DNA from: a virus
DNA length: 64,000 nucleotides
Direction: 5' to 3' (one strand)
Virus record (IMG/VR): IMGVR_UViG_3300023179_000035
Location: 1 to 64,000 of that record
Part shown: positions 1 through 64,000 of the stretch, piece after piece
Layout of the letters: each line of letters begins with the position of its first letter
Numbering within the stretch: the first letter of the stretch is position 1
The notes under the pieces: model-generated
Database searches by the model: none
Seen by the model: only the letters and a program-made list of their open reading frames with translations
What the model was told of the DNA's origin: nothing
Program-made: the position numbers and the translations under genes

Positions 1-1
1 C

Positions 2-3000
2 ACCTACCAGTTGCTGCAAGCCGCCACCCAGACAGCCGCCGACTCCCAGGCCTCAAAGAACAAGGGCGTCATGAGCGGGGAGGTCAAGAAGATAAAGGAC
101 AAGCTTATCGACACGATAGGCTCAGCCAACGTCGCGAAGCAGTCCCTGCTGCAGAACAAGGAGTTCTACCTCGCTACGCCCGACGCGTCGGGCATAATAC
201 AGTACCTTAAGCAGCTGTCCCCCGTAGACATAAGCAGTGTGACATCGACCAAGGCATACCTGCAGTACCTCTCCATTTTGCAGGCCGCCATGCTAGACGG
301 CGTCGTCATCAATTTAGACTTTGACAAGTCTGCCGACTACTCCCACCCGCTAAGGCTCGTCTTTCCAAGCGCTTATTCTATAAAGCCGAGCGCTTACACG
401 GCGGCGGGGCTGCTAGACTCTTTGAACCAGCCAAACTCAGGTCTGATTATTGGTGTCGGAGGCGGGCCGCCGGCTGACGTGCCTAACTCTTACATTCCAA
501 TAACAGCCCAAATGAACGACATACTGTCGCTGGCGCCGCAGTATGACATGTACTCTCTCTTCGACTTCATAGCACAGGAGCTGCTGTACTCTTATAACGT
601 CAACCAAAAGGTCAACTATTCCTTCGTCCAGAAGGTGCTGCAGATGTCTAAGGCGGGGACGTCGAACGTTGTCGCTAGGTCACCAGAGTGCCAGCTGGAC
701 GCCTTGGCCTATGCACAAGATTCAGTCAGCGGCATGGGGGTCCTGATATTTGAAGATAACGACATAAGGTACAACCAGCTAGTCCTAGAGTCAGGGGCTT
801 ACTACCTCGTTGACAGCATCTTTGACACAGTCGACGAGGCTGGCCTCAACAGCGACGTGGTCGACAGGTTCAACAAGTACATGAGCGACCTGGACTCTGC
901 CTCTAAGTCGCTAGACAGCCTCATGAAGCTAGAGGACACATCGCGGTTGGACCCGAGGTACGACGGCTATTACATCGATCCGGTCAAAAAAGTGATGGAC
1001 ACGCTCTTCGGTGGTTCCACGCCAACGGGGGTGACATTCAGCCAGGTGCAGGCCAAAGAAGCAATCATGTCAGTCTTTCGGCTCGCCTCCGGCAACAGCG
1101 GCGTCCGCAACTACCTTTTCATGTTGGCGTACCTCGCGTCCGTCGGCAACACGGGAGAGCTGTTTGACAAGTTCTGGTCGTCTCTGGTCAGCCTCATCAA
1201 GTCTTACTCCGGCTTGGACGACAAGACGTCGACCGCTGTGTCAGGCCTGAACTTAGACAGCCCAACCATCGCGACATTTGACTCTAGCGCTAGTCCTGAC
1301 GGTGTGCATGTCGCCAGCACAGCTGGGTACCTCGCAGAGCTGCTGACTAACAACCCGTCGCTAGGCGTCCAGTACGGCATCGATGTGGACCAGGCTAACA
1401 AGGCCAAGAAAGTGCTCTATAGGCCTTACACAGGCGAGGGCAGGGTAGAGTCTACGCAGGCCGGACTGCAGGCAGCCGACTACCAGAGCCTCGGCATAGA
1501 CCCAACACAGACAAAGGTCTGGTGGGTAGACGACGTGAAGAACGTCGTTGTCATCCACTGCTCTGACTACGTGGCCCACTTCATCGACAACATTCCGAAG
1601 ATAGACATGATCAACATGGCCTACCAGCTTGACACTGGGCTGTGGGCCGACCATGACACTCGTATCACTCCAAAGGACTTATTAAAGTACCTGAAGCCTG
1701 ACGGAGCTATCATGGATGTTGTCAAGCAGAACCTGGGCGGCGGCACCCTGTACTTCTACCTCGACAAGGAGTCTTTCTTCGCCTCCGAGAGCGTCGCGGC
1801 GATCGTCAACATGCTGCGCGACTTGCAGCAAGTCTGCAGCCAGACAATGACAGCCGGCAAGAGCAAGTACAGGGGTATAACAGACGTCCAGGTCCTAGCC
1901 TGGTTCTTTGACCTCGTCTGCAAGTGTTTCTCTTGCTACCCGTCCCGACTGACTGGTTACGTCGACGTCAAGGAGTCATTTTCGGGGCCCGACACTGCCA
2001 TCACGGGCCTCGTGCCGTTTCTGCTGACCTACAGCCAGGACTCGCCCGACGCAGACATCACCAAGTCTTTCTGCCCCCGTGGGCTGCTGGCCAGCAAGGC
2101 GCAAAAATCGTCGACATCAAACGAGGCGGTGTGCCTCACGATGATGCAGAACCTAAACGACAACATAAAGAAGGTCTACTCGTCGCTCGACTCCTTCTCT
2201 TCTAACCTGTTTGGCAAAGACAACATCTTTACGCTGCTGCTGCCGCCACCGCCTGCCAAGCCGTTCCTTGACACCGCCACATTCACAAGCTTTTTCAAGG
2301 ACTCCCAGATAGAGCTGCTGCTCACGCGGATTGACGATTTCTCATCGAGGATCGGCGCCGCGTCGGGCTTCAGCGCCATCGACTCTGGAGTCATTAACGC
2401 CCCCGCGCGGAACATGCTCTACAGGTTCCTTGGTAAGCACCCAGACTCTGACGTGTCTCGCCTCGCAGGTGCTTCTGTCCTGTCAGTGGCGCTGCCAGTC
2501 GGCTTCATGAAATCTTCGGCGGTAGACATAACCAATATCGCTAGCGTCACGCAGCTACAGCCGAAGAGGAAGTCGATCGTCAAGGTCGTCGTAGTCAAGA
2601 AGGACGAGATGAACCCAGACGTCGTGTGGCTCCCGAAGGTCTACCTGTTCGACATGTCCCTGCAACACAGCTTGGACTACAGCCTGATCGTAGAGCCTCC
2701 CGCCTTTTCAACAACAATAAACAAGGGACCAAAGTACAAGGGCGAGCTGACAGGAATACCGCTGCGTGACTATACATTTGGGCCAGGTCCATACTACCAG
2801 CTGCCAGAAGCTACGCCATACAGCTTCCTGTCAGCCGACGAGAAGGACTCGTTGCTGAGAAATCACTTCGAGAGCTACATGCTAGACGCATACCTGTCTA
2901 CTTACACTGGCTTCTCATTCAACGAGCAGTCTATGGTCGACGTGGCGACGCTGCGGCAGGTCAGCGACATAAAGGACCAGTCAGGCATAGCCTTGAAGTT

Positions 3001-3307
3001 GCTAGCAGACCCGCTAGCGTCTGACCCAGCCGCGGGCGGCAGGGTGAAGAAGATGACGAAGGCCAACAGCAACGTCATGGATGACACTGCCCTGAAGAAG
3101 TACCTGCTGTCCCCTCGGCTGTTTGACAGGGTCTTCCACGTCATTGTGGACCCTAACAGCTTCGAGGTCGACGACTCGCTAACGCCGTACACGGTATGGA
3201 ACAACTGGCAATCATTCCTGTCCCAGTATGGAAATACAGCCCTCAATATAGGCATCCCAGCCATAGCTCAATTTCAGGTGTTCGTAGTCCCATACCAGGC
3301 TATTTAG
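2..3307 (+). CDS. Large virion protein, 5' partial (unknown function)
   Basis: The reading frame is open from base 2, with no stop before the first in-frame TTG at 11, so the gene very probably begins upstream of the window and only its last about 1100 residues are seen. The product has no motif I recognise. It is soluble, without signal peptide or membrane spans, and contains a proline run near residue 740 (LLPPPPAKP). It is followed after 13 bases by another large structural-type gene, and the next genes also look like virion components. I infer a baseplate or tail-associated structural protein from context only. The 3' end at 3307 is a TAG stop. Confidence is high that it is coding (very long frame, consistent codon use), low for function. 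Confidence 0.85.
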   Translation, partial: TYQLLQAATQTAADSQASKNKGVMSGEVKKIKDKLIDTIGSANVAKQSLLQNKEFYLATPDASGIIQYLKQLSPVDISSVTSTKAYLQYLSILQAAMLDGVVINLDFDKSADYSHPLRLVFPSAYSIKPSAYTAAGLLDSLNQPNSGLIIGVGGGPPADVPNSYIPITAQMNDILSLAPQYDMYSLFDFIAQELLYSYNVNQKVNYSFVQKVLQMSKAGTSNVVARSPECQLDALAYAQDSVSGMGVLIFEDNDIRYNQLVLESGAYYLVDSIFDTVDEAGLNSDVVDRFNKYMSDLDSASKSLDSLMKLEDTSRLDPRYDGYYIDPVKKVMDTLFGGSTPTGVTFSQVQAKEAIMSVFRLASGNSGVRNYLFMLAYLASVGNTGELFDKFWSSLVSLIKSYSGLDDKTSTAVSGLNLDSPTIATFDSSASPDGVHVASTAGYLAELLTNNPSLGVQYGIDVDQANKAKKVLYRPYTGEGRVESTQAGLQAADYQSLGIDPTQTKVWWVDDVKNVVVIHCSDYVAHFIDNIPKIDMINMAYQLDTGLWADHDTRITPKDLLKYLKPDGAIMDVVKQNLGGGTLYFYLDKESFFASESVAAIVNMLRDLQQVCSQTMTAGKSKYRGITDVQVLAWFFDLVCKCFSCYPSRLTGYVDVKESFSGPDTAITGLVPFLLTYSQDSPDADITKSFCPRGLLASKAQKSSTSNEAVCLTMMQNLNDNIKKVYSSLDSFSSNLFGKDNIFTLLLPPPPAKPFLDTATFTSFFKDSQIELLLTRIDDFSSRIGAASGFSAIDSGVINAPARNMLYRFLGKHPDSDVSRLAGASVLSVALPVGFMKSSAVDITNIASVTQLQPKRKSIVKVVVVKKDEMNPDVVWLPKVYLFDMSLQHSLDYSLIVEPPAFSTTINKGPKYKGELTGIPLRDYTFGPGPYYQLPEATPYSFLSADEKDSLLRNHFESYMLDAYLSTYTGFSFNEQSMVDVATLRQVSDIKDQSGIALKLLADPLASDPAAGGRVKKMTKANSNVMDDTALKKYLLSPRLFDRVFHVIVDPNSFEVDDSLTPYTVWNNWQSFLSQYGNTALNIGIPAIAQFQVFVVPYQAI

Positions 3308-3320
3308 TACAGTGAAATAA

Positions 3321-5165
3321 ATGGCGAAGCCACCACTAATACCCAGCCCGTCTGTCAACCAGACTCCACCGCCGAACATCATAAATACTTTCGCTCCTAT
3401 AGCCGGGAAGAAGAAAGGCGTCAGCGTCAATGACCTCACAGGCTTTCCGCCGTCCGAGGACTGTTATAAGTTTATACTTGTTAGCCCAGCCAGCCCGACG
3501 GCCGATTTCTATTACAACTATTTTGTAAGAGACGAGAGGGTGAAGGGCGACCCCATACAGCAGGACAAAGTCCCACAGGACAGGGCGAAGAAGCGAGTCT
3601 TCCTACAGAAGAAGCCGAGGTACGTCAAGCTGTCCTTCAGCACGCCGTATCCAGGACAGTCAAAGAAGATAGCCGGCGGCATCGAGCAGTACGCCTCCAA
3701 GATAGTGCAGAACAACGGCAACACAGACTTCCTGAGCGTCGTCTTCCAGGACTTCAACGTCTTAGACAGCCTCAGAAAGAACTTGAAGGACTCATTCCCA
3801 GGGGCAGAAGCCGACCAGAAGAAGAAGGCTATATCGGACCTCGTCACCAACTCATCAGCACCGCTCAACTCCTACTTCCTTAGCACTCTCGCAGCTGTCC
3901 CAGACGACCCAGAGGCGTCCACGGTGCAGGTCGGGAATGAGACAGTGTCGTTCAACCCTTACTCTGACCTGGGCAAGGAGTCTCTGATTAGCAGCATCAA
4001 CAACAAGTTCTACGAGGTCATGCTGACAGTCGCGTCTATGGACACCTACTCTGACCACTACGACACGCCGCAGGCGAGCTCGGTCGTGACGCAGCAGAAA
4101 AACTACGGTTACTTCGCTGACCCATACACCATTGCCGAGCCGCTTAACAGCAAGAACAATTACACTGAGCTGCTTCTTGCCGGCTACCAGGTAGACAGGT
4201 ATGTCGTCGATGACAGCGGCATAATGAGCTACCAGAAGTCTATCATCTTAGACCAAGACGATTCGGCCAAGTCCATTATCTACTATGACACAGACGTGCT
4301 GTACGGCGTTACGTACGTCTATGCTGTCAAGGCGATCTATGACGCCAAGCTGGTGCTCAGAGATGTCACTGCAGGTGGATATGTCACCGCCCGCTACCTG
4401 GTCGGCTCCCGTCACTCTGACTTCACTCAGGTACAGTGCGTCAAACAGCACACCCCGCCGCCGCCGGGAGACATCAGGTTCATGTGGGACCCAAAGGAGT
4501 CTGGGCTCTTCATCTCCTGGTGCACGCCAATGAACTCTATGAGGGACGTCAAGGGCTTCAAGGTCTTTAAGAGGTCCAGCATCAATGAGCCCTACCAGAT
4601 GGTGAAGATGTTCGACTTCAATGACGCGTACAACAGGTACCCGCTGCCTGACTTTCTCGCTAACAGTGGCGTAGTCCAGGTGGTGCCGGATACCGACTCA
4701 GGTGACAAGCTGCCTGTCATTTCTTGGTATGACCACGACTTTGACCCATACGGCGTCCAGATGTACGCCCTGGTCTCCTACACGGCCCACAACTATGACT
4801 CCACGCTCTCGGCCCAGTTCCAGGTCACTTATAACCAAGTGACGGGCAGGGCCGAGATGGAGCTCGTATCGAGGCAGGGGGCGCCCCTCGCCTATCCAAA
4901 CATCTACGTCAACAGGTCGTCTCTCTTCGTCAATACGATGGTGTCAGACGGCATGGACAGGTTGCGAATATACTTCGACCCCGCGGCCCGCAGGGCGGTA
5001 AAGAAGTCGAACGGATCCCAGAAGTCTGCCGAGGACCTGTACTTTGCCTACGACCCGCTCGCCAAGACGGGTAGGTATGTCCTCAATATCACGAACCTAG
5101 ACCTGCTGAAGCACACGCAGGTCGACGTTAAAATACTCAACTTAGAAATATCTCAGATTGTGTGA
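3321..5165 (+). CDS. Virion structural protein with fibronectin type III-like segments
   Basis: This 614-residue protein contains two stretches with the alternating pattern of FN3 beta-sandwich domains: about residues 285-345 (YQVDRYVV... then GVTYVYAVKAIYD) and about 375-475 (PPPGDIRFMWDP, LFISWCTP, FKVFKRSS). FN3 domains are common in phage tail and baseplate proteins, where they act in weak surface binding or as spacers. The N-terminus is proline-rich. It sits in a run of five co-directional structural-type genes with short gaps, so it is probably co-transcribed with them. The ATG at 3321 is close behind the preceding stop with only a weak purine-rich leader. Function beyond virion structure is inference. 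Confidence 0.75.
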   Translation: MAKPPLIPSPSVNQTPPPNIINTFAPIAGKKKGVSVNDLTGFPPSEDCYKFILVSPASPTADFYYNYFVRDERVKGDPIQQDKVPQDRAKKRVFLQKKPRYVKLSFSTPYPGQSKKIAGGIEQYASKIVQNNGNTDFLSVVFQDFNVLDSLRKNLKDSFPGAEADQKKKAISDLVTNSSAPLNSYFLSTLAAVPDDPEASTVQVGNETVSFNPYSDLGKESLISSINNKFYEVMLTVASMDTYSDHYDTPQASSVVTQQKNYGYFADPYTIAEPLNSKNNYTELLLAGYQVDRYVVDDSGIMSYQKSIILDQDDSAKSIIYYDTDVLYGVTYVYAVKAIYDAKLVLRDVTAGGYVTARYLVGSRHSDFTQVQCVKQHTPPPPGDIRFMWDPKESGLFISWCTPMNSMRDVKGFKVFKRSSINEPYQMVKMFDFNDAYNRYPLPDFLANSGVVQVVPDTDSGDKLPVISWYDHDFDPYGVQMYALVSYTAHNYDSTLSAQFQVTYNQVTGRAEMELVSRQGAPLAYPNIYVNRSSLFVNTMVSDGMDRLRIYFDPAARRAVKKSNGSQKSAEDLYFAYDPLAKTGRYVLNITNLDLLKHTQVDVKILNLEISQIV

Positions 5166-5224
5166 GGCGTGATTTATGTGTCAGACTTTCGCTGTAGGAT
5201 TATTTAGCGTGAAGGACTAGAGGC

Positions 5225-5926
5225 ATGGGATTCCTAGACAACACAACGAGCAACATCATACTTGACGCTGTGCTGACCGACGTCGGCAGGCAGTTCCTTG
5301 CGCGCAATGACGGATCGTTCTCGGTCTTTCAGTTCGGCATGGGAGACGATGAGGTCGACTATGGCCTCATAAAGAAGTACGGCAGGACGGTCGGCAAGGA
5401 GAAGATACAGAAGAACACTCCCGTCTTTGAGGCCCTGACGAACCAGGACTACGCCCTCAAGTACCACCTTGTCATGATCAACAACCAGGGCCTCACCTAC
5501 CTCCCAACTATCAACCTGGTGGGCAGTCAGACGTTCTACCAGCTTAAGATCTCGTCAGGTGGCACCTCAGCCTCTAGCGCCACTGTGCAGCTGAAGACAT
5601 CGAACGGCCTGGGCGGCAACATTGACGTAGACCTACAGGACACGAGCTTCTTCCTTGAGATGTCGAACCTCTTCCTGCAGACATCGCAGAGCTCAAGCGC
5701 CACCCTCCTGTCGGTCGACGGCAAGCAGCGCGCCCTATACTCGCTCATAGCAGGCACCGCTAGCCCAGACGGCACAGTGACCGTCAGCTTCACGCTAGCC
5801 CCCAGAACCATCAGCGCGGCGATGTTCAACGTCTACGGGGTCAACGGCACCATCACCACGTACGTCAAGGTGACAGGCAACAACTCTGGTGTGACGGCGG
5901 AGTTCCCAGTCAAGATCACACAGTAA
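5225..5926 (+). CDS. Conserved phage structural protein, 'GFLDNTTSNIILDAVLTD' type
   Basis: The 233-residue product starts with MGFLDNTTSNIILDAVLTD followed by VGRQFLARNDGSF, an N-terminus I recognise from conserved structural proteins of large T4-like phages of aquatic bacteria. No enzymatic motif is visible. The C-terminal half is beta-rich and threonine/serine-rich, as in tail-fibre or baseplate-associated proteins. The start at 5225 is supported by the conserved N-terminus; the leader reads GAAGGACTAGAGGC before ATG. An AT-rich stretch at 5200 (GGATTATTTAG) could be a promoter. It lies between the FN3-like gene and another conserved structural gene. Exact role in the virion unknown. Confidence 0.75.
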   Translation: MGFLDNTTSNIILDAVLTDVGRQFLARNDGSFSVFQFGMGDDEVDYGLIKKYGRTVGKEKIQKNTPVFEALTNQDYALKYHLVMINNQGLTYLPTINLVGSQTFYQLKISSGGTSASSATVQLKTSNGLGGNIDVDLQDTSFFLEMSNLFLQTSQSSSATLLSVDGKQRALYSLIAGTASPDGTVTVSFTLAPRTISAAMFNVYGVNGTITTYVKVTGNNSGVTAEFPVKITQ

Positions 5927-5944
5927 GGGCTAGGATACAGAAAA

Positions 5945-7117
5945 ATGCCATTATTCAAACAGTTCGACGCTGCCGACATCAAGACGGCTAGGTCCTTCCT
6001 CAACCAGCTCATAGACGTCTTAGAGGAGAGCGTGAGTGGCTCTTCTAACCGGAGGTCCTACCAACACTTCGTGACAGGTGGGATTGGCCTTGGAGTAACG
6101 TCTTCCCTCTACCAGACGGTCTACGACCAGGACTTCACGCTGCAGACTGCCAACCCAATCTTCGATGTAACAGTAGGATTAAACCCGAACGGCAGCACAG
6201 TCTCAGGTTCGAAGACAGGAGTCGACGCCGCCGGCAAGGAGCTGTTCCCGTCACAGTCTCTCATGATGAGAGAGAAGATGGACATCTACAGGCAGTTCGC
6301 GAAGACGCTGCTCGGGTCACCTGACTCAGAGTTTGAGTTTGACTCAACGAAGGTCGACTCGGCCATGTTCATGGCCTTCCGGAGGCTGTTCTCTAGGGAC
6401 GGCATCAAGAACCAGACTTTCGCGATGCGCATGTACGCGTCGGCCTCCAGCGGCTCTAATAACGCGCCAAACACCAACTACACCTCGGTATCTGGCTCGA
6501 CTTACTACACAGACTTTGGCTCTGCCATATCGAAGCAGTCTGGCCCCGGAGGGATGTTCTCCAGCGTCGTCGACGCTTCTAACAAGACACGGACAGTGGG
6601 CCAGATATTCTACGACAGAGGCATCGTGGTCTACGACCTCAACAAGATCATCAAGGGAAACGAACACGTCACAGGCACTATCAAGGCCATGAGCCCAATA
6701 GGCATAGGCCAGATAGGCAACGCGGGCGGCAACCCAAGCGCGACTTTCATACCAGACCTTATGGTGTCTGGGTCCATAGACGACATCGTCGACTGCCTTT
6801 GCTCTACGAGGTTTAGCTCCGGCTCCCTGTCGACGGTTACTTTCCAGAACATCACAAACATCAACTCCACCCTAGTCTTCTGCAAGGCGGCCGCCGACGA
6901 GTTTAACTACTCGCAGAACCCGACCTACGTCGACAACAACAACAGGATAGTCGTCATCGACCCAGGCCAGGAGGACGTCCAGCAGAGCTTTACTTTCGTG
7001 ACGACGATAGGGCTCTACGACCCTGTCGGTAACTTGCTGGCTGTCGCCAAGCTGTCACGTCCAGTAGAGAAGAGCTCTGAGAGGGACCTCACGTTCAGGG
7101 TTAGGCTGGACTTCTAA
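5945..7117 (+). CDS. Conserved virion/tail structural protein
   Basis: The product has 390 residues. The N-terminal region (DAADIKTARSFLNQLIDVLEES) is helical, and the rest is a mixed alpha/beta protein ending in a conserved-looking block (IVVIDPGQEDVQQSF, LYDPVGNLLAVAKLSRPVEK, RDLTFRVRLDF). Such 'new information on product / state' type C-termini occur in structural proteins of large myoviruses, but I cannot attach a T4 gene number. There are no signal sequence or membrane spans. The gene follows the 233-residue gene after 18 bases and precedes the LamG-like gene after 18 bases, so the group is an operon. Coding is certain; virion role is inference. Confidence 0.75.
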   Translation: MPLFKQFDAADIKTARSFLNQLIDVLEESVSGSSNRRSYQHFVTGGIGLGVTSSLYQTVYDQDFTLQTANPIFDVTVGLNPNGSTVSGSKTGVDAAGKELFPSQSLMMREKMDIYRQFAKTLLGSPDSEFEFDSTKVDSAMFMAFRRLFSRDGIKNQTFAMRMYASASSGSNNAPNTNYTSVSGSTYYTDFGSAISKQSGPGGMFSSVVDASNKTRTVGQIFYDRGIVVYDLNKIIKGNEHVTGTIKAMSPIGIGQIGNAGGNPSATFIPDLMVSGSIDDIVDCLCSTRFSSGSLSTVTFQNITNINSTLVFCKAAADEFNYSQNPTYVDNNNRIVVIDPGQEDVQQSFTFVTTIGLYDPVGNLLAVAKLSRPVEKSSERDLTFRVRLDF

Positions 7118-7135
7118 GAAGGGCCCAGGGGGCAA

Positions 7136-9541
7136 ATGTCCGTCTTCTCCCTGCAGCCCTTCGACACCGAGGTGCTGTCTCTGGCGACCAACCACGAGAC
7201 GTACTTCGTCAGTAGCTCTGCCGGGGTGACGGGCTCTATCACCTACAACGCGAGGACATTTAAGTCTCTGAAGGAGCTGGCAGACCTACCGCCAGCTTTC
7301 ATCACAGACAACATATTTCAGGCCCAGCAGGACCTAGCCATAGCGGTGGCTGATCCGACTGTGCAAGACGTGACGTCCTACCTACAGCACTACTTCGACA
7401 AGGTCAACGAGCTGGAGTCGGCTGAGGTCGTGAAGGAGGTAGAGAGGCTGAAGCCCGCCTACATCGACGAGGACCCACCCATCAAAGTCATGGGAATGAA
7501 AGCAGTGCTCTCGTCCACGCTAATGCCCTACTACAGGGCGCAGCACGGCAGCTACGCCTACTCCTACTACAACTACTACTGCGTAAACTTCGTCTCGTCC
7601 AGCGGCTCGATCAAGTACTCTGGCATCGTTTATCCAAATGACGGGGGCCTGACGCCAACCGACAGCTTCAGCCTAGACTTTTACATAAACGTCAGGAGGC
7701 CGCCGTCAGACGTACCGCGGCCAGGCACCGTCCTGCACTTGTCTTCGTGCTACGCCATCAGCGTCGTGTCGGGCACGCACGTCAACTCTAGCGGCTACCT
7801 CGACAGCTACGGCCTGCTCCTGCAGCTGAGCCACAGCGCAGACATAGCGCCGCACGCCGCTTCAGCTGGACCGTTCCCGCAGGACCTCATCTTCAAGTTT
7901 GACGATGTCCTGCGGCAGGACGTGTGGCACCACGTCATCGTCAGGTGGGATCCGGCCATCGACAACGGGCTGGGCAACCTCCGCGTCGACGGCTTGGACG
8001 TCGGCAGCTTCTACGTGCCGTCCTCCTCCATAGCTTCTACTGCTGCGACGACGCCTGACGCCCTAGTGGTCGGCAATTACTACGACGGTGTCAACGATGC
8101 GACAGACGGACTGCGAACCTTCTTCTCAGCCGACGCCTCCACTGCCTACGGCGTCGTCCAGCTAGACGCAGCCACCGGAGTCGTCGAGCCGTCAAACTAC
8201 CTCTTCTCTCACCCAGGTTTCTTTGAGCTGCACGACCTGTCAGTCAAGGACTACTACGTAGACGACGACTTCACAGACGTCAGGTCGACGCCGACGACCC
8301 TGAGCGGCTGCGCCCTCTACGTGCCTCCATACTTTTACGAGGAGACGCCAGCCAGGTCGCCTGTCGTGATTGGCCTGACGACCCACGGCGGCGTGCCGTA
8401 TAGCCCAACGACTGCCGGGCAGGGTAGGACTTCGACGCCCCACAGCCTGTCGCTGTCGGACGGCTGTGGGACGCTTCACATGAACTTGGAGAATCACTTC
8501 AAGGACATGGTCACGGGAAGGCTGCCCAGGTTTGTAGGCCTCCACATGTCTACCGACAACGCCTACTACAATGACGAGCCGCCGGACGACGCTCGTACAT
8601 ACCTGGACTCTAACGACCAGCAGCTGACTGCTAGGAACTACACGCTGCTGCCCTGCGATGACGGCACCTTCACTCCGATACCCTCATTTTTCTCCTGCGA
8701 CGATAGGGTACAGCTGTACCTTGTCAGCGGCTCTGTGTCAGAAGTGACAGTCTCGCCTGGCACGTCTCAGGAGGCTGTCGTGGTACAGGGGACGACAAAG
8801 GCAGACCCACCGGCCGACTTTACCAATATCACATCAGAGCTGTTCCAGCTGCAGAAGGTCGACCAGGTGCTGGGCTTCAGCCCGCAGAAATACCTTCGGC
8901 CGCCCGGCCCCACTTTTAACTCATGGCTAACAGACACAGACCTGACAGACCCCTACTACGACAGGACGCAGCCGACTGCCATGTACTGGAAGTACCTGCA
9001 GAACAGCTCTAATGAGTTCATCGTCTTCAACGCTAGCAGCCTATTTTACGGCGACTCTATAGAGCCTGGCAGCGTTGAGGTGGTCGGGTCCGTCTTTGGA
9101 GACACTACATACCGCAGCATCGTCCTACGCGACGACTCTCGAGGTGTCGTCTACAGGGCGGACAGCGAGTCTGCGCCATTCATGCAGGGAGACGTCGGCA
9201 ACGTCTTCTACCCAGAGGGCGTCATCATGTTGAAGCACCCAGTGCTCAGCAACGTGGGCATGTGGTCCTTCAGCGTCAGGTTTAGGGGCAGCAGGAACGT
9301 GCACGTGTTCAAGATAGAGGCCATGGCCCCCCGCGGCATGGTAAACTCATCGTCCAATCCAAGCTACATACAGCTCGCCCCCACGGCCAACAACATCGAC
9401 GCCAACGAGAAGTTCGTCTACGTCAGCGGCGTCAACTTCCACGACGAGGACTTCAACATAGTGGCTCGCACGAAGCTAGCCCAGCCTGTCGTCAAGCGGC
9501 TATCCTCACGCATCATGGTGAAGAGCAAGATAGACTTCTGA
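7136..9541 (+). CDS. Large virion protein with LamG/concanavalin A-like segment
   Basis: The 801-residue product has a LamG-like jelly-roll segment at about residues 165-300: TDSFSLDFYINVRRP, then DVWHHVIVRWDP, then LRVDGLDVGSFYV, the usual strand order of that fold, which often binds glycans. The rest is unassigned. Its C-terminus (KRLSSRIMVKSKIDF) resembles the basic/hydrophobic ending of the preceding gene (RDLTFRVRLDF). It lies in a structural operon and its TGA stop overlaps the ATG of the gp4-like gene by one base (TGATG), so the two are translationally coupled. Probable baseplate or fibre component with receptor-binding potential; that role is inferred. Confidence 0.75.
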   Translation: MSVFSLQPFDTEVLSLATNHETYFVSSSAGVTGSITYNARTFKSLKELADLPPAFITDNIFQAQQDLAIAVADPTVQDVTSYLQHYFDKVNELESAEVVKEVERLKPAYIDEDPPIKVMGMKAVLSSTLMPYYRAQHGSYAYSYYNYYCVNFVSSSGSIKYSGIVYPNDGGLTPTDSFSLDFYINVRRPPSDVPRPGTVLHLSSCYAISVVSGTHVNSSGYLDSYGLLLQLSHSADIAPHAASAGPFPQDLIFKFDDVLRQDVWHHVIVRWDPAIDNGLGNLRVDGLDVGSFYVPSSSIASTAATTPDALVVGNYYDGVNDATDGLRTFFSADASTAYGVVQLDAATGVVEPSNYLFSHPGFFELHDLSVKDYYVDDDFTDVRSTPTTLSGCALYVPPYFYEETPARSPVVIGLTTHGGVPYSPTTAGQGRTSTPHSLSLSDGCGTLHMNLENHFKDMVTGRLPRFVGLHMSTDNAYYNDEPPDDARTYLDSNDQQLTARNYTLLPCDDGTFTPIPSFFSCDDRVQLYLVSGSVSEVTVSPGTSQEAVVVQGTTKADPPADFTNITSELFQLQKVDQVLGFSPQKYLRPPGPTFNSWLTDTDLTDPYYDRTQPTAMYWKYLQNSSNEFIVFNASSLFYGDSIEPGSVEVVGSVFGDTTYRSIVLRDDSRGVVYRADSESAPFMQGDVGNVFYPEGVIMLKHPVLSNVGMWSFSVRFRGSRNVHVFKIEAMAPRGMVNSSSNPSYIQLAPTANNIDANEKFVYVSGVNFHDEDFNIVARTKLAQPVVKRLSSRIMVKSKIDF

Positions 9542-9936
9542 TGCCGCGTAGGAAGAAGAGGCGGGGGCACTACCACAGGGGCGAGTACACCTCGTCTAAG
9601 ACGCAGCAGGTCTGCAGGTACAGGTCAGGCTGGGAGCTGTCCCTAATGCAGTACCTGGACTCTGACCCGGCCACGGCCACCTGGTCCTACGAGTCAGTCG
9701 TGATAGAGTACGTCAGCAACGCCAGGACAGGCAAGAAGCGCAGGTACTTCCCCGACTTCTATGTTGAGACAGCCTCGGGAGAGCGCCAGCTCATTGAGGT
9801 GAAGCCGTCAAAGAAGCTCCGCCAGCTGGCGGTGGCCAAGAAGCTGTCTGCTGCAGGAGACTGGTGCAGGGACAACCAGGTGACGCTCAGAATAATAACT
9901 GAGGTGGAGCTGAAGGAGCTTGGGCTTCTGAAGTAG
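9541..9936 (+). CDS. 4: gp4-like head completion nuclease (PD-(D/E)XK, copy 1)
   Basis: The 131-residue protein matches the T4 gp4 head-completion family in length and motif order: basic N-terminus, YRSGWE (E32), W-x-YES, RRYFPDF (D72), then IEVKPSKK (E86, K88), which is the E...PD...ExK nuclease core shared with TnsA-type endonucleases. T4 gp4 acts after packaging, when heads are made competent to join tails. The start codon overlaps the stop of the upstream structural gene. A second member of the same family lies at 35076-35429. Assignment to the fold is strong; which of the two copies does the gp4 job is not decided by sequence. Confidence 0.8.
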   Translation: MPRRKKRRGHYHRGEYTSSKTQQVCRYRSGWELSLMQYLDSDPATATWSYESVVIEYVSNARTGKKRRYFPDFYVETASGERQLIEVKPSKKLRQLAVAKKLSAAGDWCRDNQVTLRIITEVELKELGLLK

Positions 9937-9976
9937 GGATTTTACTGGAAGCCCCCCAGTGTCGTAGAATACGACA

Positions 9977-10537
9977 ATGAAACTGGTCCTCGGCCTCGAC
10001 GTGTCTACGTCAGTGACTGGTGTCTGCGTCGTGGACTCTGACGTGGCGCCTGACGATAGTGGGTCTCACATAGCCTACTTGGACCGCATCGAGTTCAAGG
10101 GATGCAAGACTTTCTTTGAGAAAGCTGACGCAGTCCGCTCGGCGCTCGTGGGCCTCTGCGAGGACAGAGGCTGGAAGCCAGAAATTTTTGCCCTAGAAGA
10201 GCCGCTGCTCGGCTTCCAAAAGGGCATGTCGTCCGCGGCGACGATCACCACGCTGATGCGGTTCAACGGCATCGTGTCGTACATCGGCCGCGACGTCTTT
10301 GGGGTTGACCCCGTCTACATCTCCTCTGCTCACGCTCGTAAGGTGTGCGGCATCAAGATGCAGCGGACCAAGGTCGCAGGCATGAGCGGCAAGGAGCAGG
10401 TCTTCAAGCACATGTCTGAACACGACCTGAAGCACGTCGCTTGGCCCGCCAAGAAGAACGGCTCGGCTGTCGACTGGAGCCGCGACGCCACCGACGCTTA
10501 CGTCATCGCCCGCGCCGCCTGCCTCGTGAACAAGTGA
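9977..10537 (+). CDS. RuvC-like Holliday junction resolvase / RNase H-fold nuclease
   Basis: The 186-residue product has the RuvC pattern: first strand LVLGLDVSTSVTG with D8, ALEEP with E74/E75, and the C-terminal DATDAYVIARA with D170 and D173. These are the metal-binding acidic residues of RuvC/RNase H-fold junction endonucleases. Size is also typical. A phage resolvase would debranch replicating concatemers before packaging, a job done in T4 by the unrelated endonuclease VII. It heads a block of DNA-metabolism genes (resolvase, primase, Mre11-Rad50). ATG at 9977 follows GAATACGACA without a clear Shine-Dalgarno. No regulatory site is obvious. Confidence 0.8.
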   Translation: MKLVLGLDVSTSVTGVCVVDSDVAPDDSGSHIAYLDRIEFKGCKTFFEKADAVRSALVGLCEDRGWKPEIFALEEPLLGFQKGMSSAATITTLMRFNGIVSYIGRDVFGVDPVYISSAHARKVCGIKMQRTKVAGMSGKEQVFKHMSEHDLKHVAWPAKKNGSAVDWSRDATDAYVIARAACLVNK

Positions 10538-10562
10538 CGCGTCCAAGCCTTAAATTACGTGT

Positions 10563-11525
10563 GTGACCGTCTCCCTGACTGAGAGGCTTCGGTTCTACGA
10601 GTCGGCCTTCGGGCGCGGCCAGCTGTCTCGTGACGAGAGGAACTTCAGCGTCAGATGCCCCATCTGTGACCCGAAAGATCCCAACAAGAAGAAGCTCGTC
10701 ATCAGGACTGTAGACGACGTGACCCACTGCTGGGTGTGTGGTTTTTCCTCGAGGTCGCTAGCCCCGCTCCTCAGGAGGTTCGCCGGTCCGTCTTTACTGT
10801 CGCACTATGTCGAAAGGTTCTGCGGCGCTGCTGGGCTAGGCCTTGACGCGGCAGACAAGCCTGTCTTAAACACGCCACAAGACATGCGGCTGCTGCTGCC
10901 TGACTTCATAGGCTCTGACCCTGACGCCATCGCCACCTATCGCTACATCAGGTCCAGAGGTGTGACTGACTCCGACGTGTGGAGGCGCCGCGTCTGCTTC
11001 TCCAACACCACCCCGTGGTCCCGACGCGTCGTATTCGTGTCTCACGACGCGTCGGGCGCTGTTAACTACCTGACAGGGAGGGGAATTGACAGGAAGCAGT
11101 CGCCTCGGTACGTCAACTGCGACGCCGACCGCGTAGGCGTCGTCTTTCAGGAGGTCAGCGTAGACTGGAAGTCGCCGCTGGTCCTGTGCGAGGGGCCCTT
11201 CGACCTGCTAAAGTGCGGAGACAACGCGACCTGCATGCTGGGCTCAGAGTTGAGCGAGTCTTCCCTGCTGCTCGATAGGATAGTGACTCACGGCACGCCT
11301 GTCATACTGGCGATGGACGCCGACACGTACGACAAGAAGCGGCCACGGGTCATCAGGAAGCTACAGGAGTACGACATTGACGTTAGGATCACAGACATGG
11401 GAGCCTACCCGGACCCCGGGTCCGCCCCCACAAGCTTCATGCAAGAGTGCATAGCAAAGGCTGCCCCTGTCGACTGGTTTGGCATGTTCTCTATGCGCCT
11501 CAACTCCCTGACAGGCTCGCGGTAG
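10563..11525 (+). CDS. 61: DnaG-type DNA primase (T4 gp61-like)
   Basis: The 320-residue product has an N-terminal zinc ribbon (RCPIC at C32/C35 and HCWVC at C56/C59) followed by a TOPRIM catalytic region: VLCEGPFD (E210) and ILAMDADTYDKK (D252/D254). This is the architecture of phage and bacterial primases, making RNA primers for lagging-strand synthesis. It is short for DnaG and close to T4 gp61 (342 residues). The start is GTG at 10563, chosen because it is the only start ahead of the zinc ribbon. A helicase partner is not in this window. Neighbours are other recombination and replication genes. Confidence 0.85.
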   Translation: MTVSLTERLRFYESAFGRGQLSRDERNFSVRCPICDPKDPNKKKLVIRTVDDVTHCWVCGFSSRSLAPLLRRFAGPSLLSHYVERFCGAAGLGLDAADKPVLNTPQDMRLLLPDFIGSDPDAIATYRYIRSRGVTDSDVWRRRVCFSNTTPWSRRVVFVSHDASGAVNYLTGRGIDRKQSPRYVNCDADRVGVVFQEVSVDWKSPLVLCEGPFDLLKCGDNATCMLGSELSESSLLLDRIVTHGTPVILAMDADTYDKKRPRVIRKLQEYDIDVRITDMGAYPDPGSAPTSFMQECIAKAAPVDWFGMFSMRLNSLTGSR

Positions 11526-11570
11526 CGCCTTACGTTGCACAACGCTGCGCTCCGTAGTACCTTTACAGGA

Positions 11571-14500
11571 GTGCTAAAGATAGCCCACATTAGTGACATC
11601 CACTACAGGCCCCTGTCACGACACGCAGAGTACAGGCAGGTCTTCGAGAAGTTCGCAGAGTCTTGCTGGGAGTCGTCCGTCGACGCCATTGTCGTCACAG
11701 GAGATATATACCACTGTAAGACGACAGGCATCTCAGCTGAGTACATCGACGAGCTGTCGTGGTGGGTTCGGACACTTGCCTCTGTGGCACCGCTCCACCT
11801 GACGCTAGGCAACCATGACTTTAACATGAGCAACAAGGGGCGACAAGACGCCGTGTCCCCCATCGTGTCGTCGCTCCGAAACGATTCGACGATAGAGAAC
11901 CCTGTCAAGCTCTACAAGGACAGCGGCGTCTACCCGCTGTCCCAGGACGTCAACCTGTGCGTCTACTCTATCTTCGACGAGGACAGGTGGGGCCTCGTGG
12001 CGCCAGTCGCTGGCAAGAAGAACGTAGCAGTCTACCACGGGCCCGTCGACTCTGCTGTCACAGAGACAGGGTGGAAGATGTCTTCTAGCGTGTCTGTCGA
12101 CATGTTCAAGGACTACGACGTCTGCCTCCTCGGCGACATTCACAAGCAGCAGTTCCTCAGCTGCAGGACGGTAGGAGGCGAGCTGACCCCATGGATCGGC
12201 TACCCAGGGTCAGCCGTGCAGCAGAACTACGCTGAAGACATCGACCACGGCTACCTGCTGTGGGACATAAGGGCCAACGGCCACAGGGTCGACTTCATAA
12301 AGCTGCCCAACCCCAAGCCGTTCGTCACGGTAGGGTGGACTCCCGGGATAGCAGACATCTCTGTGCCGGAAGGGTCTCGAGTCCGTGTAAAACACACGGG
12401 CCCCCTGTCGCAGCTGGACACGAAGCTCGCTACGCAGCACTTCAGGGACAAGTGCAGAGCGTCTGAGGTGACTTTTAGCCAGGACAGCGCTGGGCTGACG
12501 AGCCACATCGCCGCGACAGCGGCCAGGGCCCGCCACGACTTCCACGATGTCACCACCCTGATGGACCTGCTGAGACGCCACGATGTGGCTCACAGCATGA
12601 CGGAGCCTGACTGGGCTGACGTGCAGCAGGCGGTGTCGCACTACGTCTCTAAGATGGTGCCTGACGAGTCAGCCGCCAGCCGCGGCGTAAAGTGGTCGCT
12701 GAAGGACCTCCGGTTTGACAACATCATGGGCTACGGTGATGGCAGCCACATCCGCTTCGGAGACTTAGGAGGCCTCGTAGGCGTATTCGGACCAAACAGG
12801 TCGGGCAAGTCGTCAGCCATCGCAGCCCTGACCTACTGCCTCTTCAACTCCTCAGACCGCGGCCCCCTCAAGAACCTCCAGTTCATCAACGTTAGGAAGC
12901 CTCACGCCTACGCCAGGGCCGTGTTGACTGTCAACCAAGAGGACTACGTGGTAGAGCGCCAGACTGTCAGGGTGCCAGGCAAGAAGGAGGAGACAGGGTC
13001 GACGTCTGTCAACCTGTTCAAGATAGTCGACGGCGAGGCTGTCGACATGAACGGCGAACAGCGGTCAGACACTGACAAGCTCATCAGGGGTCTGATAGGC
13101 TCAGTGGAGGACTTCATGATGACGTCGATGTCGACCCAGGGGGACATCGACAGGTTCATCAGGGAGGGCTCGTCACACAGGAAGCAGGTCCTGACTCGGT
13201 TCATGGACTTAGACTTCATGGACCAGCTCTTTGACCTCGCCAAGGCTGACGTCACGTCCCTTAAGGCCGAGGCAAAAGCAGCCACCCCCGCCTCACAGGA
13301 CGACCCGCAGAAAATTGAAGAGCAGAAGCGTGCAGTCCAAGCGTCGGTCGACAGCCTCAATATTCTGCGTGACAGCAGGAGGGTCGCCGCGCAGGCGGCT
13401 CGGGCGTCCCTTGAGTCGCTAGGCGCGGACGCTGCCAAGGTGTCCTCGCGCCGAGAGAAAGAGTCAAAGCTAGCTGCGCTGAGGTCGTCCCTTGCCTCCT
13501 TAGAGTCTGAGAAGGCGCAGCTGGCCTCCTCAATACTTGAGGCTGAGACGAGCGCCGCCGCCTCCGAGGCTGTCGCGTCGTCTTGCGACCCGTCTGCCGT
13601 GGCGGCTGCCCTCGAGAGGGTCATCGCTGCCAAGGAGGTCGTCTCTGCCAGGGAGAGGGAGAAGACGGCAGCCGTCACTAAGGAGTCAGCGGCCCGGTCG
13701 TCCGTCAGGGTCCTCCAAGAAGTCCCCTGCGACAACGCGTTTCCCACCTGCAAGTTCATACGGTCAGCCGTGGCCGACTCCTCTGCCCTACCTGGGATGG
13801 AGCGGGACACTGCCATCGCCACCGCCGCCCTGGAAGAGGCGACAGCAGCCTTAGCCTCCCTCAACGAGGCAGTCTACCGGGCCGAGAGCAAGAAGTATGA
13901 GGAGGCCCGGTCCTCTGTAGAGGTGTACAGGAAGAAGTCGGCAGTCCTGGGGCGACAGCTCCTTGAAGTCGAGTCAAAGGCTGCGCACGTGGCGGCCAGC
14001 GTAGAGTCTATCGTCGAAGCCATCGCTGAGCTGCCGGCCTCCCTCCCTGCTGGTTATGATGACGCGCTCGTGACTGTCAGGTCCCGTGAGGAGGAGCTGC
14101 GCTCTGTCGAAGCTGAACTCTTGAGCGCTTCCCGCCAGCTGGGTGTGCTGGACGAGAAGCTGGACAAGTCTCGTGAGGCCAGCGATCGGCTGGTTGGCGT
14201 CCTCCGACGGCTGAAGGTCCACGAGTTCATATCGCAGGCCTTCTCCAAGAAGGGCGTGCCTGCCGCTGTCCTGTCTGAGCGGCTACCTGTCATCAACCAG
14301 GAGATATCGTCAATCCTGGCCGGGGTTGTTGACTTTGGAATTGAGCTAGAGTGCGAGCCAGGGTCCTCCTCCCTGGAGGTCTACATCAACTATGGAGACT
14401 CTAGGAGGGCGATAGAGCTGTGCAGCGGCATGGAGAAGATGGTCGCCTCTCTTGCGATAAGGATAGCTCTTACCAACCTGACGACAGTCCCCAAGTCTGA

Positions 14501-14693
14501 CATCATGGTCATCGACGAGGGGTTCGGCGTCCTCGACGAGATCAACGCCGACGCAGTCAAGAAGATCCTCGTCGCGGCCAAGAAGTACTTCAAGTCTATC
14601 GTCATCATCAGCCACGTCCCGGCCATCAAGGACGTGGCAGACACAGTGCTAGAGGTGAGGAGGAATGAGAAAGACTCCAAGATTACACACTGA
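11571..14693 (+). CDS. Fused Mre11-Rad50 (T4 gp47-gp46 / SbcD-SbcC) recombination nuclease-ATPase
   Basis: One 1040-residue frame carries both subunits. Residues 1-300 are the Mre11/SbcD metallophosphoesterase: IAHISDIH (D9, H11), VVTGDIYH, LGNHDF, VYHGPV and LLGDIHKQQ. From about 380 the Rad50/SbcC ATPase follows: Walker A GPNRSGKSS at 407, a coiled-coil middle with a hook-like C720-x6-C727, the ABC signature LCSGMEK, and Walker B IMVIDEGFGVLDE near 979. In T4 gp46 and gp47 are separate and process DNA ends for recombination-dependent replication. I place the start at GTG 11571 because homologues begin at this strand; the frame is open to a TTG at 11535. No stop or frameshift lies between the halves. 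Confidence 0.88.
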   Translation: MLKIAHISDIHYRPLSRHAEYRQVFEKFAESCWESSVDAIVVTGDIYHCKTTGISAEYIDELSWWVRTLASVAPLHLTLGNHDFNMSNKGRQDAVSPIVSSLRNDSTIENPVKLYKDSGVYPLSQDVNLCVYSIFDEDRWGLVAPVAGKKNVAVYHGPVDSAVTETGWKMSSSVSVDMFKDYDVCLLGDIHKQQFLSCRTVGGELTPWIGYPGSAVQQNYAEDIDHGYLLWDIRANGHRVDFIKLPNPKPFVTVGWTPGIADISVPEGSRVRVKHTGPLSQLDTKLATQHFRDKCRASEVTFSQDSAGLTSHIAATAARARHDFHDVTTLMDLLRRHDVAHSMTEPDWADVQQAVSHYVSKMVPDESAASRGVKWSLKDLRFDNIMGYGDGSHIRFGDLGGLVGVFGPNRSGKSSAIAALTYCLFNSSDRGPLKNLQFINVRKPHAYARAVLTVNQEDYVVERQTVRVPGKKEETGSTSVNLFKIVDGEAVDMNGEQRSDTDKLIRGLIGSVEDFMMTSMSTQGDIDRFIREGSSHRKQVLTRFMDLDFMDQLFDLAKADVTSLKAEAKAATPASQDDPQKIEEQKRAVQASVDSLNILRDSRRVAAQAARASLESLGADAAKVSSRREKESKLAALRSSLASLESEKAQLASSILEAETSAAASEAVASSCDPSAVAAALERVIAAKEVVSAREREKTAAVTKESAARSSVRVLQEVPCDNAFPTCKFIRSAVADSSALPGMERDTAIATAALEEATAALASLNEAVYRAESKKYEEARSSVEVYRKKSAVLGRQLLEVESKAAHVAASVESIVEAIAELPASLPAGYDDALVTVRSREEELRSVEAELLSASRQLGVLDEKLDKSREASDRLVGVLRRLKVHEFISQAFSKKGVPAAVLSERLPVINQEISSILAGVVDFGIELECEPGSSSLEVYINYGDSRRAIELCSGMEKMVASLAIRIALTNLTTVPKSDIMVIDEGFGVLDEINADAVKKILVAAKKYFKSIVIISHVPAIKDVADTVLEVRRNEKDSKITH

Positions 14694-14982
14694 CGAACCG
14701 CTGCAGTGGACGTCCTACCCAGGCGATAGGTCAGCGGCGCAGCACCCGGCCGGATTCCTGGTCATAGTCCCCAAAGACTACGAGGACCCTGTGCCGCTGT
14801 TCTGCCCCGTGTGTGGCTGTTCGCAGCCTACGCAGGAGGACGTCCAGACGTGTGTCGTGGAAGGATGCTGCTCCCACTGTTTCCAGAAGTGGGGCTACTC
14901 CCACAGGGAAGAGTGGCGCCGCGGCTGGCGGCCTTCCATCACGTCGTGCGAATATAAAAAGACAGTCACGGTAGGACAATAG
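14665..14982 (+). CDS. Small zinc-ribbon protein
   Basis: The 105-residue product has cysteine pairs FCPVCGC and CCSHC spaced by about 20 residues, a plausible zinc-ribbon, followed by a basic tryptophan-rich tail (EEWRRGWRP). The ATG lies inside the end of the Mre11-Rad50 gene, 29 bases before its stop, behind a strong Shine-Dalgarno (GTGAGGAGGA), so it is translationally coupled. I do not recognise the family. A DNA- or RNA-binding or adaptor role is only suggested by the zinc ribbon and position between recombination and terminase genes. Confidence 0.65.
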   Translation: MRKTPRLHTDEPLQWTSYPGDRSAAQHPAGFLVIVPKDYEDPVPLFCPVCGCSQPTQEDVQTCVVEGCCSHCFQKWGYSHREEWRRGWRPSITSCEYKKTVTVGQ

Positions 14983-14990
14983 TTATCCCC

Positions 14991-15407
14991 ATGCTACGCA
15001 ATTCCTTCGAGTACTCATCAGGCACAATCAGCCCCGCCGTCGACATCAACGCCCTTGGGCAGGCTATTGACACGACTTGGGGCAGGACATCGACGCCACG
15101 TACAGCGTCCTACTCTGTCAAGACCTCTATGGTCGGTGACTTCCTACAGGTCAGCTACGCGGCTATCGTCAACTTTGCGACTGAGAGAGACATGATAGAG
15201 ATGAAGCGCGTGTATGCCACTGAGTGCAAGGCCATCATAAACGCTCACGTCAAGGGTATCAAGGCCTCATACAAGGAGCTGTCTGGTAAGACGCTGAAGC
15301 TGAAGCTGTTAGACTCGTCCGACTCTTTAGAGATAATATCCAACTCTGTCAACAACCCGAAGCGGACAGCCTACTTCCGCTGCAAGGCGATGTACCAGTT
15401 CGCCTAA
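14991..15407 (+). CDS. Conserved hypothetical protein upstream of terminase
   Basis: The 138-residue product has no recognised motif. It is predicted mixed alpha/beta with a helical centre (ATERDMIEMKRVYATECKAI). Its stop overlaps the terminase start (TAATG), so the two are translationally coupled. In T4 the gene directly before gp17 is the small terminase gp16, but gp16 has a helix-turn-helix and coiled coil, which I do not see here, so I do not call it small terminase. An AT-rich stretch ATATAAAAAG at 14952 lies upstream in the preceding gene's end. Confidence 0.6.
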   Translation: MLRNSFEYSSGTISPAVDINALGQAIDTTWGRTSTPRTASYSVKTSMVGDFLQVSYAAIVNFATERDMIEMKRVYATECKAIINAHVKGIKASYKELSGKTLKLKLLDSSDSLEIISNSVNNPKRTAYFRCKAMYQFA

Positions 15408-17029
15408 TGACGCAGAAGGTACTGGCCCGAGACGAGCAGATCAAAGAGATAGTCCGCTGCGGCAAGGATCCTGTCTACTTTACGAAGAACTACGTCAAGA
15501 TACAGCACGCTGTCAAGGGCGCGATACCGTTTGAGACGTACCCGTTCCAGGACGACTGTCTCCAGCAGTTCCAGTCCAACAGGTTCAACATAATACTGAA
15601 GTCGAGGCAGCTGGGCCTGTCTACCATCTGCGCTGACTACGCCGTGTGGGACGCCATCTTCCACAAGGACAGGAACATCCTCGTCATCGCCACCAAGCTG
15701 GACACGGCCATCAACTTCATCAAGAAGGTGAAGTACATGATAGACTCCCTGCCCAAGTGGCTCCTACTGCCTCGCTACGAGCACAACAGGAGGTCTATTA
15801 GGTTCAACAACGGGTCTACCATCACTGCTATCCCGACTTCGCCCGACGCCGGTAGGTCCGAGGCCATCTCCCTGCTAATCATAGACGAGGCGGCCTGGAT
15901 CGACGACTTCGACGCCATATGGACAGGGCTGTCGCCCACTATCTCTACCGGAGGCAACGCCATACTGCTGTCGACGCCCAACGGAGTAGGCGGGCAGTAC
16001 TACAAGATTTGGACAGACGCCATGACGGGTGGTAATAACTTCAACGCCATCCAGCTGCCATGGAGGGTCCACCCAGAGCACGACGAGGAATGGTTCAAGA
16101 ACGAGACGCGTGGCCTATCGCGCCGGCAGATAGCTCAAGAGTTTGAGTGTGACTTCTTGACGTCAGGCGAGACGTTCCTCCAGCCTGAGACGATGGAACA
16201 CCTCAAGTCAAAGATAGCCCAACCCCCCGACAGGGGTGAGGACAGGAACTTGTGGATCTGGAAGCGCCCTGTATACGACCACAGGTACGTCATAGCCGCA
16301 GACGTCTCGAGGGGAGACGCCGCCGACTTCTCGGCCTTCCATGTCATAGACGTCACTACTTCAGATGTCGTCGCTGAGTACAAGGGCAAGATGCCGCCGG
16401 ACAAGTTCGCTGACCTGCTATACGCTACCGGCATGGAGTACAACAAGGCCCTACTGTGTCCAGAGAACAACACGTTTGGGTTCACGACATGCACCCGGCT
16501 GAAAGACAAGAGCTACCCGCGGCTCTTCTACATGTCGTGCAGGGGCGACCCATTCGTCTATACCCCGGCAGACCCGGAAGAGCTGCCAGGGTTCTCGACC
16601 CAGCAGCGTAGCCGAGTCCAGGTGCTGACTCACCTAGAGCAGGTGCTACGAAATGGAATGCTCTCTGTCAGCTCCCAGAGGCTCTACATGGAGCTCCAGT
16701 CATTCGTCTGGAAGGGCATGAAGGCTGCCGCCGCCAAAGACTCAAACGACGACCTGGTCATGTCGCTGGCCATCGGCGTTTGGGTCGCGATAGACAACGC
16801 CGCAGCCTCCCAGGGCGCCATGGCCATGGCTAACGCCCTGCTGCAGGCCACAGGCGTCGTCAAGAGCAACATCAGTAGCATCACGGCGGCCATTGACGCT
16901 GTGGGGCCGGTTAGGGGGCACCTAAACCCATCCAACCAAGCCGCCATGCGACGGGAGTATACACGGGCGCAGGACCCAGGTAGATACGGAATATCGCAGG
17001 CAAACGATTTTTCTTGGTTGCTAAAGTGA
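15407..17029 (+). CDS. 17: Terminase large subunit (T4 gp17-like)
   Basis: The 540-residue product is the packaging motor. ATPase: Walker A-like SRQLGLST at about 66-73 (the K/R-x4-G-x-S/T form of terminases), Walker B LLIIDEAAW with D160 and E161, then the coupling motif LLSTPNG. C-terminal RNase H-fold nuclease: AADVSRGD (D299), a mid acidic site near PENNTFG, and SNDDLVMSLA. It pumps DNA into the prohead through the portal and cuts the concatemer. Length is near T4 gp17 (610). It is coupled to the upstream small gene and followed by a small head protein and the portal, the usual head-gene order. Confidence 0.95.
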   Translation: MTQKVLARDEQIKEIVRCGKDPVYFTKNYVKIQHAVKGAIPFETYPFQDDCLQQFQSNRFNIILKSRQLGLSTICADYAVWDAIFHKDRNILVIATKLDTAINFIKKVKYMIDSLPKWLLLPRYEHNRRSIRFNNGSTITAIPTSPDAGRSEAISLLIIDEAAWIDDFDAIWTGLSPTISTGGNAILLSTPNGVGGQYYKIWTDAMTGGNNFNAIQLPWRVHPEHDEEWFKNETRGLSRRQIAQEFECDFLTSGETFLQPETMEHLKSKIAQPPDRGEDRNLWIWKRPVYDHRYVIAADVSRGDAADFSAFHVIDVTTSDVVAEYKGKMPPDKFADLLYATGMEYNKALLCPENNTFGFTTCTRLKDKSYPRLFYMSCRGDPFVYTPADPEELPGFSTQQRSRVQVLTHLEQVLRNGMLSVSSQRLYMELQSFVWKGMKAAAAKDSNDDLVMSLAIGVWVAIDNAAASQGAMAMANALLQATGVVKSNISSITAAIDAVGPVRGHLNPSNQAAMRREYTRAQDPGRYGISQANDFSWLLK

Positions 17030-17058
17030 AACATAATTAGTGTGCTAGGAGACGACAC

Positions 17059-17415
17059 ATGCAGCATAGGATTACTTCGACGAGACTTCGCCAGATAATT
17101 TCAGAAGAGGTCAGGCGCTTCTTGGCCGAGGCCGACGGCGAGGCCGAGGTACCAGTAGGCAAGAAGATGGTCCAGGCGGCCCAGGGCATGGTCGAGCTAC
17201 AAGCCGCCCTCAATAAGTTTAGGGACACAAGCCCCGACGCGGCGGCGGCGGTCGACGCACAGCTGGCCGACCTAGAGTCGATACTTGGCACGAAGCTGGA
17301 GCCCCTCGCGTCGCTGGTATCACCTTCACCATCCCCCTCTAAGTTTGCAGGCCCACAGGGGCTGCATTCTCCTCCACATGAGGAAGAGGATGAAGACGAG
17401 GAAGGCGAGTATTAA
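17059..17415 (+). CDS. Small capsid-targeted protein candidate (family member 1)
   Basis: The 118-residue product begins with a short helix TSTRLRQIISEEVRRFLAEADG. The segment TxxLRxIIxEE recurs at the start of five other small ORFs in this window, and FLAE|A (cut after E24) fits the T4 gp21 cleavage rule L/I-x-E before a small residue. T4 internal head proteins carry such N-terminal capsid-targeting sequences that the prohead protease removes. The remainder is acidic and low-complexity, ending in a run of D/E residues. It lies between terminase and portal; ATG follows GCTAGGAGACGACAC. Packaging in the head is inferred. Confidence 0.7.
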   Translation: MQHRITSTRLRQIISEEVRRFLAEADGEAEVPVGKKMVQAAQGMVELQAALNKFRDTSPDAAAAVDAQLADLESILGTKLEPLASLVSPSPSPSKFAGPQGLHSPPHEEEDEDEEGEY

Positions 17416-17473
17416 CACGCAGCCACGTAGGTGATACAAACACCCAATACCAACCTTAACTAGGGGGTAGCAC

Positions 17474-20400
17474 ATGCCACAGAGAGAGTCACAAGAAAGC
17501 TTATTCAGGCGCCTCACCCGTATATTTCGGTCGGGTCCAGCTGTCCACCGCAAGGTGCGGGCTGCTGACACAGGGATAGCCGTCCCAGACAGGACAAAGT
17601 CTTCAGGGGCACTGCTCTTTCAAAAGAGCATGTCCCCGACGTACGCTACTATCACGTCAAACGCTTACAACCTGTCAGAGAGGCTGACGCGGTATCAAGA
17701 CTTCCAAGAGATGGAGTATAGTCTTGATGGTGCTACCAGGATCGCACAACCTGATGGGTACAAGACGATAGAGGAACTGGCGAAAGAGTGCTCTGAAAAC
17801 CCAGGCCACACCTTTGTCGTCTACTCCTACGACCACGAAAAGGGGAAAATTGTTCCTGCGATTGGCAAGCAGGCGAGGCAGACGTGCGTCGACCATGCCT
17901 GGAAAATTACGTTTGAAGACGGCAAATCGATCACGGCTTCAGCAGAGCACCGCCTGATGTTACGCGATGGGACGTACAAGAAAGTAGAGGACATCCAGGT
18001 TGGAGACTCTATGATGCCGTTCTACAGAAAAGACTTGTTTGAAAACTCAGCCAATGGCACTAAGGGTTACAACTGGGTCTATACGCTAGACGGCAGGTTC
18101 AAAGGCTGGACGAAGGAACACCAGCTTGTCGCCGAGTGGATGCTAGGACGCCAGCTCGTCGAAGACGAGGTCGTCCATCACATCAACTTCAACAAAAAAG
18201 ACAACCGCCCAGAGAACCTGAGGGTGATGTCAAAGTTCGACCACAACTCTTTGCACGCTGCGATAAACAACAGCTCCAAGTGGAGCGAAGAGAACACTGC
18301 GTGGGTAGAGAACTTTAAGAAGAACCACGCCGAATGGATGGCCAAGAACGCTCCGACCCGTCGCCGAGACGTGACATTTCCTAAGATAATCCAAGTAGGC
18401 GAGAAGGTCGGGTTCGATATTGGAAAAATCGCTAGCGTCCTCGACGCCTCTACCTACCTGATCCACGAGAGGCTCACCGCCAACGGCTTCTCTACTTTTG
18501 AGTCTTTCAGGAGAGCGTACGAATGCGGCAGCTTAAACGCCGGCGCAGTCGGCCAAAAGATGAGGCTGACGAGAGAAATTAGCCTAGAAGAAATAAAGCA
18601 AAAGGTGGAAGAGTCTGACACCAAACGATCTCTCGCCATCAAGCTCAACTGCACCGTCAATGTCCTAGACAAGTTCCTAGAAAGACGCGTCAACAGTTCT
18701 TGGAACCAAATCAGAAAAGAGTGCGGCCTAGGGCCGTCGAACGAGAACAGCGGAAGGCCAAAAGGAGCCAACAGGCATGGCGTCACTTTCCAAGACGTTT
18801 GCAACGTATACGAAAATGGGATAACGAGGCCAAGGCTGGCCGACAAGCTCAATGTGTCGACGTCAACTGTGACGCAAGTCCTTGCGGCTGTGGGCTTCAA
18901 AAAATACAGCGAATTTGTCGACTCTTACGCTAACCACAGGGTCGTCTCTATCGAGTACTGCGGTGAGATTCCGCTCTATGACCTGACTGTCGACGGCTAC
19001 AAGAACTTCGCGACAGACACCGTCATCTCTCACAACACCGCCGAGATCGCGTCTGCCCTCGACATCTACGCCGACGAGACTGTGGCGCAGGACGACAAGG
19101 GCAGGATACTCCACATCTACTCAGACAACCCAAAGATAAAGTCTCTCCTCGACGACCTGTTCTACAACATCCTCAACGTAGAGTTCAACCTGCGGCCCTG
19201 GGCCCGTAACCTCGTCAAGTTTGGAGACTTTTTCCTCTACAACGACGTGTCCCCCTCCGAGGGCGTCATCAACGCCTTCCCGGTGCCCGTCAACGAGATT
19301 GAGCGGGAAGAGAACTACGACAGGTCTGACCCGTCTGCTGTCAGGTTCCGATGGGTCACCCTGGGCAACAGGGTCCTTGAGAACTGGGAGGTGACGCACA
19401 TGCGCCTCCTCGGCAACGATATGTTCCTGCCCTATGGCTCTTCAGTCATCGAGCCCGCCCGCCGCATCTGGCGACAGCTCATCCTCATTGAGGACGCCAT
19501 GCTAGTGTACCGAGTCGTCAGGGCCCCTGAGAGGCGCGTATTCTATATTGATGTTGGGGGACTTCCCGCGGAGGCTGTTCCTGCATACATTGAAGACCAG
19601 AAGAAGGTCCTGAAGTCCAGCCAGGTCATCGACAGGCAGAGCGGCAGGGTAGACGTACGTTATAACCCAATGTCGGTCGAAGAAGACTACTTCCTCCCAG
19701 TGCGTGGTGGAGAGTCTGGCACCAAGATAGACACCCTTGCCGGCGGGCAGAATGCAGCCGCGGTCGAGGACGTTACTTACATCCAAAAGAAGCTGTTTGC
19801 AGCCCTTAAGATTCCGAAGGCGTACCTCGGCTATGACGAGAGCCTCTCGTCAAAGGCCACACTAGCCCAGGAGGACATAAGGTTCTCTAGGACAGTGTCA
19901 GTCATCCAGAAGACTATCATAGCAGAGCTCAACAAGCTCGCCATCATCCACCTCTACTCCCACGGGTATGACGCCGATGACCTCGTCAACTTCACCCTTA
20001 GGCTGTCTAACCCATCGACTGTGGCACAGATGCAGAAGCTGGAGCTGTGGAAGTCTAAGTTTGAGATTGCTGGCGCATCGCTAGGCGAGGGCATGGCTTC
20101 CAAGACTTTCGCCCGTAAAGAGATACTCGGCCTGACGGACGAGCAGATACAGGAGATAGACGCGCAGAGGTACCAGGAGAAGATAGTCGAGGCCCAGATT
20201 GAGGCAGCCAAGCCCGAGGAGGAGTCAGGCGGCGGCGGTGAGGGAGGCGAAGAGTCTATCAGCGACATCCTCGGTGGTGGTGAGGAGAAGGGTGGCGAAG
20301 AGGGGGAGAAGGGCGGTGGCGAGGAAGAGAAGCCAGCCGAGGAGACGCCTCCCCCTGAGAACGCCGGCGAGGACAGGGACGATGGCCTGGAGCTCCTGAC

Positions 20401-20803
20401 GTCAGACGACTCTGAGCCTGGAAACCTAGAGTTCTCTTCGGCCAAGCCAAAGGGCAGGAAGAGGCCGCCCGTCAAGGTGGCGTCAGCCTCACAGAAAGCC
20501 ATGCAGGATGCAGAGCGTCGGTCTAAGAGGCGTCGCTATGACGGTCCGGCCAAGACGCACATGCCAAACTTCTACAAGATGGCGACGTCCATCGACTCGC
20601 TGAGCGACCCACCAGACATGTCGTGGCTCAGCTCGGCTGCGAAGAATCCATTCTCCGAGGGCAGCGTCGTCAGGCCTACCCTGCCCCCCGACATCGTCAA
20701 AGCCCTCAGGGGAATGTCGGCCCGGAGCGAGCGCAGGACGGGCCTCCTGTCAGAGGACTACGAACTAGACATCACAACGAACGACGAAGGTGAGGAGACA
20801 TGA
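17474..20803 (+). CDS. 20: Portal protein (T4 gp20-like) interrupted by an intein
   Basis: The precursor has 1109 residues. N-extein 1-82 ends ...DFQEMEY; intein 83-521; C-extein 522-1109 begins TAEIASALDIYADETV, which is the conserved gp20 core. The spliced portal would be 670 residues, longer than T4 gp20 (524) because of a C-terminal tail (about 905-1010 of the precursor) rich in Glu and Gly. The portal forms the dodecameric vertex through which DNA is packaged and to which the neck attaches. It lies between terminase and protease as in T4, and its stop overlaps the next ATG (ATGA). Function depends on splicing. Confidence 0.93.
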   Translation: MPQRESQESLFRRLTRIFRSGPAVHRKVRAADTGIAVPDRTKSSGALLFQKSMSPTYATITSNAYNLSERLTRYQDFQEMEYSLDGATRIAQPDGYKTIEELAKECSENPGHTFVVYSYDHEKGKIVPAIGKQARQTCVDHAWKITFEDGKSITASAEHRLMLRDGTYKKVEDIQVGDSMMPFYRKDLFENSANGTKGYNWVYTLDGRFKGWTKEHQLVAEWMLGRQLVEDEVVHHINFNKKDNRPENLRVMSKFDHNSLHAAINNSSKWSEENTAWVENFKKNHAEWMAKNAPTRRRDVTFPKIIQVGEKVGFDIGKIASVLDASTYLIHERLTANGFSTFESFRRAYECGSLNAGAVGQKMRLTREISLEEIKQKVEESDTKRSLAIKLNCTVNVLDKFLERRVNSSWNQIRKECGLGPSNENSGRPKGANRHGVTFQDVCNVYENGITRPRLADKLNVSTSTVTQVLAAVGFKKYSEFVDSYANHRVVSIEYCGEIPLYDLTVDGYKNFATDTVISHNTAEIASALDIYADETVAQDDKGRILHIYSDNPKIKSLLDDLFYNILNVEFNLRPWARNLVKFGDFFLYNDVSPSEGVINAFPVPVNEIEREENYDRSDPSAVRFRWVTLGNRVLENWEVTHMRLLGNDMFLPYGSSVIEPARRIWRQLILIEDAMLVYRVVRAPERRVFYIDVGGLPAEAVPAYIEDQKKVLKSSQVIDRQSGRVDVRYNPMSVEEDYFLPVRGGESGTKIDTLAGGQNAAAVEDVTYIQKKLFAALKIPKAYLGYDESLSSKATLAQEDIRFSRTVSVIQKTIIAELNKLAIIHLYSHGYDADDLVNFTLRLSNPSTVAQMQKLELWKSKFEIAGASLGEGMASKTFARKEILGLTDEQIQEIDAQRYQEKIVEAQIEAAKPEEESGGGGEGGEESISDILGGGEEKGGEEGEKGGGEEEKPAEETPPPENAGEDRDDGLELLTSDDSEPGNLEFSSAKPKGRKRPPVKVASASQKAMQDAERRSKRRRYDGPAKTHMPNFYKMATSIDSLSDPPDMSWLSSAAKNPFSEGSVVRPTLPPDIVKALRGMSARSERRTGLLSEDYELDITTNDEGEET
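17720..19036 (+). mobile_element. Intein with HNH homing endonuclease inside the portal gene
   Basis: This 439-residue in-frame insertion shows all splicing blocks. Block A is SLDGATRIAQPDGYKTIEEL with Ser as first residue instead of the usual Cys. Block B is KSITASAEHRLML. Block F is LYDLTVDGYKNF and block G is VISHN followed by extein Thr. The central endonuclease is of HNH type (VVHHINFNKKDNRPENL, about residues 233-250 of the precursor). It is followed by three helix-turn-helix-like segments of the kind used for target recognition (around 300-350, 365-415, 425-475). Base composition is slightly more AT-rich than the flanking portal. Insertion beside the most conserved portal motif is typical of inteins. 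Confidence 0.92.
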
Positions 20804-21642
20804 GCGGCCACAACAAGCGAAGGAACAGCGCGTTAGTCTATGAGTTTCTGGTGAAGCACGTGGCCAAGTGCCTCGTGTCTGACGACAAGGCGTCGTCCAA
20901 CAGGGCCCTTAAGATACTGAAGAAGTACTACAGGCCCGGGACGGAGGTGTACAAGGAGTTTAGGCTGATAGACTCCCTGGCCCGGACTCACGTCAGCACC
21001 CAGGCCGTCGCCGCCTCCATCATGTCAGAGGCCAAGTCAGCGTCGCGTGGGGTCGACCCACGCAAGCTGGACGCCGAGAAGACGTCGATGCTACACGAGC
21101 TGAACAGGGCGATCAAGGACCCAGACTTTTACGAGCAGCCTGTGGCTGACTACAAGCTGCTCGCCACCCTGCAGTCCCTTGTCAACCACTGGCGTGGGTC
21201 GACCAGCCTAGACATAGGCAGGCTGGCAGAGTACGAGGACGTGGTCTTCGCGAACCTGGTAGAGGCCCCGCAGGAGAAGCAGCCGGGCGAGACGATCTCG
21301 GAGACGAAGGGGACGCGTCGCCTGCTGATGCGGGTGATGCTCAGAAAATTCAACGAGAAGTACCGGGGTAGCCTGACGGAGGACCAGCAAAAATTGTTGA
21401 AGGCCTACGTGGGATCCCCAGGAGACGGCGTGGTGGTCCACCACATGGCGCAGCTGAAGGAGAGCGTCATCAGGCTGCTCGACTCTGCTGTGCAGGACCC
21501 GTCCGCCACTGAGTACTCAAAGAAGAAGCTGTCTGAGGCCAGAGCAGCCGTGGCGGCAGAGACACCCGCCGTGACCGACGAGTGCTTTGTCAACTTTATG
21601 CTGTACGCTAAGCTCAAGTCTGAGCTGGAATCGGAGGGGTGA
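20800..21642 (+). CDS. Conserved hypothetical head-region protein between portal and protease
   Basis: The 280-residue, mostly helical, basic-and-acidic protein starts MSGHNKRRNSALVYEFLVKHVAK and has no recognised domain. In T4 the genes between gp20 and gp21 (gp67, gp68) are prohead core components, so an internal core or assembly role is plausible from position only; it is much longer than either. The ATG overlaps the portal stop (ATGA), and the stop sits 1 base before the protease start, so all three are coupled. No cleavage-type N-terminus is seen. Confidence 0.65.
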   Translation: MSGHNKRRNSALVYEFLVKHVAKCLVSDDKASSNRALKILKKYYRPGTEVYKEFRLIDSLARTHVSTQAVAASIMSEAKSASRGVDPRKLDAEKTSMLHELNRAIKDPDFYEQPVADYKLLATLQSLVNHWRGSTSLDIGRLAEYEDVVFANLVEAPQEKQPGETISETKGTRRLLMRVMLRKFNEKYRGSLTEDQQKLLKAYVGSPGDGVVVHHMAQLKESVIRLLDSAVQDPSATEYSKKKLSEARAAVAAETPAVTDECFVNFMLYAKLKSELESEG

Positions 21643-21643
21643 C

Positions 21644-22243
21644 ATGAGGCTATTAAGTTCATACGAGACGTTTGACTACACCCCGCAGGCCATCAAAGAG
21701 TCGCGGGACCAGAACGGCGGCAAGGTCCTCATGAAGGGGACGCTGCAGAAGGCAGAGACTCTCAACCAGAACGGCAGGGTCTACCCGCGGTCTGTCCTGG
21801 AGCGGGAGGTCCGCAACTACCAGAAGTTTATCATCGAGAACAGGGCACTGGGGGAGTGCGACCACCCTGACTCGTCTGTCGTCAACCTGAAGAACGTGTC
21901 CCACATCGTCAGGGAGGCTTACTTCAAGGACGACGTCGTCTACGGCACCATAGAGCTGCTGGACACTCCCAGCGGCAAGATACTGCAGTCGCTCGTGGAG
22001 AGCGGCGTCAAGCTGGGGATATCCTCACGCGGCGTCGGCTCTACCGCCAAGAAGGGGGACTACCAGGTCGTCCAAGACGACTTCCAGCTCATCTGTTGGG
22101 ATATGGTTTCGGAGCCTTCCACGCCGGGTGCATTTATGATGGCTGAGGGAAAAACCATTACTTCTGATGAATTAAGAAGGGTTTTTAACAAGCAGGATAG
22201 GATAGACAGGGTCCTCAATGATATTTTACACTCAAGAGTGTGA
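21644..22243 (+). CDS. 21: Prohead maturation protease (T4 gp21-like)
   Basis: The 199-residue serine protease has the family signatures LGECDHPDSS (catalytic H74) and LGISSRGVGS (catalytic serine at 127/128), followed by QLICWDMVSEPSTPGAFM, the strand typical of phage prohead proteases. It cleaves scaffold, capsid and internal proteins at L/I-x-E sites during head maturation. Start at ATG 21644 is chosen because it follows a strong Shine-Dalgarno (GGAGGGG) and gives the family N-terminus; the frame is open further upstream. The last 110 bases are visibly more AT-rich than the rest, next to the inserted endonuclease that follows directly at the stop codon. Confidence 0.92.
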   Translation: MRLLSSYETFDYTPQAIKESRDQNGGKVLMKGTLQKAETLNQNGRVYPRSVLEREVRNYQKFIIENRALGECDHPDSSVVNLKNVSHIVREAYFKDDVVYGTIELLDTPSGKILQSLVESGVKLGISSRGVGSTAKKGDYQVVQDDFQLICWDMVSEPSTPGAFMMAEGKTITSDELRRVFNKQDRIDRVLNDILHSRV

Positions 22244-23233
22244 ATGACAGAGCCGACTGGGTCACTCAACTTTAAGAGTTTTAACTGCGCTACCTGTGGT
22301 GCCTCTTTTGCGAGGTATGTGCCCCCGTCTGACAAGAGCGGAACGAGGACATTCTGTTCTCGTTCCTGTCAGATGAAGGGGACTAGGGCGCTTGACTCAC
22401 GCGTCAAACAGTCTGGAAACGTCACTGCCTGCTGCGAGCTCTGCGGAAGTCAGTTCACCAAATACCACAAGGGCCACATGCCGCTGCCTAGATTCTGCAA
22501 CAGAAGCTGCGCAGCGAAGCACCTCTCCTCGTCTGGCAAGAACGGATTTGCTTCAGCGTCGCAGCTGCCACCTGAGACGCGTCAAAAGATAGCCGAGTCT
22601 CGTCGTCTATCGACTACGCGTAGGAACACGGGCAAGAGGCTCTCTGGTGAGACTCGAAAGAAAATATCAGAGTCCTGCATGGGCAAGTCTAACCCAATTA
22701 AGGGCAAGACATACTCAGAGTACTACGGCGAGGAGAGGGCGACTGAGCTCGCGGAATCACACTCACGTAAGCTAAAAGAAGGATTTAAGGCCGGCAGGAT
22801 AAAGCCGACAGCTAGGACATCGTCTGCTCCTACGTACAAGGGAGTTAAGCTGAGGTCAATGCTAGAGCAGAGCGCCATACAGCTTTTAGAGTCATACGGC
22901 CGCCGGCTTGGCGAAGATATCTTTTATGAAGACGAGAGGACGAGGGTCGAGTGGGTTGGACACGACGGGGCTAGCCACACTTACACCCCTGACATCTACG
23001 ATAGCGTCTCAGGGATCGTGTACGAGGTCAAGCCCGCCTGGCTTGTCAGGAAGCCTACTAGAGAGATGGTCTTAAAAGAAGAGTCAGCCATCCAGCAGCT
23101 GCGCCTTAGGGGCATGACGTTTAGTTACATGACATCAGATGACATTTTATGCGGCGGTCTGAGACATGGGCAGCTACATATTACAGGTGACGCCACGGGG
23201 GTATCATACGCCGATGAAACTAACAAAGTCTGA
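22244..23233 (+). CDS. Free-standing homing endonuclease with zinc fingers, NUMOD3-like repeats and PD-(D/E)XK core
   Basis: The 329-residue product has two treble-clef-like fingers (CATC...CSRSC and CELC...CNRSC), then NUMOD3-like DNA-binding repeats (SGETRKKISESCMGK, GKTYSEYYGEERATE), and a C-terminal nuclease core YTPDIYDS...VYEVKPAW, i.e. PD and ExK. This is the layout of phage homing endonucleases. ATG comes directly after the gp21 stop (TGAATG) and the 3' end runs 20 bases into the next gene, so it has been inserted tightly between two head genes. Codon use is more AT-rich than its neighbours. Activity is inferred; the frame is intact. Confidence 0.8.
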   Translation: MTEPTGSLNFKSFNCATCGASFARYVPPSDKSGTRTFCSRSCQMKGTRALDSRVKQSGNVTACCELCGSQFTKYHKGHMPLPRFCNRSCAAKHLSSSGKNGFASASQLPPETRQKIAESRRLSTTRRNTGKRLSGETRKKISESCMGKSNPIKGKTYSEYYGEERATELAESHSRKLKEGFKAGRIKPTARTSSAPTYKGVKLRSMLEQSAIQLLESYGRRLGEDIFYEDERTRVEWVGHDGASHTYTPDIYDSVSGIVYEVKPAWLVRKPTREMVLKEESAIQQLRLRGMTFSYMTSDDILCGGLRHGQLHITGDATGVSYADETNKV

Positions 23234-23591
23234 CCTGAAAGCTGTCGTAAAGGAGTGCCTCGTGGAGCTGCTGTCGGAGGGCATCGGCGGCGTGCAACAG
23301 GCGAAGCCCACACAAAAACAGCCTCAGCGTGTCCTGCAGGCTGAGGCACGTAGTGGCCCTCCAGCTGTCAAGAGGCCCAGCACTGGAAACTCAATATTTG
23401 ACGACATACTAGCAGATACGGCGCGGACCACCCTGCCTAACATGCTGAAAGCCGAGGCCTCAAAGTCGATGCCCACTGTAGGAAGGGTAGAGACGCTTGT
23501 GGAGTCGTCCACACCGCAGGAGCTGTTCGGTGACGAGGCAGCCTCAAAGTGGGCGGCCCTCGCCTTCGCGGCTCCTACAAAGAACACATAA
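23214..23591 (+). CDS. Small capsid-targeted protein candidate (family member 2)
   Basis: The start at ATG 23214 gives MKLTKSDLKAVVKECLVELL, matching the N-terminal helix shared by six small ORFs, followed by LLSE|G, a good gp21-type cleavage site after residue 22. The frame is open 16 codons further upstream, inside the endonuclease, but the shared N-terminus decides the start. The remaining 100 residues are Gln/Pro/Ala-rich with further L-x-E sites (VLQAE|A, MLKAE|A), suggesting multiple cleavages into small peptides as for T4 internal proteins. It lies between protease and scaffold. Packaging role is inferred. Confidence 0.72.
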   Translation: MKLTKSDLKAVVKECLVELLSEGIGGVQQAKPTQKQPQRVLQAEARSGPPAVKRPSTGNSIFDDILADTARTTLPNMLKAEASKSMPTVGRVETLVESSTPQELFGDEAASKWAALAFAAPTKNT

Positions 23592-23609
23592 ACTTTTTGT
23601 CGGGTATAC

Positions 23610-23616
23610 ATACTTA
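23610..23616 (+). promoter_or_regulatory. Candidate late promoter element ATACTTA
   Basis: GTATACATACTTAGG lies 21 bases before the ATG at 23637, between two small head genes; first of seven exact copies. Confidence 0.48.
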
Positions 23617-23636
23617 GGAAACAACGAGGTATTGGT

Positions 23637-23876
23637 ATGAAGCTAACTCCATCAGTTCTGCGCAAGCTTGTCCTAGAAGAGGTCGCTAAGTTGAAGTCAG
23701 AGAAGCTCAAGTCAGGCGCTGCCAAGGAGGTAGATGCTGACGAGTTTGCTGACTCGCTGGAGCACCAGGTCAACGCCCTCAAGGCGTTCGGTATCAAAGA
23801 GGCGAAGCTGACGAAGGAGCTCGCCCTTGTCAAGGAGCGCAAGGCCCGCCTCCTCAAGCGCCTCTCGGGTGCCTGA
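23637..23876 (+). CDS. Small head/core protein candidate (family member 3)
   Basis: The 79-residue product begins MKLTPSVLRKLVLEEVAKLK, another member of the shared N-terminal helix family, and continues as a charged amphipathic helix throughout (ending VKERKARLLKRLSGA). It resembles in size and charge the small prohead core proteins gp67/gp68 of T4, which lie in the same gene neighbourhood. The ATG follows ACGAGGTATTGGT and a candidate late promoter at 23610. A helical scaffold-core or DNA-binding internal protein is the likeliest role; no domain is recognised. Confidence 0.65.
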   Translation: MKLTPSVLRKLVLEEVAKLKSEKLKSGAAKEVDADEFADSLEHQVNALKAFGIKEAKLTKELALVKERKARLLKRLSGA

Positions 23877-23888
23877 TAGGAGGACTCT

Positions 23889-24443
23889 ATGCCAGGACAA
23901 GGCAAGTATTCAAACTATTCTGACACCCTGGGAGGCGAGGACAAGGCCCGCGTCGGCTTCCTCGGTAAGCTGTTCTCAGGCGGGCCGAGCATGGCCAAGC
24001 CAGATGTGATAGCCAGGGCCAAGGCGTTTCTCGTACCGGCAAGCCAGCGCCCACCTGACGCTGTAGCGTGGGGAACTGAGGCGGTAGACATGTCGTACGT
24101 AGGCTCTCCTGACATATCAAAGGTAGGCTGGTCGAAACCCGGCGACCCATCTACACCATACACGCCAGACGTTAGGTCCCCTGGGTCAGCTGTGCCACAA
24201 GAACTGCTCGGCAGCACAGACACGACATCAATCTCGACCAACGTGTCTCCAAAGGACGTCAACCCAGACGTGTCATATGCTGCATTTAAGCCCAACTACG
24301 TGGCCGGCGTCGTCGGCGGCGGGACCAGGTCACCGGCCGAGGCGGCCACCTTCGTCAAGGGCCAAGGCTCTAACCTAGGCAAATCTCTGCCTGAGAGCGA
24401 CGTCGTCGGCAAGGGCGCAGGCGGAGAGATCTACAAATCATAA
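23889..24443 (+). CDS. Hypothetical protein upstream of scaffold
   Basis: The 184-residue product is rich in Gly, Pro, Ser and Thr and looks largely unstructured. It starts MPGQGKYSNYSDTLGGEDKA and ends GKGAGGEIYKS. I recognise no family. The ATG follows TAGGAGGACTCT (clear Shine-Dalgarno) 12 bases after the preceding stop, and the scaffold gene starts 12 bases after its own stop, so it belongs to the head operon. A minor virion or assembly protein is inferred from location. Confidence 0.6.
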   Translation: MPGQGKYSNYSDTLGGEDKARVGFLGKLFSGGPSMAKPDVIARAKAFLVPASQRPPDAVAWGTEAVDMSYVGSPDISKVGWSKPGDPSTPYTPDVRSPGSAVPQELLGSTDTTSISTNVSPKDVNPDVSYAAFKPNYVAGVVGGGTRSPAEAATFVKGQGSNLGKSLPESDVVGKGAGGEIYKS

Positions 24444-24455
24444 GCGAGAACTCAG

Positions 24456-26375
24456 ATGAGCAAGCACCTATACGAAGAGGCATTGGTCGAGGTACGGCAG
24501 CTGCGACAGCTGGCCGAAGACAACGCGCGTCGAGCTGTCATGGAGGAGCTTGAGCCCAAGATAAAGCAGCTCATCGAGAAGCAGCTGTTAGAGGTCGACA
24601 ATGTGACAGAGGAAGACGAGCCTGCTGCCACCTCTCCCACCTCTCCCACCTCTAAAGAGACCCCTGGCCCAGAGGGTGGAGACGAGGAGCGCGATGACGA
24701 CGACCTCGAGGAGAACGTCCTGCCCCTCGGTGAGGGTTCTGCTGCCCTGCTCGTCAAGATGATCGGCGGTAGCAAGTCGTCAGACCCTGCGAGGTACCAC
24801 GACGTCGTTCGCTTCGTCAAGTCGACTGTCGACGAGGCGGCCGGTAGGGAGCTCGTCACCCTAGAGGAGGTCGTCAAGGGCGCCTACGTCGTGGCCCTCA
24901 ACACGCTGCCGGCCGGCGCGTCCCGCTCGAGGGTAGAGGATAGGCTGGACGAATGCTACAAGATGGTCCAAGAGGCGGCGTCGCGGTCCGTCGCTGACAA
25001 GCGGCGCCTCAAGGAGGCCTCGCTCAATATCAAGATCAGCGGCTTTAAAGAGGAGGCTGTCGACGAGGACACCCTGTCAGGCCTCAGTATCGTCATAGTC
25101 CCGGAGTCTGAGGCGCCTGATTCTGGCGAGGGGGAGGAAGCTGCGGAGCCCGCCGCCGAGAAGCCAGAAGAGGCAGAGGCGGTCCCCGGCGACGACGAAG
25201 AGCTTGACCTAGGTGACCTAGGTGCAGGAGAGCCTGCCGGCGAGGAAGAAAAGCCGGAACAACCAGTAAAGAAAGAGGGAAAGAACATGAATCAGTTTGC
25301 AATGCTCAGTGACGACACTGTCGTCGAGATAGACGAGGGCATGCTGCGTCGTGAGATTGCACGCATGAAGGCCCTCCGCGAGGCCAAGGAGGGCGGCATG
25401 CCCAAGCACAACCCCAAGGGCCACGGCGCCGCCTCCGCAGTGCACCACTTTGGTGGTGGCAAGAGCGTCGGCGAGCCCTTCGAGGACGGCGAGTCGCTCT
25501 TCGACGACGACGACCTGATGGAGTCCTGGATGAAGGACGAGGCAGACGGCCCGGCGACGCCAATGAACCCCGCCAAGAAGGATGACGACGACGATGACCT
25601 CGATGAAGTCGTCGCCGAGCTCATGGCCAACGAGGATGAAGACCTCGACGAGATGGGCCCACACGTGGACGAGGAGGTCGACGAGACCGCTGGTCCAATG
25701 GACGAGGACGACGACCTCGATGAAGCAAAGCCTTCTCATGGCGAGGATCCGTCAATGCCAACCCACAGCGCGCAGGGCGTTAACCCAGGCACCAGCACGA
25801 TGACACAGCAGAATGAGTCGCGCCGCCGCCTCGCTGCCCTTGTCGAAGCCAGGAAGAGTGCGGCCCGCAGGGCCGCCGCTGCCAAGAGGAAGGCAGCCAT
25901 GGCCAAGAAGAAGGGCGACAAGAAGAGTTTCACGGAGGCCCGCAGGGTCTTCGTGGAGTCGGTCAAGGTCTACCACAGGGCCAACGCGGCCATCACGGCC
26001 CTGACCGAGTCCACCCGCCGCTCGAATAGCGGCGCCAGGGAGGTCCAGGACCTCCGCAACCAGTTGGCAGAGACCAATCTGTTCAACGCCAAGCTCCTCT
26101 ACACCAATAAGCTGCTGCAGAACGAGGCCCTGTCGCCCCGTCAGAAGGTCGCCATCATCGAGAAGCTCGATGAGGCCCGCAGCCTACGTGAGGCAAAGCT
26201 TGTCTACGAGAGCCTGACACGCACCATCGCGTCGGGCAAGGCTAGCGTCAATGAGGGCGCTAACCGTCAGGTGCTAGGCTCGGCGTCGCGTGCGACCCGC
26301 CCCTCAAGCACCGTGTCGCTCAACGAGGGTGTTGAGACCGCTCGCTGGGCCAGGCTCGCCGGCATCACCAAGTGA
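24456..26375 (+). CDS. 22: Prohead core scaffold protein (gp22 position), with possible internal start
   Basis: The 639-residue product is extremely acidic and helical, with long Glu/Asp/Ala stretches (e.g. 65-90, 210-275, 375-425), several L-x-E cleavage-type sites and a basic Ala/Lys segment near 470-490 (AARRAAAAKRKAAMAKKKGDKK). It sits directly between the protease-region genes and the major capsid gene, the place of T4 gp22, and has the character expected of a scaffold that is degraded on maturation. An in-frame ATG at 25287 has a much better Shine-Dalgarno (GAGGGAAAGAAC) than the annotated start, so a shorter C-terminal product is possible. Assignment rests on position and composition. 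Confidence 0.75.
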   Translation: MSKHLYEEALVEVRQLRQLAEDNARRAVMEELEPKIKQLIEKQLLEVDNVTEEDEPAATSPTSPTSKETPGPEGGDEERDDDDLEENVLPLGEGSAALLVKMIGGSKSSDPARYHDVVRFVKSTVDEAAGRELVTLEEVVKGAYVVALNTLPAGASRSRVEDRLDECYKMVQEAASRSVADKRRLKEASLNIKISGFKEEAVDEDTLSGLSIVIVPESEAPDSGEGEEAAEPAAEKPEEAEAVPGDDEELDLGDLGAGEPAGEEEKPEQPVKKEGKNMNQFAMLSDDTVVEIDEGMLRREIARMKALREAKEGGMPKHNPKGHGAASAVHHFGGGKSVGEPFEDGESLFDDDDLMESWMKDEADGPATPMNPAKKDDDDDDLDEVVAELMANEDEDLDEMGPHVDEEVDETAGPMDEDDDLDEAKPSHGEDPSMPTHSAQGVNPGTSTMTQQNESRRRLAALVEARKSAARRAAAAKRKAAMAKKKGDKKSFTEARRVFVESVKVYHRANAAITALTESTRRSNSGAREVQDLRNQLAETNLFNAKLLYTNKLLQNEALSPRQKVAIIEKLDEARSLREAKLVYESLTRTIASGKASVNEGANRQVLGSASRATRPSSTVSLNEGVETARWARLAGITK

Positions 26376-26420
26376 CGGCACAGACCACAGAGACAACCAA
26401 CTGTTACGGAGAAGAAGAAC

Positions 26421-28313
26421 ATGAAGTCATTCACACTTGAGTCATTAACTGAGGGCATCCGCGAGCGCCACGTCGGCGCAGAGCGTTCGCGCCTCATTGA
26501 GAAGTGGAGCCGCACAGGGCTCCTCCGCGGCCTTGACGGTGTCAAGCGCGAGACCATGGCCCAGCTCCTGGAGAACCAGGCGGCTGAGGTCCTGAAGGAG
26601 AGTAACGGCCTCTCAACCGGTGGCGGTTCGGTCAGCACCTCGGGGCAGCTCCAGGGCTTCACCAACATCGCCTTCCCGATCGTCCGCAGGGTCTTCGGTG
26701 GCCTCGTGGCCAACGAGCTCGTGTCGATCCAGCCAATGAGCCTCCCGTCGGGCCTCATCTTCTACATCGACTACACCTACGGCTCCAACGTCGGTGGGGC
26801 TGCCGGCCTGGGCCTCAACCCACTCGCCGCTAACTCCACCTACACCAAGGGCGCTTCGATCTACAACAACCCAACCGGCAAGGGTGTCCAGTCAGGATCG
26901 CTCGCTGCCGGCGGTATGTACGACCTCGTCGGCACGGGCTTCAGCAAGGTCCACAGCGGCTCAGCCAGCGTGGACGCCACCAACGCCCTGTCGGGTTCGT
27001 TCACGCTAGGCACCACTGTCCTGACCCCCAACGGCTCGTCTGTCTCGTCGCTGACCGCGTTCTCGGCCTCCAACGCCAAGTTCGCCGGCTTCGACCCACA
27101 GATCGCCTCGGCCCTGGACGACGGCTCCCTGGCCGGCTTCAGCTTCCTCCTCGTCCCTGTGGCGGCCATCACCGGCTCCATCGCCAAGGCGGACGTGGCG
27201 GCTGTCGACCAGATCGCCCTCTTCGGCACCGACCAGGGCTCGACCCTGACGGCCTGGAACGACAAGTACCAGGGTGGCACGGGGGTCCTCAACCTCCGCC
27301 GCCTCAACAAGCGCGTCGACGTCAACGGCTCCAATGTCGTGACCCCCAACCCGCTCAATGGCCAGTACGTCCTGATGGTCGTCAAGGGCACCTTCTCGGG
27401 CGCCGCCGCGACGACGCTCAACATCACGGCCACCCTGTCGGACGCCCTCGACGCTTCCTTCGGAACAGGCGCCACCCTGACGGTCCCCTCCTTCGAGTCG
27501 GACTTCTCGACGACCCCGTCGCCGGCCATCCCGGAGATCGACATCAAGATCGAGTCGATCGCCATCACGGCCACCACACGCAAGCTCAGGGCCCGCTGGA
27601 GCCCAGAGCTCGCACAGGACCTCAACGCTTACCACAGCCTCGACGCTGAGGTGGAGCTGACGAGCATCCTGTCGGAGCAGATCGCCCTGGAGATCGACCG
27701 CGAGATCCTCAACGACCTCCTGGCCTCGGCCAACGGCGCCAACCTCTACTGGTCGCGCGCCCCGGGTCACTTCGTCAACAAGGAGACGGGCACCCCCCTC
27801 ACCCTGTCGTCGACCCTGTCGATCGGACCGCAGTTCACCGGTACGGTCCGCGAGTGGTACGAGACCCTCGTCGAGACAGTCATCGACGTGGCCAACACCA
27901 TCCACCGCAAGACCCTCCGCGGCTCGGCCAACTTCATGGTCACCAGCCCGGACGTCGCCACCATCCTCGAGTCCTCGGTCCTCTACAAGCCGAAGTACTC
28001 GATCGACGGCGAGGGACAGGTCGGTTCGCCCTTCACCATCGGTGCAGAGCAGATCGGCACCCTGTCGAACCGCTTCACTGTCTACAAGGACCCCTACTTC
28101 GTTAGGAACAAGATCCTCGTCGGCTACAAGGGCGGCAGCTACCTCGAGACCGGCTACGTCTACGCTCCATACGTGCCACTCATCGTGACACCGACGATAT
28201 TCGCTCCCGAAGACTTTACGCCTCGTAAAGGAGTCATGACCCGCTACGGCAAGAAGGTAATTCGTAGCGACTTCTACGGTACCGTCACCGTGCTCGACCT
28301 AACAACAATATAA
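26421..28313 (+). CDS. 23: Major capsid protein (T4 gp23-like)
   Basis: The 630-residue product starts MKSFTLESLTEGIRERHVGA and keeps a helical propeptide to a candidate gp21 cut at VLKE60|S61, close to the E65 cut of T4 gp23. After it come SGQLQGFTNIAFPIVRRVF, the conserved gp23 opening, and conserved later stretches (SAN-FMVTSPDVATILE, PYVPLIVTP, KVIRSDFYG). It forms the HK97-fold shell. The ATG follows CGGAGAAGAAGAAC. Codon use differs sharply from most genes here: Arg is nearly always CGC, Ile ATC and Leu CTC/CTG, while neighbours use much AGG and ATA, consistent with very high expression. A strong terminator follows. Confidence 0.95.
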   Translation: MKSFTLESLTEGIRERHVGAERSRLIEKWSRTGLLRGLDGVKRETMAQLLENQAAEVLKESNGLSTGGGSVSTSGQLQGFTNIAFPIVRRVFGGLVANELVSIQPMSLPSGLIFYIDYTYGSNVGGAAGLGLNPLAANSTYTKGASIYNNPTGKGVQSGSLAAGGMYDLVGTGFSKVHSGSASVDATNALSGSFTLGTTVLTPNGSSVSSLTAFSASNAKFAGFDPQIASALDDGSLAGFSFLLVPVAAITGSIAKADVAAVDQIALFGTDQGSTLTAWNDKYQGGTGVLNLRRLNKRVDVNGSNVVTPNPLNGQYVLMVVKGTFSGAAATTLNITATLSDALDASFGTGATLTVPSFESDFSTTPSPAIPEIDIKIESIAITATTRKLRARWSPELAQDLNAYHSLDAEVELTSILSEQIALEIDREILNDLLASANGANLYWSRAPGHFVNKETGTPLTLSSTLSIGPQFTGTVREWYETLVETVIDVANTIHRKTLRGSANFMVTSPDVATILESSVLYKPKYSIDGEGQVGSPFTIGAEQIGTLSNRFTVYKDPYFVRNKILVGYKGGSYLETGYVYAPYVPLIVTPTIFAPEDFTPRKGVMTRYGKKVIRSDFYGTVTVLDLTTI

Positions 28314-28340
28314 CAAAAACAACCACTTAAAAGGTGGTGA

Positions 28341-28378
28341 AAGGGAGGAGATCGAAAGGTCTCCTCCCTTTTTATTTT
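28341..28378 (+). terminator. Rho-independent terminator after the capsid gene
   Basis: An 11-bp perfect stem (AAGGGAGGAGA paired with TCTCCTCCCTT, extended by one G-C and one G-T pair) closes on a GAAA tetraloop and is followed by a T-rich tract (TTTTTATTTTT). It lies 28 bases after the capsid stop and would end the head operon. Confidence 0.92.
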
Positions 28379-28404
28379 TCTGAATACCTATAGCCATAAA
28401 AGGG

Positions 28405-28410
28405 TATAAT
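28405..28410 (+). promoter_or_regulatory. TATAAT -10 element before homing endonuclease
   Basis: A perfect bacterial -10 hexamer lies 7 bases before the ATG at 28417, after the terminator. There is no good -35 and no room for a Shine-Dalgarno, so the transcript would be leaderless or nearly so. Confidence 0.45.
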
Positions 28411-28416
28411 GACTTT

Positions 28417-29880
28417 ATGGCATACGGAACTAACAAATCATGTTTATGCCTCATATGTGACGAACAATTTGATCACATGAAGAAGCTGTCAGAACACATC
28501 AAGAAAATTCACAACCTATCACCGCAGGAATACTACACCAAGTACTTCAATAATAATCTGAGGCCATCCTGCCTCATCTGCGGTGGTGAAACGAGGTACG
28601 TCAGCCTCAGCGAGGGATTCAAAAAATACTGCGCATCGGATGCCAAAGTGGCAGCTTCAATGCTTGGTAGTGCTGGCGGTAAAATTAAAAAAACGTGGAA
28701 CAAGGGAAAGACGAAAGAGGACGACGCTAGGATCCTTGAACAGTCCAAGAAAATGTCTGGGGAGGGAAATCCGTTCTACGGCAAGAAACACTTGCCTGAA
28801 TCAATTAAGCGAAATGCCGATGCGCATAGGTTAAAATTTGATGAAGTAATTGGCAGAGTATCCAGAGAAGTTTCAAGCGTTTCTGTTGTCTCTGGCTGGA
28901 AGAGCTACGAAAGCCAAAATTCTCTCCTCCGCGTTGCATGCAAGAAGTGTTTGCTTGAAGACGACGTGTCGTTTTTCAATTTAATGAGATGCTGGAGATG
29001 CAAGAATTGTGATCCTATTGGATCAAGGCAACAGCTCGACATCTCGAATTACGTTAAGTCTTTTGGTTTTATCGTTGAAGACTCAACAAAGAAAGTTATC
29101 CCTCCCCTCGAGCTGGACGTCTGGATTCCGGAGAAGATGGTTGCTATAGAATATCACGGCCTTTACTGGCACTCAGGAGGGAGAGAATCGACGTTCGACA
29201 AGCGACGTCATAGAAAAAAGTACGAAGCTTGCGCCGCAGCTGGCATTAAACTCATACAAATTTTTTCTGATGAGTGGCGTGACAAAGAGGACATCTGCAA
29301 GTCGATTATAAAGAATGCGCTAGGCAAGAATGACGTAAAGTTGAATGCTAGAGATTGCGTAGTTGAAGATGTTGATGTCACGACAGCACAAAAATTTCTT
29401 AACGACACACACATCTCCGGCTACACGAGGTGCAAGCATAAGTTTGGGCTATTCCATAAGACGCATGGCCTTGTAGGAATTGCGACCACTAGAACACCGA
29501 TCCAAGGAAGATGGGGAAGGTTATCTGAGCTGGCCAGAATGTCATTTGCTAGCGGAGTTTCTGTCCGCGGGGGTGCATCAAAGTTACTCGAAAAGGTAAA
29601 GTCCCAAGCGGTTGTAGAAGGTTTCGAAGGAGTCCTATCCTACGCAGATCTTCGATTCGGCAATGGTGCTGTCTACGAAAAGTGCGGTCTAAAGTATATT
29701 GGAGAATCTACGATTAATTACTGGTACACTGATGGCCATAAACGATTTGACAGATTTGCATTCAAAGCGCAGCCTGGAAAATCTGAGAAGCTGGTGGCAG
29801 ATGAGGCTGGCGTTCGAGCCGTGTGGGGATCAGGTAATAAAATCTACGCGTGGAAACATGATCCTTCAATCTTTCTTTAG
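28417..29880 (+). CDS. Homing endonuclease, Vsr-like core with zinc fingers and C-terminal acyltransferase-like region
   Basis: The 487-residue product has an N-terminal C2H2-like finger (CLICDEQFDHMKKLSEHIKKIH), NUMOD3-like repeats (WNKGKTKEDD, GEGNPFYGKKH), a Cys4 ribbon (CKKC...CKNC), then a Vsr/PD-(D/E)XK-type core: LELDVWIPEKMVAIEYHGLYWHS, and IFSDEWRDKEDI. The C-terminal 200 residues resemble a GNAT-like fold and end with FDRFAFKA...DEAGVRAVWGSG. The same architecture occurs in the genes at 48137-50119 and 50766-52418. It is clearly more AT-rich than neighbouring genes, indicating recent transfer. It sits between the capsid terminator and a fibre gene. Confidence 0.82.
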   Translation: MAYGTNKSCLCLICDEQFDHMKKLSEHIKKIHNLSPQEYYTKYFNNNLRPSCLICGGETRYVSLSEGFKKYCASDAKVAASMLGSAGGKIKKTWNKGKTKEDDARILEQSKKMSGEGNPFYGKKHLPESIKRNADAHRLKFDEVIGRVSREVSSVSVVSGWKSYESQNSLLRVACKKCLLEDDVSFFNLMRCWRCKNCDPIGSRQQLDISNYVKSFGFIVEDSTKKVIPPLELDVWIPEKMVAIEYHGLYWHSGGRESTFDKRRHRKKYEACAAAGIKLIQIFSDEWRDKEDICKSIIKNALGKNDVKLNARDCVVEDVDVTTAQKFLNDTHISGYTRCKHKFGLFHKTHGLVGIATTRTPIQGRWGRLSELARMSFASGVSVRGGASKLLEKVKSQAVVEGFEGVLSYADLRFGNGAVYEKCGLKYIGESTINYWYTDGHKRFDRFAFKAQPGKSEKLVADEAGVRAVWGSGNKIYAWKHDPSIFL

Positions 29881-29901
29881 AACTAAAAGTTAGGTGTTTA
29901 A

Positions 29902-30051
29902 TTGGAAACTTCTTCTGACGACCTAACCCTCAGGTACGACCGTTTCAAATTTAGGGCCCGGGACGGAAAGTCAGAGAAGCAAGTCGCGATGGACGCTGGC
30001 GTCTCACGGATCTGGGGCTGCGGCTCCTTAACTTTTCAATTTCATCTATAA
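29902..30051 (+). pseudogene. C-terminal remnant of another homing endonuclease
   Basis: In frame from 29902 to the TAA at 30051 the DNA reads LRYDRFKFRARDGKSEKQVA then MDAGVSRIWGCGSL, the C-terminal signature of the large endonucleases in this window (compare RFDRFKFKAD...VADEAGVVKIWGCSN in the minus-strand gene). Nothing of the N-terminal domains is present, and the frame opens on a stop just before 29902. It is a decayed copy, not a remnant of the intact gene beside it, because that gene retains its own version of this end. Confidence 0.75.
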
Positions 30052-30069
30052 GATCTCTGCCACTCCGCG

Positions 30070-30076
30070 ATACTTA
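30070..30076 (+). promoter_or_regulatory. Candidate late promoter element ATACTTA
   Basis: ATACTTA lies 44 bases before the ATG of the 158-residue fibre-like gene, in the non-coding leader. It is one of seven exact plus-strand copies found in intergenic leaders. Confidence 0.45.
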
Positions 30077-30119
30077 GCTTCCAAGGGTGCAACACCCACA
30101 AAGGAAGAGGAGATGAGAC

Positions 30120-30596
30120 ATGCCAAGCACAGTAATTTCTAGCGTGGGTACAGTCGACTACGCTGCCGGTAGCGGCGTCACGGTGTCGCAGGACGTCACC
30201 TTTGGATCTGACGTGACTGTCAGCGGCTCTCTCTACTCCGAGCAGGGCGCACAGTTCACGGGCGGCATGATCGAAGTCAGCGGGTCACTGTACGTCAGCG
30301 GATCGTTTCAAGCTGCTGACGTCGTCGAAGTAAGTGGATCCCTGTACGTCAGCGGAGTTTTCTACGCCAGCAGCGAGTTGGCAGGCACAGCAACGCTGTC
30401 GGGAGGCCAGGCGACTGTCCTCAACAGCAGCGTCGCTTCAAACTCCATGATCTTCCTCACGAAGCAGCCGACTGTCTCGTTCGTCGGCGGCGTCGTGTCT
30501 GTCTACACGGTCGTGTCAGGCACGTCCTTTGACATCACGTCGTCTGCGGCCGCCGACACAGACAAGGTAGCTTGGTTCATCGTCAACCCATCGTAA
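30120..30596 (+). CDS. Beta-repeat virion decoration/fibre-like protein
   Basis: The 158-residue product has three imperfect repeats of VSGSLYVSGxF (about residues 34-85), the sort of short beta repeat seen in head fibres and tail spikes. The C-terminal part (TVLNSSVASNSMIFLTKQP...GTSFDITSSAAADTDKVAWFIVNP) matches a compact beta domain common at the ends of phage fibre proteins. ATG follows AGGAAGAGGAGATGAGAC, a very strong Shine-Dalgarno, so expression may be high. It follows the capsid gene after the endonuclease insertion, so a head decoration or fibre role is plausible, inferred. Confidence 0.7.
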   Translation: MPSTVISSVGTVDYAAGSGVTVSQDVTFGSDVTVSGSLYSEQGAQFTGGMIEVSGSLYVSGSFQAADVVEVSGSLYVSGVFYASSELAGTATLSGGQATVLNSSVASNSMIFLTKQPTVSFVGGVVSVYTVVSGTSFDITSSAAADTDKVAWFIVNPS

Positions 30597-30680
30597 CGAT
30601 GCCTCGGTAGAGGTGCTAGAGGCCAAAGCAGCCAGGGCTGTGGGCTGCCTAATATTCTAAAAAGAAGAACCAAGAGCAGG

Positions 30681-30687
30681 ATACTTA
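30681..30687 (+). promoter_or_regulatory. Candidate late promoter element ATACTTA
   Basis: GGATACTTACC lies 31 bases before the ATG at 30712, preceded by a weak 6-bp hairpin (GCAGCC/GGCTGC, 30628-30648) that may be the end of the previous transcript. Confidence 0.48.
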
Positions 30688-30711
30688 CCGCTATCCAAGG
30701 GAGACACACGC

Positions 30712-31962
30712 ATGCCGACAATTCGTACACGTATCACCGACAAGGGCGTCGTCCAGGAGAACATTGGCGACGGCTCAACGGGCTTCGGCTCTGCTCCAAC
30801 ATTTAGCGTTGAAGTTCCGCACGTGGGCGCCGCGGGAACCGTCACATGGGCACCCTACGCTGACGAAGCGACGGCAGCTCAGAAGGGCTGGTACACGAGC
30901 TGGGCTGCAGCAGTGTCAGCTCTGCAGAGCCTATCGACACCGACAACGATCCTTCAGATTGAAGCTGATCCCTGGAACGACGACGAAGTGATCATCCCGG
31001 GTGGTGAGTGGACTCTCAACAACACCACTATCGTTGGAAAGACAACCTACGCTCACGGTGGTCAGTACTACAACTCCAACAACTTCTGGGGAGGCTCTAT
31101 CGGTTCCAACGCGCACCGTGGAGCGCAGATCCTCCTGCAAGTGTTCACTCAGGGGTACTATGATGATGATTCTGTTAACGACAACCCATGCCGCCTCAAC
31201 GGTGTTAGGGGTCTCAAGGACATCTTCTGGCGCGGCGAGCAGTGCGCTTACCCAAGCGGCGGGGGTGATGTTATCGCTTTCAATCCTGACACTAACCTCG
31301 TCACTTTCCGCCGCACCGGTGGTAACCTCTTCTCCACGATCGATGCTCCGGACGCGAAGTGGATCGAATCAGGCGAGAGCGAGGGGAGGTTCCCCAGCCA
31401 GATCAACATCAACGGCAGCGGCGCCAGCAACGACGGCACGTTCGATGTGGTTGAGTGGATCGACGAGAACACAGTCACCTATATCAACTCGAGCGCCTCT
31501 CTGGAATCGGGGCTCAGCTGGAACATGGATAGAGTCAATTCCGTCTTCTTCTACAACGAGACCTTCGGTAGATACGGCGAGTTTGTGCTTGATAACGTCG
31601 ATTTCCGCAACGGCGGTAGCGGCTGGGGGTCGTTCTACTCTGGCGACTCGGCGCGCCTTTTCATCAGGCTGATGAACGGTGCATCGATGCGCTGGTACTC
31701 AAGCTTCGTCGACGGTAGGGCAGTTGTCCAGTCTGATGGATCACCTTGCTGGGTTGGTAACTACGCCTTCGCAGGCAACGGTTACGTGAAGTTCTACATT
31801 GAGCCCGGCATGGAGTTTCACGACGACCAAGATGTATCGTACGACACGTACAACTCGATCATCTGGTACAAGGCTGACAACTACGGTAACTGGAATGGAT
31901 ACCCGCAGTCTGTGCAAGCAGCTCTTGACGAGCTCGCTTCTCGTGTCAAGGCGCTTGAGTGA
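30712..31962 (+). CDS. Fibre- or spike-like virion protein
   Basis: The 416-residue product has a short N-terminal adaptor (MPTIRTRITDKGVVQENIGDG), a repeat-free beta-rich body rich in Gly, Asn and aromatic residues that resembles single-stranded beta-helix spikes, and a final helix QSVQAALDELASRVKALE typical of trimerising coiled coils in tail fibres. There is no enzymatic motif I can point to. The leader has CCAAGGGAGACACACGC before ATG. Codon use is close to that of the capsid gene (CGC, ATC), suggesting good expression. Likely a head or tail appendage; receptor role inferred. Confidence 0.68.
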   Translation: MPTIRTRITDKGVVQENIGDGSTGFGSAPTFSVEVPHVGAAGTVTWAPYADEATAAQKGWYTSWAAAVSALQSLSTPTTILQIEADPWNDDEVIIPGGEWTLNNTTIVGKTTYAHGGQYYNSNNFWGGSIGSNAHRGAQILLQVFTQGYYDDDSVNDNPCRLNGVRGLKDIFWRGEQCAYPSGGGDVIAFNPDTNLVTFRRTGGNLFSTIDAPDAKWIESGESEGRFPSQININGSGASNDGTFDVVEWIDENTVTYINSSASLESGLSWNMDRVNSVFFYNETFGRYGEFVLDNVDFRNGGSGWGSFYSGDSARLFIRLMNGASMRWYSSFVDGRAVVQSDGSPCWVGNYAFAGNGYVKFYIEPGMEFHDDQDVSYDTYNSIIWYKADNYGNWNGYPQSVQAALDELASRVKALE

Positions 31963-31985
31963 AAGAATAAAAGGAGAAAATAAAA

Positions 31986-32375
31986 ATGAGCAATCCGTAT
32001 TTTTACCGCACAGGTGACGCGACCAAGACTCCCGTCGATCCGTACACACTTACGCCAGGAACGAGCGTCACTCTCGTGGGAGCTAGCAACAGACACCCAG
32101 AGAGGGAGATCGTGACAATAATTCCAAGGCCATGGCCGCCAGGCCCCAACGCATTCGTCTACCTGGCTGGAGACGTTACGAAGACGCCCGTCGACCTATC
32201 AGCCCAAGCAGTTGGTACCGACTTGATCCTTGTCAGTGGCGGGAAAGAGACACCTGTTACGGCAGGAAATTTCACTCTGAAACCTGCTCAGAACGTGGAC
32301 CTCTACGTGAAGGTCTTGAAGGCAATGATGAACAGCAACAGTAACGGCAAGCCCAGCGATCCCAACTCGTTCTAA
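31986..32375 (+). CDS. Small two-repeat protein, unknown function
   Basis: The 129-residue product contains two copies of one module: YFYRTGDATKTPVD...GTSVTLV (about 5-32) and FVYLAGDVTKTPVD...GTDLILV (about 57-84). The 3' end carries a helix (NVDLYVKVLKAMMNSN). No known family is recognised. It is the last gene before a strong palindromic terminator and follows the spike-like gene by 23 bases with AAAAGGAGAAAATAAAA as Shine-Dalgarno, so it may be a partner or chaperone of that fibre. Function unknown. Confidence 0.6.
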   Translation: MSNPYFYRTGDATKTPVDPYTLTPGTSVTLVGASNRHPEREIVTIIPRPWPPGPNAFVYLAGDVTKTPVDLSAQAVGTDLILVSGGKETPVTAGNFTLKPAQNVDLYVKVLKAMMNSNSNGKPSDPNSF

Positions 32376-32394
32376 AAGTCTCTCGCAGTAATAG

Positions 32395-32430
32395 CAGCGG
32401 GTTGCGTTTTAAAACGCAACCCGCTGTTTC
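32395..32430. terminator. Perfect 16-bp inverted repeat, probable bidirectional terminator
   Basis: CAGCGGGTTGCGTTTT is followed at once by its complement AAAACGCAACCCGCTG, then TTTCATT. The hairpin is very stable; the U-tract is short, so it may act as terminator or mRNA stabiliser for the upstream fibre genes. Confidence 0.75.
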
Positions 32431-32447
32431 ATTGTATAGTTACTTCT

Positions 32448-32747
32448 ATGAACCCCAGCGCCATCCTGAAAAAATCTTTCCTGTTGCTGCTGTTAGTTTC
32501 ATCATGCGATAAGCCAAAATTTCCCAAGCATCACCAGACCTCGCTGGACGTTGATGTTCTGTACTGCGATGCGGCTGGATCGAAACTTCGATCTTTAAGT
32601 TGCGATGAAGGTAACCCAACGAAGAAAGGAACCTCTTTCGAGGACCTGTGCCGCGATCTAGAAAGCAAGAGCATTTACGTTGGAGCGCAGTGCATCTCAA
32701 AGATCAGCTCGTGCGATCAGGTCGACGACTGCACAGGGAGCCGATGA
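32448..32747 (+). CDS. Small cysteine-rich lipoprotein
   Basis: The 99-residue product has a classic lipoprotein signal: basic start (MNPSAILKK), hydrophobic SFLLLLLVSSC with a lipobox (VSSC, Cys20), then a short soluble domain of about 80 residues with five more cysteines that could form disulfides in the periplasm. It would be exported, lipidated and anchored to the membrane. A TATAGT hexamer ends 8 bases before ATG, so the message may be leaderless. It overlaps the start of the papain-like protease by 4 bases. Possible roles are superinfection exclusion or control of the partner protease; neither is shown by sequence. Confidence 0.72.
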   Translation: MNPSAILKKSFLLLLLVSSCDKPKFPKHHQTSLDVDVLYCDAAGSKLRSLSCDEGNPTKKGTSFEDLCRDLESKSIYVGAQCISKISSCDQVDDCTGSR

Positions 32748-33535
32748 TGGAGGCGTTTAGAGTCGGCGGGTACATACCCGACCCAAAGAGTGACAAGGAC
32801 TACAAGTTTGCTTCCTTCGCTCCGGTCCTGACCCGTCCCGCGCAGCCGGGGGTTAGGAACATCATCAAAGAGCTGACGCCCGTCTCTAACCAGGGTCAGC
32901 TGTCTTCCTGCGTCGCCAACTCCACCGTCGACGCCCTTGAGATCCTCCTAGGGCTCGAGGACCCAAGCTCTGTCCAACAGCTGTCGCGCCTCTTCGTCTA
33001 CTACAACGCTCGCAACTACGACGACGCCACCCGCGCCGACGCTGGTACTTTCATCCGCAACGCTTTTAGCTCCCTCAGGGACTTTGGGGTGTGCCGCGAG
33101 GACGACTGGCCTTACAATCCAAGCAGCGTCTACCTCCAGCCTTCCATCAACTGCTACAAGGAAGCCAGCGACAACCGTCTCGCAGCCTTCTACAGGATAG
33201 ACTCGTCAGGCGACCAGCTCCTCGACGACGTTGTCAACGCCCTCGACGCCAATCATCCTGTGGTCTTCGGGACGGGTGTGTCTAAGGAGTTCACGCAGAC
33301 CTTCAACGCAGGACCCGACGTGGCCTTCACAGCTCCCGCTTCGACCGTCGGTAACCACGCCATGATTATCGTGGGCTACGACACGGTCCCATACCTACGA
33401 TTTTACGTCCGCAACTCGTGGGGACCAGATTGGGGCGACGGCACAGGGCACTGCTGGTTCAGCCCTGATTACGTCAAATCAACGATGACGTCAGACCTGT
33501 GGGTCCCCACCCTGGTTCCTCCAATTCTTACTTGA
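32744..33535 (+). CDS. Papain-like (C1A) cysteine protease
   Basis: The 263-residue product has the full papain catalytic set: NQGQLSSC with oxyanion Gln50 and nucleophile Cys56, GNHAMIIVGYD with His205, and VRNSWGPDWG with Asn224. The N-terminal GYIPDPKSDKDYKF block is typical of bacterial and viral C1A enzymes without a long propeptide. No signal peptide is present, so it acts in the cytoplasm, in the virion, or on release at lysis. The start at ATG 32744 overlaps the lipoprotein stop and follows CAGGGAG; a second ATG is at 32747. C1A proteases are unusual in phages. Target unknown. Confidence 0.85.
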   Translation: MMEAFRVGGYIPDPKSDKDYKFASFAPVLTRPAQPGVRNIIKELTPVSNQGQLSSCVANSTVDALEILLGLEDPSSVQQLSRLFVYYNARNYDDATRADAGTFIRNAFSSLRDFGVCREDDWPYNPSSVYLQPSINCYKEASDNRLAAFYRIDSSGDQLLDDVVNALDANHPVVFGTGVSKEFTQTFNAGPDVAFTAPASTVGNHAMIIVGYDTVPYLRFYVRNSWGPDWGDGTGHCWFSPDYVKSTMTSDLWVPTLVPPILT

Positions 33536-33555
33536 AATAACGAATACATAGTAGC

Positions 33556-35079
33556 ATGTCAGTCAGCGTCGCCTACGACACAGCTCAGGGGCTGGTGCAG
33601 GTTTCTTCTCTTGGGTCCGCGTCAGTCAGCTTCTCTGGTGCGCAGCTGTCAGCAGATGTCAGGGGCTCTGTCTCAGTCGCTGTCGACTCTGTGGCTGACG
33701 TGTCTGCCTACGATGCGACAAACTTATCTGACGGCGCTGTCTTGTACAGCAAAGACGTCAAGGACTACTGGACACTGTCGCGCTCCTCAACTCTAAACTC
33801 AGACGGCATAACAGTCGTCCTGCCGTCTGACGGCCTAGGCAGGTGGGTCAGGTCATGCATGGGCAACTCAGAATGGGCTCAGCAAAATTTTTGGCACGTT
33901 GACTCAGTCAACGGGTCTGACACTAACGATGGTTTCACATCGGGCTCTGCGCTGAAGACTGGCACGGAGCTGGCTCGGCGACTCAACGGTCAAATTGTAA
34001 GGTTAGACTCAAGCCGTGGCCTCCTCTCCTCTAGCCTTTTTATCCACAATGACATTTTGATGCCCGACGCCCTCTTCCTCGACTTTACGCTAGGGGTCAC
34101 TGGGTCAGCCTCCTCCGCGGAAGACAAGCGAGGTTTTGTGATCCAAGGAGTCCCAAAGACCGTCGCCTCTGGCACGCTGACATCGACTACTGCGATTGAC
34201 AGGGCTACCAACACCCCGGCCTCCATCAATGCAGGCGGCATGGATCTGTCCCCATACATCAAGGGAAATTATAGGCTCAAGTTCTTGAGCGACAATGCCG
34301 TGTGCTACGTCGTCAAGTCCTTGGGCGGAGGATCTTATAGGATCAGCCCCCCTTTGGCGGGCTGGCCTGGCCCAGCCAAGACGCCCAGGACAGCAGGAGA
34401 ACAATTCATAGTAGAATCTTTGCCTGTCGTCGAGAGGACAGCGGGCAGCGTAAGCAATGCTTTTATCTACGCAAGGGACCTTTGTTTTAACCTGTATGAG
34501 CTGTTGATCGCTACCCCAGGAGAAGGCGCTTACGCATCGTACCCATACTGTATCTTCAGCGGGTCGTCGGTCCAAAATATCAATCGAGCGCGGAACGTCT
34601 ACACAAATCCGTGCTTTATAAACGGATTTTCTTCTGCGGCATCGACAGTCAACGTCCAGGGAGGCGCCTCCTTCGGTCCTGTTTCTCTCAGTGAAATGAC
34701 AAGCGCGACTGTCTTTGATGACTTTATCGTGCAGGGAAGCTCTGTGCTGCTAGACACTAATTCCTACGCTGAATTAACATGTGCAGCCGTGTTCGACACG
34801 CCAGGCAACGCAATTACGATTAGAAAAAATTCTTCTGCCCGGCTTCGGGAGACGCCAACGTACGGCGTCTACGGCTCAGGGTCGACCGGCTACGGAATTT
34901 TCTTGGGCAAGGGCACCCAGATCTACCAGTACTCTAACAACTCTTTCAGCACAGTCAAGATAACTGGGTCTCTTGGAGACGTCAACGTTGGCGGCACCGT
35001 CAAGTCTTGGTCAGACTTAGGAACGGCAGGCTACGTCAACACGGGATCTCTCGCTGCGGTGCTGTACGACTATCCATGA
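33556..35079 (+). CDS. Tail spike/fibre protein with shared N-terminal anchor
   Basis: The 507-residue product begins MSVSVAYDTAQGLVQVSS, very like the start of the 1089-residue fibre gene at 52479 (MSISAKYTPGQGLVQFNG), so both probably attach to the virion through the same N-terminal module. After a linker (residues 55-105) comes a beta-rich body (WHVDSVNGSDTNDGFTSGSALKT, a common opening of phage beta-helix spikes), ending with a compact beta segment. No catalytic residues can be assigned. It overlaps the second gp4-like nuclease by 4 bases. Host-range determinant is an inference. Confidence 0.72.
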   Translation: MSVSVAYDTAQGLVQVSSLGSASVSFSGAQLSADVRGSVSVAVDSVADVSAYDATNLSDGAVLYSKDVKDYWTLSRSSTLNSDGITVVLPSDGLGRWVRSCMGNSEWAQQNFWHVDSVNGSDTNDGFTSGSALKTGTELARRLNGQIVRLDSSRGLLSSSLFIHNDILMPDALFLDFTLGVTGSASSAEDKRGFVIQGVPKTVASGTLTSTTAIDRATNTPASINAGGMDLSPYIKGNYRLKFLSDNAVCYVVKSLGGGSYRISPPLAGWPGPAKTPRTAGEQFIVESLPVVERTAGSVSNAFIYARDLCFNLYELLIATPGEGAYASYPYCIFSGSSVQNINRARNVYTNPCFINGFSSAASTVNVQGGASFGPVSLSEMTSATVFDDFIVQGSSVLLDTNSYAELTCAAVFDTPGNAITIRKNSSARLRETPTYGVYGSGSTGYGIFLGKGTQIYQYSNNSFSTVKITGSLGDVNVGGTVKSWSDLGTAGYVNTGSLAAVLYDYP

Positions 35080-35429
35080 GCCGCTGGTCGACAGGAAAGT
35101 ACAGGTCTCGAAAGTCCGGGACCGTCTACGACTACAAGTCCTCGTGGGAGGCGATCTACATGGACATGCTGGACTCGGACCCGGCAGTCGATTCCTGGGA
35201 GTACGAGTCTGTCTGGGTCATGTACCACAACGGCCAGAAGGTCAAGAAGTATCTGCCTGACTTCCTCGTCGCCCTCCGCGGCGGCGGTAGGGTCCTAGTT
35301 GAAGTCAAGCCGGAGAAGCTCCGCGACAACCCGACCAACGCCGCCAAGCGCCTCGCGGTGCAGCAGAAGTGCCGGGAGGAAGGCTGGGTGTACTACGAGT
35401 GGGCCCAGGGGCAACCTGGCCTGCCTTGA
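35076..35429 (+). CDS. gp4-like head completion nuclease (PD-(D/E)XK, copy 2)
   Basis: The 117-residue product shares the motif order of the 9541-9936 gene: SSWE (E25), MLDSDPA, W-x-YES, KYLPDF (D62), LVEVKPEK (E76, K78). These are the TnsA-like nuclease residues. The start at ATG 35076 overlaps the stop of the spike gene (ATGA), mirroring the way copy 1 overlaps a large structural gene. It lacks the very basic N-terminus of copy 1 and ends earlier. It could be the true gp4, a backup, or a nuclease used elsewhere. Followed by the tmRNA. Confidence 0.75.
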   Translation: MSRWSTGKYRSRKSGTVYDYKSSWEAIYMDMLDSDPAVDSWEYESVWVMYHNGQKVKKYLPDFLVALRGGGRVLVEVKPEKLRDNPTNAAKRLAVQQKCREEGWVYYEWAQGQPGLP

Positions 35430-35450
35430 ACAACAGACAGGTTTGGCCGT

Positions 35451-35457
35451 ATACTTA
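35451..35457 (+). promoter_or_regulatory. Candidate late promoter element ATACTTA before tmRNA
   Basis: GTATACTTACAC sits 16 bases before the predicted 5' end of the mature tmRNA, in the right place to drive it. It matches the element repeated in other leaders. Confidence 0.5.
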
Positions 35458-35472
35458 CACTGTCTTTGACAA

Positions 35473-35843
35473 GGGGGCGAAATAGTTTCGACACGGCGGC
35501 GAACGCCGAGCCTGCAGGCGGGGGTGCACGAGGGTCCCCCTTCAAAACCCAAGTGACGTACAGATGCCAACGACAACGGCACCGCTGTTCTCGCCCTCGC
35601 GGCCTGAACAATGGGGTCCTAACACCTAGAAACAGAACGTTAGGAAAACGTCAGGGGACCAGACGTTAACTGGAACGCGTCAAAGTGCTGGACGTAAAAC
35701 GAAGTGCCGTCCGTGGTAGTCTAGGACGCTAAAGTTCGACTGTCTAATCCCGCCTGAGGATGAACAAATAGAAGGCCAAGCCTGTGAAAGATGGCTCGGA
35801 TTTTAAGTCGTGGACCCCGGGGCAGCGCCGGGCGCCTCCACTA
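35473..35843 (+). ncRNA. ssrA: Transfer-messenger RNA (tmRNA), tag ANDNGTAVLALAA
   Basis: The 5' end GGGGGCG-AAATAGTTTCGACA is the conserved tmRNA opening. It pairs with CGCCTCC at 35833-35839, including the G3-U wobble that marks alanine acceptance; the end reads ACTA rather than ACCA. The T-arm stem CCCGG/CCGGG (35816-35820 with 35828-35832) has loop GGCAGCG in place of the usual TTCGANT. The tag frame runs 35566-35604 from resume codon GCC, giving ANDNGTAVLALAA then TGA at 35605-35607; AND and LAA ends match bacterial ClpXP-type tags. It would rescue stalled ribosomes during infection. One-piece form, 368 bases plus CTA. Confidence 0.92.
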
Positions 35844-35877
35844 TAACAAACAACTGCAGACAGCAATACATAACTTC

Positions 35878-36216
35878 ATGAAGATAACGACGACGCAGCT
35901 CAGGAAGATTATTAGGGAAGAAGCGCAGCTCCTCATGGAGGATCCGGAGGATCCTGCAACAATGAAGGCTGAGCCAGGGGCTCAAAGAGCTTCTAATGTG
36001 TTAACAACAATTGAAGGTTCAAGCAATCTAATGCATAAGATGCAGTCCCTTGCAATGGCAAATAAGAAGGATGAGATTACCGCATTATTCCAGGGGCTGC
36101 TGGACGTGATGCACGATGCGAATCCCAGGCTGTCAACGTCCAACATCGTCTCGGCTTTGAGGACAGTCACAGCCACAGAGAAGGATCCTGAAAAGCCCAA
36201 GACGTCCACGGCGTGA
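35878..36216 (+). CDS. Small capsid-targeted protein candidate (family member 4)
   Basis: The 112-residue product begins MKITTTQLRKIIREEAQLLM, the clearest match to the shared N-terminal helix. ATG 35878 is chosen for that reason; the frame is open upstream into the tmRNA, which cannot be coding. The remaining chain is helical (MHKMQSLAMANKKDEITALFQGLLDVM) and ends in a Lys/Pro/Thr tail. It starts 35 bases after the tmRNA 3' end. No gp21-like L-x-E/small site is perfect here (IREE|A is the nearest). A packaged head protein is inferred. Confidence 0.7.
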   Translation: MKITTTQLRKIIREEAQLLMEDPEDPATMKAEPGAQRASNVLTTIEGSSNLMHKMQSLAMANKKDEITALFQGLLDVMHDANPRLSTSNIVSALRTVTATEKDPEKPKTSTA

Positions 36217-36273
36217 GAATATCGACGTATTCGCCCCTGTACACTTAGATTTCCTTTGCTACATTGACGTAGA

Positions 36274-36495
36274 GTGATACACCTAAGTCTGACGCCAACT
36301 GAAGCTATCGAGCTGCTTAATGTCCTTATCGCTGCAGGCGACAAGAGGCTGGCAGCTCGCCTGTCCACTGAGCTGGTTAATGTCCTAGAGTCACTCGATA
36401 AGTTAGGCAGGGACCGCCACGCGGCGATGGCGTCAGCATGGATTAAGTCACAGCACCAGAAGATGAACAAGGTGGAGGAAGAAGATGTCGGCTAA
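36274..36495 (+). CDS. Small helical protein, unknown
   Basis: The 73-residue product starts at GTG 36274 (MIHLSLTPTEAIELLNVLI) and is predicted all-helical, ending in an acidic tail. It overlaps the next small gene by 11 bases. An ACACTTAG sequence at 36241 may be a weak variant of the promoter element. No family is recognised. It is called coding because of the overlap chain with two following small genes and consistent codon use. Confidence 0.5.
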   Translation: MIHLSLTPTEAIELLNVLIAAGDKRLAARLSTELVNVLESLDKLGRDRHAAMASAWIKSQHQKMNKVEEEDVG

Positions 36496-36661
36496 GACAG
36501 AGCAGCTACTAGAGCAGATCAATAAACTAAAGGAGTATGTTCCGGTCCTGGAGGGGCAGGGGCAGGACCCACTGTCAGTACAGAAAGAGATCTCCCGCCT
36601 GGAGCGAGAGCTCTTTCAGGCCAACCAGGTGCTGACTGAGTCCAAGGTAATGAAGGGTTGA
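36485..36661 (+). CDS. Small coiled-coil protein, unknown
   Basis: The 58-residue frame starts ATG 36485 with GGAGGAAGA directly upstream as Shine-Dalgarno, inside the end of the preceding gene. The product is two amphipathic helices (TEQLLEQINKLKEYV and VQKEISRLERELFQANQVL) with heptad spacing, so a small coiled-coil dimer is likely. Function unknown. Confidence 0.5.
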   Translation: MSAKTEQLLEQINKLKEYVPVLEGQGQDPLSVQKEISRLERELFQANQVLTESKVMKG

Positions 36662-36663
36662 CC

Positions 36664-36885
36664 ATGGGCAACGTCGCCAATGTATACGCCACTGTTGTGG
36701 CCGACAAGCAGGGACCACCACCCCTAGTCATCAATGTCCTCACCACACCGCGGACCATGGAGTTCGTGGGAGGGGTCCCATCCTCGGCCACCCGAGTCGA
36801 GTCGTATGTTCTCTTCTCTGCCCTGCCTGAGGAGCTGCAGGCTCGTGTCAGGGTCTCAATAGAGGCCCTGCAGGCGGGAATCTGA
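36664..36885 (+). CDS. Small hypothetical protein
   Basis: The 73-residue product starts at ATG 36664 behind AAGGGTTGACC, two bases after the preceding stop. It has a beta-rich N-terminal half (NVYATVVADKQGPPPLVINVLTT) and a helical C-terminus (LPEELQARVRVSIEALQA). I recognise no family. Overlap-style spacing with its neighbours suggests one small operon from about 36274. Confidence 0.5.
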   Translation: MGNVANVYATVVADKQGPPPLVINVLTTPRTMEFVGGVPSSATRVESYVLFSALPEELQARVRVSIEALQAGI

Positions 36886-36889
36886 CCCT

Positions 36890-36896
36890 ATACTTA
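36890..36896 (+). promoter_or_regulatory. Candidate late promoter element ATACTTA
   Basis: CTATACTTATAGGG ends 5 bases before the ATG at 36902, so a transcript from it would have almost no leader. Confidence 0.45.
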
Positions 36897-36901
36897 TAGG
36901 G

Positions 36902-37201
36902 ATGAGCCCACGCCAACTAGAGGCTTCTCCCTACACAGGTCCGCTGCTGCCGTCATCTCTCAAGTCAATGTCAGACGAAGAGTCTGGCTTGGCCGACGCT
37001 GATGATGGCGACGTCATTCGTGAGTACCTACAGTCCCTAGTGCCGCAGCTCGTCCTCAACGAGATAGTAAGAAAGTGCGGCGGCAAGTGGTGCCTGTACA
37101 CGAAACATAAGAAGAATGGCAAGAGGAGGAGGCTTGGGACCCATCCTACCAAAGCAGCTGCCTACAGGCAGGAGAGAGCCATAAAAGCTCGAGGTGGTTG
37201 A
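36902..37201 (+). CDS. Small protein with 'KWCLYTK...LGTHPTKAAA' module
   Basis: The 99-residue product ends with GGKWCLYTKHKKNGKRRRLG then THPTKAAAYRQERAIKA, a short basic module I have seen at the C-terminus of assorted phage proteins (W-C-L-Y-S/T-K, then L-G-x-x-P-T/S-K-x-x-A-x-x-x-E-R). Its function is not established to my knowledge. The N-terminal half is acidic and Ser-rich with LVPQLVLNEIVRKC as a helix. Possible small virion or DNA-binding protein. The ATG follows the late-type element almost directly. Confidence 0.6.
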   Translation: MSPRQLEASPYTGPLLPSSLKSMSDEESGLADADDGDVIREYLQSLVPQLVLNEIVRKCGGKWCLYTKHKKNGKRRRLGTHPTKAAAYRQERAIKARGG

Positions 37202-37319
37202 GTCGATTAAGCCAGGCGCCTCGGTCGCCGGCGTCGATGTTAAATTTGGTGGCCTATTTGACATGGTCTGGCGAAGCCTGTCGATGAGTTACGACAGGCC
37301 ACAGCCGAAGGCGGCTTGA
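37194..37319 (+). CDS. Possible 41-residue peptide
   Basis: A GTG at 37194, overlapping the end of the 99-residue gene by 8 bases and preceded by GCTCGAG, opens a frame reading IKPGASVAGVDVKFGGLFDM then VWRSLSMSYDRPQPKAA. The sequence is protein-like but short; it may be a degenerate piece of a larger gene. Low confidence. From 37320 to 37458 I see no gene, only a candidate promoter and leader. Confidence 0.3.
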   Translation: MVESIKPGASVAGVDVKFGGLFDMVWRSLSMSYDRPQPKAA

Positions 37320-37352
37320 CAGCAAAGATGCAGCTGAAAGCTATCAGACGCG

Positions 37353-37359
37353 ATACTTA
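37353..37359 (+). promoter_or_regulatory. Candidate late promoter element ATACTTA before neck-tail genes
   Basis: GCGATACTTACC lies in a 140-base non-coding leader upstream of the neck gene at 37463, making it a good candidate for driving the neck-sheath operon. Confidence 0.5.
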
Positions 37360-37462
37360 CCAAGTAAGTGGCTCGAAAGAAGCGGGAAGAAACTTTCTCA
37401 CAGCATCGAAGGAAGTGAAAGTTACAACTGGATTGATCAACTCAAGGCCCTGGGAAACATGA

Positions 37463-38629
37463 ATGCCGACGTTTAATGTGACGATAAACCCCACTCCGTT
37501 TGGCTTTTTTGACGCCGAGGTTGATTTTCAGGCCGACGCCGATTCGATAGTCACCTTCGTGAAGCGCAAACTGGGGGACGACGTGCTGTCTGTGGAGTTG
37601 ACCTCTCGACAGATATGGGCGTGTTTTGAGGAGTCTGCCCTGGAGTACGCCAACCAGGTGCACCAGGTCAAGATAACGTCTGAGCTCGCCAACGTCCTCG
37701 GCATCGCTACCGGGTCTAACCTCACCAACAAGTACCCGCGCCAGACTCTAGAGTTCCTAATGCGACAGGCCGAGCCGTACGCCACCTACGCTGGTGTCAT
37801 GGGCTCTCAGGACCCTATACTCGGCTACATAGAGCTGACGCCAGGCGTCCAGGACTACGACATATACGACAGTCTCAAGGACCTGAGCGGCAGCCTCGTC
37901 TACGGTCCCACCGGTGTCGGCAACCAGAAGCTCAGGATACTTGAGGTGTTCCACTTTGAGCCCCTGGCCGCCCAGCAGGTCCTCCTCAACGCCTCCAACA
38001 TCACCAACTTCCTAGCCACTAACTTCAACTACGAGTCGTACGTCAACTCCACCATCTTCTACGTCCTGCCTGTCTTTGAGGACGTCCTACGACGTGGCAT
38101 GCTGGAGGAGGCCTTCAGGGTGCGCCGCTCCCACTACTCCTACGAGATAGTCGGAAAGAAGCTGAGGATTTACCCTGTCCCTGTGACGGACCAGCAGCTA
38201 GGCAGGTTGTTCTTGAGTGTGGCCCCTCCGATGAACCCCATAGACCCATCTTTCCAAGACGAGTCTATCAACGGCGTGTCGGGGCCCAACAACTTCCCGC
38301 TAGGCAATATTCCCTACAATACTATCACCCAGCCCGGTAGGCAGTGGATACGGCAGTACACGCTGGCCCTCTCTAAGGAGCTACTCGGCCTCGTCAGGTC
38401 GAAGTTTGACTCCATACCCATCCCCAACGCAGACCTGAAGCTTAATGGATCTGAACTCATAACGCAGGGCAGGGAGGACAAGGAGAAGCTGGTGACGCAG
38501 CTCCGCGAGTTCTTGGGCAACCTGACTCATGCGAAGCTCTTAGAGCAGCAGGCGACGGCCGCCGACAACATGCTGAAGCAGCTACGAATGGTCCCAATAC
38601 CCGCCGGCAAGGCGATTACCATGGGCTAA
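37463..38629 (+). CDS. 13: Neck protein (T4 gp13-like)
   Basis: The 388-residue product has DSIVTFVKRKLGDDVLSVEL followed by TSRQIWACFEESALEYANQ, the N-terminal pattern (F-x-x-Y/F-V-K-R-x-L-G-x-P/D...E-L-T-x-x-Q-I) of gp13-type neck proteins, and it is followed by gp14-like, gp15-like and sheath genes in T4-like order. gp13 and gp14 seal the portal vertex and accept the tail. It is somewhat longer than T4 gp13 (309). The ATG at 37463 overlaps a competing ATG at 37459 in another frame. Strong for position, moderate for sequence. Confidence 0.75.
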   Translation: MPTFNVTINPTPFGFFDAEVDFQADADSIVTFVKRKLGDDVLSVELTSRQIWACFEESALEYANQVHQVKITSELANVLGIATGSNLTNKYPRQTLEFLMRQAEPYATYAGVMGSQDPILGYIELTPGVQDYDIYDSLKDLSGSLVYGPTGVGNQKLRILEVFHFEPLAAQQVLLNASNITNFLATNFNYESYVNSTIFYVLPVFEDVLRRGMLEEAFRVRRSHYSYEIVGKKLRIYPVPVTDQQLGRLFLSVAPPMNPIDPSFQDESINGVSGPNNFPLGNIPYNTITQPGRQWIRQYTLALSKELLGLVRSKFDSIPIPNADLKLNGSELITQGREDKEKLVTQLREFLGNLTHAKLLEQQATAADNMLKQLRMVPIPAGKAITMG

Positions 38630-38639
38630 GGGGACAGCT

Positions 38640-39305
38640 GTGAGCCGCCTGTTCATAACCGAGAGAGAGCTGAACCTCATCTCTGACATCACCAAAGAGG
38701 TCGTCAAGGACGTCGTCGGCCAGAAGATCTTCCTCTTCCCGATCTCTGAGCTGAAGACCCAGTCCCACGAGGTCTACAACGAGGCCATCAAGAAGGTCTA
38801 CGAGAACCCCATCGAGGTCGACGCCCTCGTCGGCCAGCCTGAGGCGACCGTCAAGGTCAACAACTTCGGCGTCGACAGGACGTTCAAGGTGGAGGTCTAC
38901 CTGCAGTGGCGCGACGTCGTCGACAAGGGGATAAGCGTCAACGTCGGCGACTACTTCTCGTACGGCGACAACTTCTACGAGATAGCCGAGTACGTCTACA
39001 CCCGCAACATCTACGGCCAGGTCGACCACAAGGATGGCATGAAGATCACAGGCACCAAGGTCCGCGAGGGCCAGTTCAGGGCGAAGATGTTCGGTCCGAC
39101 CGACATATCCAACTCTGAGGACGACGCGGTGCAGAAGACATTCGAGCAGCAGCGCGGCGCCGCCGAGAACTCTCAGGGGCCGACCAACGACAGACGCGAG
39201 CTGATCGAGAGGGGCGTCCTGGACAGGCCCCTGACAGGCCCGAAGAGCGTCAACGACAAGAGCGGGTCTCCCAGCGGCAACGCCTTCTACGGTGAGGACT
39301 CCTGA
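38640..39305 (+). CDS. 14: Neck/head-tail connector protein (T4 gp14-like)
   Basis: The 221-residue product contains NVGDYFSYGDNFYEIAEYVY then TRNIYGQVDHK, matching the block of gp14 family proteins in which a beta segment with 'GDLIYFP...LFEI' precedes a W/Y-rich strand, plus KEVVKDVVGQKIFLFPISE near the N-terminus. The start is GTG 38640 behind AAGGGGACAGCT. The stop overlaps the next ATG by one base (TGATG). It would join gp13-like neck to the tail terminator. Assignment rests on order and modest similarity. Confidence 0.68.
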   Translation: MSRLFITERELNLISDITKEVVKDVVGQKIFLFPISELKTQSHEVYNEAIKKVYENPIEVDALVGQPEATVKVNNFGVDRTFKVEVYLQWRDVVDKGISVNVGDYFSYGDNFYEIAEYVYTRNIYGQVDHKDGMKITGTKVREGQFRAKMFGPTDISNSEDDAVQKTFEQQRGAAENSQGPTNDRRELIERGVLDRPLTGPKSVNDKSGSPSGNAFYGEDS

Positions 39306-40528
39306 TGCACAGGTTCTCCCTGCCCCGCCCATCAGGCAGCATCGGCTCCGGCTACGACAACCCGAACAGCACCGACTACACGGTGCCATCTTGCGGCGTC
39401 GAGGACGTCGACGCTGCCCTGTTCAACCTGTTCGACAAGCAGCTGCCTATGTTCGTGTCTGAGGACACGACACGACGCGTCGGCAACCAGTCGAGGGTGC
39501 CTGTCATATTCGCCGCGGGTGAGAAGTGGGCCCTGCTGAGGAAGGGCCGGGCCCTTCGTGACAACGCTGGTACCCTGATACTACCTCTCATAACCATCGC
39601 CAGGACAGGCATCGAGCAGACGAGTAACGATGTGACAGGCAGGGGAATCAACCAGCAGACAGGGCTGTTGACCTTTACACGCAGGCTCGCCCAAGAGGAC
39701 AGGGCGTACCAGAACCTGATCAACAAGCTCTACATAAAGAACCAGCCTAGCACGTTCCTGCCCCTGGCAGAGCCGAGCGAGGTGCCATACCAGGCCCGGA
39801 CGTCTAGGTCAGTCGGCGCTGCAAGAAGCCAGGTGGCTGTCAGTGACGGGTCGCTGCTGGCCCCCCAGCTTAATAGGAACATCTTTGAGACGATAGAGCT
39901 ACCGGCCCCCCAGTTCTTTACTGCCAAGTACGAGGTGACAATCTGGACGCAGTACACACAGCAGATGAACCAGCTGCTAGAGACCCTGATGAGCTCCTTC
40001 CTGCCACAGGGCCGCTGCTTCAGGCTAGACACCCAGAAGGGCTACTGGTTCGTGGCGTACGTAGAAGACTCCTACGCTCAGGACGCCAACTTTGACGACA
40101 TGTCCGGGCAGGAGAGGATCATTAAGAACAAGATCAGCATGCACGTCCCGGCCTACGTCCTGGCCTCTTCGGCCCCCGGTGTTCCCATCGCTGTGCGGCG
40201 TCGCCTGTCGTCCGTGGACGTTAGCTTCGAGACGACGATAGACGTCCCGCTGGGCTACCCGTGGGTCGGCGCCGACGACCCGACCCTGCCTCTCGTCAAG
40301 TCTGACAGCAACCTCAGGAGCGACGGCAGGGACACGGGAGTTGGGCCGCTCGACTCGTCGGCCGGAAGCGATCCAGCCCTGTCGTCGTACCCTCGTGGGG
40401 TGCCAGGCAGCTACGTCGTCTCTGGAAGCCTACTGAAGAGGGCCCCCATACGGGGCCCACACGGTGAGTCAACCGTCAGCGTGGCCGAGTTCTTCGCCCA
40501 GGTGCTGCAAGACCCGCTTGCCAAGTAA
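39305..40528 (+). CDS. 15: Tail sheath stabiliser / tail terminator (T4 gp15-like)
   Basis: The 407-residue product contains RVPVIFAAGEKW, then YEVTIWTQYTQQMNQLLETLM and SSFLPQGRCFRLDTQ, the pattern of T4 gp15 (R-V-P-I-T-Y-A...; Y-E-L-S-I-F-T-R-Y-E-D-D-M-x-Q-I-V-E-Q-I-L). gp15 caps the finished tail tube and sheath and binds the neck. It is longer than T4 gp15 (272), with an extra C-terminal part of about 130 residues. It lies between gp14-like and sheath genes. Translationally coupled to the upstream gene. Confidence 0.78.
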   Translation: MHRFSLPRPSGSIGSGYDNPNSTDYTVPSCGVEDVDAALFNLFDKQLPMFVSEDTTRRVGNQSRVPVIFAAGEKWALLRKGRALRDNAGTLILPLITIARTGIEQTSNDVTGRGINQQTGLLTFTRRLAQEDRAYQNLINKLYIKNQPSTFLPLAEPSEVPYQARTSRSVGAARSQVAVSDGSLLAPQLNRNIFETIELPAPQFFTAKYEVTIWTQYTQQMNQLLETLMSSFLPQGRCFRLDTQKGYWFVAYVEDSYAQDANFDDMSGQERIIKNKISMHVPAYVLASSAPGVPIAVRRRLSSVDVSFETTIDVPLGYPWVGADDPTLPLVKSDSNLRSDGRDTGVGPLDSSAGSDPALSSYPRGVPGSYVVSGSLLKRAPIRGPHGESTVSVAEFFAQVLQDPLAK

Positions 40529-40600
40529 ACGCTGTCAAAAAAGATAAACGCCCCTGGCGTCTATAATTAGTCATGGCAGCCAACAACCGGAGACAACAAG

Positions 40601-43600
40601 ATGGCCGAGCAGACATTCCGTTCACCTAATTTCTTTGACAGAGAGATAGACCTCTCAGGCAAGGTTCCAACCCCTCCGACCGGGACACCTGCCGGCGTCA
40701 TTGGAACATCCAATAAGGGGCCCGCCTTCGTTCCGGTTACAGTAGGCAACTTTGATGACTTTTCGCTGAAGTTTGGTGGCCTCAACCCAGACCACCCAGC
40801 CGTGTACGCTGTCAACAGGTTCCTAGAGACCAGGCAGTCTCTCACCTTCCTCAAGGTCCTCGGGGCGGGAGCTAACTCCTCGTCAGCAGACTCTGACTAC
40901 ACCAGAACGTACGGCAGGGTCGTCAACGCAGGGTTCACGCTGCCGTCTAGCAACTCAAACGGAGGCGTCTACTTCATATCGACTACCGAGGTCCCGACCG
41001 TCAGCGAGTCGTACGGCTTTCCTATGTTCAATGACAACGACTCCTTCTCTGGCTACGACTCCGTGTCAGGCACACTGGGCTCTGCAGGCATGCAGCTCAT
41101 CAGGGGCATGGTCATGCTGCCTTCGACAGCCAGGCTACTGACGTTTGGGTCGGGCACAAACGTGACTGAGACAGACGTCAACAGCCTCAACAAAGACCAC
41201 ACGTGGCTGGCCGACTCCCCTCTGGATGGTGACGCGGGCCTGGACTACTACTTCAAGCTCGTTATATCCTCTTCAAACTCTGACTTTAAGGCCTACAACA
41301 CGTCAGACGGCATAAAGGGCGTCAAGATATTCAGCGCGTCGCTCAACCCGAGCTCGCCCAACTACATCGGCAAGATACTCAACACTGACTCCAAGAAGTT
41401 CGAGGAGAAGCAGCACTTCCTATACGCTCACTTCCCAATCGACCACCAGGTGTCGTTCCCCGTCTCGGCCTCGCTGCTGTCTGGGACGCAAAACTCTAGC
41501 TTGGTCGACACCAACATCAAGTATAGGGACCTATTTGGTCACTTTGACACCCGCTTCACGACGCCAGCCTCTCCGACGTTCATATCACAGCCCTTCGGCG
41601 ACAAGGAGCACGACCTCTTCCACTTCGAGGCCCTGGACGACGGTGAGTTCGCCAACAAGCTCTACAAGATATCTGTCGCCAACCTCAAGGTGTCAGCTGA
41701 CCCGACGAACCCATACGGAACATTCTCGGTGCAGGTCAGGGACTGGAACGACTCGGACATAACACCTTCCATCCTAGAGCAGTACGATAACTGCGACCTC
41801 AACCCAAGCTCCCCCAACTACGTCGCCAAGCTGATCGGAGACATGCGCAGGTACTTCAACTTTGACGCCTCCACGCTGGCGGAGCGCAGGGTCCTCATAG
41901 ACGGCAACTTTGAGAACGTGTCCAAGCGCGTCAGAGTCGTCATGAACGACGACGTCAAGAACAAGCAGGTCCCGGCCAAGTCGTTGCCCTTCGGCTTCAG
42001 GGGAATGCAGCTCCTCAAGACCGCTGACACCATCAGCGGCATGAGCGGCTCAATCAACGCCGCCGCGACCATCCTGCAGCGTTCTGCCGGGACGGTGTCA
42101 GCCCAGCTACCACCGATACCCTTCAGGGTCAAGCTGACGACGGGCCAGGTTAACATGTCGGGCAGCCTATTTGACACCAGCAAGTACGAGGTCCTGAAGC
42201 CTAGCCTGTACTGGGGTGTCAAGTTCGAGCGCAACACAGACATCCTGAAGGTCAACGAGGTGGTAGAGCGCAACGAGCTGCTCGACAGCTACACCAAGTT
42301 CCTTGGAATACCTGGGCTGATGACCCTGACTGACCAGGACACGGCGGACTCCCTCAACAACAACAAGTTCAGCCTGTCGAGGGTCACCTTCAACGTCACC
42401 AGCCTGGACAACATGACGCAGTCGGCCGAGTTGCACATGCTGAACACAGCCTACATCAGGAACGGCGTTCCTGACCCGAACAGCTACATGATGGTCGACA
42501 CGACGAACAATATCAGCACCCCACACGTCACCCTAGCCTCTCTTGTCAACGCCACAGACAACAGCTACACTAACGGTGTCGTCGCTGCGTCTAACTTCAA
42601 CAGGTTCGCGCAGTACACGAAGTTCACCACGTTCATGTACGGAGGCTTCGACGGCACCAACATCCTCGACAACGACTCGAGGCTCCTCAACGAGAAGTCG
42701 CTGTCTTTCGTTGAGGTCTCCTCTGACGGGTCGGCGGGCGGTGCTTCAAGCATGTATGAGATGCCGGGCTTCCCAGGCTACAACCCGTCAGGAGTCCACG
42801 GCAAGAACGCTTCAGTGATGTCCTACAAGACTGCCGCTGACATCATGACTGACCCATACGCGGTGGCCACCAACATCCTGACGATACCTGGCATCAAGGA
42901 GTCGTTCGTCACAGACTACGCGGCCGAAAAGGTCCGTAGCTACGGCCTGGCCCTCTACGTCATGGACATCACGTCCTACGACGACGACAACAAGGCGATA
43001 TTCGACGGCACCAGGGCCAAGCCAAACATCGAGAACACTGCGGCCCAGTTCGAGCAGCGCAACATGGACAACGACTACGTGGCGACGTACTTCCCCGACG
43101 TGTTCTTGGATGACGCCACCAACCGCCGCCGCGTCAAAGTCCCAGCGTCAGTCGCGGCCCTTAGCGCCCTCGGCTTCAACGACAAGGATACGTTCCCGTG
43201 GTTCGCCCCGGCCGGCTTCAACAGGGCGTCCCTTGACTTCGTCACCAACGTTCAGGTGCGCCTCAACGTCACCGACAGGGACAGGCTGTACGACGCTAAG
43301 ATCAATCCAATCGCGACCTTCCCACGCCAGGGCTTCGTCATCTACGGCCAGAAGACGGTCAAGGCCAAGAAGTCTGCCCTGGACCGCGTCAACGTCCGCC
43401 GGCTGCTCCTCGAGGTCAAGAGGATAATCGGCAACATAGCCACCAACCTGATATTCGAGCAGAACACGCCGGCCCTTCGCAATAAGTTTGTGGCAGACGC
43501 CACCGTCCAGCTGGGCCTCATCCAGGCGCAGGCGGGCATCGAGGCGTCGCAGGTCATCATGAACGAGTCGAACAACACCCAGGACGACGTCGACAACAAC

Positions 43601-43696
43601 AGGCTCAACGGGCGCGTCGTCATAGTGCCGACCCGGTCGATCGAGTTCATCGCCATAGACTTCATAGTCACAAACAGCGGCGTTCAGTTCGTGTGA
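40601..43696 (+). CDS. 18: Tail sheath protein, copy A (T4 gp18-like)
   Basis: The 1031-residue product starts with the sheath signature: FFDREIDLSG, PPTGTPAGVIGTSNKGPAFV, and near the C-terminus RVNVRRLLLEVKRIIGNIA with VIVPTRSIEFIAIDFIVTNS. Sheath subunits form the contractile cylinder that drives the tube through the envelope. T4 gp18 has 659 residues; this protein has about 370 extra, mostly between about 90 and 500, likely surface domains. A second sheath gene follows 49 bases downstream. The leader holds CTATAATTAG at 40561 and GGAGACAACAAG before ATG. Confidence 0.92.
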   Translation: MAEQTFRSPNFFDREIDLSGKVPTPPTGTPAGVIGTSNKGPAFVPVTVGNFDDFSLKFGGLNPDHPAVYAVNRFLETRQSLTFLKVLGAGANSSSADSDYTRTYGRVVNAGFTLPSSNSNGGVYFISTTEVPTVSESYGFPMFNDNDSFSGYDSVSGTLGSAGMQLIRGMVMLPSTARLLTFGSGTNVTETDVNSLNKDHTWLADSPLDGDAGLDYYFKLVISSSNSDFKAYNTSDGIKGVKIFSASLNPSSPNYIGKILNTDSKKFEEKQHFLYAHFPIDHQVSFPVSASLLSGTQNSSLVDTNIKYRDLFGHFDTRFTTPASPTFISQPFGDKEHDLFHFEALDDGEFANKLYKISVANLKVSADPTNPYGTFSVQVRDWNDSDITPSILEQYDNCDLNPSSPNYVAKLIGDMRRYFNFDASTLAERRVLIDGNFENVSKRVRVVMNDDVKNKQVPAKSLPFGFRGMQLLKTADTISGMSGSINAAATILQRSAGTVSAQLPPIPFRVKLTTGQVNMSGSLFDTSKYEVLKPSLYWGVKFERNTDILKVNEVVERNELLDSYTKFLGIPGLMTLTDQDTADSLNNNKFSLSRVTFNVTSLDNMTQSAELHMLNTAYIRNGVPDPNSYMMVDTTNNISTPHVTLASLVNATDNSYTNGVVAASNFNRFAQYTKFTTFMYGGFDGTNILDNDSRLLNEKSLSFVEVSSDGSAGGASSMYEMPGFPGYNPSGVHGKNASVMSYKTAADIMTDPYAVATNILTIPGIKESFVTDYAAEKVRSYGLALYVMDITSYDDDNKAIFDGTRAKPNIENTAAQFEQRNMDNDYVATYFPDVFLDDATNRRRVKVPASVAALSALGFNDKDTFPWFAPAGFNRASLDFVTNVQVRLNVTDRDRLYDAKINPIATFPRQGFVIYGQKTVKAKKSALDRVNVRRLLLEVKRIIGNIATNLIFEQNTPALRNKFVADATVQLGLIQAQAGIEASQVIMNESNNTQDDVDNNRLNGRVVIVPTRSIEFIAIDFIVTNSGVQFV

Positions 43697-43745
43697 AGTT
43701 GGCCGTCGTAATAGTTATGAAGCAATCAGCTAGGAGCCACACCAG

Positions 43746-46700
43746 ATGAGCAGCACTTACAGAGTTAGCCCAGGCGTCACCTCACGTGAGATAGACCTAA
43801 CAGGACCGACTACGACTGGGCCGAGGGGGGTGCCTGCAGGAGTCATAGGCACATCACAGATGGGACCTGCCTTCGTCCCGATCACCGTGGCCAACATCTC
43901 AGAGCTAGAGAACAGGTTCGGTGCCTTTGACAGGACAGAGTTTGGAATCCTGGCCGCCCGTGAGTGGCTGTCCAACGCTCAGGCCCTGACATACCTCAGG
44001 GTGCTGGGCGTTGGGACGGGCGAGATGAGCATGGTCAACGACAACGACTCCCCTGGGTCGGGAGCCGGCAGGGTAAAGTACGCTGGCTTCGTAGTCGGTA
44101 ACAAGCTTCCCGGAGCCGCCCTTGGCGGCACCTCGTGGGGTGACCTGGTCGGTAATCCATACGCTTCAGGTAGCGGCCCTGGCGGCAGGACCTACTTCTT
44201 AGGAGCTTTCATGGGGGCAGACGTCAACGTCGCCTCGGTGGGAGACCAGCTCTTTACAAGCGGCGTCCTCGCTGGCACAGCACCGCAGCCTTTCATCGTA
44301 GGAGTCCTGATGGCTCCAAGCGGGGTCGTCCTGACTCTGTCGTCGACGTACGGCGGTGGAAACTCTGACGTCGCCTCGTCTAACGCTTACCTGCCTAGCG
44401 GGTCAAGTGTTGGAGACGTGGTCCTCAAGAGCCCAGCCTCGACGATGTCTGGGATGAGCCAGTTCGTCATGCTGCTCAACGGGCACGCTACAGGAACGAC
44501 TGCCATAACAGCCTCGTTGTCCAGGAACAGCAACTCCTACTTCGGCTCCACCTTCAACACAGTTCCTACGAAGATGCAGGAGGCCGGTCACTACCTCTAC
44601 GCTGCCTGGGACTACCCAGGCCTGTCTGTGACAGGGTCCAGCCTGATGTCAGGGTCTGTCACCAGCTCTTACTCTAATCCAAAGTACGTTGAGCCTATCG
44701 TCTTCCTGCTGACTGGCTCCAACGACCAGAACCACGTCAGCGCCACGTCACCTAACTACGAGAACTTTGAGACACGCTTCGGCCACGCAGTCACTCCGAT
44801 GGTAGTGTCGCAGCGCATCGGCGGCAAGCCCACTGACCTCTTCCGCCTCCACGCCCTGTCAGACGGCGCCGGCGTCGCGAAGAATTACAAGTTCTCTATC
44901 GAGAATATAACGCCCTCCCCCGACCCTGCCTACCTATACGGCACGTTTGACCTCCTCGTCAGGTCGTGGAATGACACTGACTTTGAGAAGACGGTCTACG
45001 AGAAGTACACGGGCCTGTCGCTCGACCCAACAAACGACAGGTATATCGCCAAGGCGATCGGCGACGTCAACACCTACTACGACTTTGAGCGCGACACAAA
45101 CTCCCAGAAGCTCGTCGTCGAGGGGGACTACAACAACAACTCTAGCATCGTGAGGGTAGAGGTAAGCGACGATGTGTCCCTGGGGCTCGCCGCCGCAGAG
45201 TGCTTGCCGATGGGGTTCAGGGGACTCCCACACCTCGTCACTTCGGGCTCTGCCCTCAAGGTCGACGGCCTAGACCTAGCCGTGACAGGCTCTGGTGTCT
45301 CATCCTTCAGCAGCCTACTGAAGTCTGCCCGGCAGGCTCCGGTTCCGTACGTCCTGTCAATATACAAGGGCCTCAGCACGAAACGCACAGCAGACCCCAA
45401 CAGGTACTGGGGCGTCGCATTCGACCTACCAGTGCTAACAAACGACACAGGCGTCCAGCTGGGGCGCCACAAGAACCAGTTCGTGTCTGACTTCACCAAG
45501 TTCTTCCCACAGTTCATCGTGGGCAATCCCAACTTTGTCGTCGGCGACAATGCTGGTGTGGCTGACGACGTCAACTTCGGGGTGGTGGACGCCGACAGGT
45601 TCAACAACAACCTCTTCACGCTGGAGAACATCGCAGTCGTCACATCGTCCAAGACGCCGCACATGGCCGATCCAAACGCCTGGCAGAACGCTGAGTATAT
45701 GCGCAACGGCATCAAGCCTGCTGACGACCGCAGGATGCTAACCGTCTCTGACCTGACGACAGACAACAAGGGCTACGCCAAGTTCACCTTCGTGATGCAG
45801 GGCGGCTTCGACGGCGTCAACCTGTTCGACGAGCACTCGGCGGCCATCGACGGCGTAGCGGTGGAGTGCGACATGAGGCAGCCCCTACGGCACGACGTCA
45901 ACGGCGCCAACGTCAAGGCCTACACCAAGGCCCTGGACGTCATGAAGAACGTGACCAACGTCGACATACAGCTCCTCGCCATGCCAGGCATCAGGAACAC
46001 ATACGTGACTGACAGGGCCCTGGCCGCCGTCGAGTCCCGGTTCGACGCCATGTACCTGATGGACGTGGAGGCCTACGACCAGGGCGACAACCTCCTGCTA
46101 CCTGGCACGGAGAACTTCATGGACAACGGGCTGCCGGTGGAGAAGGTCGACGTCAGCTACACTGCGCAGAACTTCGCAGACCGCGGCATCAACTCCTCCT
46201 TCGGCGCTGCGTACTTCCCAGACCTCAGGTACGTCCACCCCAGCACTGCCGCTGAGGTCCAGGTACCACCGACTGTGGCTGTCCTCGGGGCCCTGTCCCT
46301 CAACGACAAACTGGGACACCCGTGGTTCGCTCCTGCCGGATACACCCGCGGGGTGCTGCCCAACGTGACAGACCCGACTGTTCCCCTGACAGACGCTGAC
46401 ATGGACAGGCTGTACGACAGGGACGTCAACATGGTCATCAAGAAGGCAGCCCCGGCCGGCACGGTGGTCTGGGGCCAAAAGACGCTGTTGAAGGCCGCCT
46501 CGGCCCTGGACCGCGTCAACGTCCGCCGCCTCTTGATAGAGGTACGACGCCAGGTCAGGGACATCGCCCAGACCATCCTCTTCGAGCCCAACAGGGCCGC
46601 CACCCTGGCCCGTTTCTCTGCTGCCATCACCCCGAGGCTGCAGACCATCCAGCAGCAGGCCGGCCTCGACAGGTTCAAGGTCATCATCGACTCCTCCACA

Positions 46701-46817
46701 ACGACGCAGGCCGACATCGAGAATAACACGGTCCGCGGCAAGATATACCTGCAGCCAACGAAGAGCGTCGAATTCGTGTCCTTGGACTTCGTTGTAACAA
46801 ACAACATCCAGCAGTGA
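43746..46817 (+). CDS. 18: Tail sheath protein, copy B (T4 gp18-like)
   Basis: The 1023-residue product is a clear paralogue of copy A: SREIDLTG, GVPAGVIGTSQMGPAFVPIT, LSLNDKLGHPWFAPAGYTRG, DRVNVRRLLIEVRRQVRDIA and LQPTKSVEFVSLDFVVTNN. The two differ most in the central insertion domains. It begins behind TAGGAGCCACACCAG. Both are full length, so both are probably functional; they may alternate in the sheath, occupy different rings or be alternatives. It is followed by a small head-protein candidate. Confidence 0.92.
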   Translation: MSSTYRVSPGVTSREIDLTGPTTTGPRGVPAGVIGTSQMGPAFVPITVANISELENRFGAFDRTEFGILAAREWLSNAQALTYLRVLGVGTGEMSMVNDNDSPGSGAGRVKYAGFVVGNKLPGAALGGTSWGDLVGNPYASGSGPGGRTYFLGAFMGADVNVASVGDQLFTSGVLAGTAPQPFIVGVLMAPSGVVLTLSSTYGGGNSDVASSNAYLPSGSSVGDVVLKSPASTMSGMSQFVMLLNGHATGTTAITASLSRNSNSYFGSTFNTVPTKMQEAGHYLYAAWDYPGLSVTGSSLMSGSVTSSYSNPKYVEPIVFLLTGSNDQNHVSATSPNYENFETRFGHAVTPMVVSQRIGGKPTDLFRLHALSDGAGVAKNYKFSIENITPSPDPAYLYGTFDLLVRSWNDTDFEKTVYEKYTGLSLDPTNDRYIAKAIGDVNTYYDFERDTNSQKLVVEGDYNNNSSIVRVEVSDDVSLGLAAAECLPMGFRGLPHLVTSGSALKVDGLDLAVTGSGVSSFSSLLKSARQAPVPYVLSIYKGLSTKRTADPNRYWGVAFDLPVLTNDTGVQLGRHKNQFVSDFTKFFPQFIVGNPNFVVGDNAGVADDVNFGVVDADRFNNNLFTLENIAVVTSSKTPHMADPNAWQNAEYMRNGIKPADDRRMLTVSDLTTDNKGYAKFTFVMQGGFDGVNLFDEHSAAIDGVAVECDMRQPLRHDVNGANVKAYTKALDVMKNVTNVDIQLLAMPGIRNTYVTDRALAAVESRFDAMYLMDVEAYDQGDNLLLPGTENFMDNGLPVEKVDVSYTAQNFADRGINSSFGAAYFPDLRYVHPSTAAEVQVPPTVAVLGALSLNDKLGHPWFAPAGYTRGVLPNVTDPTVPLTDADMDRLYDRDVNMVIKKAAPAGTVVWGQKTLLKAASALDRVNVRRLLIEVRRQVRDIAQTILFEPNRAATLARFSAAITPRLQTIQQQAGLDRFKVIIDSSTTTQADIENNTVRGKIYLQPTKSVEFVSLDFVVTNNIQQ

Positions 46818-46838
46818 TAGACAAGGAATAGAAAGAGC

Positions 46839-47168
46839 ATGACAATGAAACTCACAGCCAACCAGCTCCGCCAGATCATCAAGGAGGAAGTCGATGCTAT
46901 GATGCCTGCCGCTGGAGGCAAAGACCCACAGCGCTTCCTCCACGGCTACGAGTCCGGTCACCCGATGGACGACGAGGGCTACATGGCCAAGTCCCGGATG
47001 GTGGATATCAAGGAGATGGCTGGGACGATCTGTGGCCTGGTGGAGGAGGGCGACCAGCTCCCAGCATGGGTGCAAGACCTGATCGCCAAGGCCCATGAGA
47101 ACCTTGAGCACGTCAAGGACTACATGGCCGGGGACGAGGCCCTGCGTGATGCCGGGGAGACAGACTGA
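46839..47168 (+). CDS. Small capsid-targeted protein candidate (family member 5)
   Basis: The 109-residue product starts MTMKLTANQLRQIIKEEVDA, the shared N-terminal helix with two extra residues. The remainder (MVDIKEMAGTICGLVEEGDQ, LPAWVQDLIAKAHENLEHVKDYM) matches a small helical domain found in virion proteins of several large phages, where 'LPxWVQxKI-xA-xDYI-xVxxYL' is the core. The ATG follows GGAATAGAAAGAGC. It is the last gene before a strong terminator. A packaged head protein is inferred. Confidence 0.72.
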   Translation: MTMKLTANQLRQIIKEEVDAMMPAAGGKDPQRFLHGYESGHPMDDEGYMAKSRMVDIKEMAGTICGLVEEGDQLPAWVQDLIAKAHENLEHVKDYMAGDEALRDAGETD

Positions 47169-47203
47169 CGCTGGCTGTGGCTCCGCCCTTCCTGTGAGAT
47201 AGG

Positions 47204-47240
47204 TCCTGGTGGTCCACGAGGCCACCAGGATTTTTCTTTT
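47204..47240 (+). terminator. Rho-independent terminator after sheath operon
   Basis: A 9-bp perfect stem (TCCTGGTGG / CCACCAGGA) with a 9-base loop is followed by TTTTTCTTTT. It ends the neck-sheath transcription unit. Confidence 0.9.
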
Positions 47241-47297
47241 CCTCTGGACGGTAGAAACCCACGCCTACTGTGGGAGGATTATCCTGGTGTCATCTAG

Positions 47298-47304
47298 ATA
47301 CTTA
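47298..47304 (+). promoter_or_regulatory. Candidate late promoter element ATACTTA
   Basis: TAGATACTTAAGC lies 11 bases before the ATG at 47316, after the terminator. It would drive the short tag-like ORF and the amidase gene. Confidence 0.48.
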
Positions 47305-47315
47305 AGCGACAGCCG

Positions 47316-47459
47316 ATGATACGACCTGACACATTCCTCCGCCGCGTCATTCGTGAAGAGGCCAAGAGGGTCCTACACCCCAGCCATTTCGTGTGGGGCT
47401 CGTCCAGATGGGCTGCGGGACTGACCCCGCCCAGAACCTGGAGAGGGCTGTCGAGCTGA
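47316..47459 (+). CDS. Short ORF with capsid-targeting-like N-terminus (family member 6)
   Basis: The frame reads MIRPDTFLRRVIREEAKRVL and continues in a different frame from the amidase for another 27 codons to TGA at 47457. The first 20 residues match the helix shared by five other small proteins (LRRVIREEA). The rest overlaps the amidase and is probably not selected as protein. Either it is a leader for coupling, or ribosomes shift by -1 and fuse this tag to the amidase, whose frame is open back to 47357. No canonical slippery heptamer is seen. Confidence 0.45.
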   Translation: MIRPDTFLRRVIREEAKRVLHPSHFVWGSSRWAAGLTPPRTWRGLSS

Positions 47460-48244
47460 CGCGTGAGGCAGCCCGGCTAGGCGCCAACGTCGTGTGTCAC
47501 CAGGAGCTGTTCCTGACGCAGTACTTCTGTCGCGTCCAGGACCCCCGTTCCTTTGGCCTGGCCGAGAGCGTTCCAGGCCCCACGACGGGTGCCATGAGTC
47601 GCCTCGCCAGGGAGCTGGGCGTCGTCATCGTGGTCCCTCTCTTCGAGAGGGCCGGCGCCCGCTTCTACGACACGGCTGTCATCATTGACGCTGACGGCTC
47701 CCTGGCGGGCAAGTACCGCAAGACGCACCTGCCGGAGGAGCCGCTGTACCACGAGAAGTTCTACTTCTCCCCTGGAGACCTTGGGTTTAGGGCCCACGAC
47801 ACACGGTTCGGTCGTATCGGCGTGCTCGTCTGTTGGGACCAGTGGTTCCCAGAGGCGGCCCGCCTGACTGCCCTGGACGGGGCAGACGTGCTGCTGTACC
47901 CCACAGCTATCGGGTGGAGCTCTGCTGACAGGGACCAGTACGGGGAGGCTGACCTGTCTGCCTGGGAGACAGTGCAGCGGGGCCACGCCATCTCTAACGG
48001 CGTCTATGTCGTGGCCGCCAACCGGACAGGGAGAGAGGGTCCACCAGGGCAAGACATCCAATTCTGGGGCTCGTCTTTCGCTGTCGACCCACACGGGCGG
48101 GTGGTGGCCAGGGCCTCCAGGGACGGCCAGGGGGTTTTAGTCGTTGACATCGACCCCTGGGAGGTCGCTGAGGCCCAACGACAGTGGCCCTTCTTTCGGG
48201 ACAGGCGGGTGGACGCCTACGGCGGGCTGGTTGGCGGCAGGTGA
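47393..48244 (+). CDS. aguB: N-carbamoylputrescine amidohydrolase-like nitrilase (AguB-like)
   Basis: The 283-residue product has the nitrilase triad E38 (HQELF), K110 (GKYRKTHLPEEP) and C147 (GVLVCWDQWFPEAAR). The surrounding sequence (YHEKFYFSPGDLGF, YPTAIGW) is that of N-carbamoylputrescine amidases, which make putrescine, CO2 and ammonia in the agmatine route. Polyamines neutralise packaged DNA, so the gene may support packaging. It starts with GTG 47393 with no Shine-Dalgarno and no upstream ATG in frame, giving VGLVQMG where homologues have K-V-A-L-V-Q-M. The 3' end overlaps an antisense endonuclease by 108 bases. GC-rich like its neighbours. Confidence 0.85.
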   Translation: MGLVQMGCGTDPAQNLERAVELTREAARLGANVVCHQELFLTQYFCRVQDPRSFGLAESVPGPTTGAMSRLARELGVVIVVPLFERAGARFYDTAVIIDADGSLAGKYRKTHLPEEPLYHEKFYFSPGDLGFRAHDTRFGRIGVLVCWDQWFPEAARLTALDGADVLLYPTAIGWSSADRDQYGEADLSAWETVQRGHAISNGVYVVAANRTGREGPPGQDIQFWGSSFAVDPHGRVVARASRDGQGVLVVDIDPWEVAEAQRQWPFFRDRRVDAYGGLVGGR

Positions 48245-50119
48245 CACGTTGAGGCGGTAGACCAGGTTGGAGCACCCCCAGATCTTGACGACGCCAGCCT
48301 CGTCTGCCACCTGGGCCTCCGTCATGCCGCGGGAGGGGTCAGCCTTGAACTTGAAGCGATCGAACCGCTTGTGATAGTCTGTCCACCAATAACGTGGACT
48401 AGTCTTTTTTTCCAAGATGAATCCTGACAGGACGTACCCGTTACCATCGCCTCCGAGTCGGGTGTCAACGTAAGATATGACGCTTGAAACGCCAGTTACC
48501 CTCGCCTCTTGAACAACTTTTTTGACCAACCTGCTCATTCCACCTGGGACCACTAGGTTAACCCTAGAGCAAAAGCGGGCTATCTCCAATGATTCGCTGT
48601 ACTTTTTGTGGAACGGTCGCCGTGCTGAGATTGCGGCCACCAGCTCTCCGTCTTTCGTCCTAAGACCGAAAGAAAAAGAGGCATTGACATCGCCATCGAG
48701 GTGGTTGAGCTCAAAAAATTCGCGACGTTCCTCTGGGCTGAGGCCGACGACGTCGCAGTCTCGAGCGTTGACCCTATCGTTGATCATCTGCAGCTTTGAT
48801 AGGATCGTCGACTTTACGACCTCCCGCTTGTCGTACCACTCGTCTTCGAAGATATGGACGAGAGACACCCCGTGCTTTTCACAAGATAAAGACTTTTGCT
48901 GGTGGTACCTAGCGTCTTTGCCTGGTTGTGTTTCACCGTGCCAGAATAGTCCATTAAACTCTATGGCAACCATCTTCTCCGGAACGAAGATGTCTAACTG
49001 CTTCTTACCGTCCAGGATTCCGACAACGTTCCGGCCAACGTAAAGGCCAAGCGACTGAAGCCAGTCAGCGATCTCATTCTGGCCACGCGACCCTATGGGA
49101 GTACACTTGGGGCACCTGTCTGCTCGCGCGCGGTCAAATGTGACTGCATCAGACCACCCACAAGACTTGCACCTGACGAGGATAGACGAGACGTAGACAT
49201 TTTTATAGCTTTCTATCTCGACGAGCTCTACTGCTTGGTTGCCTGACAACTTTTCTCTAACCACATCTTCTGACCAGTGGACGTGCTGGTACTCCTTCAT
49301 GGCGTCACGATTAGCCCAAAACTTGTCGATGCGTGGGTCTTCGGCTGCAGTTTTTCCAGCGTGCCACGCCTTGACACGTCCGGACTCATATGCTTGCCGG
49401 AGGGATTCATTCTTCTGCTTGACGCGATCGTCGACCTCTTCAGACAGGCCCTTGTGCCACTGCGACCTTATGCCGTTTGCAAAGTCTTCCTTCAAGCGCT
49501 GGGAAAACGCCAGTAGCCTTTCGTCGGTCTCTTTGGTTAGGCCCTTCGACCAGGCCTTTAGCTCGCCTTCATCAAAGGCCTTCTTCCTTCCTACGCTAGT
49601 TGCGGCAGCGCGGGCTGCCACCCGTTCGTCAGTTTCTTTGGTCAACCCCTTTGACCACCCTGTAGTTCCCCTCAGGGCGGCAGACCGCTTTGCGGCTATC
49701 TCCAACGCCTTCTCTTCTTCGTAGACTGAGTAGATGCTCGCGTTGTGACCGCATAGGACAGACGAGTACCCCTTTGCCCATCCAACCCACGTAGTCTGCC
49801 TTCCGCACCCACACTTGCAAAGTGCTGGACTAGCGTCCTTTAGTCGCAGCCACAGCTCCTCTGGAGAAACGCCGTGTCTCGCAGCGTGCTCTTCGACGCC
49901 TTCCTTAGAGGTCCTAAACTCTTCAGTGCACAGAGAACATTTTTCTGTCCCGGCGTTCTTCTTCCCATTATTGGACCGCGAGCACTTAACACAAGGAGAA
50001 CCCGCCTTCTCGGCCGCTCTACACTTTGCCTTGGACTTATGCTCGACGGTCGAGCCGCACTGGGGGCAGTGTCTTGACCATAAGGTCTCTTTTTCTTTAG
50101 CTTCCATCTTTTCTAGCAT
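48137..50119 (-). CDS. Homing endonuclease, Vsr-like, on minus strand
   Basis: The 660-residue product has Cys pairs at the N-terminus (CPQC...CVKC; CSLC), a C2H2-like finger (CSLCTEEFRTSKEGVEEHAARH), four NUMOD3-like repeats (W-S-K-G-L-T-K-E-T-D-E-R), a Cys4 ribbon, the nuclease core KQLDIFVPEKMVAIEFNGLF then FEDEWYDKREVVKS, and the acyltransferase-like C-terminus ending KIWGCSNLVYRLNV. About 35 further residues lie antisense to the amidase gene and look like run-on past a lost stop. It is one of very few minus-strand genes and is more AT-rich than its neighbours, so recently acquired. Confidence 0.8.
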   Translation of the reverse strand: MLEKMEAKEKETLWSRHCPQCGSTVEHKSKAKCRAAEKAGSPCVKCSRSNNGKKNAGTEKCSLCTEEFRTSKEGVEEHAARHGVSPEELWLRLKDASPALCKCGCGRQTTWVGWAKGYSSVLCGHNASIYSVYEEEKALEIAAKRSAALRGTTGWSKGLTKETDERVAARAAATSVGRKKAFDEGELKAWSKGLTKETDERLLAFSQRLKEDFANGIRSQWHKGLSEEVDDRVKQKNESLRQAYESGRVKAWHAGKTAAEDPRIDKFWANRDAMKEYQHVHWSEDVVREKLSGNQAVELVEIESYKNVYVSSILVRCKSCGWSDAVTFDRARADRCPKCTPIGSRGQNEIADWLQSLGLYVGRNVVGILDGKKQLDIFVPEKMVAIEFNGLFWHGETQPGKDARYHQQKSLSCEKHGVSLVHIFEDEWYDKREVVKSTILSKLQMINDRVNARDCDVVGLSPEERREFFELNHLDGDVNASFSFGLRTKDGELVAAISARRPFHKKYSESLEIARFCSRVNLVVPGGMSRLVKKVVQEARVTGVSSVISYVDTRLGGDGNGYVLSGFILEKKTSPRYWWTDYHKRFDRFKFKADPSRGMTEAQVADEAGVVKIWGCSNLVYRLNVSPAANQPAVGVHPPVPKEGPLSLGLSDLPGVDVND

Positions 50120-50219
50120 TGTACTTCATTTAATTAAGCTTTTGCATACGAAAAAAGTCGTATATGAACGTGCAGCTATACGTAACTTTGGCACTTAAAG
50201 TGCGAAGAGGAGACACACC

Positions 50220-50708
50220 ATGGCCGAGACACTCGACGTTTCATCAATGATTCCGAATAAGTTCGAACCAAAGCGCAAAAATAGATGGGTATTAATGATA
50301 GAAGGCATTGACGCCTACATCGTCAAGAGCGCCTCGCGCCCCACCTTCACCACGGACGAGGTTGAGATACCGTTCATCAACTCCCGCCGCTACGTGGCCG
50401 GCATGACCAAGTTTGAGACCATCTCGGTCAACCTCCACGACCCCATCGCTCCCTCGGGCGCCCAGCAGGTCATGGAGTGGATCCGTCTCCACTTCGAGTC
50501 GGTGTCGGGCCGCGCTGGCTACGCTGACTTCTACAAGAGGGACATCCAGCTTAAGATGCTTGATCCTGTCGGTACAGTGATAGAACTTTGGGACATCAAA
50601 GGCGCTTTCATTACATCGGCCAACTTCGGTGAGCTCGCGTATGATGGCGCAGATCCACAGGAGATCCAGCTCACGATTAGGTTCGACAACTGCGTGCTGC
50701 AGTTCTGA
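50220..50708 (+). CDS. 19: Tail tube protein (T4 gp19-like)
   Basis: The 162-residue product matches gp19 in length (163 in T4) and pattern: IPNKFEPKRKNRWVLMIEGI, SASRPTF, ISVNLHDPIAPSGAQQVMEW, LKMLDPVGTVIELWDIKGAF and a final QLTIRFDNCVLQF. It stacks in hexameric rings inside the sheath. The ATG follows GCGAAGAGGAGACACACC. It is separated from the sheath genes by the amidase and an endonuclease and followed by another endonuclease, so homing genes flank it on both sides. Codon use is capsid-like in the middle, as expected for an abundant protein. Confidence 0.93.
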   Translation: MAETLDVSSMIPNKFEPKRKNRWVLMIEGIDAYIVKSASRPTFTTDEVEIPFINSRRYVAGMTKFETISVNLHDPIAPSGAQQVMEWIRLHFESVSGRAGYADFYKRDIQLKMLDPVGTVIELWDIKGAFITSANFGELAYDGADPQEIQLTIRFDNCVLQF

Positions 50709-50730
50709 TTCGATAAAAATACCTACTGGG

Positions 50731-50759
50731 TTGCACAACTTCGAAGGCTGTGGTACATT
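50731..50759 (+). promoter_or_regulatory. Sigma70-like promoter before homing endonuclease
   Basis: TTGCAC and TACATT are separated by exactly 17 bases; the ATG at 50766 is 6 bases beyond the -10, so the transcript would be nearly leaderless. This resembles a host-type early or constitutive promoter carried by the mobile gene. Confidence 0.5.
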
Positions 50760-50765
50760 TATGCC

Positions 50766-52418
50766 ATGGCCTTCGAACGCATTCGCTGCCCCCGCTGCGA
50801 CCTAACATTTGGACAAGAAGCTCGGTTCCTCGACCACCTGGTCGATGTCCACGGGATCCCGGATCATCTAGCCCTGTACCTTGAGCTCCACCACTGTGGC
50901 ATTCACCCGACCTGTCAGTGCTCGTCTGATTGTCAGGAGAAGCTGTCTTGGTCCGGGTGGAAGAAAGGGTTCCTGTCAAAGTTCGTCCGTGGCCACAACG
51001 CTCGCGTCGACTCTGTCTACCTCGACCCCGCACGCCAGGCTGAGTTCGCCAAGAAGAGGGCCGACGGCTACGCTGGCGGTAAGTACAAGGTCTGGAACGA
51101 CGGTCTGACCAAAGAGACGTCTGCGAAGGTTGCAGGTATGGCCGTGAAGACGTCTGCCACCCTTCAGGAGCTGTACTCTTCTGGTTATAACTCTTGGCAG
51201 AGTGGGAAGACGAAGGAAGAAGACCCCCGTGTTGCCAACATGGCCGCGTCCAGGGTTGCAGCGTTACGAGCGGGTGAGATCCATGTTTGGAACAAGGGCC
51301 TGACAAAGGAGGATGACCCGCGTGTTGAGCTGTTGTCGCAGAAGCTTTCAGCCTTAAAGCAGGCTTACGACCCGCGTCGCTTAACGCCGGCGGAGCTGCT
51401 GAATCGAGTCGAACAGTTTCCGCAGTTCTCACTCGTCACCCCGCCTAGTGAGTACCGCAACAAGTACCAGCGACTCAAGTTCAAGTGCATTGAATGTGGG
51501 ACCGAGCAGGAGAAGAACCTCATGATGCTAGAGTCTACTCCCGTCTGCTTCTCCTGCCACCCCAAAGAGTCCAAGGGCCAGCTGGAGCTCCTGGAGTTCG
51601 TCCGGTCCCTTGGGGTGGAAGCTGCCTCCAACGACAGGACGGTCCTGGCTCCCCTGGAGGTGGACGTCTGGGTCCCGTCCCACAAGTTCGGTGTGGAGTA
51701 CAACGGCCTCTACTGGCACTCCTCCCTCGTCATCGCAGACCAGAAGTACCACCAGGCCAAGCACGACGCTGCCCGAGCGGCAGGAGTCAGTCTCTTCAGC
51801 GTCTACGAGGACGAGTGGAGGGACAGGCGTCCCGTCGTGGAGGGCATGCTACGCCACCGCCTCAAGATGCCTGTCGAAGTGTTGGACGCCCGCAAGCTGA
51901 GGGTGGAGCAGCTGGACTCGGCCGTCGCTACAGGCTTCTTCCAGGCCTCCCACCTGGAGGGGGCGACACGCAGCGTCGCATCTTTCGGCCTCGTCGATGG
52001 GTCCGGCCGCGTGGTGGCCGCTTCTTCCCTCCGCCGCCCCTTCCACAAGCGGCACTCGGACACGCTTGAGGTGGCCAGGTCAGCCACCCTGCCTGGCGTC
52101 GCAGTCAGGGGCTGGCTAGGGAAGCTGACGCCTCACCTGGCCCGCTACGCTTCTTCTGCTGGCATGAAGGGCCTGATGACATACGTCGACGGCCGCGTCG
52201 GCGCCGGCGTTGGCTACGAGGCAGCCGGGTGGAAGCTGGAGCGGGCCTCTACCGGCCCCCGCTTCTGGTGGACAGACTTCGAGCGCAGGTACAACCGCTT
52301 TAAGTTCAAGGCCGATAAGTCCCGTGGCATGACGCAGGCCCAGGTGGCCCAGGAGGCGGGGGTCGTCGAGATCTATGGGTGCTCCAACTCCTCCTGGCGA
52401 CTTGACGTCGTACCGTAG
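50766..52418 (+). CDS. Homing endonuclease, Vsr-like, downstream of tube gene
   Basis: The 550-residue product has a C2H2 finger (CPRCDLTFGQEARFLDHLVDVH), NUMOD3-like repeats (WNDGLTKETS, WQSGKTKEED, WNKGLTKEDD), a ribbon CIEC...CFSC, the core LEVDVWVPSHKFGVEYNGLY then YEDEWRDRRPVV, an acyltransferase-like C-terminus and the terminal FKFKADKSRGMTQAQVAQEA. It is related to the genes at 28417 and 48137 but is GC-rich, so it may have resided longer in this genome. It is intact and lies between the tube gene and a long fibre gene. Confidence 0.82.
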   Translation: MAFERIRCPRCDLTFGQEARFLDHLVDVHGIPDHLALYLELHHCGIHPTCQCSSDCQEKLSWSGWKKGFLSKFVRGHNARVDSVYLDPARQAEFAKKRADGYAGGKYKVWNDGLTKETSAKVAGMAVKTSATLQELYSSGYNSWQSGKTKEEDPRVANMAASRVAALRAGEIHVWNKGLTKEDDPRVELLSQKLSALKQAYDPRRLTPAELLNRVEQFPQFSLVTPPSEYRNKYQRLKFKCIECGTEQEKNLMMLESTPVCFSCHPKESKGQLELLEFVRSLGVEAASNDRTVLAPLEVDVWVPSHKFGVEYNGLYWHSSLVIADQKYHQAKHDAARAAGVSLFSVYEDEWRDRRPVVEGMLRHRLKMPVEVLDARKLRVEQLDSAVATGFFQASHLEGATRSVASFGLVDGSGRVVAASSLRRPFHKRHSDTLEVARSATLPGVAVRGWLGKLTPHLARYASSAGMKGLMTYVDGRVGAGVGYEAAGWKLERASTGPRFWWTDFERRYNRFKFKADKSRGMTQAQVAQEAGVVEIYGCSNSSWRLDVVP

Positions 52419-52478
52419 GTCCCGCTGCAGGCCATCAGCTCCCCCGTTCCCAGATATTTAAACATCAGGGAGTTTGAC

Positions 52479-55400
52479 ATGTCAATATCAGCGAAGTACA
52501 CACCTGGCCAGGGTCTTGTCCAGTTCAATGGCGAGGATGGGGGCGTCGACTTTGGCGGCGCCCCTGTCAGTGGCTCTTTTGTCGGCGCCTTCAGCGGCTC
52601 CCACACCGTCGTCGGCGATGGATCGCCTTTCCTGGTGGCCGGGGCGAACGTCGTCATCACCACCGGGTCCAATGGGTCTATCACAGTAGCGGCCCCGGCC
52701 GTGCCGGCCTCCCCCGTCGGCCTTGACAAACAGGTCCAGTTCAATGACAGCGGCTCTCTGGCCGGCGACCCTGGCCTGACGTACGACAGGTACGATGGCC
52801 TCCTGACGGCGACGAAGGTCGGCACAACTTCCATCACGGCGGCCAGCGTCATTGTCTCGGGCACCACCGGTGGGCCGGGTGGAGGCTACCTCCAGATGCT
52901 ACCCGTCGATGCCGCGGGATCCATCCCGGCTAACCTGACCGCTTCATACGTCTACACCTCAGGCTCCACCAACGACCTCTATTTCACGCAGTACCAGGGA
53001 CCATACACCAACACCACACGTCTCCGGTGGCTGGAGAGCTACATGAGCACCGGCATCCTACACGGCGGCGTGGTATCCACGACCCCGGGAACAACGACAT
53101 TCAGCGTCGCTGCCGGTGAGGGAATCGTCGTCGCCCAGAACGCCTCCACTTCATCGTCACCGTACCCGACCATAAAGCTGGTCAAGTGGGATAATTTCGT
53201 AAACGTGCCGCTGGCGTACTCAGCCTCCGCCAAGATCACATACATTGGCATTGGTCCCGACGGGGACCTGATACAACAAACTCTTCCGTGGGGCTCCATC
53301 AACATCAATCAACACGATGAGGCGATTGACCTGGCTGCCGTCTTGCACCTCTCCGGAAATCTCACCACCGGTGTCTTCAATGCCCCGCAGGTCTCCTACG
53401 CCTCTAACCAGCAAACTGACGACTTCTTGCGTGCCTTTGGGCCCATGAAGCTATCGGGCCACACACTGGAAGCCTCAGGCTCCACGCTGGGCATCGTAAA
53501 GGCGGCCGGCAGGTCTTTCAAGCTGGGTGCCAACTACACGGTCGACCCGAGCCATCCCTCGACAATCGTCGAGGACACACCGGTGACTGTCTCCAAGATC
53601 GCTCGCTACTACGTCAGCGGCTCCACGCCCATCATCGACGTTGGCCCCGGGGCGGCAGGTTACACTTACATCGACCCGACACACTACAACAACAACGGCA
53701 CGCTCACCCTCGTCCCGAGCGGGTCCTGGACAATCCAACGCGTCTTCTGGGTGCCAAACTCTCCGACGGGCCTCTTCCTCGTCTACTACGGCAACACGGC
53801 CTACGCTGACGCATCCTCAGCCCAGGGTGGCATCAACAACGAACCGTTCATCGAGGCGCCCAACTCTGCTCAGAACGCGATCCTCTTGGGGTACATCATC
53901 CTCAGAGAGGACTGCACGGACCTCTCTGACGGGTTGGTCATCATCCAGCAAGCCGGGCTCTTCAGGCAGGTCGGTGGCGTAGGCGTCAGCGCCCAGCCAA
54001 CGGTTCCCACCCAACTGCAAGAGCTCGGAGACGTTTCCATCAGCGCCGGCTCCACGGGCGATATGTTGGTCTTCAATCAGACGACGGGCTTCTGGAGCAA
54101 CTCAAAGACACTCCAGAGCTTCACGGTCGGCACCGCCAACACGACTACGACCAACGCCACGACTGTGAACGCGTCGTACTTGACAGGCTCTCTCACGAAG
54201 CTGTCTGATGGATCGTCCTACCTCGTGGCCGGAGGAAACATGAGCGTCGTGACCGGCTCTAATGGGTCAGTCACGTTAGCCACGGTCAACAGCGGCACGA
54301 TACACGGAGTGACGGCCGGAACAGGCCTGACTGGCGGAGGAACATCAGGCGTCATCGTGGTGAACCTTTCGAACACCGGATCGGCCGGAACATACGGATC
54401 CGCTTCGCAAGTTCCCGTGTTCGTGACGGATCCGCAGGGTAGAGTAACCGCGGTATCAAACACGTCAATTCAGATAACCGAATCTCAGGTCACTGGCCTG
54501 GTGACCGACCTGGGGAACATAACGGGTTCTATTAATTCATTGTCTAGCTCGCTGGCTTCCCAGAAGGCCGACAAGATCACGACGATATCAGCTGGAACCG
54601 GGCTGGCTGGTGGTGGAGACCTCTCTGCAAACCGCACCATATCGATGCCCAACGTTGGGACCGCCGGGACCTACGGCTCCGCCGCGCTTGTCCCTGTCTT
54701 CACCACCGACGCGCAGGGCAGGGTTACAGCCGTGACCAACACTTCTGCCTCGCTGGATGCCTCCCAGGTGACCTCAGGAATTCTTTCTGTCGCCAGGGGT
54801 GGTACTGGATTGTCTTCTTCCGGATTATCTGGAAGCATCCTCACGAGCAACGGGACGGGTTGGGCCAGCTCGGTCCTGACCATCAACTCAGCCACGGCGG
54901 TCAACAACTCCGCTACTGCGTCGATATCTGTGGCTGACCCCACCCACTCCCATCCAGTATCATCGACCACAGCGGTCAATAACTCTGCCACGGCGTCGAT
55001 CTCGGTCACAGACCCGACCCACTCACACCCAATCTCTTCAACCACAGCCACCGTCCAGCCCCTGACTCTGGCGGCGCACGAGTCGTTTAACATCGCACAG
55101 AACATCGGCACCACCCTCGCTACGATCACCTTACCCGGTTCTACACCAGTCAGCCCATCGGCTCAGCCTGGAGTGCCAAGAAACATACAGGTCAACTTTG
55201 GCAACAACTGGAACGGCGGAAACATAACGGTGGCCGGCACAGACGTCTTTGGAAATGTGGTGTCAGAGACCTTCACGTCAAATCCCGGCAACCTCGCCGT
55301 CGGAACAAAGATCTTCTCTCTCATCAACGCCAACGGTATCACCCACACCTTGAACGGTACAGGCGGAGCTGGGCATAACGCAACGGTCCAGCTTGACTCC

Positions 55401-55748
55401 TACATCGGCGTCCTGAACATCCCAGTCGCTTCTTTCTTGAAGACGTCTGTCGCCGGGCTCAACGATTCCTTCTCATCCACCAACCTATCGAGCGGCAGCT
55501 TCGGAACCACCACGTCAATCAATGGGAACGTTGTCGACGTCTGGTACACCTACCAGGTGACCCCGGTCCAGAACTCACACACCCACGTGATAACCAGCGG
55601 GTCAACTGGCATCACTGCGACCGACGCAGGCCACAACCACACACAGAACTCCCACACGCACGTGCTGACCAGCGGCTCTACAGGGATCACCGCAAGTGAC
55701 GCAGGCCACAACCACACGCAGGCTTCGCATACCCATACACACAGCTAA
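52479..55748 (+). CDS. Long tail fibre protein with histidine-rich repeats
   Basis: The 1089-residue product has an N-terminal anchor MSISAKYTPGQGLVQFNG shared with the 507-residue spike, then repeats: GTGLTGGGTSG...GTYGSASQVPVFVTDPQGRVTAVSN and its copy (about 610-660 and 705-760), usual in phage fibres, ARGGTGLSSSGLSGSILTSNG as another common fibre motif, two 25-residue NNSATASISV repeats, a beta domain (870-1030) and two 25-residue repeats rich in HTH and HNH triplets at the end. His-x-His metal sites stabilise the T4 gp37 tip. It is the probable receptor-binding fibre. ATG follows CATCAGGGAGTTTGAC. Confidence 0.82.
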   Translation: MSISAKYTPGQGLVQFNGEDGGVDFGGAPVSGSFVGAFSGSHTVVGDGSPFLVAGANVVITTGSNGSITVAAPAVPASPVGLDKQVQFNDSGSLAGDPGLTYDRYDGLLTATKVGTTSITAASVIVSGTTGGPGGGYLQMLPVDAAGSIPANLTASYVYTSGSTNDLYFTQYQGPYTNTTRLRWLESYMSTGILHGGVVSTTPGTTTFSVAAGEGIVVAQNASTSSSPYPTIKLVKWDNFVNVPLAYSASAKITYIGIGPDGDLIQQTLPWGSININQHDEAIDLAAVLHLSGNLTTGVFNAPQVSYASNQQTDDFLRAFGPMKLSGHTLEASGSTLGIVKAAGRSFKLGANYTVDPSHPSTIVEDTPVTVSKIARYYVSGSTPIIDVGPGAAGYTYIDPTHYNNNGTLTLVPSGSWTIQRVFWVPNSPTGLFLVYYGNTAYADASSAQGGINNEPFIEAPNSAQNAILLGYIILREDCTDLSDGLVIIQQAGLFRQVGGVGVSAQPTVPTQLQELGDVSISAGSTGDMLVFNQTTGFWSNSKTLQSFTVGTANTTTTNATTVNASYLTGSLTKLSDGSSYLVAGGNMSVVTGSNGSVTLATVNSGTIHGVTAGTGLTGGGTSGVIVVNLSNTGSAGTYGSASQVPVFVTDPQGRVTAVSNTSIQITESQVTGLVTDLGNITGSINSLSSSLASQKADKITTISAGTGLAGGGDLSANRTISMPNVGTAGTYGSAALVPVFTTDAQGRVTAVTNTSASLDASQVTSGILSVARGGTGLSSSGLSGSILTSNGTGWASSVLTINSATAVNNSATASISVADPTHSHPVSSTTAVNNSATASISVTDPTHSHPISSTTATVQPLTLAAHESFNIAQNIGTTLATITLPGSTPVSPSAQPGVPRNIQVNFGNNWNGGNITVAGTDVFGNVVSETFTSNPGNLAVGTKIFSLINANGITHTLNGTGGAGHNATVQLDSYIGVLNIPVASFLKTSVAGLNDSFSSTNLSSGSFGTTTSINGNVVDVWYTYQVTPVQNSHTHVITSGSTGITATDAGHNHTQNSHTHVLTSGSTGITASDAGHNHTQASHTHTHS
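54897..55046 (+). repeat. Two 75-bp direct repeats in fibre gene (NNSATASISV units)
   Basis: Units 54897-54971 and 54972-55046 encode 25 residues each with few differences (AVNNSATASISV...DPTHSHP). In-frame length allows gain or loss without frameshift. Confidence 0.8.
55572..55721 (+). repeat. Two 75-bp direct repeats in fibre gene (His-rich tip units)
   Basis: Units 55572-55646 and 55647-55721 encode NSHTHV...TSGSTGIT...DAGHNHTQ, each with two or three His-x-His triplets, just before the fibre C-terminus. Confidence 0.8.
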
Positions 55749-55757
55749 GGGATTGCC

Positions 55758-57857
55758 TTACAGCCCGTACGTCGCCTTGTCGTTGAGCCACAGCTGTTGG
55801 ACCTGCGCATCAGTAAGCGCGGCGAATTCACCATAGACCTCTACCTTACCGATGTCGCCCAGGAAGTAGCCGCTGTCAAACAGCCCGCCACCCCAGCCCA
55901 CCCATGAGGCGATACGCCAGTACGCACCTTCGTACTGGTATGGTGACGCGGTGATCGTCCCCTCGAGGTTTCCGTCGACGTAGATCTTCACGGTGCCTGT
56001 CCCAGTCGCCTGCGTGTTTGGGTCGAAGATGCAGGATGCGACGCAGTGGTGCCACACGCCGTCGTTGACGGGAGTCGTCGACAGGACCGTCCGCTGCATC
56101 GTGTCGAACACGCCGAACCCCAAGAGGCCCGTCGTGTCCTGCACGAACATGTGCCGATCATAACCCGAAGAGCCCTGGCCCACCTGGTTGTTCTCGAACC
56201 CGATGATCTTGCGGTCTGTCCACGGGGTCTTGACCCAGGCGGCCACGGTGAAGGTGTTCATCCCGGGTGACATGAGAGCTGATGTGTACGCATACTGTCC
56301 AGACATGTCTCCGCCGTAAGTCACCCGTGGTGGTGATGCTGAGACTGTAGGCCCGTTGACGAGATGTGCAGCGTTTCCGGGTGCACCGATGAGACCCGCG
56401 TAGGCTCCCGTGTCGGGTATAATTCCTGCGTCGTAGTTGGCTGGATCCCACCTGAAGTAGGGTGTTGGCAGCGATACTGGGGGAAGCGGATACCTGCTCT
56501 TTAGGCTCTCGTAGCTTCCTGAGACGTCTACACTGCTAAGCGCCCTGTCGTAGATCTTGACGAAGGGTATCGAGCCAGACACGTAGGACGTAGCGTCGTT
56601 GTAACCGTCCCACCGACGCCCGATGTTGACGTCTCCACCAGACGTCAGGCTGACCGAGCTCCACGCCGTCGAACCGCTGCTCGCTCCGTTGATGTAGAAC
56701 TTGACGTCTGACCCGTCGTACGTCGCGGCGAGGTGATACCACGTGTCCGTTACTGGGGTTAGAGTGTTAGGCGCGTTCTGCCAGCCGCCGCCCATAACGT
56801 TCTTGTACAGCCCACCAGCAATCTCGCTAGTGTCGTTGTTGCCTATCGAGAAGTTGACGTCATTGCCCCCATAATTGTTGGTAATCACGCCCAATGAACT
56901 AATGTTTGTCACGTCGCTGAACTTGACCCAGGTCTCCACCGTCCACCGTGTCAGGTCACCGAGGTCAGGCACTGTGGCGGCCTGGGTGCTGTCGGCATCG
57001 AACAGGATCGTGCCGCTGTTCGCCGAGCTGTAGGCCGGAGAGTTGAGCAGCGTCGCGTCGTTGTGCCACAGCCCGAGGTCGGACCACGTGGACCCGCTGC
57101 CGGGATAAGACGCCGGGATCGCTGCATCTAGGTAGACGAGCGGGCCGGCATACCTCGTGTTGAGGGAGTTGTAGCTGTTCGTCACCTCGGTCGCGGTGAT
57201 CGGCCTGTCGTACAGCCTGACCACAGCGATGTCCCCATCGGTGAATGAGCTGTCACCATCGTACTGCCCGATCTGCAGGTAGCTGGTCCGTGTGGTGACG
57301 GAGCACGTCTTGGTGTCAGACGCCACGAGGACGCCGTCCCTGTACAGCTTGGACAGGCCAGAGGCCCTGTCCCATGTCCCCACGAGGTGGTACCAGACCC
57401 CAGTCTCGATGGGTCCGGGGTCGAAGACCTGTTCGCCTGCCGCGACCTCCCACCTGATCTCTCCGCCGCTGGTGTAGATCAGGTTCATGTAGCCCGGGCT
57501 GTTAAAGACGACGATGCCCTGTTGCACTGCGAGGTCACGGAACTTGACGTAGACCTCCATCGTGAAGCCCTCCGTCAGGTCGACCGTCACGTCGCTCGGC
57601 GTTGTGGCGAAACCGTCTGTACCGTTGAAGTCTACTCTACCGCTGTGGTAGGCGTATCCGCCCTGCAGCGTCGCTGGGACCCCACTAATCAGGTCTGTCC
57701 ACGTCGTCCCAGCCCCTGGGTATGAAGTTGGGTTGCCGGCGTCAAAGAAGAGGACAGGCCCGCGGAGAGCTGCCTGATTCTCTTGGTAGCTAAACCCGTT
57801 GCCGAAGCCGTACGACTGGGCGAAGTTGAACGTCTGGTTGAAGCCAAAGTTCGACAT
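55758..57857 (-). CDS. Triple LamG-domain virion adhesin
   Basis: The 699-residue product has three LamG/concanavalin A-like domains: about 30-235 (FTMEVYVKFRDL, GVWYHLVGTWDRAS, ADIAVVRLYDRPIT-type ending), about 240-460 (WTVETWVKFSD, TWYHLAATYDGSD, FVKIYDRALSS) and about 470-699 (FTVAAWVKTPW, GVWHHCVASCIFD, IGKVEVYGEFAAL). Such domains bind surface sugars. The gene is on the minus strand, 9 bases from the convergent end of the long fibre gene, and starts 1 base after the stop of the 130-residue gene. It is probably a second, alternative host-binding appendage. Confidence 0.82.
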   Translation of the reverse strand: MSNFGFNQTFNFAQSYGFGNGFSYQENQAALRGPVLFFDAGNPTSYPGAGTTWTDLISGVPATLQGGYAYHSGRVDFNGTDGFATTPSDVTVDLTEGFTMEVYVKFRDLAVQQGIVVFNSPGYMNLIYTSGGEIRWEVAAGEQVFDPGPIETGVWYHLVGTWDRASGLSKLYRDGVLVASDTKTCSVTTRTSYLQIGQYDGDSSFTDGDIAVVRLYDRPITATEVTNSYNSLNTRYAGPLVYLDAAIPASYPGSGSTWSDLGLWHNDATLLNSPAYSSANSGTILFDADSTQAATVPDLGDLTRWTVETWVKFSDVTNISSLGVITNNYGGNDVNFSIGNNDTSEIAGGLYKNVMGGGWQNAPNTLTPVTDTWYHLAATYDGSDVKFYINGASSGSTAWSSVSLTSGGDVNIGRRWDGYNDATSYVSGSIPFVKIYDRALSSVDVSGSYESLKSRYPLPPVSLPTPYFRWDPANYDAGIIPDTGAYAGLIGAPGNAAHLVNGPTVSASPPRVTYGGDMSGQYAYTSALMSPGMNTFTVAAWVKTPWTDRKIIGFENNQVGQGSSGYDRHMFVQDTTGLLGFGVFDTMQRTVLSTTPVNDGVWHHCVASCIFDPNTQATGTGTVKIYVDGNLEGTITASPYQYEGAYWRIASWVGWGGGLFDSGYFLGDIGKVEVYGEFAALTDAQVQQLWLNDKATYGL

Positions 57858-57858
57858 C

Positions 57859-58251
57859 TCAGCCGACGCCGCCGTAGCCGTTCGACCCCGTGATTGTCAC
57901 AAAGTTCCTAGACGGGATGAACGTCAGCCCGCCGATGACTGTGTACGTCGGCGTGCCAGCTGAGCCTGAGATGAAGAGCCTGTCTACTCGCATGTCTGCC
58001 GAGAAAGACTCCGTGCCGTTGAGGATGAAGTAGTTGGAGTTGCTGGGCAGCAGGCCGTTCTCAGTGAAGGCCACTGCGATGTTAGAGCCGCTCGGGCTGG
58101 TGTTCCTGACGATGATGAACCTGGCGACGTAGCCGAAGTCTATCTCGTGGACATCCCCCAAGGCCACCTGGGAAGACGTGACGTACGGGGTGGCAGATAT
58201 CTGGTAAGAGGAGACGTAACCCTCGGCTGGGACAGCATAATTTAGTGGCAT
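57859..58251 (-). CDS. Small structural/adaptor protein upstream of LamG adhesin
   Basis: The 130-residue product (VHEIDFGYVARFIIVRNTSP, AVAFTENGLLPSNSNYFIL, SADMRVDRLFISGSAGTPTY) belongs to a small beta protein type seen beside fibre genes in many large phages; it resembles decoration or fibre-attachment proteins. It is translated first in a two-gene minus-strand operon, with CAAGGTGATTAG before ATG. On that strand TAGATAGTTAAG upstream (58272-58283) differs by one base from the ATACTTA element context at 47296. Role as adaptor for the LamG adhesin is inferred. Confidence 0.68.
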   Translation of the reverse strand: MPLNYAVPAEGYVSSYQISATPYVTSSQVALGDVHEIDFGYVARFIIVRNTSPSGSNIAVAFTENGLLPSNSNYFILNGTESFSADMRVDRLFISGSAGTPTYTVIGGLTFIPSRNFVTITGSNGYGGVG

Positions 58252-58473
58252 CTAATCACCTTGCTGCTCTTAACTATCTAGGACGCTTCTTAGTTGTAGC
58301 TTCTTCCTACTCTGGTTATTGTTAGATAATTGTGTAGCTGCAGTGGGCAGAAGTAAACGTGTCTCATGGCAGGAATATTCCTAGTGCCCCCAGGGGCGGC
58401 TATTTGCAGTTTGGTAATAAGTTTTACTGGCCGCTGCCCAAGAGTGTAGGTTTGGCGGCAGGAGAGCAACAGC

Positions 58474-59346
58474 ATGTCAGACGACCGCGAGAATCGCAAC
58501 GCAGTGTTCCAGGGACAGGTTTCAGCCCCGCCGGGAGTCCAGCCGGGCATGCCGACGACGACGATGGCCGACAGGGTCAAGGCGGACTTTGGCCTCGACA
58601 TTCCGGTGGAGCTCGTCCCCCTGCCGTCCAGCGGCAGGGTCTACCCGCAGGGGTCAGCCCTGGCCGACAGGGAAGCCTTGGAGATTCGGGCCATGACAGC
58701 CCGCGAGGAGGACATCCTGACCAGTAGGGCCCTCCTGAAGAAGGGCACCGCCATCACTGAGCTCATCCGGTCATGCATCGTCGACAAGAGCGTCAACGTG
58801 TCTGACATGCTGATCGGTGACAGGAACGCCCTGATGGTGGCCGTTAGGATCACGGGGTACGGCCCTGAGTACCCAGTGGAGCTGGAGTGTCCAGACTGCG
58901 ACACTAACACCCAACACACCTTCAACCTGGCCGAGCTCCAGATCCGCAGGCTGGCGATCGACCCCGTGGTCGAGGGCAGCAACGCCTTCGAGTTCGCCCT
59001 GCCCGTCTCCAAGAAGAACGTCCGCTTCAAGTTCCTGACGGGACGGGACGAGGACGACATGATGGCCCTGGCCGAGAAGCAGAAGAAGCATGGGCTCGGC
59101 AACGAGTCAGCCGTCACCACAGCGCTACAGTACGCTATCGTGGCTGTGGACGGCGTGACCGACAGGGCCAAGATCTCTAACTTCATCAAGAGCATGCCGG
59201 CCCGCGACTCTAGGGCCCTTCGCACTTACATCAAAGACAACGAGCCAGGCATCGTGATGCGGCAGGACGTGGCCTGCGACAAGTGCGGCCACTCAGAGGA
59301 GGTCGACATGCCGCTCGGCGTCAACTTTTTTTGGCCTTCGACATGA
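58474..59346 (+). CDS. 26: gp26-like baseplate/tail-assembly protein
   Basis: The 290-residue product has LPSSGRVYPQGS, IRAMTAREEDILTSRALLKK and ELIRSCIVD, the signature of the T4 gp26 family, with two Cys pairs (CPDC and CDKC) forming a probable zinc ribbon, and ends LGVNFFWPST. ATG follows GGCAGGAGAGCAACAGC. The last codons lie in TTTTTTT, and the following frame (gp51-like) continues from here without its own start, so a fraction of product may be a frameshifted fusion. It lies just before the tape measure, as tail-assembly chaperones do. The 220 bases before it hold no convincing gene. Confidence 0.85.
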   Translation: MSDDRENRNAVFQGQVSAPPGVQPGMPTTTMADRVKADFGLDIPVELVPLPSSGRVYPQGSALADREALEIRAMTAREEDILTSRALLKKGTAITELIRSCIVDKSVNVSDMLIGDRNALMVAVRITGYGPEYPVELECPDCDTNTQHTFNLAELQIRRLAIDPVVEGSNAFEFALPVSKKNVRFKFLTGRDEDDMMALAEKQKKHGLGNESAVTTALQYAIVAVDGVTDRAKISNFIKSMPARDSRALRTYIKDNEPGIVMRQDVACDKCGHSEEVDMPLGVNFFWPST

Positions 59347-59386
59347 GGACAGGGAGGGGATCATCCTTGAGCCCACTTTCCTGCTG

Positions 59387-59602
59387 ATGTACTACGGTGG
59401 TTTCACCTTCACAGAGGCCTACAACATACCCGTCTCCTACAAGAGGTGGTTCGTAGACCGCCTCGTCCAAGAGCTGACGCGGAAGGGGCCGGACGGCTCC
59501 GATGCCCCGACCCGGGCCGCCCACGCAGACACCCCAGATGTCAGGGCCATGCAGGGGCGGTCTCGGGAGCAGGTACCGTCCCGCCTGAGGCGCTTTACGT
59601 GA
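59387..59602 (+). CDS. gp51-like C-terminal extension frame (probable frameshift product)
   Basis: The frame reads LEPTFLLMYYGGFTFTEAYN and IPVSYKRWFVDRLVQEL, similar to the small protein after gp26 in T4-like phages. The conserved part begins about 15 codons before the first ATG (59387), as EDREGIILEPTFLL, and that stretch has no ATG, GTG or TTG in frame. It is in frame +1 relative to gp26 and overlaps it back to the seven-T run at 59326-59332. I infer that it is translated as an extension of the gp26-like protein; start at 59387 is only the first standard codon. Confidence 0.6.
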   Translation: MYYGGFTFTEAYNIPVSYKRWFVDRLVQELTRKGPDGSDAPTRAAHADTPDVRAMQGRSREQVPSRLRRFT

Positions 59603-59646
59603 CCCTTTTGCTGCGTCTCCACTACTTAGTCTGACAGGGGTGACGC

Positions 59647-62600
59647 TTGGCTAAAAGAAAAGGCGGCAAGGGCGGCGGTGAGCCGTACGATTTTTCTGCG
59701 CAGGCTACTGCCATGGCGGCCATGGCGGCCAGCATGGAGAACATCAATGAGAAGCTGACTAGCACCATTGAGGGCCAGCTTAAAGTGCTAGAGCAGCTCC
59801 AGAAGACGCTGGCCTCTCTCGCCGAGGCCGGAGAGGGGCCGGTCGCTGACGCCGCCGCTAACACGTCTAAGGCGGCCGAGGGGGCGCAACAGGTCAACGA
59901 GTCCCTAGAGGACATCATAAAAAACATGGACGAAGCCGGCGGGTCCGCCGCCTCCCTCGCGCAGGCTATAGCGAAAGCCTACGGCCGGCCAGAGCCCCAA
60001 AAGTTCAAGACCCTTCAGGGGCAGCTGGCCAAGGGGGCCAAGAAGTTCATCGACCAGTACAAGAACACTTCCAGCGTCCTGCTCTTCTTCCAGGGCCTGT
60101 CCCAGGGCGTCCAGAACGCCATGAACGTCTTGAAGGGCGCCACGTCTATAGCTACCAGCCTGGCCTCCTCGCTCTTCAACATCGGCTTCGCCATCGCCTC
60201 CATACCGTTCCAGATGTTCCAGAAGCTGATGGACTTCGCCGCCAAGGCCACCGGTGGCACCGAGTTCGCCCAGGCCCGAGAGAACGTCCGCAAGTACTTC
60301 GGCGACCTGAGGACTGGGACCTCCGCCATGGTGCTAGACGTCGGCACAAAGATGCAGGGCTTCGCGAAGAACACAGGCCTGAGCCTCTACAGCGTCTTTG
60401 GGGACGCCGCCGAGATGCTCAACTACGTCAACGAGATGGCCCAGGGCATCGGGGCCGCCCTGCCCTCAATGCTCAAGTCCTTTGGCAAGAAACAGCAGGG
60501 CACGCTCTTCGCCTTCGCCAAGGGCCTAGGCCTAGGAGCGGAGGAGATGAGGTCAATCGGCCTCTACGCTCTCGCTTCAGGCAAGGACGCCAAGCATGTC
60601 TTTCAGGACATGACCAAGATGGCCCTGCAGCTGGAGAAGGCCTACGGCGATAACGCTAAGGTCTTGGGCAGGGACGTCGGCAAGGCCATCAAGGACGTTG
60701 GTGTCTTCGGCAACGCCACCGTGGAGACCCTCTTCAAGGGCGCCACTTACGCTCGCGGCCTTGGGGTAGAACTGGACCACATTAAGGGCACGCTAGGCGC
60801 TTTCGGCACCTTCGAGCAGGCCGCTGACAACGTCTCTATGCTGACGCAGGCCTTTGGCGCCAACATTGACACCATGGAGCTGCTGCAGGCGGGTGCCGGC
60901 GGCGACGCCGCTAAGCAGGTAGACATCCTTCGAAAGTCACTGTTCAGTGCCGGCGTCTCTGCCGACACGATGAACAACTACAACCTCAAGCTGTTGGCCT
61001 CTAGCACTGGCCTGTCAGAAGAGGTGGCCCGTACCGTCTTTTCTATGAACAACCAGGGCAGGTCGCTGCAGGACATCCAGAAGCAGGCTGACGCGGCCAA
61101 GAAGAAGGAGGAGGCCTACCAGGAGACACTTCGGCGTCTCGCTCCATCCATCGAGAGGGTGGTGAGGCAGTTCGAGATGGTGGGGTCCTTCTTCGAGATG
61201 TTCTTCAAGGGGATGGCCAGGGCCCTTGTCATGTTCGGCCCCTTTAGGGACGTCGTCTTCGACATCAGGAAGGCCCTGATGCACACCTTCCAGATCGGCT
61301 TCCAGTTCGGCATGAAGTTCTTCGGCATCCTCGAGAACACTTTCGGTCTCTTCACTGCGATGCACAACTTTTTCAAGCAGGGTGGCATAGAGAAGTTCTT
61401 TAATACCTTCTCGGGTATCTTGGAGAGGTTCACTCGGTCACTCGCTACGGGCCAGGGTGACGTGAAAGGGCTGCTCGACGACTTCTCGAGGCTCATCACT
61501 GACTTCTTCAGCGGCAACAATCCAGCATTCGCCGGCATAGCCGCCTCCTTCCAGAAGATCATGGCGGTCGTCGGGGCCACCATAGGCGCCGGCATTAGGG
61601 CGCTATCGCCCATGGTAATCAACGCCCTCGACTTCCTTATCAACCTCATCATCGACCCAAAGAGGGCGGACGCCCAGATAAACCAGGCAACGGGCATTAT
61701 GGGCCCATTCGTCATGCCCATCTACACTGCCCTGCGCGAGAACCTTCCAAAGATAGCGTCCAAGATGGGTGACCTGCTGTGGGAGCTTTTAGGACTCGCT
61801 CGGGCTGAGCTATGGAAGGGCAGAGATTTTATGCTTCTTGGCATGTCATTTGGAACTGCCTTAGCCTCATATGCTCTAATACCGGGTATTATTAAATTTG
61901 GTCTCGGAAGATTGTTTCAAAGTTCGGCTACTAGCGCTATTACACAAGCGATCTATCAGGCGGCAGCGGCTGCAGAGGCAGGTAAGGCTGGAGAATTAGC
62001 TGCCTCGCAGCTAAGTCAAGGTTGGATATCCTATCTTGGAAATCCTGTAAGTACAGCGATGTTTAAAACATCATTTACTTCTTTCTTAGGGGCTGCGGGA
62101 CTTCTTGCAGCGTCCTTCACCGCAGGATGGGCATTAGGTAAAATGATTGCTGATTCTGTCGGCCAAGGGATGAGAGATAATGCAAAACAATCTGCTGACA
62201 GCGCTGATAAATTCACAAAAGATATATTGGCCGAGCAAGATAAGAAGAAAAAAATTGAAATAGCTAAAAAAGAACTTGAAGAACAGCAGGCATTAAGACA
62301 AAAAGCCAAAGAAGACGCAGAGAAGCTTAGTTGGGCTGAAACAGGCATGGTAGCAGGCGTAGGAGCACTAGGATTTGTTGGAGGGTCAATTGTAGCGCCA
62401 GGCGCAGGATCAGTTGCAGGTGCAGTAGGCTTATCAGCTGCCGCCGGGGTGGCTTTTAAAGCAGCAAAAATGAAGGAATTTGATGCGAATGCAGCTGCAT
62501 TTGACCTAAGGATTATGAGTGCTCAATCAATTATTGATGCGTATGAAAATCCAAGCAGTCCTGCCTATAAAGCGCGTGAAAATGCTGAAGCACAGGCAAA

Positions 62601-63825
62601 AAAAGCTCAAGAAGCGGCAGCTGAAAAATCGCAGAGAGACATGGCTCTGTCATCCCTCGGTGCAGTTACGCCAGAAAATGTCCAAGAGAGGATAAAGTCC
62701 TTCAAGGACATGGCTGCAAAATTAACCGTTGACGAGATAAAAGGCATCAACGCTACGATGAAGTCTATCCGCGATGCGATGGACCAGATCGACTGGCGTG
62801 TAATGGGACCTGACGCTGAGAAAAATTTTAAGGACAAGGTCCTGCAGGTCAAGATATTCCAAGACCTCATAACTTCCGTCACTACGTCTATTAATGCAGT
62901 TATTCAGGCCAACCAGACAGTCGCTGGGTTCAAGCCAGCCTGGACGACGTTCAGCAAGGCGATGGGCGACGTCTTCATGACCATAAATTCATACTTTGAT
63001 GCTGGGCAGGGCCCGACCCTTGGCTCCGCATTGACCCTCACTGACTCCACGAAGGCTAGCCTAAAGAGCGCGGCGGATAGCGCCGACGCCGCCGGCCAAT
63101 CTTTCACTAGCATGAAAGGCGGCGTGTCGAGCATGGTGGCGGCTGTAGGCCAGATCACAGCGACAATACCAACAGGAGTCGGCACGGCGCAGGCCATCGC
63201 CCAGTCAGCTGGCTCCCTTTACAATATCTTCAACGCGATATACGCTGGTTACAGCGTCGACTCTCCGATAGGCAGGCTCCTGTCCTCCTCGCCGGTGGCG
63301 ACGTCTTTTACTACCATGGACCAGGCGAAGTCTAGCATCGACGCCGCGACCCAGAAGGTGCAGACTACAATGGGCGCCGCCAAGGAGCTCTTCAAGGCGT
63401 CTAACGAGTTCAACACAGAGCTAGGCAAACTAAAGGGCCAGAACTTCAACGTCAAGGCCTCCCTCGACTCCTTGGGCAACCGCCTCGGCTTCGGAGACCA
63501 GGTGACGCTCCGCAACGACAAGGTGGTCATCAACCTGGAGGTGTCGGTCGACATGAAGGCTGACACCCTGGAGAGGATACTGGTCCTGCGCAAGGACTCT
63601 ATCATTAGGGACAGGCTGGACTGGTCCGTTAGGGCGTTGAAGATTAATTTAGACAACAAGTCAGATGGGACAAGTTATGCAACCAACGCAGCGGTCTCCA
63701 ACCCTGAGACTGCAAAATACGAAACGCAGCAACTGACTTACCCCACCCTGCTTGATGAGTTGCCGCATGACCCAGGCGGACACGTTAAGAGAGCTGTGAC
63801 AGACAGCACGCACCAAGCTAAGTAA
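59647..63825 (+). CDS. Tail tape measure protein (gp29 position)
   Basis: The 1392-residue product is long, helical and Ala-rich, begins after the gp26/51-like pair, and has hydrophobic stretches (e.g. ALASYALIPGIIKFGLGRLF near 735, FLGAAGLLAASFTAGWALG near 810, VAGVGALGFVGGSIVAPGAG near 905) and internal coiled coils, as expected of a tape measure that sets tail length and contacts the membrane. The start is TTG 59647 with GACAGGGGTGACGC upstream. Bases about 61,800-62,640 (residues about 718-998) are strikingly AT-rich compared with both flanks, with no frame break, so that segment was probably exchanged in. Confidence 0.85.
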   Translation: MAKRKGGKGGGEPYDFSAQATAMAAMAASMENINEKLTSTIEGQLKVLEQLQKTLASLAEAGEGPVADAAANTSKAAEGAQQVNESLEDIIKNMDEAGGSAASLAQAIAKAYGRPEPQKFKTLQGQLAKGAKKFIDQYKNTSSVLLFFQGLSQGVQNAMNVLKGATSIATSLASSLFNIGFAIASIPFQMFQKLMDFAAKATGGTEFAQARENVRKYFGDLRTGTSAMVLDVGTKMQGFAKNTGLSLYSVFGDAAEMLNYVNEMAQGIGAALPSMLKSFGKKQQGTLFAFAKGLGLGAEEMRSIGLYALASGKDAKHVFQDMTKMALQLEKAYGDNAKVLGRDVGKAIKDVGVFGNATVETLFKGATYARGLGVELDHIKGTLGAFGTFEQAADNVSMLTQAFGANIDTMELLQAGAGGDAAKQVDILRKSLFSAGVSADTMNNYNLKLLASSTGLSEEVARTVFSMNNQGRSLQDIQKQADAAKKKEEAYQETLRRLAPSIERVVRQFEMVGSFFEMFFKGMARALVMFGPFRDVVFDIRKALMHTFQIGFQFGMKFFGILENTFGLFTAMHNFFKQGGIEKFFNTFSGILERFTRSLATGQGDVKGLLDDFSRLITDFFSGNNPAFAGIAASFQKIMAVVGATIGAGIRALSPMVINALDFLINLIIDPKRADAQINQATGIMGPFVMPIYTALRENLPKIASKMGDLLWELLGLARAELWKGRDFMLLGMSFGTALASYALIPGIIKFGLGRLFQSSATSAITQAIYQAAAAAEAGKAGELAASQLSQGWISYLGNPVSTAMFKTSFTSFLGAAGLLAASFTAGWALGKMIADSVGQGMRDNAKQSADSADKFTKDILAEQDKKKKIEIAKKELEEQQALRQKAKEDAEKLSWAETGMVAGVGALGFVGGSIVAPGAGSVAGAVGLSAAAGVAFKAAKMKEFDANAAAFDLRIMSAQSIIDAYENPSSPAYKARENAEAQAKKAQEAAAEKSQRDMALSSLGAVTPENVQERIKSFKDMAAKLTVDEIKGINATMKSIRDAMDQIDWRVMGPDAEKNFKDKVLQVKIFQDLITSVTTSINAVIQANQTVAGFKPAWTTFSKAMGDVFMTINSYFDAGQGPTLGSALTLTDSTKASLKSAADSADAAGQSFTSMKGGVSSMVAAVGQITATIPTGVGTAQAIAQSAGSLYNIFNAIYAGYSVDSPIGRLLSSSPVATSFTTMDQAKSSIDAATQKVQTTMGAAKELFKASNEFNTELGKLKGQNFNVKASLDSLGNRLGFGDQVTLRNDKVVINLEVSVDMKADTLERILVLRKDSIIRDRLDWSVRALKINLDNKSDGTSYATNAAVSNPETAKYETQQLTYPTLLDELPHDPGGHVKRAVTDSTHQAK

Positions 63826-63842
63826 CCCTAGCAGGTCATGAC

Positions 63843-64000
63843 ATGAAATCACAAAAGTTTATAGACATGCTGAGGTCCGACCCCAGCTATGCGGCCGCCC
63901 TGGCGGCCGCCCCAGACGAAGAGACCCGTCGCAAGGTGGCCGCCGCCGCTGAGTCACTAGCCCTAAAACTAGGAGAGGTCCTCGACCCGTTCATGGAGAC
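63843..64000 (+). CDS. Gene after tape measure, 3' partial
   Basis: ATG at 63843 opens a frame to the end of the window (MKSQKFIDMLRSDPSYAAAL, then AAAPDEETRRKVAAAAESLA). It is Ala-rich and helical with no recognised motif. A competing ATG at 63838 stops at once (ATGACATGA). Leader CCTAGCAGGTC gives a modest Shine-Dalgarno. Only 52 residues are visible. Likely baseplate or tail-associated by position. Confidence 0.55.
   Translation, partial: MKSQKFIDMLRSDPSYAAALAAAPDEETRRKVAAAAESLALKLGEVLDPFME

Follow-up and report, generated by a model that had tools for sequence, protein, structure and literature searches.

A probable capsid-targeting tag shared by otherwise unrelated proteins of uncultured T4-like phages

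Why should several small phage proteins that differ in every other part begin with the same helix? This question is raised by the window analyzed here, a stretch of 64,000 bases that represents bases 1-64000 of a 116,394-bp IMG/VR virus record. The first-pass annotation described six open reading frames (ORFs) in this window with a common N-terminal helix, and proposed that the helix is a removable capsid-targeting peptide of proteins that are injected with the DNA. We followed this tag through the complete record, its relatives, and larger sequence collections.

The source phage is T4-like and belongs to the gp23 lineage. Its head module includes a large terminase of T4 type (PF03237), a gp20 portal protein (PF07230), an S77 protease (PF03420), and a gp23 capsid protein (PF07068). 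Judged by the capsid protein, the nearest isolates are Rhodothermus phage RM378, the Flavobacterium immuto phages, and Microcystis phage Mel-JY01, with identities of 31-46%. The prohead protease, which is of the T4 gp21 type, is encoded on the plus strand at 21587..22243 (PF03420, E 6.5e-25; PHROG 207, E 2.5e-50), with the ATG at 21644 being the likelier start; it is the proposed tag-removing enzyme. A probable scaffold protein in the role of gp22, acidic and helix-rich, is encoded between the protease and capsid genes (24456..26375, plus strand). Family searches with this protein gave no match of weight, and it may be the binding partner of the tag. The major capsid protein (26421..28313, plus strand; PF07068, E 3.7e-76) has a predicted propeptide cut at VLKE60/S61, the codon of the glutamate ending at 26600. 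The underlying [LI]-[KR]-E is invariant in 80 of 80 relatives and aligns with LTE65/A of T4 gp23, the position at which that protein is cut.

Several other features of this region were recorded. The portal gene (17474-20803) is interrupted by an intein with an HNH endonuclease domain, and homing-endonuclease-like ORFs are inserted in the head and tail region at 22244-23233, 28417-29880, and, on the minus strand, 48137-50119. The first of these sits between the protease gene and a tagged gene, referred to below as family A, and overlaps the start of the latter; the last has a weak REase_MTES_1575 match. An ORF among the structural genes (32648-33535) has, by eye, the look of a papain-type cysteine peptidase (SSCVAN, GNHAMIIVGYD, NSWGPDWGDG).

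A 23-residue tag profile was built from relatives only, with the window sequences left out, and used to search the whole 116,394-bp record. Five of the six proposed members were recovered, namely those at 17059, 23214, 23637, 35878, and 46845 (the last listed earlier under its annotated start, 46839); all match at an ATG, with 23-30 bits and E-values of 5e-5 to 3e-7. The sixth, at 47316, scores 7.4 bits and is considered doubtful. The rest of the record adds no convincing further member, only a match of 11.6 bits at 72192 that has no start codon. On comparison the window members proved mutually unrelated in their C-terminal parts, as had been claimed.

All of the window members are encoded on the plus strand. 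The ORF at 17059..17415 (118 aa, 23 bits) lies between the terminase and portal genes and begins MQHRITSTRLRQIISEEV...; its tag comprises residues 1-24, its ATG precedes the start of the profile match by two residues, and the predicted cut is FLAE/A, with the codon of the glutamate ending at 17130. The ORF at 35878..36216 (112 aa, 27 bits) has a predicted cut at LLME/D. Relatives of these two proteins were sought in IMG/VR and none were found. Family A (23214..23591, 125 aa) and the adjoining family B (23637..23876, 79 aa) have 41 and 35 non-redundant relatives, respectively, those of family B in the same slot. The ORF at 46845..47168 (107 aa, 29 bits) has tagged relatives (L174-L177) that are 51-76% identical and come from records as large as 298 kb, and in a more distant relative (L178) the C-terminal part stands behind a different N-terminus. 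Its AlphaFold2 model (mean pLDDT 62) has a helix at residues 5-19, which a stretch of low confidence separates from two long helices. A short motif in this protein, QLPAWVQDLIAKAHENLEHVKDYM (47055-47130), weakly matches several PHROGs as well as DUF7239, and L178 has this motif too.

The doubtful member (47316..47459, 47 aa; E about 5) is short, reads MIRPDTFLRRVIREE, and lacks the K-[LI]-T part of the tag. As seen in the junction sequence, it overlaps a nitrilase gene (47393) that lies in another frame, one base off. That gene extends to 48244 (CN_hydrolase, E 6.7e-64), and its GTG start at 47393 has no visible ribosome-binding site. The two ORFs could have arisen from a single tag-nitrilase gene through a frameshift. 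Nitrilase relatives were sought for such a fusion, and the three loci found were all truncated.

The tag is an N-terminal module, is not a chance pattern, and is widespread among related viruses. In 2.3 Mb of relatives, the profile has 151 matches with scores of 9 bits and above, and 150 of them begin at a start codon; 141 matches reach at least 12 bits in the real proteins versus none in reversed ones. Relatives located through their capsid protein contain many copies; a 257-kb record has about 18 matches, for example, and one of 167 kb has 12. The tagged genes often form runs of neighbours. A tblastn search of 50,697 phage records with the consensus tag gave one marginal match, the 484-kb uncultured LR756508.1, which has about 29 tagged ORFs; no cultured phage with a near-consensus tag was found among those records. 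When a degenerate DNA pattern for M-K-[LIM]-T-x3-L-x-x-I-I-x-E-E was used, 13 stretches matched in 257 Gb of cellular genomes compared with at least 120 in IMG/VR. Several of the cellular matches are clusters of tags on contigs that resemble phage binned in metagenome-assembled genomes (MAGs). Although MK-rich protein starts are common, the reversed-sequence control and the random-contig control described below refute chance or a composition effect at translation starts, which we now consider to have a negligible probability. A description of the motif was not found in the open-access literature that was searched; an earlier description elsewhere is possible.

Behind the tag, the C-terminal parts fall into 286 families without mutual blastp similarity. 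Few of these match known domains, among them a GNAT acetyltransferase (E 7e-7), a cytidylyltransferase-like domain (E 1.6e-7), and a polynucleotide-kinase-like domain (E 3.8e-7). One has a weak match to Lar-like restriction alleviation proteins (PHROG, 2.7e-4; Pfam, 0.0074, which is below the cut-off). In ORFs of L175, L180, L181, and L212 a second tag stands mid-chain, which suggests fused or polyprotein cargo. One genome (G003) encodes several tagged paralogs (L097-L099) with a TPxxAxExGIxF-like start after the predicted cut, apparently a cargo family that has undergone a small expansion.

The T4 head protease gp21 cuts after L/I-X-E (PMC9026906), and the first-pass annotation had noted L-x-E behind several of the tags. 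This holds for 17059 (FLAE/A), 23214 (LLSE/G), and 35878 (LLME/D); 23637 and 46845 have no obvious site. In the latter two, the tag core I-I-x-E-E itself fits I-x-E and a cut may occur there, but since the core is part of the module, the fit proves nothing. In a first set of families chosen by a hidden Markov model (HMM), [LI]-x-E ends at tag residue 17-28 in 51 of 78, compared with 6-12 of 62-78 in equal windows further downstream; in a second such set it is present in 126 of 209 families. Because the HMM reaches residue 24 and could bias this count, it was repeated on 108 families picked by residues 1-15 alone. The motif ends at residue 17-28 in 75 of these, with peaks at 21 and 22, compared with 7-17 of 66-108 (about 15%) in equal downstream windows and a mean of 23 (maximum 37) in shuffles of residues 16-30. 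L/I-x-D occurs only 7 times in the same families and other L/I-to-E spacings 13-39 times. A mere tendency to form helices would hardly be expected to produce so strong a preference for E over D and for a single spacing. The preference at P1' is mild, with A and G enriched about 1.9-fold. No L/I-x-E follows the helix in about a third of families, 46845 and family B among them.

The tag is also linked to the S77 protease. We selected 27 large records for the presence of the tag (23 with the pattern, four through relatives of 46845) and compared them with 24 control records picked by an arbitrary 14-mer. S77 is encoded in 20 of the 27 tag-bearing records compared with 1 of the 24 random ones, a contrast that is somewhat inflated because the random records are smaller on average. 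Among the tag-bearing records, S77 was present in every one of the 14 viral records that reach 127 kb, in 4 of the 11 smaller fragments, and in the two MAGs; in one MAG, the protease and the tags located by the pattern are on separate contigs. In several tag-bearing records, no more than about 1 kb separates the protease gene from a tagged gene. The tag was detected in none of the 24 random records. One of these encodes S77, which shows that not every S77 phage carries the tag.

Families A and B accompany the protease gene throughout the lineage. The predicted cut of family A in the window is LLSE/G, with the codon of E22 ending at 23279. Among the 41 non-redundant members, P1 is E in 39 and D in two, P1' is G in all 41, and P2 is variable; the conserved block ends at the predicted site and conservation is lost just behind it. 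A second [LI]-x-E-[ASTGV] is present in the hypervariable linker of 23 of 39 members (shuffle mean 2.3). In the AlphaFold2 model, a helix at residues 5-23 (pLDDT about 90) ends at the site; behind it, a linker modeled with low confidence leads to a C-terminal part that is helical. A Foldseek search with this model found nothing. Matches of family B in the PDB, one de novo helix bundle and a coiled coil, were not taken as meaningful. In Microcystis phage Mel-JY01, the slot between protease and scaffold holds a small annotated ribosomal protein S21 rather than family B (L163 22183-22410).

This arrangement has parallels in T4. The internal proteins of T4 share only an N-terminal leader (PMC12373910; PMC3012670). 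This leader brings the proteins into the scaffolding core, where they arrive with it still attached, and gp21 cleaves it off; several of these proteins are restriction inhibitors that are injected (PMC3012670, PMC5694885, PMC12373910, PMC9026906). Ten N-terminal residues of IPIII are sufficient for targeting (PMC9026906). The T4 capsid-targeting sequence (CTS) of IPI, IPII, IPIII, and Alt resembles the tag in being an N-terminal leader common to otherwise unrelated proteins and in having L/I-x-E at its end, here in about two thirds of families. T4 and the tag-bearing phages also have in common a protease of the S77/gp21 type, and the T4 cargo is injected. However, the leaders differ in sequence and length (MKT[YF]xEF..., 10-19 residues, in T4; MK[LI]TxxxLRxIIxEE, 20-28 residues, here), and the number of copies per genome is four in T4 compared with up to about 29 here. 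The tag profile gave no match above 0 bits to T4 IPI, IPII, or IPIII. In phiKZ-like phages (SPN3US, phiKZ), the head protease likewise cuts inner-head proteins after a short x-x-E motif. Their propeptides are mostly longer than 100 residues and are cut at A-x-E or S/A-x-E (PMC5694885, PMC9026906), in contrast to the short common helix and L/I-x-E observed here.

We conclude that the tag is probably a removable capsid-targeting peptide that is functionally similar to the T4 CTS but of other sequence and length, and give this reading a probability of roughly three in four. It is supported by the N-terminal placement, the unrelated cargo, the [LI]-x-E at a fixed distance, the co-occurrence with S77, the tagged gene next to the protease gene, and the site in the capsid protein. 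As the tagged proteins have the same anatomy as the T4 internal proteins with a different sequence, a similar route is proposed. The first 20-28 residues would form an amphipathic helix that acts as the targeting peptide and, during head assembly, probably docks its protein on the prohead core, that is, the scaffold. In about two thirds of families, the S77 protease, which acts within the completed prohead, would then probably cut behind the [LI]-x-E that closes the helix. The C-terminal part would be left inside the head and travel with the DNA, in which case the tagged proteins could form the injected arsenal initially envisaged. Families A and B are likely to be permanent prohead-core proteins built with the same helix rather than cargo, the other, lineage-specific tagged proteins being the likely cargo. 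Both resemble T4 gp67 and gp68 (80 and 141 aa), which are small, have several L/I-x-E sites, and are encoded beside the protease gene; the correspondence is one of size and place, with family B recalling gp67 and family A gp68, and the gene order differs. Homology to these proteins was not detected (hhalign probabilities of 0.2 and 0.1 for the two comparisons).

The role of families A and B leads to the most serious alternative: that the tag marks only parts of the prohead core or scaffold, which contribute to head assembly and are afterwards broken down and expelled, so that no cargo is injected. Two points would agree with this: both universal families are encoded next to the protease gene, a position occupied in T4 by the core genes 67 and 68, and family A has more than one predicted cut. 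Core proteins are nevertheless expected to be few and conserved. Copy numbers that reach about 29 per genome, on C-terminal parts that are unrelated, specific to lineages, and in some cases enzyme-like, make this explanation unlikely. The helix could instead be an assembly signal for another site in the virion, such as the portal, neck, or tail, with L-x-E merely capping it. Several tagged genes do lie among tail genes, and 46845 comes after two sheath-like genes. Yet a helix cap accounts poorly for E rather than D at P1, for an offset of exactly two, for the variable P2 next to an invariant E/G in family A, and for the link to the head protease; we judge it quite improbable. The basic character of some tag versions (MRITKRQLKRIIREE) might indicate a helix that works in the infected cell, through dimerisation, DNA binding, or docking to a host complex, in no connection with virions. 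This would leave the S77 link, the fixed L/I-x-E, and the conserved neighbourhood of the protease gene unexplained, and we hold it to be very improbable.

Beyond the capsid-targeting reading itself, a broader proposition can be put forward, on which we are evenly divided: that one exchangeable, cleavable head-loading label, unlike the T4 CTS, carries tens of proteins per virion across large uncultured T4-like phages. The cargo would be mostly of unknown fold and readable from metagenomes, with the two-tag ORFs suggesting polyproteins. As far as sequence can tell, the tag appears to be a widespread and new form of capsid targeting in the manner of T4. Homology searches miss the proteins that uncultured phages carry in their virions because most have no relatives; one short tag profile would list candidates for such proteins directly, and hundreds of candidate families were obtained from a small sample. 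The T4 equivalents of the tagged proteins are specific inhibitors of restriction enzymes (PMC12373910), and the list of tagged proteins is therefore a likely source of new anti-defence proteins. In addition, with two tags of unrelated sequence to compare, this one and the T4 CTS, it would become easier to learn which features the prohead core recognises. If the label is indeed exchangeable, the cargo that these phages use for host takeover and anti-defence would be readable straight from metagenomes.

Follow-up and report, generated by a model that had tools for sequence, protein, structure and literature searches.

A one-piece tmRNA gene with an alternative, compensated D-loop/T-loop elbow in a T4-like phage genome

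Genomic context

The DNA considered here is a stretch of 64,000 nucleotides (the window) from the 116-kb record of a T4-like myovirus, in which a tmRNA gene lies between head and neck genes. Its T4-like neighbours include the terminase (PF03237), the portal gp20 (PF07230), the major head protein (phrog_138) and the tail sheath (phrog_23), and the tmRNA occupies the gap between a TnsA/endonuclease-like gene (35007-35429) and the neck module. Judged by the capsid protein, even the nearest isolates are distant (52% identity at most); their hosts include Rhodothermus, Flavobacterium and Microcystis. Searches of the phage record turned up neither SmpB nor a CCA-adding enzyme domain, so the tmRNA would depend on host factors.

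Several other features of this region were noted. The gene at 35007-35429 has a related TnsA/phage-endonuclease-like gene at 9541-9936 (40% identity) and homologues near the tmRNA in loci L170 and L207. An intein carrying an HNH endonuclease (PF14890, PF13392) splits the T4-like portal gene (17474-20803), and homing/HNH endonuclease genes are found at 28417-29880 and 22244-23233, adjoining the capsid gene and upstream (phrog_3339). Small proteins at 17059, 23211, 35869 and 46839 share a start like MKITxxQLRxIIKEE and diverge afterwards; this start may be a shared segment for targeting or scaffolding. Two neighbouring genes of about 1,000 codons (40601-43696 and 43746-46817) begin alike; the first encodes the tail sheath (phrog_23) and the second looks like its paralogue. 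An unexpected metabolic enzyme, a carbon-nitrogen hydrolase (PF00795, E 6.7e-64), is encoded among the tail genes at 47393-48244.

Structure of the tmRNA gene

The gene (ssrA, 371 nt) extends over 35473-35843 on the + strand, as do all the parts described below. A sequence-only reading of this DNA had proposed a complete, phage-encoded one-piece tmRNA with exactly these coordinates and had suggested a covariance model as a check; Rfam returned an end-to-end match to RF00023 (model positions 1-374 of 374, 64.2 bits, E 9.3e-23) above the gathering score of 47 bits, as expected of a standard-form tmRNA. It is the sole RNA that Rfam finds in the window and the sole tmRNA of the entire 116,394-base record, and homologues are present in ten related phage loci. 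The same reading called full phage tmRNAs known but uncommon, in agreement with a survey that found a tmRNA in 402 of 18,146 phage genomes (2.3%) (PMC9004378).

The acceptor stem is formed by GGGGGCG (35473-35479) and CGCCTCC (35833-35839), which pair at seven of seven positions and include the G3-U alanine identity pair, followed by the discriminator A and an encoded tail that reads CTA rather than CCA (3' strand with tail, 35833-35843); CTA also occurs in L207 and the tail is variable among the relatives. The D-loop segment AAATAGTTTCGAC (35480-35492) carries A 35484 and G 35485 where most one-piece tmRNAs have GG (G13 and G14 in Escherichia coli). Helix 2a (35492-35497 with 35807-35812) keeps six of six pairs in all eight aligned sequences with changes on both sides, and helix 2d (35514-35519 with 35780-35785) appears as GCAGGC/GCCTGT, GCATGC/GCATGT and GCAAGC/GCTTGT. 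Pseudoknot 1 (35520-35550) lies upstream of the tag, and both of its helices (35520-35524/35536-35540 and 35532-35535/35547-35550) show compensatory changes. The tag reading frame, GCC...GCC TGA (35566-35607), opens with the alanine resume codon GCC at 35566, encodes ANDNGTAVLALAA with a degradation-type C-terminus and closes in frame with TGA at 35605-35607, within helix 5 (35586-35610; TGTTC/GAACA, TCCTC/GAGGA in relatives). The T-arm (35816-35832) has a perfect stem, CCCGG/CCGGG, and the loop GGCAGCG (35821-35827), with G at position 55 (35822) and C56 (35823), and it covaries with the D-loop. Acceptor, tag, T-stem, loop and tail thus all read in the sequence as had been described.

The canonical T-loop TTCRANT, typical of tmRNAs and optional, is absent here; it is also lacking in permuted tmRNAs and in five other distinct one-piece phage tmRNAs, which nevertheless score above the Rfam cut-off. 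The gene is not circularly permuted with the acceptor piece first, since the 5' acceptor strand precedes the tag and the T-arm stands at the 3' end, and its match is to RF00023 instead of RF01849 or RF04321. A promoter-like site was likewise indicated by the earlier reading. TTGAAC-18-TATACT (35426-35455, with TATACT at 35450-35455) is a candidate sigma-70-like promoter by consensus match only, agreeing at 9 of 12 positions; three such sites occur in the 700-base region vs 0.1 in shuffles, and the site is not conserved among relatives.

The fold was examined in an alignment of eight members over 38 pairs, comprising the acceptor, helices 2a and 2d, both helices of pseudoknot 1, helix 5 and the T-stem. 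Standard pairing was found in 93.3% of the cells, and the covariation score was 0.314 vs 0.143 in shuffles (0/500 as high) and at most 0.117 in slid controls. For pseudoknots 2 to 4, complementary strands are present in the window and the alignment across relatives is weak. Single-sequence energy folding, with a model that cannot represent pseudoknots, gave a non-significant z of -1.33.

Related loci and inheritance

A search of IMG/VR with the capsid protein gave 80 loci, and the tmRNA-bearing relatives were drawn from these, from pattern hits, and from L179 and L207. The homologous one-piece tmRNA of the ten related loci lies downstream of the capsid gene wherever the contig includes it. Of 46 loci that either had a match or extended far enough downstream, the tmRNA is present in 11 (the window counted) and absent in 35; in whole-record searches, 3 of 40 related records exceeded the Rfam cut-off. 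On the capsid tree, tmRNA presence costs 3 changes vs 9.3 with shuffled labels, and thus the gene appears to be mostly inherited, with gains or losses. Unlike the capsid protein, neither the tail sheath nor the 33556-35079 reading frame retrieved relatives when used as a query, and a similarity search of a phage collection with the tmRNA or its surrounding 20 kb gave no matches. A pattern search of a genome collection for the clade motif immediately 5' of the tag found it in no bacterial genome contig.

The tags of the relatives are ANDNGTAPLALAA, ANDNGIAPLALAA, ANDNGVAPLALAA, ANDNDIAPLALAA, ANDNDVAPLALAA, ANDNGIADDEVRIAA, ANDNGFADDVRLAA and ANDNGIADYALVA, and their ends keep A-A or V-A. The suggested possibility of redirecting rescued proteins by means of the tag is unsupported: the ALAA end is that of ordinary degradation tags, and the relatives preserve the same kind of ending. 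Most relatives have the T-loop TTCGATT. One clade member (L113, 14149-14517) has ATCATTC, and ARAGORN places its tag start 10 residues early.

Coupling of the D-loop and the T-loop

In the usual elbow, the GG of the D-loop contacts the UUC of the T-loop through G18-U55 and G19-C56 (G13-U342 and G14-C343 in E. coli). Among the fetched loci, most one-piece tmRNAs combine a D-loop ..GGTTTCGAC with a T-loop TTC, and the window combines ..AGTTTCGAC with GGC, so that the elbow has passed from GG/UUC to AG/GGC. C56 belongs to both designs; G19-C56 is retained, G18-U55 becomes A18-G55, and U54/A58 is replaced by G54/G58. With GG in the T-loop, m5U54 and pseudouridine 55 cannot form.

The elbow was tabulated for every collected tmRNA with a recognisable acceptor, G3-U and T-stem, counting distinct types. 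In one of the 5' search patterns used, the D-loop position could be A or G and the T-loop was unconstrained. The 35 distinct one-piece types divide without mixture: AG goes with xGC in 6/6, GG with xUC in 29/29, and mixed combinations number 0. Among the permuted types, from which 11 loci with a D-loop one base longer were left out, 20 are AG/xGC, 4 are GG/xUC and one is an exception. The Fisher P values of this coupling overstate its significance because related sequences are non-independent. The exceptional locus (L218, 6346-6689) is a permuted beta-type tmRNA that has AG in the D-loop with the T-loop TTCGATT.

SmpB binds at the tmRNA elbow, and the pair tested by Barends in 2002 was reportedly G13-U342. 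Contacts between the D-loop and the T-loop are needed for SmpB (review PMC3968760, citing Barends 2002). In a comparative study, the mitochondrial tmRNA of Reclinomonas had GG at these T-loop positions and Caulobacter a G at U342 (PMC1168896). The AG/GGC elbow is found outside this phage group as well: the phage Phrappuccino and the contigs L002, L031 and L209 have it in one-piece tmRNAs.

An unusual T-loop, a CTA tail and a Rfam score below those of the relatives (64 vs 81-125 bits; 70 bits in L207) might be read as signs of a decaying or decoy tmRNA, for instance one that titrates SmpB, as has been proposed for the truncated form of DS6A (PMC4131195). However, the tag frame is full with a degradation-type end, pseudoknot 1 and helices 2 and 5 are intact with compensatory changes, the elbow change is coupled, and relatives retain the homologous gene, which together make decay or decoy function very unlikely. 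As judged from the sequences compared, the odd T-loop is one half of a compensated two-loop tertiary swap and not a product of decay. The sequence-only reading was right that the loop is non-standard and reads GGCAGCG; it overlooked the compensation in the D-loop, the likeness to alphaproteobacterial two-piece tmRNAs and the recurrence among unrelated phages. Directly observed here are the gene and its fold, the conservation of the gene and the two-loop coupling. The tmRNA class itself is known already; the novelty lies in this elbow combination, which has appeared in phages repeatedly and in coupled form.

Origin of the alternative elbow

The relative L207, with 89% identity to the window in the C-terminal part of the capsid protein, has the same D-loop, the T-loop GGCGGTA and the CTA tail. 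Its T-stem differs from that of the window yet is complementary, and its acceptor sequence differs too. A tree of the tmRNA body (ends removed), although small and mostly unresolved, requires two elbow-type changes and rejects a window + L207 clade (p-AU 0.003). Since body-only trees reject the two as sisters, the coupled switch probably occurred at least two times in this phage group, as far as sequence comparison can tell.

The same locus bears on two other accounts of the T-arm. A sequencing or assembly error might be considered, as the record is a single metagenome-derived one and most relatives read TTCGATT; with a stem that is still perfect, a D-loop altered to match and L207 showing the same elbow and CTA tail in another sample, such an error is extremely improbable. 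On the other hand, recombination with the ssrA of an alphaproteobacterial host might recently have supplied the 3' end, which would make the gene a chimera with a phage body and a host T-arm. Capture is attractive from the alpha-type T-arm: the 32-base 3' end of the window is only three bases off L178-type permuted tmRNAs, and the alphaproteobacterial ssrA of L198 (RF01849, 310 bits) has the same 5' GGGGGCGAAATAG as well as a GGCGGTA loop. It would require both distant ends to be exchanged with the body staying phage-like, however, and the exact T-arm of the window is present in none of the contigs of the genome collection. L207 carries the same elbow on another stem and acceptor, and the mycobacteriophage Phrappuccino has it too, so that the elbow is no marker of host lineage. 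Given L207 and Phrappuccino, capture was set aside as unlikely, and the coupled switch within the phage gene is the reading preferred here.

Detection by gene finders

ARAGORN, also suggested as a check by the earlier reading, reported no tmRNA and no tRNA in the window. It found 9/9 of the GG one-piece relatives tested and 0/8 of the AG/GGC one-piece loci (six distinct sequences); because all eight of the latter were missed, its silence is a blind spot of the program and not evidence against the gene. Rfam found 6/6 distinct AG/GGC one-piece tmRNAs, at 63.6 to 94.0 bits. A recent tmRNA database has as its main route ARAGORN plus BLAST against known references (PMC11915505). As the AG/GGC class is missed by ARAGORN and found by Rfam, ARAGORN-based counts of phage tmRNAs are probably too low.

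Two isolate genomes carry tmRNAs of related interest. That of Phrappuccino (NC_054727; L200 123-533, about 8127-8537) scores 66.8 bits with RF00023 and has the T-loop GGCAGTG; the record has no tmRNA feature there, the gp10 annotation spans the tmRNA 3' end, and the gene is also present in L228. In Rhodobacter phage RcRudolph (OP009285; L201 439-803), an alpha-type permuted tmRNA (RF01849, 94.8 bits) lies under a hypothetical-protein annotation.

Known systems, proposed function and significance

The gene shares with standard one-piece bacterial tmRNAs (RF00023) the acceptor G3-U, helix 2, pseudoknot 1, the resume alanine codon, the ALAA tag, helix 5 and the T-arm, and differs from them in having an AG/GGC instead of a GG/UUC elbow, an encoded CTA and a phage location. 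Alphaproteobacterial two-piece tmRNAs (RF01849, RF04321) have the same elbow solution (D-loop AAATAG, T-loop GGCRGTA), whereas circular permutation and cutting into two RNAs set their genes apart from that of the window, which is one-piece with a body of standard form. The tmRNA of Phrappuccino is likewise one-piece, phage-borne and missed by ARAGORN, with AACTAGTTTCGAC and GGCAGTG, although that phage and its tmRNA body are unrelated to those described here. Methylophage Melnitz also encodes a complete tmRNA of uncertain benefit, which, unlike that of the window, is two-piece and permuted, is linked to a glutamine riboswitch and belongs to a phage of a marine OM43 host (PMC9004378).

This is a real phage tmRNA of standard form, probably functional with host SmpB. 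Very likely, a one-piece tmRNA with an alternative, compensated elbow is expressed during infection by this T4-like phage and serves ribosome rescue and tagging with host factors. What follows on expression, on the role of host SmpB, on tagging and on any gain for the phage is inferred. The phage would express the 371-nt tmRNA during infection, host AlaRS would charge it with alanine, and host SmpB and EF-Tu would bind it; given the encoded CTA tail, the host must rebuild CCA. The tmRNA would then enter and release stalled ribosomes, and the rescued proteins would gain the degradation tag A-ANDNGTAVLALAA. The phage may benefit by clearing ribosomes that stall upon degradation of host mRNA, and the gain may come either from the ribosomes recycled or from the breakdown of unfinished proteins.

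More tentatively, and with some doubt, one-piece phage tmRNAs might flip repeatedly between the compatible elbows G18-U55 and A18-G55, possibly fitting the SmpB of new hosts or escaping T-loop modification; the A-G class would then have been left out of surveys because it is invisible to the main gene finder, and phage tmRNAs undercounted. With both elbows on RNAs that are alike in other respects, this phage group offers a natural experiment in how the contact with SmpB is specified and in whether phages adjust it to their hosts.
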